From Chytridium lagenaria (Eukaryota; Chytridiomycota; Chytridiomycetes; Chytridiales; Chytridiaceae), in contig JAHLKC010000052.1 of the NCBI GenBank assembly GCA_025449115.1, positions 62,001 through 126,000 of the forward strand: a stretch of 64,000 bases of DNA, given 5' to 3'. How positions within the stretch are numbered: the stretch's first letter is position 1; each line of letters starts with the position of its first letter. The notes beneath the pieces are model-generated. The model saw nothing but the letters and a program-made list of their open reading frames with translations, searched no databases and was not told the origin of the DNA. Shown in pieces: positions 1-64,000 of this stretch. The position numbers and the translations under genes are program-made.

Positions 1-3000
1 ATTGTGGTATACATGGTTCTAAATTCTTCTACTGCCTTCTTCAATTTGGGAACGACCGTCATTTGGAGGGAGTCCCTTGTCTAGGTTGTAAACCGTCTTC
101 AAGTAGGTTGTAATTTGATTATTGATATCTTCAGTGCTCAAAGTGTCAAACGGACACGATTTCCAAGTCCTATTCAGAAAATTAGAGGACAGTATATACA
201 AGTCAATTCTTACTCTGTAATACCATTCCATTCCTTAAGACTCATCCATAGGGTGCTCTTCAAATCAACTTCACTCTTAGTTTCCTCAAGTTCACCCGTT
301 CGAGGTGGGGCATTGGGACTTTGGAGCTTCTTGGGCTTTACTCTGCATAGCGGCTATGCTTCCTCCGTTTTTAAAGAGCTCACTCCAAATCTCATACTTT
401 CGCTTTAAACTGTCGATACGATCAAGCTGATCTCTAAGCTCCTTCAAAAACTCAATAACAAGTTCACTCGAGCTGCTGGGATTTAAGACCATTGGATCCT
501 GGGCCTTATTGCGGATATCACCGACTTCAGCCATAAGCTCGTTCATGGTTTTTGTCAAGATCGGTAGAGAATTTCGAAATGCTTTCATCTTTTGTGTCGG
601 ATGCCATGTCAACGGATTCCTTTAGCTGCCTTAAAGTCGGCCCTAAAGTTTGAAACATTAGCAAGATCCGTAGGCATTGATTATGGATTTTAAATCCGTC
701 AATGATGGTATAAAGTCTCGTAACCTCTTCATAGAAAAGCTCAACTGACGCCATTGAATCCTTGACTTAAAAAAAAAGCATTAGCTATACTCAATATATA
801 ATTATCTTACTTTTCTCTAGCCATCCGAGATACTCCACAAAGTTCTCAATACTCTGTGACTGCGTGTTAAGAATTCCGGACCCAAGTTTGAACCTCATTC
901 AACAGAAGTTCATTTTTGTCCCTTGCAATGCCAGGAAGCATCTTAGCAACATCATTGAAGCACCTTTCGGGGCTAGGAACTAGAATCCCCTTCAACTTCA
1001 TAGTGTCAATAAGAAAGTTATTGACATTGGTCGAAACGGATATGCCACTCATCACTTGTCGTTGAGAAGCGTATTCGCTGAGAGAAGTATCAAAGAATTC
1101 AACGAGAGGCGAGTAAGCAGTTCCGTCTGGTCGATGACTGATTGGTCGAGCTAATTTGGAGTATCTCCTTTTTGGCCTCTGAGTTCTCTTCACCACTTGT
1201 ATGACCAAGAGCGTCAAGAAGATATCCAGCAACACCTCCTTCGAGGTTTCCACCCAAACTATCCATTTTAACAAGAAGTACAGCAATTTCGCCGACAGAA
1301 GTCTCGAGGGATTTAATACTGCTGAAACTCTCGTTACGTAGCCACATCATCCTGACGTCGTCCCACTTATGCATCCACTCGAATGCATTTTTAAACATAC
1401 CAAGAAGCGTCCCACGGATACGTCCACACACCTCTGTAAAATATCCTTCATCTGAAAGAATCGATATAATCTGAGGACCGTCGTCGTATTCAGATTCTTC
1501 CAAACCGCGCACGTAAGCAGCACCTCCAGAAAGACGGGTGGGGTTAAGGTAAAGGATTGTGTTGCTTAACAGATCCACCTTCTGGATAGCCGCTACAAAC
1601 GCTTTTAAAATAGCGTCTACTGCCTTCATATAGTCGAATAAAGCCGGAGATAGATACAATTTACAGTGTTCGTCTTCGGCTCTATCCTTTAAAAGAAGCT
1701 CAAGACTAAAAAGTGGAACAAGCGGCTTTGGCTCTTTCTTCTTGTCTTGAACCACAACCTGAGTGACTTTTTCTCGATTAAATCCAATGGCTCCAACTCT
1801 GCCAATGTCGTCTACTTGCATCTCGTCAGAAGCCTCAGTGAGCTGCTGCGTCTTGAATTTGGTTTTTCTGATGATCTTGCTTAGAATTGCCGGGAAGCCA
1901 TCGAATCCACACAATATTAGATCACTTGTTAAAACTTCTGGTCCAACGACGATGCCACCGACTTGGACAACGCTTGACTTCTGGTCGGAGTTTGCAGTGA
2001 TCTTTGAACTCTCGGTTGCCTGCAGCGACACACCCTCGGTGTTGGGGAAACCGTTGAGATCCAAGTTTCCACCACCTTCAATATCTGTGATAACGACGTC
2101 CACATCCTTGCATCCGTGAAATACGGAGCGAAGGAAATCTCTTGCACTATCGATAGCAAGCATATGTAGAGTAGAGACCATTAGATAGTCAATGAGCTTT
2201 ACGAATCTCTGCAGCCGTCGACATTCAGCACGACGTGCTGCCTGCTCCGTGAACGAAAGCTTCTTGGCAGTCGGAGCAGATGTACTGGGAATATCCTCGG
2301 AAGGACCTCCCGGGACGTCTTCCTCTTTCTCCTCCTCCAAATCTTCAATGTGAATATTGAAACCCTTCTCTTTGAGACATTCGATACCGGCCGCTTCAAC
2401 CTGATTTCTTATAGAGAGTTCCCATTTTTTTAGAACATCAGAACCACATTTTTCAACCCAGGCAGTCTGTTCCTCAAGAAAGTCGGTAAGAAAATATGTC
2501 TTTCCTTCCTGAACTTTCAAGAGCCGCCTGTGAGCCAAAATATCCATGCAGGAAGCCCGAATTTTGAGGATAGTGGATCGTAAAGTGGGATGGACAAGAA
2601 ACAGACTCTTTGTGAGCTTTGCCTTTGCGCGTAATATCTTCGTGTGCAAGATGTGACGTTTCCAAAGAGTGAAACACTTCCAAAGGCGGTAGCTCATGAA
2701 AAAGGGGATCCGGAGCAACTTGTGGAATAATTCATGCTCTCTTTGCCATTGCTTCAAGGGAGTAAAGTCTCCATGGGCTTGTCCCGTAAAATAGGTGACG
2801 CCCTGTTACAAATCATTAGTTTTAAAGAGCATAAAACTTTAATGCGAGGACAAAACAATTACGAAGTTACGAATTAATAGAAGAAATGATAAACACCTCA
2901 GCTGAGAGGGTATAAAACCCGTTTTTTCTATCTACGTTAGAATAATCCACAATCTCTAGATTGTATGGATTGTAGTTGCTCTCATTCTTCCGAACAACGT

Positions 3001-3988
3001 TAAGGTAGGTAAAGTCGCCCTCCTGGCCTTTCAACTTCATGTGTTGAATGAAATCGAAAGGATTCTTGGATTGAAGAATAGGTTGGCACCCGGACATCCT
3101 CCATTCCTATCTGGAAAACTGCATTCGCCATCGACATCGGTTTGATCTCACTCTCCTCGATACCCCCCAAAGGAGTTCTCAGAAAGCTTGCATTTTCAGA
3201 AACTTCCGGCTCAAGGAGACGTACGCGCTTGTTAGGTGCTTGATTTACTGCTGAAGCCATGTCGTTAGACTCTTTAATTGTGTCATTGCGTATAGGAGGA
3301 ATGACATTCGATTCACCCCTCAAACTATGACCGAAAGGAGCAATTTCTTTATCAAGGGTCCTGTCGTCAAAATGCCTTTTCATTGGATGAATTAGGGATT
3401 GAAGCGCTCTAACATCGACTCCAAGCAGTTGAGTGCTGTCTCCTGTTGTGGGGCGATTCCCACTCGACCTTGACCTGGTCGAGCTAGCTGGTACAATGGT
3501 AGGGTTCTTGGCCTTTAAAACTTTGGAATGGTCCGATTCGGCCTGTTAAACAAATTGGAATTAGCTGTCGAGATTTAAACAATAAAATCTTACCGCTTCA
3601 GCAATCGGTGCAGATGTGTTATTTAACGGATCTAGACGGGATGGCGATGCTGTCGCACGCTGACTTCCAGGCATGAGCTTCGGATTCCTTCTTGCATTTA
3701 ATTGAAAGTGTGGTCTCTCATTCGAGGAGGCGACTGTGTAAATACGTTGGACAAGCCAGTCATCCGGTCTCTTGTGGTGGCGATGATTTTGTGAACTCGT
3801 GGCATCTGCAGCTGAAGCCGCGTTGGATAACCTACCCTGTTGCTTGCATTGGAGTTTGTTCTCATCCTTGGTAAGTGAGGGTTGGGTGGAGTAAGCTTTT
3901 CACCATCAAGTGGGAATGATGATTGAAATGTGACGTTTTCGCCTTTAACCCCCTCAACAACCATGTTGCTACTGCTGCTGCCTGACAT
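1..3988 (-). CDS. Axonemal dynein heavy chain, N-terminal tail (partial; continues off the left edge)
   Basis: This is the stem region of a flagellar dynein heavy chain; the AAA motor would lie beyond the left edge. The recognisable part begins near 3060 with NPFDFIQHMKLKG and runs through YTLSAE, then (after an intron at about 2803-2895) GVTYFTG and QWQREHELFHKLLRIPFF. Further down are SVSTNVNNFLIDTMKLKG, IENFVEYLGWLEK, ELEETKSEV, CPFDTLSTEDI and NLDKGLPPN, in the order seen in single-headed inner-arm dynein tails (DNAH3/6/7/12 type). Introns also fit at about 3543-3593, 785-830 and near 160-205. The first 200 or so residues, from an ATG at 3988, are Ser/Pro-rich and not conserved. The reading frame changes by one base at several points (near 50, 310, 555, 885, 1100-1250, 3095 and 3690). 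I read these as probable sequence errors, but decay is possible. The exact subfamily cannot be fixed without the motor. Confidence 0.85.
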
Positions 3989-4053
3989 AGCAACGACAGC
4001 GGTCTCTGCAGCGGTTGTGGGTTGTCAACCTCCATCAGACCATGACAATTCAA

Positions 4054-4583
4054 AAGTTAAGTCGATGTCAAAATATTTTTTTTCTACACTGGATCGACGA
4101 CTTTGCCGCGATAGCAACTCGGCAGTCTTCAACATCCAAATGAGCTTAAGTATCAACGGATAAAGCTCTATGTTATGAACGAGGAATTTTTTTCTATGTA
4201 GACGGAGGCTGACTTCTTGCCGCTGATTTCATTATATGCTTTTTTGGTGTCGACCTGTTCAATCGAAAAGTTCCAAAAAATCAACAAACAGAACCTAGGA
4301 CTGAATAGATCCGAAATCCAATACTCTACAGCTAACTCTGAAAATGTAACATAAAGACTTTTCAAGCATAATATAAAGTATGAGACGTGAAGATGAAGAT
4401 GAAGATTAGCCACGAATGTGTATGCGAAGAACAGCCAAAAGCAAAAAAAAAATCTATGTATAAAAAATAAACCTTTTGGCTTTTTTAACTTTAAACGCAA
4501 ACGCATCCAAGAGAAATAACAACATATATTAATTTGTATCTACACATGTCTGAATAAAAACAATACATATAATTAAAATAATT
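4054..4583. other. AT-rich intergenic spacer
   Basis: This stretch lies between the dynein 5' end and the 3' end of the next minus-strand gene. It is A/T-rich with A runs. I see no conserved coding, only open frames of biased composition. It probably holds the dynein promoter and the upstream gene's 3' end. Confidence 0.4.
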
Positions 4584-7500
4584 TCATCGCCACGGGGTTG
4601 GTGAAAAAACAGCTGAGACCGTTTCCACCGGAGCGACCTCCATAGAAGATGGCAGTCTTTTCGTGATATCTAATAAACGCTCTGGAAGATTTTCGGGAAA
4701 CCTCTCTGAATTGCTCGAGCTCTCCGAATGCTCCAACTGCTTCAATGTCAACTTGGTAACCGTCAAAACTTGCTCCACAATCGCTTCTTCAACCCCATTC
4801 TTTGCCACACTACTCTCCGCATCCTTCCTTCGTCAACCTTTTCAATGATATTTCCATGTCCATCTAAGATAGGCTGCGACCCTGCGAATGTCACCATTTC
4901 GCGCTGGACCCCAGAGAGGGGTCTCAACGTCATGAATAGCTTTGGATGGTGTCGTGGCTGCACAACTGACAGCTTGCTTGGTGCAATGTGGAAGGGTTTG
5001 GGTAAAGGTTTTCCGGGAGTAAAGCTATCACGAAAAGCTGAGAAGCTTGTGTCTTCCGGAACGGCAAATGGCTTGACGCGGGGAAGAATCAGTGGAGGTT
5101 TTGCGTGGATGTTGGGGAGTTGAATAGTATTGATACTGACGGAGCGGTTGTTTATAGAAGAACGCTTTGGCGTAGCAGGCATAGTTTTCACCGCAGGAGG
5201 GAGGTCACTGCGACTCGTTTCCTTCCGAAGTAGAGTGAGTGGTGTGCTTGCCTTCTCCATGTTTGGCGATGGAATCCAGTTGAAAAGCAGATCTGCCTTC
5301 CTTTCCTACTGATGTCACTTCACTTTTCTTCTCATGCTGTCGACAAGTTCCGGTGATTTTGTCGTCAAAGGCTTATATGTAAGAGATGCGGCAGCGGAGA
5401 TCTTGGAAGTCTTCAAGTCTTTAAAAGAGTCCATGCCGAATAGTAAGGGCTGCACACGTCGTAATTGCTTTGGAGAATTTTCTGCAACAACAGCGGGCTC
5501 CACATATTTGCAAGGCTCCCCTTCCTCAGGCTTCATGGCATTTGATAGTGAGTCGCTGACCCAAGTTACGTTGACAGCTTGTGACTCGCGCGTTAAGAGA
5601 TAGGGATCCAGTTCTGGAGTGTCATCAACCTGTTTTACTGACATAATGAGTTCCGTGACTCGATTTTTCCCTGCAGAAGCAGACGTGACGATTCTTGCTG
5701 AAGGTATTTTTGGTTTATCTAGTATTTCAGGCACCTCAACCGCCATCAAATCGTCACCCTTATCCTTAAATGTTTAGAAAACGCGTTATTTTATATCTTA
5801 TACCTGATTTATACTATCAACATTATTTTCTACGTCTTCACCTCTCTGTGCGAGACTACTTGAATCCTCGTCATTGCTTATTCCGGACAACGTCGAGCTT
5901 GTATCCTCCCAATCTACTAAATCGTCCAGGTCATCCTTGTTGTATGTTTCCAGTATATGCTTTTCACGTCCTCCTAGCGAATCATTAGGCGGTCTTTGTA
6001 CAGACTCCCCATACGATTCGCCCTTTCTCATTCTCGCTGCCAGCAACGTCTTCTTCTCCGTAAACCTCATTTCCACAAGATTAGCTTTCGACAACTTTTC
6101 CCCTTCGATAGTAAGCCGACTGAAGCATTTAGACGACCGTATCCTCTGATTTAGACCATCCGTCTCCCTCCCAGCGACCATATAAGAGAGATTGCTCAAA
6201 GTTCCAGTGTGCTGTTCCGCCCTGACGATAGAGAGACTTGATTCCGCCTTAAGCAACCTCCCGGACACAGCTGCTCGCCTCATATGTGCCTCAACGCCGA
6301 TGCTGGTGGTGCCTACAATAGTATTCGAAGGATATGAAGTCCTTGGCCTGCTTTGCGCAGACGGGATGCGCTTAAAGGCAGACGAAACCCGAAGCTTTAA
6401 CGCGTACCGCTTAAAATTGGATTCCAATCGCTTCGCAGATTTCCGCCGAGCAGCTGGAGACATAGAGTCTCCTAACATAGTTTCATCATTAATCGGCATC
6501 TTATCCGTGTTCAAAGAGTCTATTGCTCTATTTGAAACACTGCTGCGACTTGAGCCATCAAGATTTCCAGTACTGACGAATCCCTGCGTCCAAACCACAG
6601 ATTTCGCCTTTTGCGGTTTGATCTCTGCTGAAGCATCCATGAGCCCATCCTTATCTGTAGCAATTGCCAAAACATTCAAATCGAGAATACTAATATCACC
6701 ATGCTTCATTGCAGAACGTCGATTTCTTGTTACAACTGTCGGAGGTTTAACAAAAACTTTCTTTTTTCTCCAGCATTGGTTGGCTTTTCTTCAATGCCGG
6801 CTTTACAACCTCGTCGACCTTTTCCTTCTCCTCCAAACGAATATGAAGCGGCTCTACGATTTTCTTCTCGGGGACTACCGGGATCCACGAGTCGATGCGT
6901 TTTGAAGCTCTTTCCTCAGAAACCGATAGGACTGGGAAAGCTAAATCTTTGACCTTCCCCGTAAGTGCCTCTCGTGGACATGTAACGGAAAGATGATCTT
7001 GATGAGGTCGGCTGGTGGAGCCATGTCATAGTTAGAGTCAGTGTTGATGTTCGGAATGCCAAAGAAAAGGTTTGATGATTCGAGGTCATCTGAGGATGGA
7101 GAGTCTTTCGAAGGTCCTGCCATTCGAAAAGCCTCTCGATCCGAGAAATGCGGTTTTTCACCAAAGCGATCCGTCGATAAACTCCAGTGGGAAGTATCAT
7201 TGCCGCTTTCATAAGAAGGTGAGGAAACCACACCGTCTTTCATTCTAGAAATTGCCTGATGAAGACTGTCGGCGTGCAATGTTGATGTGATAAGAGAGAG
7301 AAGACTCCGCGTCTCGCATCAGTATTCTGAAATCTCTGAGTCACGGAAGTGGCACTCAAAGCTCCAGCTTCATTGTCAACCGAGCCTTCAAATTCCGTGT
7401 CATCAATGTTAACCTCATCAACACTAGAACTGGTGGGTATGGCGGTTGCCCGAGGCAGAGAGAGCGATGTGGTAGATGCGGTAGAAGGCAACAGTAGTGA

Positions 7501-7605
7501 TGTGCTGTCCTTCCCGTAGGTCATCATCCCATGTCAGAAACGAAAGGGTTTTTGAAGCTGGATATTGTTTCCCCTTTGGACACGGTCAGGAACAATGGGG
7601 GCCAT
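4584..7605 (-). CDS. Uncharacterised large low-complexity protein
   Basis: I do not recognise this protein. Long minus-strand open stretches follow one another with coding-like composition: about 5798-6709, 5315-5765, 4763-5260 and 4584-4808 downstream, and 6941-7527 upstream. They join through at least one good intron near 5763-5807 (donor GTATAAG after ...VDSINQ, acceptor before DKGDDLMAVEVPEI). The product would be roughly 900 residues, rich in Ser, Lys, Asp and Glu, without membrane segments, and probably disordered. Short ordered-looking pieces include RRKSAKRLESNFKRYALKLR and VEEAIVEQVLTVTKLTLKQL (a possible coiled coil). A start at the ATG near 7605 (MAPIVPDRVQRGN) is plausible, not certain. 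Several one-base frame changes interrupt it (near 7510, 7275, 6960, 6750 and 4815). It lies on the same strand as the dynein, but I see nothing that ties it to the flagellum. Confidence 0.5.
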
Positions 7606-7833
7606 AATAAATACAGCACAAGGTCTTGTGAGACAATCAATCTCATGTCCAAGATGGGATGGAGCTTCCACCCCCGGTGGCCCGTTTCTCCGCACAGCTC
7701 AACATGCAGATGTAATGAGCGATCAAGTTGTCAGGAGGTTCTTAGTTTTAAGTGAACATGAAAAAATGAATGCGAAAATGATATGAGCGTAAAACTTCAT
7801 TTGACCAAAATATATTATCTTTGAAGTCCCTCT

Positions 7834-9599
7834 TTATACAGAGAAGTATTTTTTGAACCTTTGCGTGGCCGCATCTAGAAGATCACTGCCCTTGCAGAAA
7901 GCAAACCGCGCGTATCTTCCAGGAACATCGCCTCCTGCTCCCTCCTTTCTCTCGTAAAACGCTGACGGGGAATGGCAGTAACGCCGACTTCCGTGGTGAG
8001 GAAACGACAGACGCGGTAATCCCTACGATGTTCATGCGCGGGGTCCGTCGATTCGTTCACTTTATCCTCGAGAGCAGACGTATCCGCCATGATAAAGTAG
8101 CCGCCGTGAGGTACAGTAGGGGAGAGGTTGTTAGCAGAGAGAAGGTTGCGGAGTTGATCTCTGAGATCCTCGTACTGCTTGGCGGTCGTTTCAAAGTAGT
8201 CGGATTTCATGGCCTGCTCTAATGCTGACGCCGTCGCTTCCTATTGTATTTTTAAGAAAAGATATTATTAACATGAACGAAGACATATAATAGCAGCATA
8301 AAATAAAAATATAACCACCGCCCAGAGAGAAAGAAGGGACGGGTTTGAAATTGAAATATTAAACTAACCTGGAGAGGAGTGACAACGGCAAAAGGGACAA
8401 ACTGGTGTATCATCCAAATAGAGCGAATAATCTCCTCGCTTCCTATGCACCATCCAATCTTCCATCCAGTAACTCCAAACATTTTTCCAATAGAACCAAG
8501 GGTGATGGTCCTTTCAAACATGCCAGGAAGGCTTGCTGATGTAAAGGTCAGCAAAATATATAATGACTCTCATTTAAATCCAAATACGTACCGAATTTTA
8601 TCATGGGAGATGGCGAGTCAGAGTAAACCAGAGATTCATAAACCTCATCGGCAATGACAAGGAGGTCAAACTCATCAGCAATCTTGGCAATTGCCTCCAG
8701 TTCTGTTCGAGACCATACCTTTCCGACCGGGTTATGGGGGTTGTTGACAAACAAAAGCTTGGTCTTGCTAGTGATTGCAGAGCGGAGCTCATTGATGTCA
8801 AGCTTCCAGTCGTCTGAAGTAGCAGAGGGTCTGTCGCGGGGCGGGCTCAGGTTGACAATGACGGGAATACCTCCAGCGAGAGTCACAGAGGCGGGGTATG
8901 AATCGTAGAAGGTTGCATGAGAATAACTTCATCTCCGGGGTTAATAAAGGCTTGGATGGTCGAGTAGATGCTGAAGAGTAATTAGATGTAGGTGGTTTCG
9001 ATTCTTCTTACGCTTCCGTCGCGCCAACAGTTGTAATGATTTCAGTGAGAGGATTGATTTCCCGGCCAATCTTGGGCGTGTAAAGCTCGGCGAGCGCTAT
9101 CCAGGTATTAAAGTATTAGACCGAATTGTACACAGTAGAATCCCAACCTTTTACAAGCCTTGGGTGACCTTCACTTCTGGTGTACTGGTTCAACAATCCA
9201 TTACTTTCAACAGCGGTGCTCGCAGCCTTTTTGATAAAGTCCGGAACAGGGAGGGTGGGAAAGCCCTGCAAGATGCATGAGATTATTATCCATCGTGTAT
9301 TATAAATGGGTTACCTGGCCAAGATTGACTGCATCGTGCTGGATGGCCAGAGCAGTGAATTCGGCAAAAACGGTTCCACTTTTATCCAAAGTATCTAAAC
9401 GCTGTAACGATCAATTTTAGTCCTGTATTCATCAGCTGAGAATAGATTCCTTTACCTGAGCAGACTGTGAGGCCGATTAGAAGACCGAACAGAAAGCATG
9501 AAAGTTCTAGTAAGCCTGGACGAAAGACGATCGAGAACGTTTTGTACAAGAGTGAGTTACCTTTGGCGAGATACGCTTGGCGGAGCGTGTAGGCGGCAT
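7834..9599 (-). CDS. Kynurenine aminotransferase / cysteine-S-conjugate beta-lyase-like (class I PLP aminotransferase)
   Basis: This is a fold-type I PLP enzyme of the kynurenine aminotransferase group (yeast BNA3-like), which transaminates kynurenine or glutamine-type substrates with 2-oxo acids. Exons read in order: MPPTRSAKRISPK, then RLDTLDKSGTVFAEFTALA, GFPTLPVPDFIKKAAS, NQYTRSEGHPRLVK, LYTPKIGREINPLTEI, NPGDEVILM, FVNNPHNPVGKVW, VIADEVYESLVY and SIGKMFGVTGWKIGW. The lysine in SIGKMFG is the expected Schiff-base residue, and NPHNPVG and ADEVYE are the usual cofactor-site motifs. The C terminus GRYARFAFCKGSDLL ends at a TAA at 7834. At least six introns fit. Two one-base deletions break the frame: in the run encoding P-F-Y near 8910 and in a C run near 7968 (AIPPSAFYE). 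Both sit in homopolymers and the remainder is intact, so the gene is probably functional. The sequence does not give the substrate. Confidence 0.88.
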
Positions 9600-9817
9600 G
9601 ATGGGTTTCTTTGACGCAGATGCAAAGGAGGATGAGAAGAAACGGTGGATGCAAGTTCGAGGGCCCATTCTTTGGGGGATGTCCTGACAATTCGATAAGA
9701 CTTCGCGTGGTACCAGTCACGACATTTGCGACTCCTACTGCTACAACACTTCACGAAGTCTCGACGTTATTTTCGACGTTATTTTGTGTTATGCCGTTTT
9801 GTGTTTTATTATAACCT

Positions 9818-10897
9818 TCAGTCATGGAACGTCTTAAACAATCTATGGTGAAAAATATGGGGAAAAAAAAGAAGCTCGAGTTAGCGACATCTCATCATTT
9901 CGTTCCAATCTACATACCTGTCACCAGCATCTCCACAACCTAATGAGAAAAAAGAGAAGAGGTAATTATAAGTAATGCTAAAAAAACAAAAGCTGACTCG
10001 GTGCAATCCAAATACACGAAAAAAAAGAGAGAGATGACATTAAAAACTTACCCGGCACAATATATCCGTGGTCGTTCAAAACCTCATCGATGGCACCAAC
10101 AATGATCTCGACATCCGGATGCGCTTCTTGCAACGTCCTGACTCCAAGCTCAGATCCAATGATAGCGACAAACTTGATCTTCTTCAACCCCCAGTCCTAT
10201 GCAATAAGAGGAAATGAGAATAGAGTCCGAAAGATAACAAAGCGCGCTTACCTTCAGCATGTTGACGGCAGCGACAGCAGTGCCGCCGGTGGCAATCATA
10301 GGATCAATGATGATGCCCACATCCAACGCGCATTGAGCTGGTAACTTGTTGTAGTACTCGACGGGTAACAAGGTGGACTATACAAAGCAAAATTTAGACC
10401 GAAAACCTAATGAACTGATGCTTAACTAACCTTTTCTCTGTACAGACCAAGGTGATGGACTCTTGCAGATGGCATCAGCGACAAGAAGGCTAAATGAGTT
10501 CGTTAAAAAACTTCATAAAACGTGAAGGGAGTTATTTACGGTCAACCAAGCCAAGGCCTGCCCTCATGATGGGGAAAAGGCCAATCTTGTCCTTAAGCTT
10601 AACTCCTTGAAAAGATGCCACAGGGGTTTGGAGCTACAGCAAAAGGAATAATCAGCGATTCATGATCAGTAAAGAATTAATAATAAGGGCCACTCGTCAA
10701 CTCACCTCCTTGGTTTCAATGAGGTCAAAATCAGATGTCGCAAACACGCCGAGAAGAAACCCAATCTCCGAGACGAGCTCACGGAACTGCTTTGGCCTGA
10801 CCCTTGAATCCCTCAGCAAGCTGATTTTCTGAGCGAGAAGGGGGTCTTTATATTTTTGAAGGGGAGGTGAAAGGTATCCGTCAGCATCATCCATCAT
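9818..10897 (-). CDS. FUR1: Uracil phosphoribosyltransferase
   Basis: It makes UMP from uracil and PRPP (pyrimidine salvage, cytosolic). Six exons can be joined in one frame with clean GT-AG introns. Exon 1 starts at [19 protein letters not shown] and contains [17 protein letters not shown]. Then come [50 protein letters not shown] (PRPP-binding loop), [20 protein letters not shown] and [18 protein letters not shown] (uracil-binding C terminus). It ends ...TFHD-stop at 9818. About 215 residues is normal for the family. Of two adjacent ATGs (10897 and 10894) I took the upstream one; a start further upstream cannot be excluded. It is divergent from the URC1 homologue with about 200 bp between the start codons, so shared regulation is plausible. 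No frame breaks are seen. Confidence 0.93.
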
Positions 10898-11101
10898 TAC
10901 AGCCCAGCAGCGTCAAGTCATCCCCATCAGAGGCACCGCACCAACAACAAAGTTCATCCTTACGTGATTGTGCCTGTACGGTGGTCATGGTTGCGAGACT
11001 AGCGTCAAACGAGAAAAGTCTTGGGTGGTGGTCGATATTGCTGAGCTTCTTTTGGGGGCGAGTTGATTTCGGAATCTATTCTGATAAGGAATTTCACAAA
11101 A
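10898..11101. promoter_or_regulatory. Divergent intergenic promoter between FUR1 and URC1
   Basis: About 200 bp separate the start codons of two oppositely oriented genes of uracil metabolism, so both promoters and 5' leaders must lie here or inside the genes. One GATAAG at 11083-11088 matches the core of fungal GATA-factor sites, which often govern nitrogen-source genes. It lies only about 14 bases before the URC1 ATG, and a single match can be chance. No convincing TATA box is seen. Confidence 0.45.
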
Positions 11102-13249
11102 ATGAGTTCAGCATCAGCACCACAAGGAGACGGAGCACCCTTAACCAGATTCTGAACCTGCTCTCGACGCTCAAGTCGGACCAGAAGTCCATCCTCGACA
11201 AAGTAGGTCTACGCGAGCACACTCTTGCCGCACGATGGCTACGGGTGGTATGTTCGTTGCTGACCATTTCATTGCTTAGGTCGAGAGTTATCAGAAGGAG
11301 AACAAGGATGCCATAAACCAGATTCAGGAGCGCATGCTGCTTAACTCTGCTGCGGAAGCTGGACTCGTGCCCATCGATAGACCTTCAAAGCGCGCATATA
11401 AATACAAGGTCTACGCCAGTGGTATGTCCGGCCAGAGGCCGATTTTATAAGTAATTGCTGACCACCTCTTTCCTTGCATGCGGTATTCTCGACTACAGAA
11501 AACAACGAGGATTCTGACTCTGACGTTGAGTCAGTATACTCACCTGCCAGGGGCAAGTCTCCTCTCCCCCCTTCCGGCAGTTTAGGTTCTGGCATCCTTT
11601 CGGTATCTCCTCACGGACGCTCAGCCTCATCTTCGCTTGCTCCCCTTTACAACCACCGCATCATCCTGACCACCTACCCCGGTCAAGTCGGCATCAACCC
11701 TATCCCGCTCAACTGGGGCCACCCTGACCCCCACATCCGTGGTCCCATCGTAGCTTCCCGGAATCCCACCTCTCTCAAGGTCCGTAACGCCATCGGTGCC
11801 CACGGTGGCTCCTACTCTGTTTACCGCGCCCTTGCTATTGCGATCCGTGACCTTGAGGCGAGCCATAAACCCAACCTTCGCAACACTGAGCCTGTGGTGA
11901 AGATTGGACCTCACCCGTCATGGGGTGACCCCAACCGTATTGTGTCGATGGACCCTTGGGGACACGCCGTTGCAGATGTTTATGAGAAGTACCTGAAAGA
12001 TGGTACTGATATTCGACCGACAATTGCTATCACCAAGGCGCATATGAAGCTTGTTGAGATTGAGACTCTTGTCAAGGCAAAGAAGCTCAAGGTGGATGGA
12101 AAGATTGTTGTCAATGACATGGGTGATTTGATGGTGACTAAAGGTGCCGTGGAGCCCGTATGGTACCTTCCTGGTATTGCTCAGCGATTCCAGGTTGACG
12201 AAACTACACTTAGGAGAGCTCTTTTGTAAGTCACTTTCCCTTCTCATTTAATGCAACACTGGGATCTAACTGGAACCCGTCATTTCGTTTTCATTGGACT
12301 TAGCGAGGACACTGGTATGCTTCTATACATCCTTTAGTTCGGTTTTCCTCGAGGCTGACTCGTAATTTAGGTGGCATGTACCCTGAGCTCATTACCCGTC
12401 CCGACCTGAAAGTGTTCCTTCCTCCCATTGGCGGTCTTTCCATCTACATCTTCGGAAACCCCGACTTTGTTTCAGATCCCACAAAGACCTTGACATTACG
12501 TGTTCACGATGAGTGCAATGGTATTAATTGCAATTCCGCTTTCATCCATACTGTCATTCTGATCTTTATCTGTAGGTTCCGACGTGTTTGGCTCCGACAT
12601 CTGCACATGCCGCCCTTACCTCATCTTTGGTATCGAGGAGTGCGTCAGGACCGCTCAAGAGGGCGGCGTTGGTCTCATCGTCTACTTTAGGAAGGAGGGA
12701 AGAGCTCTTGGTGAAGTTACGAAGTACCTCGTTTACAATGCTAGGAAGAGGGCAGAGGGGGGTGATACTGCTGAAAACTACTTTTTGAGGACGGAGAACA
12801 TTGCTGGTGTCAAGGATATGAGGTTCCAGGCTACTATGCCTGATGTCTTGCATTGGCTTGGGATTACCAAGATTGATAAGATGATTAGTATGTCGAATAT
12901 GGTGAGAATTGAAAGCTGTATTTACTAGCTGCATTTTTATCTTGACGATGATTTCTAACACCTCTTTTCTTGTAGAAATATGATGCAATTGTTGGATCTG
13001 GCATACCTATCATTGAGCGTGTGCCTATCCCTGATGATATGCTTCCCCCGGATTCTCAGGTCGAGATTGATGCCAAGATTGCGTCTGGGTACTTTTCGCA
13101 TGCAAAGGTTCCTACGACGAATGATTTGGCTAACACCAAGGGAAGAACATGGTGAGTATCTTCACTTCCCCCCGGTCCTATCCCATTTTCTCTCTACACT
13201 TTCTATAGTTTACTAATAATGTCTTTCTAGGGATGATATCAACCATTGA
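11102..13249 (+). CDS. URC1: URC1-type GTP cyclohydrolase II homologue (uracil catabolism)
   Basis: This is a GTP cyclohydrolase II-fold protein of the fungal URC1 class, needed in the uracil (URC) catabolic pathway. Exons give YQKENKDAINQIQERM, then the long N-terminal domain (RIILTTYPGQVGINPIPLNW, GAHGGSYSVYRALAIAI, KIGPHPSWGDPNRIVSMDPW). The cyclohydrolase core follows: HDECNGSDVFGSDICTCRPY, whose three cysteines match the Zn ligands of GTP cyclohydrolase II. VYFRKEGRALGEVTKYLVYN stands where classical enzymes have EGRGIGL. It ends at a TGA at 13247-13249. Introns fit near 12226-12303, 12315-12370, 12522-12574, 12904-12975 and 13152-13230. The exon at 12304-12314 is only 11 nt. One missing C near 11139 breaks the frame after MSSASAPQGDGAP. 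Its head-to-head position with uracil phosphoribosyltransferase supports a uracil role rather than riboflavin synthesis. Confidence 0.9.
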
Positions 13250-13923
13250 GAGATGAATGGTTCTCGACTTTTTTTTTGTTCTTATCGTCCTCTTTGGTTA
13301 TTGTTTTTTGGTCGATGGGTATTTTTCTTGCGTTTTTCTTTTTCTCTTTTTTTGCTATTTGAGGTAGACTGTCTGTAGAGGACATGCTGAGTTGCTTCGA
13401 TTTTGTTGAATCCTTTTTTTTTTTTTTTTAAAAAAAAAACCTCGTATTGCTTGTTTTGCTTCTTATATCTGTTCTTATAGCTGCTGTAACGTCAATAAAA
13501 ATGGATGAATGTGGTGAGGAATGGAATTGAAAGGTTCAGTCTATAGAAGTTATATTGTTTTTAAAAAGAAATGTATTTACAAAAGTTAATGATTTTAGTC
13601 TGGTGTCCAGTGAAGGTAAAAAGAAAAATATTGCAGACACGGCGGTGAGTAAAGAAATGTTGGGAAGGAAGGGAGGCTATATAAGAATGAGTGATGAAAT
13701 ATGCATCACACTTAAGGAGAGCCACAGCACTCCATAACAACGAAACACATGGAGATAAAAGTCACCAAATAAGAGTCAAACAACTACGATGACGAAAGAT
13801 GATACTCGCCATGAAAATTACGGCGTGAACGATAAACAGTGCTTTATAACGGTGATTATTTTTTTTGAAAACAAAAACAAAAAAAAAAGACTTTCAGCCG
13901 ACCCTAAATGCTGTTCATTCCGT
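13250..13923. other. Convergent 3' intergenic region
   Basis: This lies between the 3' ends of URC1 and the TMEM135-like gene. It has long T and A runs (around 13272, 13418-13440 and 13860-13890), typical of fungal 3' UTR and polyadenylation regions. AATAAA-like sequence occurs at 13494-13499. No coding signal is seen. Confidence 0.5.
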
Positions 13924-15794
13924 TCAAAACTTGCCGACCATCCTATCCATCACCTTTGCGAGAAGACCACCAACGGTCTCGGACTCGCAACGGTACAAGG
14001 ACATCAAGTTACCCATCACCAACGAGGTGACCAGAATCTCGGATCCTGGGACGTGAATAAGGAGACGACGATTGAGAAGAACCATGTAAAGACTTTCAAG
14101 GGCTTTCGGCATACAGTACCTAAACATAAAATATCAAAACGCGGTTGCACCACGGAAACAATCAAGCAGATATACTCACAATACAAGCTCCGACCTCCTC
14201 GACTTTTTCTCTAAAAAGATGGACCAACCCGCCAACACCCCTAGCAAGTAATACACAACCTTATGATCCCTCGTTAGCAAGCCCCTCCTCATAACCTCCC
14301 TATGGGCACAGATCCCCGCCTGGAACGTCGTCACGAACGCCGCCAAAAACACTGATGACCTCAGAGTCGCCACCAGCGTCCTCCTAAGAGCCGTAACAGG
14401 CTGTTTAACCACCTCCCCTCCCTTAAACAAAACAAGCGGCACCACATTCAACGTCGCATTGACGGGTGCCATCATCCTCATGACCCTTAAAAACAGATCG
14501 CCCGTGTATCTTGCGCAACTTTCGTCACAGGGATGCATGACGGAACATGGGACAACGGGGAAATGACCGTCATGGGATGCAACAAAACTTTGGGTGGCGG
14601 TGAGAGCTTTCCACGCGTTTTGACCACCGTGCTTGTGAATGGCTTTGGTGAATTTCTCAACATCCACTACTCCGCGGGAGGTGGCTTCGAGACTGCGGAC
14701 ATTGAGGCGGTTGATTTCAAGCATCTCTACTGGCATACGAGCTGTTTGACGTTAATAAAGTTAAAAGTATATTTATTATAAAAAACAGGGAAAATGAGAA
14801 TATTACCTGTCTTGACCATCCAAGTGAAGTAACCCTTGGGAAGAGTTTCCGGCTGCATAGCGTAACCATATAACAAGCTCCCACACGCCAGCGCAAACAA
14901 TAGCGAATCCCCATGTGGCACATGCACCAGCGACCTCGCATGCAAATGGGCATAGAACGATTGCATAGACCTAATTCCCAACTGCTGCATCACAGCAACC
15001 CTGTTCGCAGGGCTCTCAAACACCACAGAGAGTCCAGCAACAGATCCGGCAATGAAACTAAAGATCCGATCGTGGAGGAGGGAGGCTTCGTTTTCGACGA
15101 TAGGAGAGGTGGGGGAGAGACGTTGGGTGCTGGGAGTGCGCGTGAGGGTGCGTCGGGTAAAGTGGAGAAGGTTAAGGACGGATTTCCAGAGGAAGGAGAA
15201 GGAGCCGACCATTTTGGCGAAACGGAGGGCGTCGGGACCGTAAAAGAGTTTCAAGGCGTTCATGAGCGTCATTCTGCATTTAAGGAAAAAAAAAAGATGA
15301 CGAACCGTTAGTTATCAATGTCTATGCGAGACGGAACAAGAAACGAGAAGGTACAGCAATGGAACTCACTTTTTGCGGTAAACCTTTAAAAGAGCCATAA
15401 GCACCGATACTCCGCCACGCAAGGCCAGTGCAAGCGCAAAAGACCGTGCGCCACCTTTAAGAGCGTAAAGAATGACAGCGGAAGCGCTGTTAAACTTTGG
15501 CAGAGTAGCAGCAGGTCTCTTGGCGCTAGGCTGTCTTGGTCCATTGAGTTTCTCACTGTCCCCCACTGCAGGTGGTGGAGTAGTCTTAAAGATGTTGTTC
15601 ATGTATACTGTTAAGCGCGAGACAGCGTCCCGTTTGGATGTATGCGGAGAGGAGACAGCGGTGACTTCGCTGTCGTCGTCGCTCTCTAGAAGGGTGGTGG
15701 CGGTGGAGATATGGACGATATGTTTAGGTGGGTTGGCGGTGGAGCAGTATGAGGATGTGGAATGGATTGAGACTGTGTGTGAATCTGAGGCCAT
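13924..15794 (-). CDS. TMEM135-like peroxisomal membrane protein
   Basis: This is a multi-pass membrane protein related to TMEM135/PMP52, which in animals is linked to peroxisomes and mitochondrial dynamics. Four exons join without any frame break. Exon 1 (MASDSHTVSIHSTSSYC..., about 140 residues) has a Ser/Thr-rich leader and ends in a hydrophobic stretch. Exon 2 has ALKLFYGPDALRFAKMVGSF and FIAGSVAGLSVVFESPANRV. Exon 3 has the cysteine motif VMHPCDESCARYTGDLFLRV and YYLLGVLAGWSIFLEKKSRR. Exon 4 continues YCMPKALESLYMVLLNRR. The two copies of the pattern hydrophobic-x-A-G-x-hydrophobic...E...R correspond to the internal duplication typical of the family (FLAG...E..RR.EL..Y..P.ALES). Total length is about 580 residues. 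The start is the first ATG of exon 1. Function in this organism is inferred from the family. Confidence 0.85.
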
Positions 15795-16339
15795 GGTTGA
15801 AGATGGCGGATGGAAGGAGACAGATGGATGATTAAAAGATCAAGGCAAAGGAATCAAGGACGGCAATGGGACCCAAGGGGTTCAATTTGAGTTGACCGTT
15901 GTCGCTTTACTGTGGTGATGAAGCCTTTTCACGTGGGTATTTGGACGTGGTCGATCACGCAAGCCGGAAGCTGATGATCTTAAACGTTGGCCGTGTTGGG
16001 TTGAGCTTGCCAGTATCGATCGATGGAATGCAACTTCTCACTTGGAAAGCACGGTTGGCAATGATGGTCGTCACTCGAACGACGGAAATAGGATGAGATA
16101 GGGTACAAGCGAAAGTAAATCACGGTCTCTTCTTTTATGAAACAGACCGACAGACTGCAGCACGGGTTCACCCGATGTCAGGTTTATTGTTTTGGGGGGG
16201 AAGGGGGGAGTATTTGTGATTACTTCGAGGTTACCACCAGTTACTCGTCACGTACACCTTTTTTTTCCCCTTTCCGTTATTAGAGATTCCACCGTAGTGC
16301 TTGATGACTGACGGAACAACAATCGTTGAAACTGACAAT
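15795..16339. other. Intergenic, 5' flank of the TMEM135-like gene
   Basis: No conserved coding is seen on either strand. It contains a G run near 16193-16208 and a T/C run near 16260-16275. It probably holds the TMEM135-like promoter and the 3' flank of the small gene to the right. Confidence 0.4.
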
Positions 16340-17094
16340 TTAGTCCCCAACATGGGACAAACCTCGAAAAAGCGTTTTATCCATTCTTCCGTTTTGTATT
16401 ACGCCCGCACCTCCAGCTGTGCTTGCAGGGTAGTAGAAACCAGGGCTGGTAAAAACCTTTTTTTTTTTTGGAGAAAATCAGGTTTGGGTTTTATTCGATT
16501 AAAACCGTAAAAAACCCGATTTAAATACTCGTGTAAACAATATATATGCATAAAGTATAAACCACATAAAGTAGGAACTTTTTTACTACAACAACTATGA
16601 CATCCTAATATAATTGGCTAAATTCCTTCAATGCTCAACGGTTACTGCACCGAAGTATAAACAAAAAATCCCCCAATAGAAAAAAATATTCGGATAATAT
16701 ATATATCCGTAATAAACCTGATTTGGAGGTTATTCAAAATTCAGGTTTTTTAAAAAAACCGAATAAAACCGGACCGATATAAACCTTGCTCTGCCAACCC
16801 TGGTTCACCAGGAGGTACGTTGGAGTGGTGCCTTGAGCTAGTGTTTTCAGCGGGAGGAACGACATTGGCCGCGGCCACGGGGACTGGAGCAGCATTGGCA
16901 GCAGGGTCTGTGTTCTTTTCTTCGTCCATGGTGACAACAATCTGCCTCTTCTCCTTCTTAAGTTCGAAGAGGGTCGTCTCGGCGGCGGCGAAGAAGAGCG
17001 TTAGCCGAGGCGATAAGATTCCGAGCGTTCCGTCTGCGCGACGGTTGAGCTTCATCAAGACTGGGTGGAGTAAGGTAATACGGACGCCAGCCAT
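16340..17094 (-). CDS. Small uncharacterised protein gene split by a hAT-like element
   Basis: An ATG at 17094 opens MAGVRITLLHPVLMKLNRR, followed by SPRLTLFFAAAETTLFELKK and a Glu/Asp- then Ala/Pro-rich stretch reaching VPPGE near 16803. There the frame enters a 362-bp inverted-repeat element (16441-16802) and reads composition typical of the element to a stop at 16750. On the far side, in the phase that continues if the element is skipped, the reading is FYYPASTAGGAGVIQNG and ends at a TAA at 16340. The protein would be about 140 residues. I do not recognise the family. The element may be a recent insertion that truncates the gene, or it may be removed by splicing; GTGAAC just before it could be a donor. 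The assignment rests on coding-like composition on both sides. Confidence 0.4.
16441..16802. mobile_element. hAT-like miniature inverted-repeat element (MITE)
   Basis: The element starts CAGGGCTGGTAAAAACC and its other end, read on the opposite strand, starts CAGGGTTGGCAGAGCAA. These are short imperfect terminal inverted repeats of the CAGGG(C/T)TGG type common in hAT transposons. Inside it is A/T-rich with paired TTTTATTCG-containing arms and no transposase. The expected 8-bp target duplication is not evident (GTAGAAAC on the left, GTTCACCA on the right), so the class is tentative. It sits inside a small minus-strand reading frame. Confidence 0.55.
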
Positions 17095-17483
17095 TTGCCT
17101 TCAAGCCACGGTGCCCTTCCCTGCCTCGCCCGTTTTCGAAACAGCAATCGATCTGGGTAATAAGGGAAGATAAGGGATGTCGCTGACTGTCGTAACCTGT
17201 CGTAACTAAGCCAGTCTGTCACCGTCACCCTGCCTGTATCCAGGCGCCTCTTTGGCCCTGCTTTTCCATGTCTCGGCTTTATCCGATTTTTGCAGTTGCG
17301 ACGCGAGCTGACGCGAGACACAATTCACTTTGAAGAGTTTGTCAAAAAAAGAACGGAAAAAAAACACAAAAGACACGATATGCACCCATAAAACTCGACC
17401 CTTTTTTTAATTCAGGGCCACTCATCAACAAGTCGTCGTCGTCACCGCCCTTCGTTCGTCGTCGTCCTCATCGAGCTGCTGCA
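16803..17483. promoter_or_regulatory. Divergent region between the small gene and the secreted-protein gene
   Basis: From 17095 to 17483 there is no coding signal. It holds A runs (17345-17370), a T run (17404-17410) and CG-rich GTCGTCGTC repeats just before the ATG at 17484. It most likely contains the two divergent promoters. The part from 16803 to 17094 is coding for the small minus-strand gene. Confidence 0.4.
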
Positions 17484-19102
17484 ATGAAGCTTCAAGGTGT
17501 TCTGGCTACTCTGGTCGCGTTTTGTGCTGTTGGCCGCGTCGCGTCGCTGCCGTCCCTCAATTCGGGAGTGGACCTCGCTGTCCGCTCAAACGCGGCGTTC
17601 CAACAAGTTGATGAGCTGCTTGCTGGTGAGTTTTCGTCCCGCCCCGTCTTTCCATCCACAGACAAAAAGCGCCCCATCATTGAGCTTTGAATCCCACTGA
17701 CACAAATCCTTCATCCAGACAACACTGTTGCCGACGAGCTCGACATTGACAACTATGATGCCGACGAGGTTGACGCTGACGAGGCCGCATCTGCCTACCT
17801 TGACGCTGTCGATGCCGACAACGTCGATGCAGACGACCTCGAAGCCGAAGAGGCGGAAGCAGACGGTTACGAAGCCGACGAGGTGGAAGCAGACGGCCTC
17901 GTCGACGAATACGTCAATGCCGATGAAGCAGTCGCAGATGGTCTTGATGCAAGTGAGATGACCGACGCCACCGCTGTTTCCGAAGACCTGGACGCTGACG
18001 AGCTCGACGCTGACGACATCGCTTCTGAAGAGGCGGCTATGGACGGCCTGACCTCGGACGACCTCGCTTCTGATGGCACCGCTTACGTTCTTGTCCGCCG
18101 TGCCCCCAGTGGAAAGAGTACTGCCAAACGTGCTCCTGCTGCCAAAGCTCCTGCAAAGAAGAAGGCTCCCGCTCCCAAACAGAAGGCTCCCGCTAAAAAG
18201 GCCGCTCCCAAGAAGAAAACTCCAGCTGCTAAAAAACCTGATTCCAAGCAGAAGACTACTAAAAAAACCGTTACCAAGAAGACGACTACCAAAAAAAACG
18301 TCACCGAGAAGACAACCAAAAAAGCCGCTCCCAAGAAGAAGGCTCCTGCTGGAAAATCGCCTGCAAAGAAGAAGGCTCCTGCTGGAATAGCCGCCAAAGG
18401 CAAGAAGGCGCCTACCGGCAAAAAGGCGGGTAAAGCCACAAAAGCCACTTCGAGTTCCAGCAAGAAGACGCTCGGCTCCAAAAAGATGGGTTCCGAGAAA
18501 AAGACCACGACCAGCGCGCCGCCGGCGGGTGGAGGATGCCTTGTACGTCGCATGGTCGGCGGTAGGTTGCGACGTCGAATGGAATCCTGCACGTTCAGCC
18601 AGTTGACTGAGCCGCTGATGGAAGGAGGAAAACGACGACCCGAATTGAATAAGTACAAAGCAAAGACGACAGGGGAAACAGCCACGGCGATGGCAATGAA
18701 TACGGCGAGAAACCAGCTTGCCAATCTCGAACCACACACTGCGGCCGCCAACCAGATATACAATGCCGGCCAAACCGCCAGAGATATTGCGGATACCGCT
18801 CAAAGAGCCTTCAACGGCGATGGACAGGCTCAAGTAAGCTCCCCCATCTTTGTTGCTTTAAAGTTTTCTGCAGTTTACTTACTTTAATCACCATTTAGGC
18901 TGAAATGGCCGGTGCTGCAGCAGGGGCTGTCTTAGCCCCATGGGTAGGACCCGGCGGTCCCGCCATGGGCAAAGCGATCGGTGGAGCTGTTTATAATGCA
19001 AACGAGAAGTTGCAGAAGCATAAAGCGGAAAAAGAGGCGAGGCCACTCACGACAGATTACACGTTGAATGAAGGATTAAGGCCGAAACGTTGTATATTGT
19101 AA
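17484..19102 (+). CDS. Secreted protein with acidic pro-region and histone-H1-like basic region
   Basis: The product starts with a clear signal peptide, MKLQGVLATLVAFCAVGRVA, cleavable after SLP or nearby. After an intron (17626-17718) comes about 120 residues dominated by Asp/Glu/Ala repeats of the type DADE, DADD and EADG. A dibasic site, VLVRRAPSG, follows, then about 140 residues of Lys/Ala/Pro repeats (KAPAKKKAPAPKQKAPAKK, then TKKTVTKKTTTKK) that look like a histone H1 tail. A cysteine-containing patch (GGGCLVRRMVGGRLRRRM) comes next. After a second intron (18833-18898) the C terminus is glycine/alanine-rich (GAAAGAVLAPWVGPGGPA) and ends at 19102. No frame breaks. I do not recognise a family. 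The order signal - acid - Kex2-like RR - base suggests a pro-region that neutralises a cationic part until cleavage. That is inference; a cell-wall or mineral-binding role is equally possible. Confidence 0.75.
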
Positions 19103-19197
19103 CTTTACCGCATTGACTTTTTGTTGAAGGCTTGGTGGTTTTGGATTAATATTGTACTTACTTTCCTTAAATTGTCAACTCACATGTACAATATGCG

Positions 19198-19563
19198 GTG
19201 GCAAAGGGAGGTGGTGAATACGTGGTCACCTATAAGAAGAAGACATACGAATGCGAGATATGCAGAAAGATGTATTCTTCAGCAAAGGCTTTGAAGGTGC
19301 ATATGCATAAACATAAATGTATCGCTGTAGAGCCCGCAGGTCGGGACACCACTACGCTGCGGTTTAGTACGGTTGCTGCCAACGTTAGTACTGACACCGT
19401 TACATGCTCGTACAAACGCTTTACATCCAGGGAAGGTAATACGACTGTTGCCCTGTTCCGTTGTCCTTTCCATTGTCCTTGTCTTTCTATGTGTACGGAT
19501 TCACAACAGAACTCGCCGGAAGAGCAGCCAGAAAGCCAAGAAAATGGTGCGTATTCTTTTTGA
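19198..19563 (+). CDS. C2H2 zinc-finger segment (separate small gene or 5' exon of the kinase gene)
   Basis: The frame contains one canonical finger, YECEICRKMYSSAKALKVHM followed by HKH. It has Cys-x2-Cys-x12-His-x3-His spacing and the aromatic and leucine positions expected of C2H2 fingers. No ATG is in frame close upstream: the frame opens at GTG 19198, while the ATG at 19187 is in another phase, so either a base is missing or an upstream exon exists. Downstream a probable intron (GTAATACG at 19435 to TTCACAACAG at 19510) joins to NSPEEQPESQENG. That can splice at 19552 (GTGCGT) to the acidic N terminus of the CDK9-like kinase. So this may be a short zinc-finger protein or the start of a finger-kinase fusion; I cannot decide. 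Confidence 0.4.
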   Translation: MAKGGGEYVVTYKKKTYECEICRKMYSSAKALKVHMHKHKCIAVEPAGRDTTTLRFSTVAANVSTDTVTCSYKRFTSREGNTTVALFRCPFHCPCLSMCTDSQQNSPEEQPESQENGAYSF

Positions 19564-19679
19564 ATTGGCGGGCCGTTGGACCCCTTTTTTCGTTGAATGG
19601 TTTAATGAAAGCGTTGAATCAACTCGAGTTTTTTTTGTGGAGAGTTTTTGAGCTTGGCTAAACTCCAACATCAAAGGCG

Positions 19680-21781
19680 ACCATTATGACAAGGAAGCTG
19701 GCGCGTTGTCGGACGATGACATGCAGATTGACGAGTACCAGTCTCCATCCGCCGACGAAGGTCCAGTCCCCTCACCCCCGCGAGCGCCTCTACACCCAAC
19801 ACTGTACGACGACGACCCCTCCAACAAAGTCAATGCATGGGATGGTCCCAAGAATGCCGAAGAGAGTAACCCTGGAACGATGATGATGGAAGCATACAGG
19901 ATCATGTGACGCCTGGAGCTTTCTCGGAGGCCGCTACGTCGCCGAGTTTAACGGATGGCCGGTCGCCTGCTTACGGACGGAAGGAGAAGGCGGAGATGAA
20001 ATAGTTTTTCGGGTGTTCGGCTGTCGAAGAGTATTCGACCGGAACGAAAGGTCGGAGAAGGTACTTTTGGGTAAGGACCTTTATTTTCCGTTTTGGGTGT
20101 TCCACTTTTTTCTTTGATAACCGTGTGTGGAATTCAGGGAGGTGAACACGATGCTGCATATCAAGTCGAAGAAGCGGTTTGCTTAGTAAAAGATTTTGAT
20201 GCACAACGAGAAGGAGGGAGTAAGTGGTTTTATCTGCCTTGTGTTGACTGAGTGGATTAGATACCGATTACGGCGTTGCGGGAGATTAAAATCTTAAAGT
20301 CGTTGAATCACAAAAACATTGTGCAGCTAACGGAAAATGGCGGTGAAGAAGGGTGAGTGGCGCTTGTTTTTCTTTTATTTTTTTTTTGAGTTTGGATTTC
20401 TTATCATTGTGTACAGGCAATAAAACAACGCGACAGCGTGGTGAGATCTTTATGGTGTTCCCGTACATGGATCATGATCTTACGGGTCTTCTTGAGAACC
20501 CCAATGTGCGTTTCAACCCTTCTCAAATCAAGAGCTACACCAAGCAACTTCTAGAAGGCACACGGCATCTTCATGCGGTAATGATTTAAGAGAATTCTCC
20601 CTTTTTTCCTTTTCGTTTTTTCCCTCCTTTTTCTCGATTGTAACACTATTTCAGAACAACATCCTGCATAGAGATATGAAAACAGCAAACATCCTTGTGG
20701 ATAATCGTGGGAACTTGAAAATCGCCGACTTTGGTCTTGCCAGAGCTTACCACCCCAAGAACACTTCCGCCAACTACAAGAATTGTGTCGTGACGAGTGG
20801 TATAGGCCTCCCGAGCTTTTGCTTGGAGTGACAAAGTATGGTCCTGCTATTGACATGTGGGGAGTAGGATGTGTCTTTGGAGAGATTCTGAGACGGAAGC
20901 CAATCTTGATGGGAAACGATGATCTCGATCAGCTAAATAAGATTTTCCAACTTCCTGGAACTCCGAATGAGCAGACTTGCCGCAGTTTCCCGAGTTGATG
21001 CTGAAGAGTGGGATACAGGCTTTCGAGAGGACTCATCCGAAGAGCATTCGGAATAGGCTCCAACAGTAAGCTTGCTTACCTCTTTTCTCTCCTTTCTTTC
21101 TTTTTTTTTTCTTCTTTTGGTACTATTTTGGATGATTAAACCTTTTTGCCTTTTTCAGTTTTATCCAGGATACGCGGTTCGAAGGAGCGGTTGAGCTTCT
21201 TGAACAGTTACTTGTGTGTGACCCGGCACAAAGACTCTCTGCAGAGGAGGCTGTGAACCATCGCTACTTCTTCTGTGCACCCAAGCCCGCCGAACCGAAT
21301 ACGGCAGAGTAAGTTTGCTTAAAGAAAACAAGTAGCCTTTAAGCTAATTGTGATCTGCCTTAGTTTCAGCGACAGATGGGATTCTTCTCACGAACTGTCT
21401 TCCCGGGTGAAGAAATCAGAGGCTATGGATCTCGCAAACTCCATACCTGGAATGTAACACCTTCTCCCCGAACTGCCCCCACATTACGATGTGAATGCGA
21501 GAGGCGACCGCCACCATCGAGGAGGCGGTATGGGTGCTGCCGGCGGAGCTGGGGGAAGGATGCATGGAGGCGGTAGTAACACGGGAGGCAAGCACGGCCA
21601 GGAATGGAGAGGAGGTGGTGGTGGAAGACAGGGAGGTGGAGGCGGCGGTGGAACTAAGGCGATGAAGGAATCCAGGTCGACTTTTTACGTTAGCTGTGGG
21701 GTCTATAAGACTGTTCCTTCCGCCCCCGGACTCACTCCAGCCATTGTACTGCAGCTGCAAAAAACACCTATGGTGATGTAG
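19680..21781 (+). CDS. CDK9/BUR1-type cyclin-dependent kinase (P-TEFb catalytic subunit) with Gly-rich tail
   Basis: This nuclear kinase would phosphorylate the RNA polymerase II tail and elongation factors with a cyclin T-type partner. In order: an acidic N terminus ([20 protein letters not shown]), the P-loop [16 protein letters not shown] and, after an intron, [20 protein letters not shown]. That contains the PITALRE helix that defines CDK9. Then [33 protein letters not shown] (catalytic Asp), [35 protein letters not shown] and [15 protein letters not shown]. Introns are short and GT-AG. One-base frame breaks occur near 20050, 20190, 20796 (before WYRPPE) and 20979 (WPQFPE). After [13 protein letters not shown] an in-frame TAA (21455-21457) is followed in the same frame by [20 protein letters not shown] and about 50 glycine-rich residues to 21781. 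The kinase either ends at 21457 or reads on. Confidence 0.85.
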
Positions 21782-21871
21782 CGGCGGATGAACGAAAGGG
21801 GGGTGAGTGACGTGTGAAAGCTTTTCGTTGGTTCGCCCAACGTATCAGTGGCACAAACTTGTTATCGTTCT

Positions 21872-22587
21872 CCTTCTCCTCATGCATGGTTGCGCAGAGA
21901 AACGCGTGCGGTGGGCTCGTACGAGTGTGTGGCTGGGATAGTGGACTCGCCAAGCCTGATGCATTGTACACTTATTCATAGAACATCCCGTCGTAATAAG
22001 GAGTCTAAAATGACTAGTGGTCCCATTAACGAAGATGAAGCCCTGTTCTGAAAGGAAGCCATGTGGGACATCCATTAATAGCTGGATTTAAAAGACAGCC
22101 CCTCAAGGTTTCGGCGTCAGTCGTTTTTATCGGTAAAAATATTGTGATCCGCGATCCCCTAAGCCCTTACAATATGAGCTTAATTCAGTGACGGTGGTTT
22201 GGCATTATCTTTAGCCTTTATTGTTTAACATTTTGAATGGTATTCACCAAAGCGAATGTGTTTTAGATTTGGGTTGGTTACTCGCACGGAACCATGTATC
22301 AAAAATGGGCGTCTGTTACTTTTGAATTAAATACCAGTCTGACTCTCTATCCTTATCAATATTATTATGGAGGGACCAAAAAAAAAAAGGTAGCATTACA
22401 CACCCAAGAACCAAACTAAAAACGATCAATTGTAAAGTTGCCCTTTTTTTTTTCTTTCTCTCAATTCCGCAAAAGCCAAAAAACCTGTCTTTCCACACGT
22501 TTCCAAACCCCGTCTCCTCAAACAAAGGGGAGCTGGTTCCAAAAACCCTCGGCTCCGTCCTTTCCCGTCAGCTTATTAATTGAGGAA
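21872..22587 (+). repeat. Dispersed repeat C, copy 1
   Basis: About 0.7 kb, non-coding. The same sequence recurs in opposite orientation at 29855-30500. Shared blocks include GTGTGGCTGGGATAGTGG, GTGACGGTGGTTTGGCATTA (partly shared), GGCGTCTGTTACTTTT, AATTAAATACCAGTCT, GGAGGGACCAAAAAAAAAA, AATTCCGCAAAAGCC and CAGCTTATTAATTGAGGAA. The copies differ by many small substitutions and gaps (roughly 75-85% alike by eye). No protein is recognisable, and I see no terminal inverted repeats. Confidence 0.75.
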
Positions 22588-24505
22588 TCCGTCAAACAAC
22601 GCCGTACACAACGCCTTCCCCCCCAGCCCCCTTTAAGCCTTATCCTTTGGCCAACAAAAACGTGAGGGGTCAAATGTTTCTGTAAAAAGACATTTTAGTG
22701 TTGACGGTGTGTTTTATACGAAGGAAAGGGACCCTGAGAGGATCCCCGATAGCGGGGTCTTGGTTGAGAGTTGAGATCCCTTTTTTTGAAGGTCACAACG
22801 CATGGAAACGTGGACAGAGTCTTTCTCCAGAAAAAAACAGAAAGAAAAAACAGAAAGTAAAAAAAGAAAAAAGAGAAAAAAGAAAAAAAAAAAGTCAAAG
22901 GAAATAACTTCCTTTTCCTCAATGTTCTCCAAAAAAGGTCGCATCACCCGCCGCCGCCCCCGCATCCTTGGATCACATCATTGCACACCTCCAGTCGTGA
23001 TTTCCATTGCATCCCACCCAAAGTTGTCACTCCTCCGCCCGAGTCCACCCTGCTGAGCACTCTTTCATTGGCTGATTAGCTTGGGGGGAGCGGCGCTGAT
23101 CAACTCGTTTTAGACTTCCGACTGGGCGGATACACATGCCTTAATTGAACAGGGGCCGCAGGTTTTGGTTCTGGGCTCATTCACCGACGGGGTTAAATTG
23201 AGGAGCGCTGTCCGCCCCTCTCGAGTCATCGTCCGTTACATTAATCCAGGGGTTGTAAGAGCTGATCTTGTGCTCCGATGACTCGACGTTTCTTCTGTTT
23301 TAGATTTTCCGTGATGGCCCAACGGTGATAAACGTCAGACAGTTTCTTGAAGCATAAGCAGCATGAGCAATCAAATAAACCGTCAACAACGTCAAGGCGC
23401 TTTGTACTTTTTTTGGTTCTTTTTAGACTTGGTGGGGTCTGGGCCCCTGTAATGGAACCCACCGGGTTTCCTTTCCCAACCTCGATAATTGAACTCATGG
23501 ACGATGGTCCACACTTTTTTGTTTTTTACCTTCTCGTCAATGTTTGCTATAAAAAAACTAAGCAGGTGAAAAACAAGTTCAAGTGAAGAATACGTGGGAG
23601 ATGTACAAGCATCCGGCCGAACCCTTTCTGGATGTTTAGGAGCTTCCGAGCGATCGAAAACGTTGGGAAGGCATTTCCATTCTAACGGAATTAGTGTGTA
23701 AAATGATAAATTTCCTGGAGGTTTCTTAACACCAAAGAAAGGGGCCATGTGGTCATTTGAGGACAACGATATCCGGTTATTATGATGTAATAAAAATCCA
23801 TGTCGTTGATGACAGCAATGCGCATGCGTCTGCAGGAAAAAAGAAAAAGGTCAAAATGGCGTTTTCCTTAAAAAAAAAGAAAGAACGAAACTAGTCTTTG
23901 AGGAGTCAACTTCCAAGAAATCTGAGTCATGATTCCACCGGTGGAAATGACGCGCGCGCAACAAAACAAAAAAACCTTCTGGTGTTAGTGCAACAAGATC
24001 ATAAAAAGGGTGGAAACCACAATATATATATTTCTTTAGAGATGTACGGTGCGAGAACTCTTTTTTTGCACGAAAAAAAAAGGAAAAGGGATGGGGGGCG
24101 GGGATATATAACCAAAAAGATAGATTCTGTGCGTGGGGAGAAAGTGGTCAGGGCAGAAACGACAACGGGCTGTGTGTGCGATAAATATTAAAGAGAAAAA
24201 GAGTCCGATATATAGGTAGTTACGATAAAAGGAGCGGGCGTACGGAGGCGCTAACATATAAAAAATAAAAAGAAATGATGCAGAGCCTGGATACTACAAG
24301 TGACAAGCAAGAGATATATAATTTAGGCTCTGAAATCCTCATCAGGAAAATAAATTCCATGTTCACTCTCCCCCGTCGAATAAAAAAGGTAACAAAATCA
24401 AGAAAAATAAAAGTAAACCAGGGCATTCAATACACCCGAAAAGGACGCAGCGGGTTAAAAAAACCCAAAAGGAAGTAAATAGTTTTTGCTCAAAACTCCG
24501 ATATT
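22588..24505. other. Intergenic, no gene recognised
   Basis: About 1.9 kb with A-rich runs (22835-22895, 23870-23890, 24070-24090) and no conserved reading frame. Its right part is the 3' flank of the copper-fist gene. I find no tRNA or other RNA gene. Confidence 0.4.
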
Positions 24506-26590
24506 CTACATTGAATGCTGTCTCGGTGGATTCTGAGAAGGCGTCATCTCGTAAGCGGCTAAATGCAACGCAACTTCCTCAAACATCAGCTCCCTTTGTC
24601 TCTTGTCGGTTTCATAGTTAGGGTATTTGTCTTTAATGCCCATCATCACTGTCTTAACGGTATCATTGTAAGTTTCAGTCATGACAAATGTGCCATGGGA
24701 TGACGCTAACGAATGGGAAGGCATGGACGAGGATGGGACGATGGGTGGTGAATACCGTTGATCAAGGCCGTGGAGGAGGGAGTGTGACAGTGGGATGTGA
24801 CGCGGCGGTGGTTGAGCAACAGCTGCAGAGCCTGAAAAGGACCTTTGAAAGCCATTGGCGTTGTGAAAGTGGTTATGGTTGATTATAGGCCTTTGATGAT
24901 TGGGAGTAACAAAGTGGTGTGACACGACGGAATGATCCATCCCGCCAAGGAGAAGGGAGGTCGAGTTGCTTGCGACAGCGGCGACAGTGTTGGTGGAGGA
25001 GGAGGGATTGTACTGAAAGGGAGACGCGATGGTGGTTGTAGGGAGTATGTGTTGACCCATCTTTGTAAAGTCTGAGGTGATTGGATCTGAAGGGGCCCTG
25101 TGAAGCCTGGCACCAACAAGGTTTGGGGCATTCTCCTCCACTCTCTGTCGTTTTCGCAAGGCTTGTTGATGATGTTGCAGTGGCACTGATGGAATGGTTG
25201 GTGGAAGCGTCGGTGGGGGGGCTATCGATCCGATTGAAGATGCCGTATCGTCAAAGTCAATGTTAATTGATGATGTCAGGCTGCTCTGGTTGCCAAAAGA
25301 GTATAGCCCGTTATGGTTGTTCGGAGCCTGGTTAGACGGAGAAGTTCGACTAGAGCTGGAAAAACTGCCTCTCCGAACAGGAAACACCTGCCCTTGGTTC
25401 AAAGCCAAGTTCCGCATAGCATCCGCTGTCTCAATCTGAATCTGATAGAAAGTTAATTAGCCCTCCTGATCACTATACAGCAGAAAAAGAAAGTGATTAC
25501 GATTGAAGTAGAGATGAAAACTCACAGCAGCATCAACGAGAGCGGAAGCCCTTCGATCCGCAAGATTCCCATCACCGTGCATGGATTCATGTGGAATAAA
25601 CGGCATTTGTGCAAGCATATCGAGAGCATCTAGCTGTGGTGTCCCACTCGACGACGACACACCTGGTGACGGCATCGGCGACGCATTCAGAGGAGACACT
25701 TCCCGTGGCTCGGAAGAGAAACGTGTTGCATCCCCAAAAAGATTAGGCGAATGTCTGTGTATGGGCGGTTTTGATGACGATGTTACGGAAGGTAAGGATG
25801 ACGATATTGGGAGAATAGGCCGTAGGATTTGCGAGGAGGAGGTTGGATGCGAGGGTGGGACTACGGGAGCGCTGACGGGTGGTGATTTTCCAAGCTCAGA
25901 CTGAGGTGATGGTTGGGCTGCAGAAACAATTAACGTTTAAGTTTAAAACTTTAATATGCTTCTAAAAAGTTCACAGGAACGTTTCAACTCACTATTTGGT
26001 GCGCGTGGTCTTTTTTTTCGTCCAGGTTCCATCCGGCTCTGTTGAAATGCATCCATGCCAACGAGATGGGCCGGAATCAAAGTATCGCTAACAGTTCCTT
26101 CTTTGCTTGTAATGTGAACAGTGAGGCTGCAACCACCCGGCACCCTTAGTAGGGCAATGGTCTCTGGTACATTGACGGTTTTGTTGACAATAAGGATGGA
26201 GTTGTTGGATAAGCGAACTAGAGAAACGCGCATTATCAAAGTCAATAAGATGAGGATAGAAAAGACAAGTAAAAAAAGCGATAAATTACGCATGTGCGCC
26301 TTTCAACTCACGTTCGATCTTGTCGTTGCCGTAAACATCGGGCGTTTGAAGGTCTCTATCAGATCCAGGATGCCTTTAAAGCAGATCAGAAAGGGGGGAA
26401 AAGGCGAGGTCAAAGGTCCAGAGTAAAAAGGAAGAGATAAGATGGTTGAACTATGAAAAGGGGACGAAACAGAGAGAATTGCGTCAACTCACAAGGGAAA
26501 GAGCGGTCTCTCGACGTGTGAGCAGGTATGAGCGCGATGGCCCCGTTGGCATTTCAAGCAGGCAAATTTGAGGTTGGCGGCGATGATCAT
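24506..26590 (-). CDS. Copper-fist-type transcription factor
   Basis: This is a probable nuclear DNA-binding regulator. From the ATG at 26590 the protein begins MIIAANLKFACLKCQRGHRA and goes on HTCSHVERPLFPL. Cys11, Cys14, Cys23 and His25 stand exactly at the positions of the copper-fist zinc ligands, and GHR is present, which fixes the start. Introns are at about 26506-26412, 26336-26222, 26003-25919 and 25525-25450. Exon 2 (HPGSDRDLQTPDVYGNDKIE) lacks the usual GRP basic patch and second cysteine set. Exon 3 carries a compact unknown domain (LRLSNNSILIVNKTVNVPET, VPGGCSLTVHITSKEGTV) ending with the basic GRKKRPRAPN. The rest is Ser/Pro/His-rich and disordered, and the C terminus has VKTVMMGIKDKYPNYETDKR and FEEVALHLAAYEM. 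There are no frame breaks; about 570 residues. Copper dependence cannot be claimed: the Cys-x-Cys copper-cluster pairs are not evident. Confidence 0.8.
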
Positions 26591-29500
26591 GTTGAATGTG
26601 TGATGGTGGATCGGGGCAGGGAGACACGGGCAGGGAAGAAAGAAAAAAAAGACTTGACAAAGGGGGTGACGATTCAAAGCAGAGCTTCCAAATGGGTTGA
26701 AGATGTCGATGTCCGGTGGAGGACGCCAACACTCATCGCTGGCGAGGCCCTCAGTGTTGCTCTAATCCCTAATCAGGCGATGCCAGAAGAGGGGGTTGGT
26801 CAGTAGGTAACGGCTCTGTGGTTCCCGCGTGGCCCCCTCCGATGTCTGTCGTTATTCCCTCTGCAGATGTCTAATGCTGTAGAGTCCGGTTCCGCGCTTA
26901 AGAGTTGCACCTCTTTGTGTGAAGAGCACCAGTTTAAGGCTTTTAACCGGGGCAGATGTGGGTACTTTGGAATCCAACTGAAAAAAAAGGAACGGTAGAT
27001 TCACTTGGTGATGAAGTAGGTCCGTAACTTTAAGAGTGATGGTTATCTTCCTCCTTTCCTCTTTCTTCTCTCTCCTCTTTCAGAGTTTGGTGTGCTGAGG
27101 AAAGAAGGGTGCGCCCGAGGGGAGCCTGCTTTTTCTCTTTGGGTGCCTGTAAGGAGTTGTAAATGTGAACGACCTTGGTGCTGCTGTGTTGCGGAGAAGG
27201 GTGTGTGAGTGTGTGTGGGGGGGTGCTGATGCTGATGGTGGTTGGCTGTGGGGGAACAAAGTAGACGGTTTATGGGTGGCTCCTCTTTCTAGGCCCGTAA
27301 AAGCTTGTCCTTATTTTTGCCTCACTTGAGGAGTGAAGTGTGCTGAAGTATTTTGTTGCTGGGGGATGTGTGTGCGTGTATGGACAATGCTTTCCGTATC
27401 GATAATCAACGGACGATGGTGATGGATGACGGTGATGGATGGAGAGGTAGGATGGTTGACCGACGGAGAGGGTGTGAGTTGACGAACAAACCAAGTGCTC
27501 ACAGGAAATGTGGAAGATGGTGAGGGGGTATTAGTTGAATAAGTAGTATTTATTTAGTGCCATTCATTAGCTTGTACTTTTCTTTTCTTTTTTTTTTACT
27601 CTTTTCTTTTTTACTCTTTTCCCTTTTTTACTCTTTTTTCTCTTCTCCCTTTATTTTATTTTTTTTATTGTTTTTATTGATGTCGACGTCACTCATAAGG
27701 CCACAGAGGCTTTCAAATTAGTAATCATCTTTAGTCTTTATTTTAAGGGGGAGAGAGAGAGAGCGAGGAGTGAGAGAGAAAGAGAGGAGGAATCCTTATT
27801 GGGATGGAAGGCTAAAATATATTTTTAATATGGAATGAATCGGCTTGTTTCCGCTTTCCTCCTCTTCTTCCTCCCCATCCTCCTCTTCCTCTCTCTCTCC
27901 TCCTTACCAAGCCTTGAAAATTCTAGTGCAAATCTGGCGATCCGGGTCATTTTGCACTTGAATCTAAAGCCCTGGTTTTGTTCGGCAGAATGAAGATGCA
28001 TTTTTCTCTGGTCCGAACCAAACCAACTCCCCCCTGAAGCCTTAAAGGGTGAAACGATTTGTTTATTTTATTTTTAAAAATGTTTAAAATAAAACCCATT
28101 TCGAGTCTATTGTTTTTTTTAATGGTTTTTTGCTTGTGGTGGTAAACAAAGTAAATATTTAAATATCCATTGTTATGAGCATGGGAGGCAATATCATGTA
28201 AATATTTACTGTCGGATGCTAAAGTCATGTCGAATGGGCTAATCTTTCGTTCAGGCATTTCGACTGATTTCTCAGATGCACCTATTGTTTTTTATGGAGA
28301 TGACGGAATGAGTATTTCCTTCCCTAAAGTGGTGATGACCATTCAATTGATGCTTCCTATCATCCACCCGTTAGTCGGATCATAGGATTTATCCAGCCCG
28401 GCCGGTGGTGCCTTGAGGCGTTGTTAGTCCAACTTGCTGTTTTGATTTTTGGTTTTCTTTTTGTTTGTATTTAAGAGATTTCAAATGAGCAACGAATGTC
28501 CTCAGCGATGCCTCCAGAGCTTGACTCCTACGAATCAAAAATCGATGCCTACTTTGTCTAAAGTTGCGATTTACGTTGCAGAACACTTGTGGCAATTGAT
28601 AATTGGTTCAAGATGGATAGTTATGAATGCTTAGGACTGAAGTTTTTATCCTATTATTAAATGCAGAGTATTCCAGCGCCACTGTAAACAATTTACCATT
28701 TTAAGAACTAAGAACTTTAAGTTAAAGAATGCAAGTATATCGTTGCACACCTAACTTCAAAACTTCAATAGATTTATCCGGTTTGTTGCTGTCGTAGCTG
28801 TTGATGTTTTCTGATTATCGTTCGAAAAAGTAGCAGAACTTCTGACGATTTAGAATGGTTGGTTTGTGTTGAGTCGCTAAAATCTGGTGTCATCGGAGCT
28901 TTATTCGTACCGTCATAGATCAGTGACTCCATATTATTGAATAATGGAGCCAAAACTTTTTAAGACCTATGCAGAAATACTACTCTTTCCTCCTTTTCCT
29001 CATATTGCTTTCACCATGATAAGTATCCAAAAAGGAATTACGGCTGAGTATCATTCAAAATGGTTCAATATAAATATACATTATGGTGTGCATTTACCAC
29101 TCCTTTTCGGTTTTTGTCCCATCTTTTGGTCTTCCAATAAGACCGTTCAACTCTCTCCATAAGCACCTACAGTAAATGAGTATGATTTCCTATATTCAGT
29201 ACCCACAGTCGCGTCGCGCGCGCGGATTCTCAATTATCAAATATTTATTACTGGAATCATGACTCAGATATTACGTAAAAGCCAGATTTCTTGGAAGTCT
29301 TCAAAAGGATGACTTTTTCAACCTTTTGGCCTTTGGGTGTCTATAAAGATAAAGGCCAAATTTTTATGTCAACTCTGACGAAATTTGGCCCTTTTCGATC
29401 ATTTGGTGTCTGGGAAGCTTGCCTAACTGACGCCAACGACGTCATGGCTGGCCGGCCAAGGCCTGCTGGTGTCTCCCCAATTTTTAAACTGAACATTATC

Positions 29501-29854
29501 TAATTGAAGTGGTTTGTATATGAGGAAAGAAACGCCAGTGTGCTAAGTTGTGAACTACAGGCTCAGACTCTAAAACAAGGGGAGAGAAGACTGCATGACG
29601 GCCTCTTTGGTTGTTATGATAATGAACAGGACTCCCTGCTTTCGCTTTAACACCAGCATCATTTTTGACTTCTGAGTGGATTTTATAAAGAAATGTAAAA
29701 AAAGTGATGAAAAACAAGAATGTCAGGACATCGAAACATCGGTCCAACCCAGACCCAAAGACCAAAAACACACCAAAGAAACCACCCTTTTTTAGATTTC
29801 CACAGAGGCCCTGGATGAGGCTGGGGGCCGGAATCGTGGCTTCGGTGTCGTTTG
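26591..29854. other. Long intergenic region with pyrimidine-rich tracts
   Basis: About 3.3 kb without a recognisable gene. The first kilobase is the 5' region of the copper-fist gene, with GT-rich (27195-27250) stretches. At 27575-27680 there is an almost pure T/C tract built from CTTTTCTTTTTTACT-like units, and 27740-27790 is a GA-rich tract. From 27950 on it is AT-rich with only short frames. A few palindromic CG blocks occur at 29206-29225. No RNA gene recognised. Confidence 0.4.
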
Positions 29855-30500
29855 TTCCTCAATTAATAAGCTGACGGGAAAGGACGGAGCCGAGTGGGGT
29901 TTTTTGAACTAGCTCCCTTGGTTTGAGGAGACGGGGTTTTGAAACGATATGGAAAGACGAGATTTTTGGCTTTTGCGGAATTGAGAGAAAGATGGTTTAC
30001 GGCTGCTATTTTTTTTTTTTTTGGTCCCTCCATGATATTGATTAGAGACTGGTATTTAATTTAAAAGTAACAGACGCCCACCAACGAGACATGAGGTTTG
30101 TAAGAGTCAACCAACCAACCACAAATCTAAAACACATTCATAAAACAATAGCTTAGACAACGAGGGTAAAGGTAATGCCAAACCACCGTCCTGAAGAAGC
30201 CATTTTAAGGGGATCGTAATTTTACCGATAAGAACAACTCAAGCCGAAACCTCGCTTTATTAACGAGTATCCCACATGGGCGCTCCCTCAGATATTCTTC
30301 ACGTAAAGAGTCAGACGCAGGGAAACAGGGCTTCATTTTTGTTAATGGGTTATGGGACTTCTTACAGACTCCTTACGACGTGATGTACTAGAATATTAAG
30401 GGTACAATGCGTCGGGCTTGGCGAGTCCCACTATCCCAGCCACACACACGCGAGCCCACCGCATGCTCTCTACTTTGCAAGCGCAACCATGAGGAGAAGG
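29855..30500 (-). repeat. Dispersed repeat C, copy 2 (inverted relative to copy 1)
   Basis: This is the reverse complement of the block at 21872-22587, starting at TTCCTCAATTAATAAGCTG and ending near GCGCAACCATGAGGAGAAGG. The two copies, pointing towards each other, enclose about 7.3 kb that includes the copper-fist gene. It is non-coding in both copies. Confidence 0.75.
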
Positions 30501-30956
30501 GAAAGGATTTGAAGTACCCGCCGACTTGCTGCAGTGCAAAGTGGAACACCTTGTTGCAGTTCAATGGTTGGAGCGAATGAGACAGAATGAACAAGCTGGG
30601 GAGAAGGAAGACGTGCCCACCGACGTGTCGGGCGAACCGGTGCATGTAATGACCGAAACGGGGTATCATTAATCAATGGGTCATTTATGACGGGTGGTGA
30701 GCGGATCCTTTATTTTTGTGTTAGAATCGCAAACATCTTTTTCTCAGTCTCCCCACACGAGAGTACAAGGTACTCTCTTGTGGGACGTTACGGATGTAAG
30801 TAGGCAATAACAGTTGACATATGCATATGCATGATATTTTTTTAAAAATGAAGCAAAAGAAAAGAAAAACAAATACATGAACTAAAAATAAAAAAATCGA
30901 TATAAAATGGGATAAGCATATCATCAACGTCATCATCACACCACCACCGTCATATC
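30501..30956. other. 3' flank of the LEA_2 gene
   Basis: A/T-rich from 30700 on, with A runs at 30840-30900, as expected for a 3' UTR of the minus-strand gene that ends at 30957. No coding is seen. Confidence 0.35.
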
Positions 30957-32981
30957 CTAGGACCAATTCTCATTCGTCTCAGGTGCCATACCAGCTTCCA
31001 CAGGCACCACCGGAGGAACAATATCATTCCGCTGACGGGATTGCGCATTCGCCGATACGACTGCTGGTGGTGCTGCTGCCTTCTGTGTTTTTCGATTATG
31101 ACGGCCAGAGGGGGCTGGAGAGACTGGTGCAACAGAGTCCTGCGGAACCACAGCGTCGACAGCAGGCGAGACAACAGGTTTGGAGGACTTTAGAGTTGGT
31201 GGGACGATGGTGTCCACAGCTGGTTTAGTAGTCTTGACAGACGCCTTTGCCTTGGCCTTTCTACCATTATCAACATGAGCTTCACCAGCAATGGGCTTAG
31301 CAGCCTTTTCGTGTTTCCCCGTCTTTGATGGCTGCGTCCCATACCCAGCTTTCTCGACTGCATCCAACACTGCCCCTATCTCATTCACATCGGGTGTCAA
31401 CACGACATCAAAAGATACTTTCTCATCATTAGGGTCGACCATGTCCACGGGAGCCGCAACATCCATATCGATATCAACCTCCATCGTCACATTGTCATCC
31501 ATCGGATCAGCAACCTCGTCTGCCACCATATCCGCGTCCTCCCCTAGCCCTCCACCAACCACCACCTCCTGCTCGCCAACCTGATCCAAAGCAGAATAAA
31601 AATCTGTCACGTCCACAGCATTTCCGGAGACGGACTTTGTTTTCTCGGATTTTGAACCCGTGGATTTGGTTTTGGGTGGAACCGTATTGACGGGGAGGAG
31701 GAGTTGGGAGGTCATGACCTTTGTGATGGCATTGGCGGCGGTGTTGGGGCAGGGGAAGTTGAGTTTGCCGGTGAAGGAGGGTTTGTAGCCAGTCCATTGA
31801 AGGAAGGGTATGGTGAAGGTGGTGGTGTATTCCTATTAAACAAAGGTCAACATCAAAAATTGATGAAGGAGGCGGTTAGGCAAAGAAGAACAAACCAGCT
31901 TAAGATCCTTCTTGTGGGACCCAGGGAACACGCCACAGGATTTGAGCATGAGGATGATGGATTTGTCGGTTAGTAAGTTCTCGGGTGCTGTGACAGTGTA
32001 GTTTAAGGTAATAGGCTGTTACATGGAGAATTTTTTTACGTTAATATGAAAGGCACCGAAATAATAGTTAAGAATAATAAGGACAACTTACCAACACAAA
32101 AGTAGTGTTCTCAAAAGCCTTAAAGTTGGTGTTAAACACGCTTCCACCCGCAACAGCGTTCTCCGTCTTATTTCCTTGCTCGTCAATGAGATTACCCTAT
32201 ATCAAATAATATTAGAACGTATGCAAAAAGTCGGCGCCACCATGTAAAAAATGAGGAAAAAAAAAAATACGAACCCTAATGTTAATCTCATCCACTTGCA
32301 AACTAAAGTAATTCGGGGAATACACACTCCCGTTAATTGCCATATCAAATACCGCCACAAACGGTTTCTCTTTAGACGCCTCTCCCACCTCCCCAATTTC
32401 CTGGAATCCTTTTGACCCTACTGGGATGTACGGATCCGATATAATAACCTTTGGTTGTCGTGGGAACGCAAAGAATCCTAACAGGACTAATCCTATGATG
32501 ATGATGAGGAAGAAGCAGCAGAAGGCGGCGCAGCACCCGCCCCGGGTCCTGAAGCAACAACAGTAGCGACGGATACGACGCGGAGGGGGGATGGGGGCGG
32601 TTGTGGTGGCATAGCTGGGGAAGTGGGAGTCTTTGGAAGCGTCGGGGAGGCGGTTGTAGCCTTGAGCGTCTGTGGTTTGTGGTTAGCGTTGGTTTGGTGT
32701 AATGAGATGCATTGAGGTAAACTAATGGTGCATGCATACAGCAGGCAACGCAACTATCCTTAAGAAAGTTTCTTGCAATGCAACCGTCGCCTTCTCATTA
32801 GAATGCGGCCTATTAAGACCATAAAGCCTCTAGCTCTACATTATCTAATCCCACCCAATCCTTCCCAGCCCCGTCCCATACAATAAGTTCAACCATCCAC
32901 CTTAACCATCTATGCGTACATTTATAACCATAATTATATCAACACAAACACCAACCACTCACAATTGATAGCAGACGACAT
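30957..32981 (-). CDS. LEA_2-domain single-pass membrane protein with acidic and basic tail
   Basis: This is a fungal late-embryogenesis-abundant (LEA14-type) membrane protein. From the ATG at 32981 it reads MSSAINYAQGYNRLPDASK across a long first intron. After PIPPPRRIRRYCCC and a Cys-rich juxtamembrane patch it has one membrane segment (FFLIIIIGLVLLGFFAF). The extracytoplasmic/luminal beta-sandwich follows: FVAVFDMAINGSVYSPNYFS, EINIR, GNLIDEQGNKTENAVAGGSV, FKAFENTTFVL, PITLNYTVTAPENLLTDKSI and LMLKSCGVFPGSHK. The rest (about 300 residues) is unusual: an Asp/Val-rich acidic stretch (DPMDDNVTMEVDIDMDV), then a Lys/Ala/Pro-rich basic tail (GRKAKAKASVKTTKP). It ends at 30957. Introns are at about 32252-32195, 32091-32025 and 31899-31833. 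No frame breaks. Such proteins are thought to bind lipids or help in stress; the role here is not known. Confidence 0.8.
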
Positions 32982-32989
32982 GGCTGAAT

Positions 32990-33445
32990 TCAGTTTACTT
33001 CAAAAACTTGTCTTCCGTCTTCAATGCTTTGCCGCTCAAACGTGTCTGGACGCTTTCGACGGAATTCTACGAAAAGCCGGGAGATTGTGATGACTAGTGG
33101 AGAATGATGGAGGGGTGGAAAGCGTGATGGGGTTGATGTGGTGGTGATGGAGGCGGGAGTTGAGAGGGGAGACAGCGACGGCTGATGAGGATGGGTTTTT
33201 TGATGGATGGAAAGGAATGTCTTTGTGTTCAGTTGCGATAGCAGACACATGAGGTTGTCAAAAGAGGTTTCTTTCCTCCTTTTCTCAATTGGTGGTGATG
33301 GTTCTAGTTTGCTGTTGATCAGGACAGATAAGTGATATGGCTCGCGGCTACGCCTGTTCTTTGGCGATGAGGTGTCGTCGGCATGAGGGTATCTGGATCT
33401 ATGGGAAGCTGTTTGGTAGAAAACATCTTGCTCGGGAATTGGCAT
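32990..33445 (-). CDS. Hypothetical protein, about 150 residues
   Basis: An ATG at 33445 opens MPIPEQDVFYQTASHRSRYP and runs to a stop at 32990 with coding-like codon use. It is Ser/Pro/Thr-rich, with ISRLFVEFRRKRPDTFERQ near the C terminus. The frame is open upstream to about 33673 but without a better start. It ends nine bases before the LEA_2 start codon on the same strand, so it may instead be a long 5' leader of that gene. I do not recognise it. Confidence 0.35.
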   Translation of the reverse strand: MPIPEQDVFYQTASHRSRYPHADDTSSPKNRRSREPYHLSVLINSKLEPSPPIEKRRKETSFDNLMCLLSQLNTKTFLSIHQKTHPHQPSLSPLSTPASITTTSTPSRFPPLHHSPLVITISRLFVEFRRKRPDTFERQSIEDGRQVFEVN

Positions 33446-33615
33446 GATGATGGATGCAACGGATGGACATCTCAGCGCTGTATGTGTGTTTCTTTTAAAG
33501 ACAGAATCTCCCTGTTGTTTTAAAAGTATTTTAGATAAATTGAATGCACACCTTTCAATTTCTGCAAGATTTATTGTTAACTCATATCCCCGGCGAACAT
33601 CGTGGAAGCGGCTTT

Positions 33616-33657
33616 CACCATATCGGCGTTTATATTCACCATATCGGCGTTTATATA
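33616..33657. repeat. Two-copy 21-bp tandem repeat
   Basis: The unit CACCATATCGGCGTTTATAT plus one base occurs twice head to tail. It is in frame with the open reading stretch upstream of the hypothetical protein. No function evident. Confidence 0.7.
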
Positions 33658-33673
33658 TGTTTCTGCACTTCAC

Positions 33674-35295
33674 CCGCCATGAAATCTTCGAAGCAGTATC
33701 CTTTACTTAAGAGACGAGCAAGATTACGATATATCTTGAAGTACTGGAAGTAAGAAGACAGCCGAGACCAATTAGCAGTGAGTACACAAATAAGATGTCA
33801 ACAGCGAAGTCATATACATTAAATCTCAAGTTCGAAACTCCGAATTGGATGAAGATATCTCTTGCGATCCTTTAGAGATCTAATGATAAAAAAACTCGAA
33901 GATCGTTTCCTCCAACAATATTCGCATTCCACACCACATCAAGCCCGCCTTGCCTTCACAGCATTTTTTATAGAAACTAACTGAATGACAAGTACGCGCG
34001 TGTCGACCCTATCAAGGCAGAAATACTTGCGGTTTTATGGAGAGCTGATCCATATATCATTTGGTACGATGACCTCATTGTCATATAAGCGATGTCGGAA
34101 GTTCGGGCCTCTTTACAAATGATTTCTCTGGCAAGAATAGGTAACTGGAAATGATCTTTCTCGTCCCGTGAAGAGTCTTTGAGGGTTGATGATTTTCTCC
34201 AGAATAGTCTTTCAGGCCGTCTATCGTCAACGGCACTGAAAACAAAGCATTTTGTCTAATTTCGTTCTTTGACTTCCCAGTACGTGTCATATACACATCC
34301 CACCCAGCATTCCTCCCACAATCTATCAAAGAATATCCTCGCCAGGACGGACTTAGAGTGTAGATGGTTCAACGAAGACGTCAGAATCTTGAGATAAGCT
34401 TATGCAATAGGAGTTAATAAAGAGTAGCAATACAACTGATTGTTATAATGGAGGAGCCTTAAGGGAAGACAGTTTGCATCCATGGCTTGATGGTGATGGA
34501 TGCTTGATCTTGCTGTGTCTTATTTTGCTTTAGATGGGGGTGAAATATACATTTGTTTTTTCTTCTTCCTGTAAAAAGTATCGCTATATATTTGGTATCT
34601 AGAAACCCATCTATTACAGCGACATCGTATGTAAAGTATTCCGTACAAGTAAAATAAAAGGGCCAGAGGAGTTTGCAGCGGGAGCTCTTATGTGTCTTTC
34701 CCAACTTTGGCCACCTTTAAAAAGTAAAACAAGAACAAAAATAAAATTAACGCATGTCACGAAAGGGATCATGGCATACAAATGAAAGCCTGACAAAAGG
34801 AATAAACAATATCAAGAAAATATCCCCCCAAAGCAGAACTCCAAATGAGCAATGATGACGGCAGATTACAGTATCCTTGCGTCCACACGTGAATTGCGGA
34901 AACCTCTTAAGTTAAATGCTTGACAACAGACGGGTTGATCCACTTTTTTGACCTTATTTCTCCCCACAACTCTTTGAAGGTATTGCTCATCTGCTCTTTC
35001 ATCTTTTGGTAACGTCAACAGTGTGAAGAAAATGGAACTTTTTCATACCTCGTATGCCAACTTCGGATGAGGACGGTGACGACGGCTCACACCAAGATCA
35101 GTATCACATCAACCATTTGACTCTGCTTAAGAGATAAGCTCCGAATCTAAAATTCTGTTGATAACGCGAAAGTAAATAAGGACTACCTTTTAAAGCTGTA
35201 ATATTTAAAAATACTTCGAAGATCGCTAAAAAGATATCGGAGTTTCTAAACTCACGAGAGTCCAGCCAAATCCATGTAAGAAAATAGAGCGAGTG
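33674..35295. other. Intergenic, no gene recognised
   Basis: AT-rich; short frames only, none with conserved motifs. It separates the gene-dense left part from the repeat-rich right part. Decayed repeat sequence is possible: splice-like CTCAC and CTAAC motifs recur as in repeat B. Confidence 0.35.
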
Positions 35296-37020
35296 ACCGG
35301 ATTGTAGAGTGTAGACAACGCAATTTCTTAACCGGCAAGGTCATGTAAGGTGCTGAATTTCAAAAACTAAACCATCCTGTTAGGAATTGATATTACGGAA
35401 GTATACCTCGGACATATCCTACATACCACACAAATATCCAGAACCCGCCTTTATGCCGTGGATACTAACCGGATCGGCAGCATCCCTCCGGTGTCTCAAT
35501 CGAAAGTTTGATTTTCGAGAGACAAATATGACCTACTTAATGTTATATTACGTGAAGAAATAAAACTGTTTACCGTGGTTGAATATTGCTGTACTTCACA
35601 ACGATCGCGTTGTTACAATATTGTCATAATTCTCTTGCCAGAATGACTTCCATATATAGATATGCGTACGCAATGCATCAAATACTGCATTAATCATGCA
35701 CGGCACTGTGGCGAAACGAGATCACGGCTGCAGTAGGATCACGTATTGCCTTAGTCCCTCATGTGCCCCGGCAGTGATTCACAGCTCTATAATTGCATCA
35801 TCCACAGATACCCTCTATACTTAAAAGTTGATCGAGCCAGGTCTAAAGCTTGATGGAGCTGAAGATATTACACATGTTAATGGAATGGATGCAACAAGCA
35901 CTTACCAAAAGTAGCCTTAGACCTCATATTTTAACCGTGGATGTCACTAAAATAGCGCTATCCCTCCGGTGTTTCATCGGGAAATGAACTTTTTATCCTC
36001 GAGAAACCATGCTCGTCAACTGAAGTAACAACGCTGGTCAGAATAATGCAAAAAAAAAAAAGTAAATAATATGAAGATACCTTATGAAGTAAACAGGGCA
36101 TCTTCTCTCCTTCAGCTTACACGAAAGCAGGCATAAATACTGATACCGCAGAGCTTCAGCTTGCTAGAATTACTAGAAACAACAGTTTGTATAAAAAGAA
36201 TTTGACTGAGTATACCTGTACTTTCTCAGTCCATGTGTCTGCCTTTACTATATGGCTCGCCGGAGAACGTTGATACTAACCGTTGTTTTGTCAACACCCA
36301 ATCTATAATTTAACTAACAAGAAGTAAGTATCCATAACTCCGTCACATACTCACCACGTCATACTAAAATTGCGGATCACCATGACGACATCTACATCGA
36401 CCACCCTCAAACATCACATACTTGAAACTAATGACGCTGTACATGAGAAAAAAATATTACAACAAATTACACAGTCAAAACCCCTCACCTCTATTACTCT
36501 AAATACCTATCTTAATTGATAACATTGAAAAATACTAGCCCCCTTCAACATCAAGACATTTGTACAGACAAATCAAAACCTCCTAACACATTAGTGATCA
36601 GACAATCATATCACATACCTTAAGCTATATGCAAGTCATGGCTACGCTTTTAGCCGAGTCGGAAATGGCGAAGTCCAAAACCAACGTACGACTAAAACGC
36701 ATCACCGTCTCTAAAGTATTCCCCCAAAACTCGCCGATCATCCACCACAACTTTAACCAAAGAACTAAGAAACTCAACCCACATCTGGCCTTGAAGAAAA
36801 CCCGGCGCAGCAAACCAAATAAAAAAACCCGTAAAACCCATCCATAACACCAAAAAGGGAAATTCGCATAACCCTATCGCGAAGTAGAAAAAATAAGCGC
36901 AGCAAAATTCTGCAACAGAATGAATGGCCTAAGAACGAAACCCTCCAAAAAACATAAAACCCCCACATGAAGCCAGTGCATATAACCGAAGAAACAACTA
37001 AAACAAAGGGATAAATAAAA
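35296..37020 (+). repeat. Repeat B, copy 1 (1.7 kb)
   Basis: This is almost identical to 44500-46300 in the same orientation, from GTCATGTA(A/G)GGTGCTGAATT through CCGTGGATACTAACCGGATC, GCTCGCCGGAGAACGTTGAT and ATGCAAGTCATGGCTACGC to CCGGCGCAGCAAACCAAAT. Differences are single bases, one-base gaps and one insertion of about 25 bp in copy 2 (about 45603-45632). Inside, a module around CATCCCTCCGGTGT recurs in diverged form (35486 and 35965). On the minus strand these look like exon pieces with GT...AG borders (e.g. KIKLSIETPEGC), but no full protein can be read. Each copy lies just downstream of an acidic-repeat gene. Confidence 0.8.
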
Positions 37021-37299
37021 CGCCTTCGCGCATCAAAAAAAAAACCCCTATAAAACCGTAAACATGCAGAGAACTCCACAACCGAAAAAAATATGCAAAC
37101 AGCGACGACTTCAAACCCTCTCCAAAACCACGAACACTCAAAGGCAAAACAAGTTAAAAATAAAAATAAAAATGCAAAAAGTTTGCATCGAATGAATAAA
37201 CAGATAAATAAGAAAGAGAAGATATTAAAAAGGTGGAACATAATTATAATGAAGTTAAATATAGAATCGAAAGAAACGAAACTCAAAACCCAAACCCAC

Positions 37300-39590
37300 A
37301 CGCCACTAGCGACGCGCGTTTGGCCCCCAAAGCCTCTGAATCTTCCTGAGCCAGCGCATTGTGCGTCTAGCACATGCAGTTCGGAGATAAAGGGGAGTTG
37401 GGGCAAGCACGATGGCGGGCTCGGGTCGTGTGCCATCACAGGAAGTGCCTGCTGCACCTCCAGCTGGGAGTCTTCATTAACCCTAGGACGAGGGGCGGAG
37501 CGGTCAGAACTGCCACCGTCGTCTTCCTCGCCTATACAACAATAATTATGAGAAATATGAAAAAGTCAGGAAGACGTACGCTTCCTTTTAGATGATGAAG
37601 GTCTTGAAGCTTCATCACCGTTCTGCTCACTTTCGTCAGCCACTCTACGACGAGTAGCTGGACGGTCGGAAGAGTTGTCGTCGTCGTCATCCTGACCTAT
37701 ATAGAAATCATTATGATTAGATGAAAGAAGAATATGTTGAATTGTTCTTACGTTTCCTCCTGTTGGAAGAGGAAGGCTTTTGCGCTTCATCATCCATCTT
37801 CTCATTCTCATCATCATCACCATAGTCACTTTTCACAACATCTTCATCTTCCTTTTTCAGTCCTCTTTGAATCCTAAAGATCTCAATTTCATGAGTCGAC
37901 AAGCGCTCAGCTCGAGGGATGTCTAAAGTCGTATCAGAAACAACCTATCGCGTGAAGATCTCACCTCCCTCTGGAACAAATAGACCAAAAGCAGCCGATC
38001 GTGAGATCTTGTATTCGATAAACTGTTGGGGTGAGCACTTGGGAAAGCCCATCGCTTTCCTGGTAGCTGTCAAATGGTCATATTATGTTAAAAGTGTCTC
38101 ACAAGGTGATGGTGAAAGAATTAAATACAAACCTCTATCCTCGAAATCCACTTTGCGAAGCGCCAGCTCTGCAAGAAGGAAAGGATTAACTTTCTCTTGG
38201 TGTATCAAATACATACCTTCTTCAGTATCTATAGAGGTCAGAATCCAACTTATTTCGGCGTGTTCGCTTGAGTGGGTGTCGAGCCACTCCCTTCCTTCGA
38301 CAGTGTGGAAGTTGAAATCCGGCACCGCTGTAAAAAGATTAAAACCTACACGAGCACACTCAAGCCACTCACGTTCAGGTTGCATGTTTTCTTCTTCATC
38401 TTCGATGTCATCTTCAATGACTTCATTTTCGTACAATGTCGCCTCACTACTGACGTCATCTTCTCTCGCCGTTCTTTCTGCCGGTTGGGCCTGAATGTCT
38501 TCGATCTCACCGTCGCGCTCCAACTCTGTGGCCTCATTGATAGAGTCTCGCGAGTACAAAGTAGACGAGTCGTCATCCAAGTGATCAGCCAAGCCCTCCA
38601 CGGGCAGGGCTGCGACGACAGGCTCCGCGCCAGCTGGATGTACCACCTCCTCGGTAATAACTGGAGGAAGAGGCACGGGTGCTGCAGGGAGCCCTTCGTC
38701 GTTCCCGACAGCACTGTTTTGGTCCAGATCCATGTCAGGACTTGAAGCCCGTGTCGCACAGGTGCTTGAGGAAGCGTAGTCGCTAGCCACTGCGCCGACT
38801 GGAGCGGCGCCGAGCTGAATGGGCTCCTCGATCACCTGCTCGATCACGGGAATAGCTGTATGCGATATAAATGCATCAAAATGTTGAGTAAAAATAATAG
38901 CAGAGTAGACCGTATAAATAAAGAAAAGTAGAAGCGGAACGAATGGTGCGAATACTGTGGATGGGAATCACAACAAAAATGCACTTTGGGCCTATCAAAG
39001 CCCAACGGGTGAGAGGGTGGCAGGGAGCAACCCAGGTCAATATGTCACACAAAAAGTGGCGTGGAGAAGAGCTAAACAAAATGGAAAGGAAGCACGCCCA
39101 CCTTGTCCCTCGGCACCGACATCTGGAAAACGCCTTTCGGTAAAAACGACGCCACAGGCAGGAGTCTGGTACGCCTCCAAGTAATCCATGTACCCGTTGT
39201 GGAGAAGTTCTTGGAGAACCTTTGCAACCTGTGGTGGAAGAACGAATGTTTAGAACAAAAGAAAATATATCCATATGATGTGTTGAAGCAGTGCAGCTTA
39301 TGACAAAAGAAAGTATACTAATTGTGCGTAGAAGCTTACCGCTTTTCGGGTCTTTTCGACTTGTGGCTTGCGGTGATAGTCTTGCTTGTCAGCAAGGGTA
39401 AAGGTGACTCGAGAGCCACCGTCCTCTACAAGCAGGTCGCACTCAATTGTACGGAGGCAATGGTTAACGATGACTTCATGAGGCCTGCTGCCTCAAGCTC
39501 ATCAGCCCTTATCTCATCCGACATTAAGTCGTGGGATCTCGACGCGGAGGGCATCGTTGTTGACAACGTCTATACAGAAATGTTTGTTTA
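37300..39590 (-). CDS. Acidic/basic modular protein, family member A (unrecognised)
   Basis: This is a multi-exon minus-strand gene of unknown function. The N-terminal part reads HEVIVNHCLRTIECDLLVED, GGSRVTFTLADKQDYHRKP and, across an intron, QVAKVLQELLHNGYMDYLEA, then TPACGVVFTERRFPDVGAEG. After a long intron come AIPVIEQVIEEPIQLGAAP, an Asp/Glu-rich stretch (NEVIEDDIEDEEENMQPE), VPDFNFHTVEGREWLDTHS, ALRKVDFEDR, TRKAMGFPKCSPQQFIEYK and ERLSTHEIEIFRIQRGLKK. Two related exons follow, each acidic then Ser-rich and ending in KRKR (DDDDDNSSDRPATRRRV; EEDDGGSSDRSAPRPRV). Introns are 45-60 nt and mostly phase 1. The 5' end is uncertain: an acceptor at 39577 implies more exons upstream, possibly 39650-39805. 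One missing base near 39482 breaks the frame. The 3' end near 37300 runs into the flank shared with repeat B. Confidence 0.55.
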
Positions 39591-40138
39591 GGCAGAGATT
39601 TTCACTTGAAGAGTTAAAGAAAATTGTTGTTTTTCAAGGCAGTCCTTCAAATGCCTTCATATTTGTTCGGAAACAGTATATCTCGCATAACAGCTGAAGA
39701 TTCAAGACGTAAGAGGTATGGTATGTTCACACTTGGAAAGAAGTTGTCGCAATCGTGTTCATTTGCTGGAGGTGTTGATACGCTCAAAGATGCTGAAATG
39801 ATTAAGGCCAAATAATATAGATTATGATTCACAGGTCTTCAAAGAAGTGGGTAATTCAAATTGAATGAGGATGAAGTAACCGTATAAGATAATGATTCGA
39901 TTCCTGGCCATGGCAAAAATCCATCGGTACCGTGTCATCCTGGCATCAGCTTGGCGTACAGGAAGCTCAGACTTTGCCCCAAAATCCTCCATAAATTCTG
40001 CGAGTGGGATTGGAGAGAGTTCGAAAAGTGGCGTATGATTGAATGGAAAGATCCAGGACTGCCGACTGAGTAGTGCTTGAACTTCGATGGAGCCGTGCGG
40101 AAGTTTAAACCTTCTCGATAATAGGAAAATAAAGATGA
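39591..40138. other. Possible upstream exon(s) of gene A and spacer
   Basis: On the minus strand 39650-39805 is open (STPPANEHDCDNFFPSVN, then VMRDILFPNKYEG) behind an ATTTCAG acceptor, and could be an exon of gene A. The rest shows nothing recognisable. Confidence 0.3.
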
Positions 40139-43100
40139 TTAGTCGAGAACTTCGTGCAGCCTCGATGAAGATAATTTATCCAGTTCCACAAACCGGCTGA
40201 TAACATACTCGTTAATGTTAAGCTTGCGGTGATTTCTGATCAAAGATTCGTTCATCCATACGGTTGTGCTAGGAGCATCCACTTGAAGGGCAAACTTGAC
40301 TGCGAAATCACGAGACACTGCCAAACCACCCACATCTCGTGCGTGTCGACGAGTCGGGCGATTTAAGGTACAAGTTAAGAAATCCATCGGTGGTCATTAA
40401 ACAAGTCAAGCGAAAATTGCAACGTTAAGATAGCATGATTAATTATGAATGTTAAATTAGGGGGAAAGCTACTCATAAACAGACAACATAACATCGTACC
40501 TTGTCAGTAACATGTGTGTGCATAAGGTAACGGTATGCCGTGGGTTTCTTTTGAGTATTGTCGCGAAAAGGTACGCGGCGGACCCGAGTGTGCATAGTAT
40601 TAGAAAAATGCTGAAGCTCATTAGTAAAGTAGACGGCCCCAAAAAATATGACGTCTACGGAACAGCGCTCGGACTCCCTCCAATATCATCAGAAGTAAGA
40701 GTAGATGGTCGATGATCATCCTGATCCACCACAAGACCAGCCAGAAGTGAAGTCTGTCTCAAACGAATCCAGCAAGGCGGCCATACAACATTCCTTCCTT
40801 TTCCTCAATACATCACAATAGTCTGTATAAAGTGGAGTGATGACGATATCCTCATGCTCCACCATAGCATGTCCCACGTCCGATGGTCACAACTCCACCA
40901 CAACCGGATTTTAAGCCTCGCCATTCCAAACTAAAAAAGACCAAATTATACCTTTCAGAAAGATGCCGCTACATGATATTTCAAGACTTCGATATACGAT
41001 GCGTACAGGCGGTATCTAGTTCTATGCATGCCATAAGCAGGGGTGGTCTTTTTGTAAAAGAATTTGAAATTGGTAATTACTTGTACGAAACATCATTCAA
41101 ACCCGCATCCATCTGCATTGCGTACTTTCTCATCGATAACGGTGGGTCAGAGGTCACAGGGGTTGTGAATTACGTCACAAAAGGAAAACCTTTGGGATTA
41201 GCACCGCCATATTTGATGCGACATATACGTGATTCAAAAAAATGGCCACCGCATTCTTAATGGTCCCGTTTTTAAAAGAGTTTAATTCAAACGCAGTGTT
41301 ATTGCATACATTTTGGAGAAAAAAAATAAGAGTAAACCCCTTTGAAAAGCAACCAAAACAACCACTGTTTACAAATGAAGAGAACGAAAACTTGATAAAA
41401 TGATTATGTGAGAGAATAACAAAACACTTCAAAATAGAATGAACAACAGTCGTTTAATCAAAAGGTATATAAAGCAGTTAAACTCAAGCTACGAAGATAA
41501 TAAATTGTAAGAATGATACGTTAATAACACGTGTAAATAAAAAAGTGTCAACAAAACTAATCTCTAAAATATCCTGAAACCAAAAAAGCGCCGCCTTATA
41601 AGTGAAAAGGACGTCATGAATAGGCAGACCTTAAGATTCGGCAAGGCGCAAAACTTCAAGGCCAGGTGGGCAAAAATGCGTCGGAAAATCAGCGGCCGAG
41701 AAAATGCTAGTCTAGTTGGAACCACGTTCGTCATCGTAACCCGCTTACGCGAAAAACAACTTCTCACGCAGACGGCAAAAACTGAACATGGGCGAGGACA
41801 TCGTTCCAAAACTTTAGGACAGCACAAGTGTCGACGTTGACAGATTTTTCCTCATGAGCAAGATCTTATATACGCGAGGCAAGTGAGTAAGCAGTTTAAG
41901 CCTGAAGCTTAATAATCTATTGCCGAAAGAAAATACTATGAGGCTGTGAGCTGATATCCTTCTTCCCAGAACGATAAGAAAAGAAAAGAGAATAAATTTA
42001 TCGACATAAATACCTGGTTTAGCGAGATTGGAATTGCTACTTTGTGAGGTGGAATAAAGCAATTGGCCATTTAAATCGCTTCCTGTTCTTGACGCTGTGT
42101 AAGAGCTTGAAAAAAAAATATATGAAACAACATGAGCTTATGATTACGGAAAAAGCACACTAAGTAAAGCAAAGTTCATACATTATTTTCCATACACATT
42201 AAACGTTCTCCATCGTAGCATGGTCGCGAACGACACGCTTACTGGATGATGTTTCAAAAAATGATCAAAAAACTTACTTTCGTCAATATTCCATCTATGA
42301 TAATCCGGTAGCAAGGATTAAAGAGAAGTATCGGTTGATAGTTTTCCACGCAGAAAAGATATTATAAAATTCTCTTCAGTACAGCTGAAACATAAACAAA
42401 GAATAGACGATCTCTTCCTAATCTCACCTCAAATGTCACTCGAGTAAGTAATTCCTTCAGCAGCATCATCCCAAAAAATCAGACCCGCTATAACTTTTCA
42501 TCCGTATCTTGAGCATCGTTCAACGCAGAAACCTTTTTGGATGGACCGTGACAACGGGTGATCAAGGCCATTAAAGCGGTCTAAACCAATTTGATGGTCC
42601 TTGAATGCAGATTGAATGCATATTCAAGATAACATCAAGCCGATGAGGGAATCAAGACCGCATCGAACACCTCAGCACGTTTCAGCTTTTGGGTAGCCCC
42701 CGAAGTAAATCGGGCATTACTGATAAGGAGCCACAGGCAAGCATGTCAATTGCATTCTTCTGATCTTAAGTGTTGCAAGTTTTTTGAAAGGATGCTTGGA
42801 GAATTACAACCTGCGACCTGGGTGATGCTTGAACGATGTTTGCTCTCAAATGCAACGTCATTTTACTGAACCTTGCTGATGGATCACCGTAAACGAACTT
42901 TGGGATCGAATTCTGGCTCTAGACTATGCAATCACCACTTCGAGGACGATATCCTTGATGTGGATGCGGATGACATGCAAGCTCAGTGCACTGACTTTTA
43001 AAGAACTGCTAAGTTACCCTGACGGCGGCGTTCAAGCACATAAGCTGTCTTATCTCAATCGTCACTCATTTCGATCGCCATCGTTGTCAGGAGGGGTCTA

Positions 43101-44291
43101 GTTTATGTTATGATGGCGCCAGTAAAAGTTGACGGATATGATGTACAGAGGTTGCGGGAAGACAGCGTTTCATCATTAATGCGACTGTGCTGAATATCAA
43201 CTCTGCTCTATCTTTTATCTGTCAACGAATCTAGAATGTGCGTACCTATATTTTCAATATGTTCTTTATTTTTCTTTCTAACCCTCACATCTTTCTTCAC
43301 CAGCCTCCAAATATCTGATCTTCATCTGGATCCTCACCTCCCCACACGACGTGGTAATCGTCTTTTTTCGAATCGCCATTTTTTGCTCAAAGTTTTATAT
43401 CGATTGACTAGCGTGAAGGGATGCGCATTACCACCCGTTTCCTCAGTGTCATTTGTTAAGTCATGTAACTAAGCAACTCACCGCCAACTCCGCAGCCAGT
43501 GTCTAGTGCAAGTGAACAAGGACGATAAGCGAACCATTTTCGAATCTTAATCTGCATGAACCTGGGCACTATAACGACATGAAGTATATCACCTATTTCT
43601 CAGCTCTGCAATGAAGAAGGATTACTCCTTTAAAAAAGTTTCCGCCAAGCCGCGTTAACGGAGCAGACTTTTTCTCTCTGTCATGATGGATTCCACATGT
43701 GACGGTAAGCTTTGATTACCGTTTATACCATCACATTCAAGATTCGTCATTATGGGAAGAAAAGTGTTTTGAACGGTTATTTTGTTATATCGGTTTCATA
43801 TCAGATCCTTTCTCCCTACATTTGATTACCTTTCTTTTTTTTTTTCTCGTTACAATCAATTATGTTTGAATATTTTTTACCTCATAAGCCCGTTTTCTTT
43901 TTCAATGCCCTCATTTCTTTTCCATTCGATGACTGGATAGCCGCCACAGCTCTAATGATACGGATACTCGTCGAATGTTTTTCGACATGCCCTTTCAATC
44001 GAGTCTTCAGAAGATTTTTTTTGAGGGAACTTTTCATGAACGCTAAAACGACTCTTACCCTACAATTCATTATTTATGTTCTTCGTCTGATATTTCGATT
44101 GACGTCAGCCTTGTTTTGGCGCAGGTTTTTTCTTTTCTTTAGAAAGAATATTTCTGTAAAGGTTGTTTTTTAATGAACCAAAAAACGACCACAAAGTGAT
44201 TTCCAATAAACGTATGTATTTACAAAGGGAAGGGTAGGGGAATGTGGTAGATGTGGTTTAAATAAAGTTCCGCAGCTATAGCTCGACGAAA
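40139..44291 (+). repeat. Repeat E, copy 1 (about 4.2 kb)
   Basis: This is present again, inverted, at 60040-64000; matching positions sum to about 104,330. Identity is very high from 40328 to about 43490 and then falls to perhaps 75-80% up to 44291 (GTTCCGCAGCTATAGCTCGA). Only short frames are found: MNRQTLRFGKAQNFKARWAK near 41616, and MHAISRGGLFVK with LIDNGGSEVTG near 41030-41150 (both also in copy 2, slightly altered). None is a transposase or reverse transcriptase that I recognise. Splice-like borders occur, so a multi-exon gene cannot be excluded. The left limit is unknown because copy 2 is cut by the window edge. Confidence 0.8.
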
Positions 44292-44499
44292 CAACATAAC
44301 AAGGGATGACTATGAAAATGGGGATGATCCCCGTCGTTAACGTCCGTAGCGATTGAGGCGTGAATAGAGGCTGTGCAAGAAGGCGAGGAGTTTATACGGT
44401 GCTGCTTGTAAGCGACGGTGGAGGACGGGTATGAATGAATGTGAACGGTTCATATCAGGCTCAACGTTGTTTTGCGTTGCAATCTCCAGAAAAAAACTA

Positions 44500-46300
44500 A
44501 CGCGAGTTACCGGACTGTAAGAGGGTAGACAAAGCAAGTTCTTAGAGGGCAAGGTCATGTAGGGTGCTGAATTTCGAAAAACTAAAACAGGCGGTTAGTA
44601 TCGATAATTCGGACTAGACACATTGTACATACCACACGAATATCCAGAACCCGCCTTTATGCCGTGGATACTAACCGGATCGGCAGCATCCCTCCGGTGT
44701 CTCAATCGAAAGTTTGATTTTCGAGAGACAAATATGACCTACTTAATGTTATATTACGTGAAGAAATAAAACTGTTTACCGTGGTTGAATATTGCTGTAC
44801 TTCACAACGATCGCGTTGTTACAATATTGTCATACTTCTCTTGCCAGAATGACTTCCATATATAGATATGCGTACGCAATACATCAAATACTGCATTAAC
44901 CATTCACGGCACTGTGGCGAAACGAGATCCGAAACGAGATCAAGGCTGCAGTAGGATCACGTATAGCCTCGGTCCCTCAGGTACCCCGGCAGTGATTCAC
45001 AGCTCTATAATTGCATCATCCACAGATACCCTCTATACTTTCAAAGTTGATCGAGCCAGGTCTAAAGCTTGATGGAGCTGAAGATATTACAGATGTTAAT
45101 GGAATTGGATGCAACAAGCACTTACCAAAAGTAGCCTTAGACCTCATATTTTTAACCGTGGATGTCACTAAAATAGCGCTATCCCTCCGGTTGTTTCATC
45201 GGGAAATGAACTTTTTATCCTCGAGAAACCATGCTCGTCAACTGAAGTAACAACGCTGGTCAGAATAATGCAAAAAAAAAAAGTAAATAATATGAAGATA
45301 CCTTATGAAGTAAACAGGGCATCTTCTCTCCTTCAGCTTACACGAAAGCAGGCATAAATACTGATACCGCAGAGCTTCAGCTTGCTAGAATTACTAGAAA
45401 CAACAGTTCGTATAAAAAGAATTTGACTGAGTATACCTGTACTTTCTCAGTCCATTTGTCTGCCTTTACTATATGGCTCGCCGGAGAACGTTGATACTAA
45501 CCGCTGTTTTGTCAACACTGAATCTATAATTTAACTAACAAGAAGTAAGTAATCCATAACTCCGTCACATACTCACCACGTCATACTAAAATTGCGGATC
45601 ACAACAATGTTCATACTGCCCCTCTAAAAAGCCTCATGACGACATCTACATCGACCACCCTCAAACATCAACATACTTGAAACTAATGACGCTGTACATG
45701 AGAAAAAAATATTACAACAAATTACACAGTCAAAACCCTCACCTCTATTACTCTAAATACCTATCTTAATTGATAACATTGAAAAATACCAGCCCCCTTC
45801 AACATCAAGACATTTGTACAGACAAATCAAAACCCTCTAACACAATTAGTGATCAGACAATCATATCACATACCTTAAGCTATATGCAAGTCATGGCTAC
45901 GCTTTTAGCCGTGTCGGAAATGGCGAAGTCCAAAACCAACGTACGACTAAAACGCATCACCGTCTCTAAAGTATTCCCCTCAAAACTCGCCGATCATCCC
46001 ACCACAACTTAACCAAAAGAACTAAGAAACTCAACCCACATCTGGCCTTTGAAAAAACCCGGCGCAGCAAACCAAATAAAAAAACCCGTAAAATCCCATC
46101 CATAACACCAAAAAGGAAATTCGCATAACCCTATCGCGAAAAAATCAAAATAAGCGCAGCAAAATTCTGCAACAGAATGAATGGCCCAAGAACGAAACCT
46201 CCCAAAAAGATAAAGCCCCCAACATGAAGCCGGTGAATAAGACGGAAAAAGGAAAGTCATAAATCTGAATTACAAAGTAATAACTAAATCAAATGGATAA
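44500..46300 (+). repeat. Repeat B, copy 2
   Basis: This is the direct repeat of 35296-37020, directly following repeat E copy 1. It has an extra GAAACGAGATC duplication near 44919-44940 and an insertion around 45603-45632 compared with copy 1. It reaches to within about 70 bp of the stop codon of gene B. No intact coding is seen. Confidence 0.8.
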
Positions 46301-46364
46301 AGAAAACGCCTCCCTCGCCCATCAGACTCGCACCCCTGTTGTGCAAGCCTCATAATCATAATAT

Positions 46365-49300
46365 CTACCGACGGCGAATTCGCCGGGTAGACCTCTCCTC
46401 CTCCTCGTCGTTGTCGGCACCATCTAAAACGCAGTAAGATTCTAGAAATAGAGAGAAGAAGCATACATTCATCCCGCCCCCTTTTGTAAGGTCTAGGGAC
46501 AACGTTGGAATTCACAACCATCTCATTTTCAGTCTCATCATCACCAAAAGTCGAAGTCGCATCGTCGCTCATCTCTTCCCTAGCCTCAAACGCGCTTGCA
46601 CCCACACCCATGTAGTAAACCTCTGCTGCCGCCGCCACATCAATATTCTTCCAGCTTTGATCCCTTCTCGAAGATTGAACACGAGGAACATGCCTCCTAA
46701 ACTCTGTGCCTGTGGCTTTTGGGCCGCCATGCTCTCTAATGGGTCCGGTTCCAAGAGAACTCTCTGCGAAATAAAGTTATATAAAGACAAAATGGCGAAT
46801 CCATACTTCTCAAGCCGCGTGGAGCAATAGTAGGAATGACGGGTGAGTAACGAACACGAACAGCTTGTCGGATTTCGGATGCGGGGCGAGGATTCCGCAC
46901 CAAGAGAGAATTGGAGTTCCTTGGGGGAGGGGCGGTAACGTCGTTATTGGCGCTGTTCAAGACTTCGCCGCTAGCAACACAAGGAACGACACCAGCTGAA
47001 GTCATCGCAAACCTTTCCTTCTCCTTCTCCTCTTGGTTATCATCTTTAACAATCTTATTGTCATCTTAAAGGCCCTTATTATTACACTAGACACCTAACA
47101 TGCACTTACCACTTGTCTCGGACTTTTTCTCGACAACAAGCTCATCGTCTGTTTCAAAATACGGGTCTGTATAAATCTGTCAAAAAACTAATCCATGAAA
47201 ACTCTCCTACCTTCATCCTTCTTGTCAAGCTCGCCGCGCACCAATTGAAGAATAGGATCCTCTTCATCAGAGGAATCTACCAAAACATCAGAATATCAAC
47301 TCAAAAACCCCTCTCTTACCTGCATCCGCGTTGCACATGTTCGCTCTAGCACGCTCGCGGTCATCCTCATCGTTACTCACGTACACTTTAAAACTATTTA
47401 ACGCAGTCCAGCAACAAAACCTCACCCTCGCGGCTACCTTCATTCATTATATAAAGTAACTTTAACACGCTCATCTTCTTCCTCAGAATCAGCCACATAC
47501 TCTTTTAAAATCATTAAAGGAGGACAAAAATATAGCCTTACCCTCATCCTCAGGGTACCCCTCATTAGCGCGTTCACCCTCTTCATCCGACGAAATATCT
47601 GTGATCATCAATTTTCATCAAGCTAATCTAGACTCACATTCGTCCACATTGACTGTGTCAGAAGCGGGCATGTAAATGTCTTCCTCGACATCGTCTTCAA
47701 TATCATCTACAATGAAATGATTAGTGCCTTTAAAAACCTCGATTCTCAGGTCACCTTCATCCTCCATTCCCTCGCCATCAAAAACAACCATAGGCTCCAC
47801 TGAATAGCAATATCAGCTAAAAAATCAACCTCTACACCAACTCACCTTCCTCCTCCTCATCGTCTTCGCGCAAAACTTCTCTCTCCTCAACGGCTACAAA
47901 GACGCCATCAGCACAAAGGAAAACAGGCAACAACTCACCTTCCTCCTCGTTCTCATCACCTTCACTTTCAGTCTCGACCCTCTTATCGAAATCTACATAT
48001 ACGTTATCAGCATAGAAAGAGCCCTCCGCAACTTACCATCATCCTCCATCTCCTCCTCTTCGACACTCACAAAGTCTATTTAACGGTTATAAGTACCAAA
48101 TCACACGTGCACCAGCTTACCTTCATCCTCAACATCCTGTTGAACGTCATCTTCAGTGTCCTCAACATCTACGAGACCATTATCAACGTCAAACCATCCT
48201 GCAGCAACTCACCCTCGTTCTCCATCTCCTCGTCGTCACGCTCACTCTCAACCACCCTCTCATCTACAAAAACCCATCAGCTCCAGAAACAACATTGCAA
48301 CAGCTCACCATCATCCTCCATCTCCTCGTTATCACGCTCACTCTCCACATCACTCTCACTTTCCACAACCCCTTCATCTACAAGAACGCCATCAGCTCCA
48401 GAAAACACATTGCGGCAACTCACCATCATCCTCCGTCTCCTCGTTATCACGCTCACTCTCCACATCACTCTCACTTTCCACAACCCCTTCATCTACAAAA
48501 AACGCCATCAGCTCCAGAAAACAACATTGCAGCAACTCACCCTCGTTTTCAGTCCCCTCGTCATCACACTCACTCTCAACCACCCTCTCATCTACAAAAC
48601 CCGCCATCAGATCTAAAAACAGCATTGTAGCAACTCACCATCATCCTCCATCTCCTCCTCATCACGCTCACTCTCCACATCACGCTCACTCTCAACCACC
48701 CTCTCATCTACAAAAAACGACATCAGCTTCACAAAACAACATTGCAGCAACTCACCATCATCCTCCATCTCTTCTTCCTTGACCACAATCGACTCAACTT
48801 CTATGAAATCACCATTACCACCAAATCAATAATGCATCAACTTGCCTATCTCAACGTCGTCCTCACGCTCATCTTCAACTTTACAAAAAACTTTGTTAGC
48901 ATTCAAAAATTCTGCACTTATCCACCTTCATCCTCCGAAGGCTCTTCAAACATATCAACCTCATCCTCATCATCTATGAAATCATCAACACCATGAATGC
49001 CATCTAAATCCTACCTCCCTCCACCTGCTCCCCCTCAGTCTCATCCTCAATGACATCATCTAATATGCGTCAGCACTACAGGGGGAAAAAGGAAAAGCCA
49101 CCCAAACTTACTTTTTTCCTCTTCATCCTCCTCGTCATTGTCGGAAAGGGTCTCGTCTACACATCAGTTAAAAATCAGTAATGTGGGGGAAAACTGTACT
49201 GTGGCTCAAATCATCGTCAGACAATGAAGTCACATCATGTCGTCCCACGGCATACATGGTGCAATCACTTTCGTCACCCTGAGACTCCACATCATTCTCA

Positions 49301-49698
49301 GCTCCCATCCACCTCTCTACATAGAATCATTATCAACACGAAAACACATCAGCAAAACAAACCCTTACTTTTTTTCTCAAACCACACCACTTCACAATCC
49401 CAGTAATCTTCACTCATCTTTCCATCCTTTGCTGCCATCGTCTTCAACTCCTTTTTCACTTCATAGTCCCCCCTATCTAAGATACCTTGAATCTGATCGA
49501 CGATCTATTTCACGTTAGTAGAAACACCCTAAAAAACCAACCCACCATAAGGATCGTCTCATCATGATGCTCCGCGAATATCTTAATACGACCCGTATTA
49601 GGGTCCACCACAATAGAACTCCCAGTCACTTTAGTGAACAAAACCATCAACAACTCGTTAACAACACGACCCGCAGAAGTCGCAGCTGTTGAAGCCAT
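46365..49698 (-). CDS. Acidic modular protein with about 28 tiny exons, family member B (unrecognised)
   Basis: From the ATG at 49698 the protein starts MASTAATSAGRVVNELLMVL, then GSSIVVDPNTGRIKIFAEHH and, over an intron, IVDQIQGILDRGDYEVKKEL and YWDCEVVWFEKK. From about 49160 to 47110 follows a series of exons of 36-75 nt, separated by introns of 43-50 nt with GTGAGT/GTAAGT donors, a conserved GCTGATG near the acceptor and TAG ends. Nearly all introns are phase 1, so each exon is a whole number of codons and splits at the same codon position. The exons encode Glu/Asp/Ser/Val peptides such as DERVVESERDVESERDEE or DEGVVESESDVESERDNE. The end is less acidic (PVIPTIAPRGL, RRHVPRVQSS, VVPRPYKRGRDE) and stops with RSTRRIRRR at 46365. 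I estimate about 700 residues, extremely acidic, with a basic tip. Nucleolar or chromatin chaperone roles are common for such composition, but there is no direct evidence. Confidence 0.65.
48309..48492 (-). repeat. Recently duplicated exon pair within gene B
   Basis: The exons at 48309-48377 and 48424-48492 are both 69 nt and differ by one base (Met versus Thr codon near the end). The 46-nt intron between them and the intron on the next side are also alike, which shows that an exon-plus-intron unit of about 115 bp was copied as a whole. Neighbouring exons at 48212-48262, 48541-48592 and 48643-48711 are older relatives. Confidence 0.8.
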
Positions 49699-51640
49699 GG
49701 TTTTGCTGGTGTTTGCAGAAAGAGAGGAAGGAGGAATTATTTTGATAATGTTTGTTATTACTTCACCGTCGATGTTTGGGAGGGAGGGGCAATTTTATCT
49801 TCCTCCACCAATTATAGAAAGAAAGCGACTACCCTGTTGAAGGCGGAGATTGAAATATGTGTGCTCGGTGTGACATTTTTAGGATCGTCGCTCGCTGGTG
49901 AGGCTGTTATGACTCCTGTAAGGTGGATGTGGAATAGGGCTCATCTTGTTTATGCAAAAGAAAGAGCGATGCTAGTTGATGAGGTAAACAAAACCAACGA
50001 TACACGGAAACAGGAAATCAAAAACAAAGACGGAGGGATTTTGAAGGAACATGGAGGAGCTAGAACAAATGAGAAAACATTGACTTCTTACCAACAATAA
50101 GACATCGAAGGAGGAGCTTCCTAGTCTTCTCACCATTTATCACGTCGATCACGTGGATATACCGTCCCCGGTATTTTTTACTTTCGCGTATACCTTAACC
50201 CATATCACAAACCCAAATACTGGAAACTATGCGATTGAGATACATACGAATCATGGCGCATTTTACGGCACAGATGTGAAACCCTACATCCACTCGAATC
50301 AACCATCTTCTGGCGAAAACACAATCAAATCACCACCTTGCCTCATTGGCATGGTCGCGGATTTTAGATACGATTTTTTGAATCTGCAACATTTTTTCAA
50401 ATGCCGATCATCCAACGTGCTAGAAGGGTGCATTTACGCTACGTCTTAACCTAAAGGTTTAAGAAGCCGAAGCCTATTTGGCCTTGAGTTTTTTTCTGAT
50501 AACGGTAACGCATCTTCATGTCATCCAACAGGTACACCCAACACAAGATCCGATTTTATGGATATCGTACTTTGTAGAAGTAGAGGGGTGATACGTATCT
50601 CTAGCTCATTATCAAAACGGACCATCTCCTTCTTTGTGATAAGTACGCGACCCTTACCCTCCCCCCCTGTCCAACAATTTCTGCCCCAACCACACACACA
50701 CACGGATTTATTATATCCACACCATTACAGTTGCGGTATAGAGATGCACGCGGCTAGCAGGAAACTATTTCCACCACTTGGTCTTTATCAAAAGAGATTC
50801 ACCTGGCACTTGATCGATTATCACTACGACCCTTCACATGACGGTGTGAGGGTTTTTAATGGGACGATGAAGGGATACGTCAGAATTTTCATAGGGTGTT
50901 CTGTTTGGATACAACATCTAGGGTCTACATCACCTTTTATGTGTCCACGACGTTACGGGACAGGTACCATCATACTCCCCTTGGCAGGTTTTGGTTCCTC
51001 ATTTCCACGGCATAACCGTTCATGTGTAAGTACCACATGATACGGTGATGTCAAAGCTAGTGTCAACGTTGCAAGTAAGAATCATGATGTATTTTTTCCC
51101 CCCAATTCCAGAGTCGTTTGCACAAGATCATGGCTGCTAGAGGTAAGCTCTACAATAGATGGACGTTCAAATTCAATACAGTAACGATGTACGTGATATA
51201 TACTTTAATGTTTAATTCGTATGAAATCGTATTTCGTATAAAAAAAATGCAAATGCAAAAGAGATGTTATGATTGCCGCCAAAAAAAAATGAAGGAAAGG
51301 AAACGATAAAGAATGATGGAACCGCAGCCAATAAAAGGAAATGGGTAAGGAAACCCTGAAAAGTGATGAAAATGGAGAAGCGTGAAGCGTGATGAAATAT
51401 GGGGGAAATGAAAGTGATGAAAGCAGAGTGATAAAAATATTGGAGAACTGCAAGTGATTGAGAAATGGAAATGATGGAAACGTGGAGAGATATGATGAAA
51501 AAGTGAGGGAAATGGAATTGATGAAGTAAAACAAAAAAAAGGGAGATTACAATTAAGTTAAGGTGCGTGTTTGTTATTAGAGTTTCACCGTCTTCCATTA
51601 CCTCCGTTGCCACAAACGGAGTCGGAGGGGATGCTTTCTT
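49699..51640. other. Region with weak plus-strand open frames
   Basis: Three plus-strand frames lie here: 49837-50100 (EAVMTPVRWMWNRAHLVYAK), 50111-50449 (IHTNHGAFYGTDVKPYIHSN) and 50558-51040 (LYQKRFTWHLIDYHYDPSHD). None begins at a convincing ATG, and I recognise no family. They could be exons of one gene with frame breaks or remnants of an old element. From 51200 to 51540 the sequence is purine-rich (GATGAAA-like units). The first part is the promoter side of gene B. Confidence 0.25.
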
Positions 51641-52518
51641 AGTAGTGTTCATGGAAGCCGGTGTCCAACTCCCCCATAATGCTGAGTAGGTGAAACCGGC
51701 ACAGTGAGATTCGGCACGAATTCGCAAGATTCGGACGAGAGGTATTCCCTATGGACGGGTTCCTCGCCCACAGAGGGGCTAGCAGGGGGTGTAGGTTGTT
51801 GTTGTTGAGGAGTGTGATGGTTTGAAAGAGGGGTTGAGGGGTGGAGGGGATGAGAGAACGGTGAGGTGGGAGACGGGATGTGGAGGTAGATCGTTGACGA
51901 AGGAGTTTGGGACGGGAGGGGGAGGGGAAGATTGAGGAGTTGGAGGGAAGAAGGGGAAGAGTCTGTTCGTGGACGGGATGAGATCGGGAGACACGACGGA
52001 CAAGTTTTGAGGCAAATGACATGGAGGTTGGTTGGGATGAGGAGGAGCCTCCGACACCCATGAGTGCGGCGTCACCCATGACGGATTGGGTTTGAGGGCG
52101 AGGGAAGGGAGGGGTTGAGTTGGGGTTTGAGGGTTGACGGACGGGACCGGAGGCTGTTTTGCGGAGGTTGCGTTGGTGGTTGTTGGGGGAGTCGCCGTCA
52201 AAGTTGTAGGGGTTTGTGAGGTTGGTTGTGGAGCGGGCATGTGGGGGACGTTGATGGGTTGGTGAGAAGGATGCTGTTGTGGTTGATGCTGTGGTGGTGG
52301 TGTTGGGGTGTTGTTGTTGGGGGGTATGCTGGTGAGGGTGATGATGCGGTCCACCAACTCAAAGGTCCACCAGCACTCATAGGTCCACCAGCACTCATAG
52401 GTCCGGCACTCATAGGTCCACCAGCACTCATAGGCCGGCACCATGGGCCCAGCGTTCACAGATGTGCCGGTATTACCACGCCGCCTCAACGACCCACGAA
52501 GGCGGTTCCCAACATTCA
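51641..52518 (-). other. Proline-rich open frame downstream of the STK32-like kinase
   Basis: On the minus strand two overlapping frames are Pro/Ser/Thr/His-rich (PPNNNTPTPPPQHQPQQHP; PPHPVSHLTVLSSPP). They could be a disordered C-terminal extension of the kinase reached by a frame change near 52515, or the 3' UTR. The composition is coding-like but no domain is present. Confidence 0.3.
52364..52440. repeat. Minisatellite, 18-bp unit
   Basis: Four to five copies of GGTCCACCAGCACTCATA, one of them shortened by 6 bp, inside the proline-rich open stretch. In one minus-strand frame it encodes repeats of MSAGGP. Confidence 0.8.
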
Positions 52519-54594
52519 TCAACAAATTATCAACAATCCCGGATACTTTTCATAAACGGTAGCATCGAAATTCCTAAAATGCTCATCGATAAACTGCAAA
52601 TCCACGCAATCCGTTCCTTGACACTCATATCCCTATACTTTTGGCATTGGAACCATCGCAGGTGGGAGAGGGATCGATTGCCCCCTCCATGGGTGCTGGT
52701 GGTCACCGATGCTTCGGGGGTAGCCGCACTACGGTGAATGAGGTCGGTGCTGGCTGGAGTTGCTGGATGGAGGGAAAGGGAGAGGAGGCTGGGGAGGCGA
52801 GAGGCGGCTGCGACTGCTGCCGGTGATTGCGGCGTTGCGCACGTGGTTTTCTTTTTGCGAGGACGGTACTGAGAGGGTTTCTTCCAAAAGGAGTTCTTCG
52901 AGGTCGTAGGTGGCGTCAAAGTTGGGACGATCGCGCTGGCGAAAAGATGAAGTTAGTGATTTGGCTATTGTAATATATCGAGACATGACGAAAAAGATAC
53001 TCACGTCAGGCACAACAGAGGCTTGATGGCCTTCCCACCAACCGCACCCCAATCCATCCCTGCAAACCAAGGATGCGAGAAATTCCTCCTCTCCCAACGC
53101 TCCACACCAAGTCGTCGTGCAGGATCCCGTTCTAAAAGCCCCGAATATAAAAGCATGGCCTTCAGGACTGAGAAGCACTGGACTGCGATTGACAAGACTG
53201 GTTGGAGGGAAAACAAGGTCTTCGTGAAGGATGGAATGAGTGACAGCGTCGTTGGTTTGACCTCGAAAGGGACGCTGAGGGGAGAGATAGTCAGTAAAAA
53301 TGTTGGGAGGGAAAGGATGAATACTTTCCGTAAAGAAGTTCGTAGAGGACGATGCCAAGACTCCACCAGTCGATTTGCCAAAGGTATCCTTGTCCAAAAA
53401 GATCTCGGGTGCTGAAAAGTTGAATAGGTAACATTGAAAAAAATATATCAGCAAAAAACAGTATGAATGGGAAAAAAAAAAGAAAGTCTCCACGTCATAT
53501 AAACAACGTACCCATGTAAGCATGTGTTCCAGAATGGGACTTTAACGTCTTTCTCTCCGCATAATTTACCGCGATATTAAAATCAGTCAAATGCGCATGT
53601 CCCTCGGTATCCAAAAGCACGTTATCAGGCTTCAAATCCCTATGCACAATATTCTTTTGATGCAAATACGCAGTCGCCGCCGAGATCTCTGCCGCCAAAA
53701 GTCTCACTGCAGGTTCAGTGAATCCCCCAATTCGATCAAGATGATACCGCAAATCGCCACCCATCATCAAATCCAGCACCATAAACATGTTTTCGTCGTC
53801 TTGAAAGGCGAAACGGAGGTTGACGATGAGGGGGTGCGAGATTTCTTCAAGGATGGCACGTTCGCGGAAAATGTTTTGGATGGCACGCATTCGGACACAT
53901 TGAAGTTTGTTGATGTATTTAAGGGCGTAGAGCTTCTTGGTGTCGCGTTTCTCAACGATGCGGACCTGTATGTATGTATGTGTGAGTGTTGAGTTGGATA
54001 AAGGGCATAAATCAGAATGTAAGAAGATGCGCCATATACCGGCAGAATATAAAAAAAAATATAAAAAAAAGGAAAATAAAAATAACAATAAACAAGAGGT
54101 CATTCTCGGTTAATAGCGCAGAAGAGCAAAACAGATGAACTAAATAAATAAATAAATAAATAAATAAAAAGAATAACTATACGCCCTTGTACTACATTGG
54201 ACGCACAGAGAGAAAACCAAAACTCAAAATAAATAAATAAATTTGAAGAATAATAATAAATATAGTTCTGTGGATGAATACAGGAGATGGAAGAATTGGG
54301 AAGTAGTGTGTGTGAAGTAAATAGGATTTTACCTTGCCGAAAGCACCTCTTCCCACGCATCGGAGGAGGTTGAAATGCCGTAGTTCAACTGATGATGGAG
54401 GTGGAAAGAAAAGAATGACCGTCAGACCAAAGTAGAGTGCATGCATGGCATGAGAGGGTGGGGAGAGGGGGTATATCCCATTGCCAATGATAATGACATG
54501 ACGAATGGTGTGTGAGAAAGAAAGAGAGAGAGGGTGCAATGCTCACCCTCGCCGTTATAGTCTATAGGTTCTCCCTTCCAAATGTATTCCCCAT
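52519..54594 (-). CDS. STK32/YANK-type serine/threonine kinase (AGC group), N-myristoylation motif
   Basis: This AGC-group kinase of the YANK (STK32) family starts at ATG 54594 with MGNTFGRE, a good N-myristoylation signal as in animal STK32. Then come PIDYNGE, VELRHFNLLRCVGRGAFGK (glycine loop), VEKRDTKKLYALKYINK (catalytic Lys) and FRERAILEEISHPLIVNLRF. FMVLDLMMGGDLRYHLDRIG, IVHRDLKPDNVLLD, HAHLTDFNIAV (DFN in place of DFG, diagnostic of this family) and APEIFLDKDTFGK follow. DWWSLGIVLYELLYG, FRGQTNDAVTHSILHEDLVF, LERDPARRLGVE and NFDATYDLEELLLEE come next, ending DEHFRNFDATVYEKYPG with a TGA at 52519. Introns are at about 54332-53967, 53510-53415, 53329-53276 and 53004-52940. One-base frame breaks occur near 54567, 53374, 53185 and before the C terminus. 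The substrate is unknown for the family. Confidence 0.87.
54140..54168. repeat. (AAAT)n microsatellite
   Basis: Seven or so AAAT units inside the first large intron of the STK32-like gene; a shorter run lies at 54229-54242. Confidence 0.85.
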
Positions 54595-56014
54595 GTCTCT
54601 CTTTAACCTTGCTCAACAAGGAAAAAAGCAGAGGTAATCGTAGTTGATAATGTTGATCGCTTTTATCCTCTGAAAAAGTCCTCTCCCTATGTATGTATAG
54701 CTTTCTAGTTTTTGTTCGTCCTTTCTTTTCGTCCTTTGTATGTCAAACTGATCAGGATGGAGGGGATAGGTAGATGGGTAGTGTGAGAGAGTGAGTTGTA
54801 GTCGTTGGATGGATAAAGATGGATGGATGGAGATGATGGAGATGGACGGATGGACTGATGATGGATGGATGATGGAGAGGGTTGAAGAAAAAAGTATAAA
54901 TAAGAATAAAAGTAAAATGGATTCAGACAGCCAAGTAACAAGAAAGACGTTTCAAAAGTGTTTTTTGCATGCAACAAACAGGGTAATAATATTTAATACA
55001 TAACATAGTGGGGTGGGGGCTTTCCCATTATTATTATTATTAATCAAATGTTTAGAAAGAAAATGGGTAAAATCTTACTCCATGCGAGCAAGGGGGGGGG
55101 GAGGGGTGAGGGTTGGCTGGCTGGCTGGCTGGGTTGCGTCATTAAATTATTTATTTTGAAAATAATAAATATTATGAAACTTGAAGGTAGTACAGTCAAA
55201 GGGCCACGTTTATTATTATATTAATTATTTATTATTTTAAATAAAATAATAGTAATATTTAAAAGGAATGGTCCATGACGTACGTAATAGTATGCTTGCG
55301 GCAAAAAGTGTCTTGTTAATAGAAAGTGTGTGGCGCTATTTATTACTAATATTATTACCCTAATACAGCCCTAATACAAATGGGTAATTGATGTAAAATA
55401 AATAAATAAAGGCGAGTTTATGGGGTATTAATTAAAGTCTGACGTTTAGTTTATAGAGCCTTCGGGCTGTTTGTAATTAGCACCGGGTGGAAAAGGCAAC
55501 GACCTTTTTTCTTGTCCGGCGCTGAAGCTATCTCCAACAATAAAGACTGCAAGCTCAAGATTTTGTGGTTGATTTCCATACGTCCCAAAGTTCTGTTTAA
55601 TGAGCAAATAGCCCCTTTTTATACTAAATAAAAAGAACAGAGACATGAAGACATGAAGACGGCTTGCATTCTTGGATGCTTGCCACTCTCTGCGGCCATC
55701 CATCCATTCAAGTAAATATGTCAAATGGTGGTTATTTATTCAAAAGTTAATTAAAAGTAAACAAGAATGGCAAATATAAATATACCAAGAAAAGAAGAAT
55801 AATTTAGAATAATATAATTGAATACCGTGGTATAGATTAAATATAATTCCATGGAATGAATTGTCAATATGCACTTTAGCAATGGAATTGTCAGTAATTT
55901 TTGAAAGGAAGGTTCAAGGCAGGCGTTCATCAGTCGGGTCGGAATGTTTTGTCCAACTAAATTATTCTTGAAATATATTCTGGACAATATCCGATAAAAC
56001 CATACCTTGGATTC
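54595..56014. other. AT-rich intergenic region with simple repeats
   Basis: The kinase promoter side has GATGGATGG/GATGGA runs at 54806-54880. A (GGCT)n run lies at 55114-55133 next to a G run (55092-55101). From 55140 to 55440 there is very AT-rich sequence (ATTATTAATTATTTATT types). On the minus strand 55446-55700 has an open stretch of about 90 residues without motifs. No RNA gene seen. Confidence 0.4.
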
Positions 56015-57187
56015 TTGGATTCTTGGGTTCTTGGGTTGAAACAGTATAAAACCATCATCATCGCCATAGCATCTGCTTCATTCCCACTTGGATTCCATCT
56101 CCTCATCTGCATTGCATTCAACGTCGCCTCCTACCTTGTTACCATCAATGGTGAGTTCATTCGGATTCAATATTGGAATGGACATTTCAAACCATCTTGC
56201 TTCATCATCTAGTTTTTTTATCCTTGTGTTGACTGTGTCTCTTTAGGCTGCCCCTTGGGAAGAAAACGAGAGTCTCTCTGACCTTTCAAAGTAAGCATCG
56301 TCTGCTTGTCTCAAAAAACTGCCGCATGACGTCTTTTTCTCAAGAGCTTTGTACCAAAAAGCATACTAACATCCTTCATCAAAGAGAAGAGGCCATCATC
56401 GCCTATGTCCTCGCCAACTCTACAAAGGGTGACCCCGAATCTGTCGTTAAAGCCTTTGACGATTTCGGCTACAAGCATAAATGGTTTATGGCTGTTGGAG
56501 ACGTCAAGGGCAAGATTGTCGAAGAGGTCATCACATCCAACCCTCCTAAAACTATGGCTGAGATTGGTGGTACATTGGGTACAGTGCTGTGAGGTTTGGG
56601 CGTCACCTTGCGACCGCTGGAGGAAAGTACATTAGCTTTGAGTTTGCACAGGAGTATGCCAATCTTGCGCAGAAGGCTGTGGATCAGGCGGGGTTGACAG
56701 ACGTGGTGACGATTGTTGTTGGATCGTTTGATCAAAAGTATGCTCAATTAAAGGAGCAGTTTGGGCTTGACAGTGTTGATGTGAGTATTCCCTTCTTTCT
56801 CACTTTGTTGTTGGGCGACGCATCTAAAGACTGAATGTCCTTTGTCCCTTTTTATTTAAAACAGATTTGGTTCATTGACCACGTCAAGAACCTCTACCTC
56901 AGCGACTACAAGCTCATTGAAGCCAAAAAGCTCATCCACTCTGTAAGAATTCCATCCTCATCTTTCATACTTCTAAACACCCCTTCTTCCCACCCCAGGG
57001 TACCATCATCATTGCCGACAATGTCATCAAACCCGGCGCTCCCGACTACCTCGACTACGTCTCTGTCAACCTCCCTGCTGTTCCCGGCGTTGAGCGATCA
57101 ACACTTATCAAGTCACATAAGCTTATTATGACAACGTTGGAATACGCTGATGTTGAGGATGCGATTTCTGTTTCTGTCATTGCTTGA
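56015..57187 (+). CDS. Catechol O-methyltransferase-like enzyme with N-terminal membrane anchor
   Basis: This is a SAM-dependent catechol O-methyltransferase. Core motifs in order: HQREEAIIAYVLANSTKGDP, FGYKHKWFMAVGDVKGKIVE, PKTMAEIGG then YIGYSAVRFGRHL (SAM site), GGKYISFEFAQEYANLAQKA and VVTIVVGSFDQ. After an intron IWFIDHVKNLYLSDYKLIE gives the DH of the Mg site, and after another GTIIIADNVIKPGAPDYLDY gives the Asp-Asn metal ligands. It stops at 57187 after AISVSVIA. Introns are at about 56780-56864 and 56943-56998. A one-base loss near 56570 (between GG and YIG) breaks the frame. Upstream, 56055-56145 encodes a hydrophobic segment (FHLLICIAFNVASYL) linked by an intron to APWEENESLSDLS, like the anchor of membrane-bound COMT. 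The start is uncertain: no ATG is in frame near 56015. Confidence 0.85.
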
Positions 57188-57979
57188 TGACATTTTTTTG
57201 TTATATTTTTCATCTTAAGGGTGTCCTTTTGCCCAACTTTCACTCATACGCTTGGGGTGTTTTTTTTCTTTATGGCGAGACTAAGTTGTGTCGGTTAAAT
57301 ATTTCATTTTTTTTACTTTGAGACTACATGTATAAACTCATAAAATATCAGATCTTGTAGAATTGGATTTCCAAGTCTTCATCTCTTCACCTCTATTTAC
57401 TATTGCATAACGTGGCATACTCTATAAAGACCAACTGGATTTTACTAAACAGGATGATATATTGTCATATGTGAAAAAAAACGCTGATTCGTCAAATTAT
57501 AATGTTGATTCGGTATGTGTTTGAGGATACCACACAACGACGCAACAAAAACGCACCGGATTCACTGCGATTTCACTTGCGTTTTCGCTTAGATTCAAGA
57601 CGACGTTTCAACGAAGCGGCAAGATTCCTACTCGATTGATCCACAAAGCATTGTTTTGTATTTTTTTTCTTCGTGGTGCACTGACACGGCGCGGAGGGTT
57701 AGTTCGCTAATTCTAGCGACTTTCTCCGGTTCAACGCTTTGATTGATTCTTGGTTTTTATCCCTCCGTTCTCATATCTCTCGCGCCAACTGTAACAGCAG
57801 TGATAGAGACGAGCATGGGATCTTTTGTTCCCCGGTATTGAATCACACCACTTAAAAACCGACATCATGGGACGCAGCTAACTCTTTCAGAACTCCTTCC
57901 TTATTCACGCATCCACCTTCCTCGCCATTTCCCTAAAAGAAACAAAACAAGAGCGTCAATCGCACAGCAAGAAAATCAG
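57188..57979. other. Intergenic
   Basis: About 0.8 kb with T runs after the COMT stop (57194-57215, 57260-57270, 57306-57316). No coding. The right part should hold the promoter and true 5' end of the next gene. Confidence 0.4.
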
Positions 57980-59783
57980 TTGATCCCTGCACCAAAAAAA
58001 AAAAAAACAACCAAAGTCGCGCCAAAAAAACAACCTCCCCACACACCCATCAACCAGGAAAAACAAAAAAGGAAACCATCACCATCCTTCCAAACGTCAA
58101 AACCCCCCAAAAAATGCAATACTGGTCAGAAACGACCTCAAGATGGAGCAGAGGCTCAAAAAACCGACCCCAACCATGTTCATTGTGGTGGTGTGTTTAT
58201 GGACAAACTCGTCAACTCCCTTATGACTCTTACGGGTTGTAAACCTATTGTCAGAGCCGGTCAAAAACTCATCTTGGCTCCTGAACTTGAGAACATTGAT
58301 GTTCAACAGCTTGATATCGTCCATCGACTCCATTATGAGGTGCGAGGAGAGCTGCGTTTTTTTGGGTTTCATTGTTTCATGCTGACCTGTCCCACTTTTT
58401 GACAGGTATTGATGGCTGTGCAGGGGGTTATTGAGAAGGGAGAAGGGTGCTCGCAGGTCAGGATTCAGAAGGGGAACCGAAGAGTTAAAGTGTTATCGTT
58501 TAGCATGGTGGACCCTAAAAAAGGTAGGTTATCATTCCATCTCCACTTGCGCGTCATCCAGCCCTATCCTTACAACCCGTACTATACAACAGGCCCTATT
58601 TTCCCCGTCAAAGCCAGGACTCCATCCTTTGAGCAACGTATGATAGCCCTTGAAGAAGAACAAGAAAGCAAGTGTTGTACCCTTTTCATCGCTAACCCCT
58701 TTCTAGTGGCTGAAGAAGAAGCCCGGTACAACGACATGTTGAACCATGACTCTGACAATGAACACCGTTTCTCAATGTCTCCGAATTCTTTGACCTCGTC
58801 GTCGACAGCTGACTTGGACCCAACTACCTCTCCAGAGGATTCCTCTATCTCGACCCAAAATTCCAAACCCCTCGTCGTCGATCCCACAACCTCCTGTAAG
58901 ATCATAGAGCAGAACGTTGGATCAGGTACTGCGCCGCCCATCATCGCTTACAAACAGCGCGTGAACTCTTTTTTGGAGAACGCGCAAATCCCTGTCAAGT
59001 CCGTTATGACCCCGTCCTCCACCGTCCATTACAAGAGCGCGAGAACGCATTCCTGGAGATTGCAAAGAAAAACATCGCTGAGCCGGTTCCGAACGCATCA
59101 CGTTCATCACACTCCTCCATCGTTGCTTACAAGCAACACCGCATGAACTCCTCGCCTTCTTCCACAGTCTTGAATCACACCTCCATCGCTATGGACTTCA
59201 ACGACGGGACGGCAAAAATATCACCACACCTTTAATAACGCGAAAGATTGGTAAATGTCCCATCTTTGCTCATATCTATGTTCGTCACCGCCCCTCGTTC
59301 CCCAACATAGTCAACACCTTTTATGATATCATCGTCTAAAACCCCCATTTTCAGCATGTTCCCCCACCATACCCGAAAGAATCATTGCGAAAAGATCTCT
59401 TGCTTCAGGTGACTTTCCAAAAACACGACGCAGTAATTAACGTGCTGATTTTTTGGCGCAGATCGTGTCGTTCGGAGTTTTGGGTGTAATGCAGTTGCGT
59501 CCCAGACGTCTAGCGTTTTTGAATTTTTAAAGAATGAGTCGGATATTACGAAAGGGAAGAGAAGGAGGGATGGTAGGTTACTTCACCTTTGACCCTTCCA
59601 ATTTATGATGTTGTAGATGAAGTTGAGGTGGATGCTGAGATCAAGTCAATGCATGTGAAGAGAAAGAGGAATGGTATCGTGTCTGACGGGTTCGACTCTT
59701 TTTGCTGACTTTTTATAGTCGTTGAGGTTTTGAAAAAGGATGGTGATGAGACGCGTTCCACCATCCGTCGCAGGATTTTTTAA
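57980..59783 (+). CDS. Acidic/basic modular protein, family member C (unrecognised)
   Basis: This is a multi-exon gene of unknown function. A Lys/Pro-rich N terminus (PAPKKKKTTKVAPKKQPPH, next to a run of 14 A that may hide an error) leads to FMDKLVNSLMTLTGCKPIVR, GQKLILAPELENIDVQQLDI, VHRLHYE and, across an intron (58339-58405), VLMAVQGVIEKGEGCSQVRI. Later exons are Ser/Thr-rich and acidic (NDMLNHDSDNEHRFSMSPNS). Two related pieces share IIAYKQ / IVAYKQ. Further exons give SSVFEFLKNESDITKGKRRR, DEVEVDAEIKSMHVKRKRN and VVEVLKKDGDETRSTIRRRI. They are separated by phase-1 introns and end at TAA 59781-59783. A frame change lies near 59035-59050, and the start is not an ATG as read. The N-terminal module resembles those of the genes at 37.3-39.6 and 46.4-49.7 kb. 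Confidence 0.5.
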
Positions 59784-60039
59784 ATCCATAAATGCATAAC
59801 TCGTCCAACTATCCATTTGAGATTTTTGGTTATTTGAATGCATAACTCATTGTCCATTTGAGAGTTTTTGGTTATCTGAAGGTGGATGTATAATGCCGTG
59901 TTAATTTATTTTTTTTTTTTTGTCTATACACTTTTTTTTGAGATTGCTGGCTTTTGTTTTAATCTACAGTTTTCTTTCTTTTTTTGTCTGCTTTTTTTTT
60001 TTTTTTTGGTCGGGGTTTGCTTGCTTTTGCTATTTTTTT

Positions 60040-63000
60040 TGGTCGAGCTATAGACTGCGGAACTTTGTTTAAACCATACACCACATCCCCTTACCCTATT
60101 GTACATTTTTATGAAAAACACTTTGTGGTCGTTTTTTTTTTTACGTTTACAACATTTTTATTAGAAATAAACTTTAAAAAGTACACAGAAAAAATGACGA
60201 AAAGTCAATCGAAATCTCACACGAATGAAAGTAAAATGATTGTAGGATAAGAGTCGTTTTAGCGCTCATGAAACGTTCCCCCGCAAAAATCTTTTAAAGA
60301 CTTGGGTTAAAGGTCATGTCGAAAAACATTCGAATTCTATCCGTATCGTAAGAGCTATGACGGCTATCCAGTTGTTGAATGTTAAAGAAACGAGTGTATC
60401 AAAAAAGAAAACAGGGCTTATGGGGGTCAAAAACTATTCTCAGAGAATTACTTGTAACGAGAAAAAAATGAAAGATAACTAAACGTCGGGAGAAACTGAT
60501 ATACAAACGAAATTACAAAAATAATCGTTAAAGACTCTTTTCTTCCAACGACGGATATCAAATGTGATGGTATATATGGTGATCAAGCTTACCGACACAT
60601 ATGTAGAATTTTTCCTATTTAAATACAGAGAGGGGGTCCATTAACGCGGCTTGGCGGATGTTTCTAAAAGGTATAATCCTTATTTCGTTGCATAGATGAG
60701 ACTTTCGTAAACGAGACAGGTGATATACTTCATGTCGTTATAGTGCCCAGGTTCATGCGAATAAAATTCGAAATAGGTTCCTTATCGTCCTTGTTCACTT
60801 GCGCTTGATAATGACTGCAGAGCTGGCGGTGAGTTGCTTAGTTACATGACTTAACAAATGACACTGAGGAAACGGGTGGTAATGCGCATCCCTTCATCGC
60901 CAGTCAATCGATATGAAACGTTGGAGGCAAAAAATGGCGATTCGAAAAAAGACGATTACCACGTCGTGTGGGGAGGTGAGGATCCAGATGAAGATCAGAT
61001 ATTTGGAGGCTGGTGAAGAAAGATGTGAGGGTTAGAAAGAAAATATAAAGAACATATTGAAAATATAGGTACGCACATTCTAGATTCGTTGACAGATAAA
61101 AGATAGAGCAGAGTTGATATTCAGCACAGTCGCAATAATGATGAAACGCTGTCTTCCCACAACCTCTGTACATCACATCCGTCAAGTTTTACTTGTATTC
61201 GCCATCATAGCAAAAACTACAACCCCTCATGGTAAACGATGGCGATCCGAAATCAGGACGATTAAGAGAAGACAGCTTATGTGCTTGAACGCGTCACAGT
61301 CAGGGTAACTTAGCAGTGGCTTTTCAAAGCTAGTGCACTGAGCTTGCTATGTCTTCCCCTTATCCTCATCAAGAAGATCGTCCTCAAGCGGTGATTGCAT
61401 AGCCTAGAGCCAGACTTCGATCCCAAATTCGTATACGGTGATCCATCAGCAAGGTTCCAGTAAAATGATGTTGTATTTGAGAGTAAACATCGTTCAAGCA
61501 TCACCCAGGTACCAGCTTGTAATTCTCCAGCGTCCTTTCAAAAAACTTGCAACACAAGATGAAAAGAATGCAATCGACATGCCTGCCTTTGGCTCCTTAT
61601 TAGTCAATGCCCGATTTACGTTCGGGGGCTACCCAAAAGCTGAAACGTGCTGAGGTGTTCGATACGGTCTCTGATTCCCTCATCGGCTTGATGTTATCTT
61701 GAAGATGCATTCAATCTGCATTCAAGGACCATCAAATTGGTTTAGACCGCTTTAATGGCCTTGATCACCCGTTGTTACGGTCCATCCAAAAAGGTTTCTG
61801 CGTTGATTGATGCTCAAGATACGGAAAAAGTTATAGCGGGTCTGATTTTTTGGGATGATGATGCTGAAGGAATTACTTACTCGAGTGACATTTGAGGTGA
61901 GATTAGGAAGAGATCGTCTATTCTTTGTTTATGTTTCAGCTGTACTGAAGAGAATTTTATAATATCTTTTCTGCGTGGAAAACTATCAACCGATACTTCT
62001 CTTTAATCCTTGCTACCGGATTATCATAGATGGAATATTGACGAAAGTTGTTTTTTGATCATTTTTTGAAACATCATCCAGTAAGCGTGTCGTTCGCGAC
62101 CATGCTACGATGGAGAACGTTTAATGTGTGCATGGAAAATAATGTATGAACTTTGCTTTACTTAGTGTGCTTTTTCCGTAATCATAAGCTCATGTTGTTT
62201 CATATATTTTTTTTTCAAGCTCTTACACAGCGTCAAGAACAGGAAGCGATTTAAATGGCCAATTGCTTTATTCCACCTCACAAAGTAGCAATTCCAATCT
62301 CGCTAAACCAGGTATTTATGCGATAAATTTATTCTCTTTTCTTTCTTATCGTTCTGGGAAGAAGGATATCAGCTCACAGCCTCATAGTATTTTCTTTCGG
62401 CAATAGATTATTAAGCTTCAGGCTTAAACTGCTTACTCACTTGCCTCGCGTATATAAGATCTTGCTCATGAGGAAAAATCTGTCAACGTCGACACTTATG
62501 CTGTCCTAGTTTTGGGACGATGTCCTCGCCCATGTTCGAGTTTTTGCCGTCGCGTGAGAAGTTATCTTCGCGTAAGCGGGTTACGATGACGAACGTGGTT
62601 CCAACTAGACTAGCATTTTCTCGGCCGCTGATTTTCCGACGCATTTTTGCCCACCTGGCCTTGAAGTTTTGCGCCTTGCCGAATCTTAAGGTCTGCCTAT
62701 TCATGACGTCCTTTTCACTTATAAGGCGGCGCTTTTTTGGTTTCAGGATATTTTAGAGATTAGTTTTGTTGACACTTTTTTATTTACACGTGTTATTAAC
62801 GTATCATTCTTATAATTTATTATCTTCGTAGCTTGAGTTTAACTGATTTATATACCTTTTGATTAAACGACTGTTGTTCATTCTATTTTGAAGTGTTTTG
62901 TTATTCTCTCGCATAATCATTTTATCAAGTTTATCGTTCTCTTCATTTGTAAACAGTGGTGTGTTTTGGTTTGCTTTTCAAAGGGGTTTACTCTTATTTC

Positions 63001-64000
63001 TTTTTTCTTCAAAATGCATGCAATAACGAACTGCGTTTGAATAAAGCGCTTTTGAAAAACATGACCATTAAGAATGCTGTGGCCATTTTTTGAACACATA
63101 TATGTCGCATCAAATGGCGGTGTTTAATCCCAAACTTTTTCTTTTGTTGACGTAATCCAGAACCCCCTGTGATCTCTGACCCACCGTTATCGATAGAAAG
63201 TACGCAATGCAGATGGATGCGGTTTTGAATGATGTTTTGTACAAAGTAATTACAAAATTTCAAACCTTTTACAAAAAGACCACCCCTGCTTATGGCATGC
63301 ATAGAAATGATACCGTCTGTACCCATCATTTATCGAATTCTTGAGATATCATGTAGCGGCATCCTTCTGCAAAGGTATGATTTCGTCTTTTTTTGTTTGG
63401 AATGGCGAGGCTTAAATCCGGTTGTGGTGGTGTTGTGGACCATCGGACGTGGAACATGCTATGGTGGTGCAATGAGGATATCGTCATCACTCCAGTTTAT
63501 ACAGACTATTGTGATGAATTGAGTAAAAGGAAGGAATGTTGTATGGCCGCCCTTGCTGGATTCGTTTGAGACAGACTTCACTTCTGGCTGGTCTTGTGGT
63601 GGATCAGGATGATCACTCGACCATATACTTTTACGTTCTGATGATATTGGAGGGAGTCCGAGCGCTGTTCCGTAGACGTCATAGTTTTTGGGGCCGTCTA
63701 CTTTACTAATGAGCTTCAACATTTTCTCTAATACTATGCACACTCGGGTCCGCCTTTCGCGACAATTACCTCTAAAGAAACCCACGGCATACCGTTACCT
63801 TATGCACACAACATGTTACGTGACAAGGTACGATGTTATGTTGTCTGTTTATGAGTAGCTTTCCCCCTAATTTAACATTCATAATTAATCATGCTATCTT
63901 TAACGTTGCAATTTTCGCTTGACTTGTTTAATGACCACCGATGGATTTCTTAATTTGTGCCTTAAATCGCCCGACTCGTCGACACGCACGAGATGTGGGT
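60040..64000 (-). repeat. Repeat E, copy 2 (inverted; runs off the right edge)
   Basis: This is the reverse complement of 40328-44291, beginning near GAGCTATAGACTGCGGAACTT (first 20 bases shared in part) at 60040 and still matching at the last base, 64000. The portion from about 60840 to 64000 is nearly identical to copy 1; that from 60040 to 60830 is clearly diverged. T-rich sequence (59905-60010) abuts the left end. The same short frames as in copy 1 are present on the minus strand, with small frame differences. Confidence 0.8.

What the first reader, a model, noticed from the sequence alone, without database searches (positions are those of the whole stretch)
37300..59783. A possible undescribed three-member gene family with a shared N-terminal module and modular acidic/basic exons
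Genes at 37.3-39.6 (A), 46.4-49.7 (B) and 58.0-59.8 kb (C) each begin with a similar short module. B has VVNELLMVLFTKVTGSS, IVVDPNTGRIKIFAEHHD and IVDQIQGILDRGDYE. A has IVNHCLRTIECDLLVEDGG, SRVTFTLADKQD and VAKVLQELLHNGYMDY. C has LVNSLMTLTGCKPIVRAGQ, KLILAPELEN and VLMAVQGVIEKGEG. The common pattern is V-N-x3-L, a Gly-turn hairpin, then V-x-x-hydrophobic-Q-x-hydrophobic-hydrophobic-x-x-G. In all three, short phase-1 exons follow that encode acidic/Ser-rich pieces and end in Arg/Lys-rich tips (KRKR, RRIRRR, RRRI). I know of no named family with this architecture. The similarity was judged by eye and is moderate.
Basis: partly seen in the sequence, partly recalled or inferred. Interest (0 to 1): 0.8.

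Follow-up and report, generated by a model that had tools for sequence, protein, structure and literature searches.

The report
Chytrid orphan genes with duplicated mini-exons
Three neighbouring genes of unknown function in the chytrid fungus Chytridium lagenaria share an unusual build (one early intron, then strings of short exchangeable exons for acidic and basic protein pieces) and may be distant relatives, although their protein sequences alone cannot prove it.

Summary
The window is Chytridium lagenaria. (1) The modular phase-1 exons are real. A blind scan of the contig at the strictest setting returned 7 symmetric short-exon chains; 6 lie in A, B, C or A', a second copy of A. B carries tandem exon+intron copies with synonymous excess in phase 1 only (pS 0.36, pN 0.08). 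(2) The shared N-terminal module is weakly supported. Exon similarity ranks among chance matches; two-member profiles do not recover the third. All three have a phase-0 intron just before the same helix motif; from that anchor the downstream halves of A, B and C are near-best matches of each other among 931 junctions, while the upstream V-N/Gly-hairpin half is not, except weakly A-C. In A that half is doubtful anyway: the deposited model BC829DRAFT_444040 reads another frame there. No match above cut-off in Pfam, NCBIfam or PDB; protein searches returned only this contig's products. Best reading: a local, fast-diverging group of nuclear-type acidic/basic disordered proteins whose tails grow by mini-exon duplication. 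Function is inferred only.

The parts
37286..39554 (-). Gene A (deposited as BC829DRAFT_444040, P0001): 11 exons in the deposited model; exon 3 (39228-39102) begins with the helix VAKVLQELLHNG directly after a phase-0 intron; then six phase-1 exons 38855-37580 with acidic/Ser parts and KR tips
39340..39492 (-).
46365..49698 (-). Gene B: module exons 49698-49546 and 49504-49369 separated by a 41-nt phase-0 intron, then about 22 mostly small exons read in phase 1 to a stop at 46367-46365 (C-terminus RSTRRIRRR). My model; the last splice (donor 46466) and the stop are a hand reading, the script itself ran on to 46270. No deposited protein of 355-1130 aa was found by the B query
48213..48707 (-). 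Five tandem exon copies in B (69, 51, 69, 69, 51 nt) with 44-48-nt introns; synonymous excess between copies in phase 1 only
58199..59780 (+). Gene C (deposited as BC829DRAFT_394748, P0003): module exons 58199-58339 and 58406-58523 around a phase-0 intron; phase-1 exons 58593-58667, 59355-59408, 59462-59572, 59617-59673; last exon 59719-59780 enters in phase 1; three middle exons of the deposited model (58707-59023, 59044-59166, 59247-59250) break the phase-1 run
35289..36982 (.). R1, repeat 3' of A without a convincing ORF, 94-95% identical to R2
44502..46311 (.). R2, the same repeat, starting just 3' of B; three matches found in the genome, all on this contig
44330..44492 (-). Fragment of the C gene (80% identical to 59050-59208) next to R2
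34435..44302 (.). Left arm of a long inverted duplication; right arm 60027-69959, running beyond the window end, holds A'

Best explanation
A, B and C (plus A', a second copy of A) are orphan genes known so far only from Chytridium lagenaria, probably old local paralogues that have diverged so far that mainly gene structure still shows the kinship: a phase-0 intron inside a helix, a second exon of about 40 codons ending in phase 1, then symmetric phase-1 exons. The proteins look nuclear and largely disordered: a small N-terminal module (guessed: helix plus strands) followed by acidic/Ser pieces with Lys/Arg clusters. The likely way it works: the module binds a partner; the basic clusters act as nuclear import or nucleic-acid contacts; the acidic tail binds basic partners such as histones or ribosomal proteins. 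Because most tail exons start and end in phase 1, they can be duplicated, lost or skipped without breaking the frame, so tail length can change quickly, in evolution and possibly by alternative splicing. Shown: exon phases in models, tandem exon duplication, selection on the B exon copies, charge. Inferred: kinship, nuclear place, binding, splicing choice.
For: Phase-0 intron at the same place in A, B and C. Intron-anchored comparison of the 14 residues downstream, 931 candidate phase-0 junctions on the contig: from B the best non-self hit is C (28; next an unrelated 15, then A 12); from C the best is B (28; next an unrelated 13, then A 10 in a tie); from A, leaving out A', B is first (12) and C ties next (10) with two unrelated ones. 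With gapped extension on both sides the top non-self hit is C from A, C from B and B from C; B is fifth from A, A is fifth from B and third from C (A, A' and other junctions of the query gene left out). Of 394716 junction pairs (889 of 931 junctions; duplicated arm and two repeat arrays left out) 22 reach 28. Blind scan: 6 of 7 symmetric exon chains fall in A, A', B, C, all six in phase 1; at the loosest setting the longest are B 9, A 3, A' 3 exons. B exon copies, three pairs summed: pS 0.358, pN 0.083 in phase 1; 0.101/0.126 and 0.132/0.127 in phases 0 and 2. A and B are followed by the same repeat R. Charge: B model 33% D/E, pI 4.05; A 22%, pI 4.39; basic clusters in all three. Three other gene models of the window have mixed phases (3, 4 and 5 of 12 introns in phases 0, 1, 2).
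Against: No significant similarity without the intron anchor. The upstream half of the module has no anchored likeness between B and C (score 1; ranks 456 and 404 of 931) or A and B (ranks 199 and 347); only A-C is slightly high (14; ranks 16 and 24). C is not acidic overall (12.7% D/E, pI 8.85). R may have been copied independently of the genes. Phase 1 was imposed on the B model after exon 2, and the exons tested come from models read in phase 1, so their being open in phase 1 (28 of 28) is by construction; what adds is that phases 0 and 2 are not open throughout. A' is a recent copy of A and adds no independent case. No expression, localisation or binding data. On the second check I lowered this confidence a little because of the upstream-half result.
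Confidence: 0.42

Rival explanations
1. Unrelated orphan genes with convergent build. Acidic stretches are made of GAN codons, and exons tend to end in G before GT, so introns in acidic sequence fall naturally in phase 1 (G|AT, G|AA). Tandem growth of such stretches gives phase-1 mini-exons in any acidic gene, and the module likeness is chance picked by eye.
For: No similarity without the anchor; upstream half of the module without anchored likeness for B-C; tblastx between B and A (first 20 rows seen) shows acidic low-complexity, R and weak chance-level matches; B-C-level pairs also occur by chance in the contig.
Against: Phase-1 runs also cover non-acidic exons of A and C; the phase-0 intron position and exon-2 length agree in all three; B and C are each other's best anchored match.
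Confidence: 0.38
2. Partly decayed genes: A' and perhaps A and C are pseudogenes in a duplicated region, so part of the reader's pattern is read from broken frames.
For: A' differs from A by several single-base indels in exons; the deposited A' model is shorter and spliced differently; the deposited C model needs a 20-nt intron and a 4-nt exon; A's module frame has no ATG.
Against: B exon copies show purifying selection; the single-base indels may be consensus errors of the assembly.
Confidence: 0.12
3. Host- or conflict-related fast-evolving genes, by analogy with bicycle or micro-exon genes (effectors) or other genes under conflict.
For: Orphan status, local duplication, short exons and loss of sequence likeness with kept gene structure are features described for bicycle genes (PMC9168663, abstract and introduction read).
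Against: By crude hydropathy no signal-like N-terminus in A or C and only a modest stretch in B; basic clusters suggest a nuclear place; the B copies show purifying, not positive, selection.
Confidence: 0.05

Closest known systems
Bicycle genes of aphids (PMC9168663, abstract and introduction read)
   Same: Orphan proteins, fast divergence, many small exons, kinship visible in gene structure more than in sequence
   Different: 476 bicycle genes in one aphid, many with signal sequences and CYC motifs; here three genes plus one copy, no signal-like N-terminus by crude hydropathy, acidic/basic tails
Schistosome micro-exon genes (MEG; PMC10526429, start of abstract seen in the listing)
   Same: Runs of short exons (listing: 3-81 bp); here 24-69 nt in most of the B tail
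   Different: MEG introns are long (listing: up to 5 kbp) and MEG proteins are secreted; here most B introns are 39-52 nt and no secretion signal was seen
Acidic nuclear proteins and histone chaperones with acidic tails and NLS (recalled, no call)
   Same: Acidic runs beside Lys/Arg clusters
   Different: No profile match above cut-off to any family in the libraries searched

Membership tests
One family A-B-C | Sequence similarity of the N-terminal modules beyond chance, without anchor | tested here: not met
One family A-B-C | Shared intron position and phase in the module | tested here: met
   Phase 0 before VAKVLQ / IVDQIQ / VLMAVQ
One family A-B-C | Mutual best matches from the intron anchor | tested here: inconclusive
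   Downstream half: B-C mutual best, A's pairs between first and fifth non-self rank; upstream half: no support for B-C or A-B
One family A-B-C | Same predicted fold | tested here: inconclusive
   Deposited A and C proteins only, mean pLDDT 38.8 and 41.2, too low to compare; B not sent
One family A-B-C | Phase-1 symmetric acidic/basic exons joined to the module | tested here: met
   In gene models only; transcripts not available
Bicycle genes | Signal peptide (many members) | tested here: not met
   Crude hydropathy only
Bicycle genes | Two CYC motifs (many members) | not tested
   No motif scan was run; 4-7 cysteines per protein
Schistosome MEG | Series of short exons (listing); that they are symmetric is recalled | tested here: met
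   B
Schistosome MEG | Secreted product, long introns | tested here: not met
   Introns mostly 39-52 nt; no signal-like N-terminus by crude hydropathy
Any Pfam, NCBIfam or PDB family | Profile match above cut-off or PDB sequence match at E up to 0.001 | tested here: not met
   sub-threshold rows only; of B the N-terminal 135 aa and a C-terminal 162-aa part were scanned in Pfam, not the acidic array

The most novel reading that the evidence does not exclude
A chytrid-specific gene family whose members keep only their gene structure: a small module split by one old phase-0 intron, and a tail that is rebuilt by duplicating, losing and perhaps alternatively splicing phase-1 acidic/basic mini-exons, lying in and beside a 10-kb inverted duplication whose arms look homogenised. 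It would be a fungal counterpart, arisen independently, of bicycle and micro-exon genes, with nuclear instead of secreted products.
Probability: 0.3. Interest if true: 0.6.

Novelty: new variant of a known kind. Interest (0 to 1): 0.37.

Why it matters
If the kinship holds, this is a case in a fungus of genes whose homology survives in intron positions and phases after the sequence has faded, and of a disordered acidic tail growing by tandem duplication of symmetric mini-exons. It would warn that some chytrid 'orphans' may be hidden paralogues, and it gives a simple splicing experiment. If it does not hold, it still shows that such exon runs can arise repeatedly in acidic genes.

Tried and rejected
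A profile from all three modules over the 236000 of 236579 contig bases held found no fourth member at E below 0.8. Protein database: B query residues 1-100, 58 candidates, none with E up to 10; A query, only the 7997 candidates sharing most words scored, hits P0001 and P0002; C query, 442 candidates, hit P0003; candidates were limited by length. Viral contigs: no relative confirmed for P0003, P0001 or the B module. Rfam and tRNA scans of the window: 0. The idea that R is a transposon was dropped: three matches only, all on this contig, no convincing ORF. The idea that A starts further upstream (open exons 40387-39833, minus) was left open: the splice path appears in two of three script settings with weak signals, no Pfam match. 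Five other repeat stretches downstream that I translated (81-100 kb) have stops in their frames and were not read as exon runs. No fold search was run, because both models were poor.

Literature, search listings only unless said; 'chytridiomycota' with 'exon duplication' gave 0 papers; of PMC9168663 the abstract and introduction were read. This is not proof that nothing is in print.
Full report
Source and gene models. The window is C52:62001-126000 of a 42-Mb genome. Protein records from a contig of the same length (236579) name Chytridium lagenaria: P0001 (BC829DRAFT_444040, gene A), P0002 (BC829DRAFT_417863, A') and P0003 (BC829DRAFT_394748, gene C) (lineage). B was not found as a deposited protein: 58 candidates of fitting length, none with E up to 10. 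I built splice models with a simple dynamic-programming script and mapped the deposited A and C proteins back to the DNA.

What is in the sequence. B and C carry the quoted peptides in good exons. In B the first intron is 41 nt with donor GTGGGT, a CTAAC branch-like site and acceptor TAG, phase 0. In C it is 66 nt, phase 0, in both my model and the deposited one. In A the intron before VAKVLQ is 111 nt, phase 0, in both models. Codon usage is mixed. I therefore count only the second half of A's module as reasonably secure.

Is the module shared? Without the intron as anchor, no. Smith-Waterman against shuffles: p 0.22, 0.12, 0.04. Exon-wise ranks among 7469 segments: 36-4363. Profiles from two members do not find the third; the best right hit was B's second exon at rank 17, E 21. 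With the intron as anchor the downstream half changes. The 14 residues after the junction give ungapped shuffle p of 0.004 (A-B), 0.016 (A-C) and 0 of 20000 (B-C). Among 931 candidate phase-0 junctions on the contig, B and C are each other's best non-self match (28; the next are unrelated, 15 from B and 13 from C), and A follows at 12 and 10. With gapped extension on both sides C is the first non-self hit of A, and B is fifth once A and A' are left out; from B, A is fifth, from C third, leaving out other junctions of the query gene. Pairs at 28 or more number 22 of 394716; most look like repeated sequence, but at least two others look like chance. So the B-C match is rare for a pre-chosen pair and unremarkable if one may choose freely. 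I judge kinship of B and C likelier than not, and A open.

Phase-1 exons. A scan that knows nothing of the finding, looking for short introns separated by open exons of length divisible by three, returned seven chains on 236 kb, both strands, at the strictest setting: five exons, two exons and one exon in B, two each in A' and C, one in A, and one single exon elsewhere; the six in these genes are phase 1, the other phase 2. Three Markov sequences of contig length gave 1, 0 and 3 single-exon chains, the list there being capped at 3. At looser settings 4 of 6, 4 of 7 and 4 of 12 chains of two or more exons lie in these genes, and the longest is always in B (5, 9 and 9 exons); Markov sequences of twice that total gave 1, 2 and 15 chains of two and none longer. 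A' is a copy of A and not an independent case. The scan breaks ties between phases 0 and 1 against phase 0, so I counted open phases separately: phase 1 is open in 18 of 18 B, 6 of 6 A and 4 of 4 C exons, phase 0 in 13, 3 and 1, phase 2 in 0, 1 and 1. These exons come from models read in phase 1, so the phase-1 count is by construction; the gain is that no other phase is open throughout. I left out four of B's 22 tail exons, A's first three and last two exons, and C's two module exons, last exon and three middle exons; those three middle exons of the deposited C model break the phase-1 run. In B, 48236-48771 is a tandem repeat of exon plus intron. Exon copies are 69 or 51 nt long and differ by substitutions and an 18-nt block; introns are 44-48 nt and vary by single bases. 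Synonymous excess is seen in phase 1 only (pS 0.358, pN 0.083, three pairs summed, two of which share a copy); the fourth pair, nearly identical, has one nonsynonymous and no synonymous change. So the array is very probably coding and constrained.

Neighbourhood. 34435-44302 is an inverted copy of 60027-69959. Identity per 250 bases is about 63-81% near both ends and mostly 94-100% inside, with dips to 88-89%, as gene conversion between arms could give (inference). The right arm holds A'. Repeat R follows A, B and A', and a piece of C lies beside R2. This shows repeated local duplication around the genes in question.

What it may do. No domain or relative above cut-off was found. The composition suggests nuclear acidic/basic proteins; A and B are acidic, C is not. 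The AlphaFold models are too poor to use. The mechanism in the best explanation is therefore inferred from composition and exon phase alone.

Verdict. A real and curious gene architecture; the family claim is plausible; the function is unknown in fact and only proposed here. Moderate interest.

Noticed in passing
34435-44302 and 60027-69959 (beyond window end): Long inverted duplication, about 10-kb arms, spacer about 15 kb, identity about 63-81% near the ends and mostly 94-100% inside, as if arms were homogenised.
   Followed up: partly
window coordinates 64845 to about 67000 (C52:126845 onward): Second copy of gene A (A'), nearly identical but with several single-base indels in exons; pseudogene or consensus errors.
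   Followed up: partly
35289-36982, 44502-46311, 67329-69121: Repeat R, three matches found in the genome, each 3' of A, B or A'; no convincing ORF.
   Followed up: partly
39833-40387 (minus): Two open, protein-like exons directly upstream of A; either a separate small gene or a 5' extension of A. No Pfam match.
   Followed up: partly
58900-59200 (plus): By eye, gene C holds an internal repeat around a YKQR-N-S/A motif; the deposited model crosses this stretch with a 20-nt intron.
   Followed up: no
11474-12226 (plus); 53498-54103 (minus): GTP cyclohydrolase N-terminal domain and protein kinase: the two stretches with Pfam matches above cut-off among the 20 ORFs or pieces scanned.
   Followed up: no
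86687-88596 (window coordinates, beyond the end): Satellite-like tandem array of about 172-bp units with stops in its frames.
   Followed up: no
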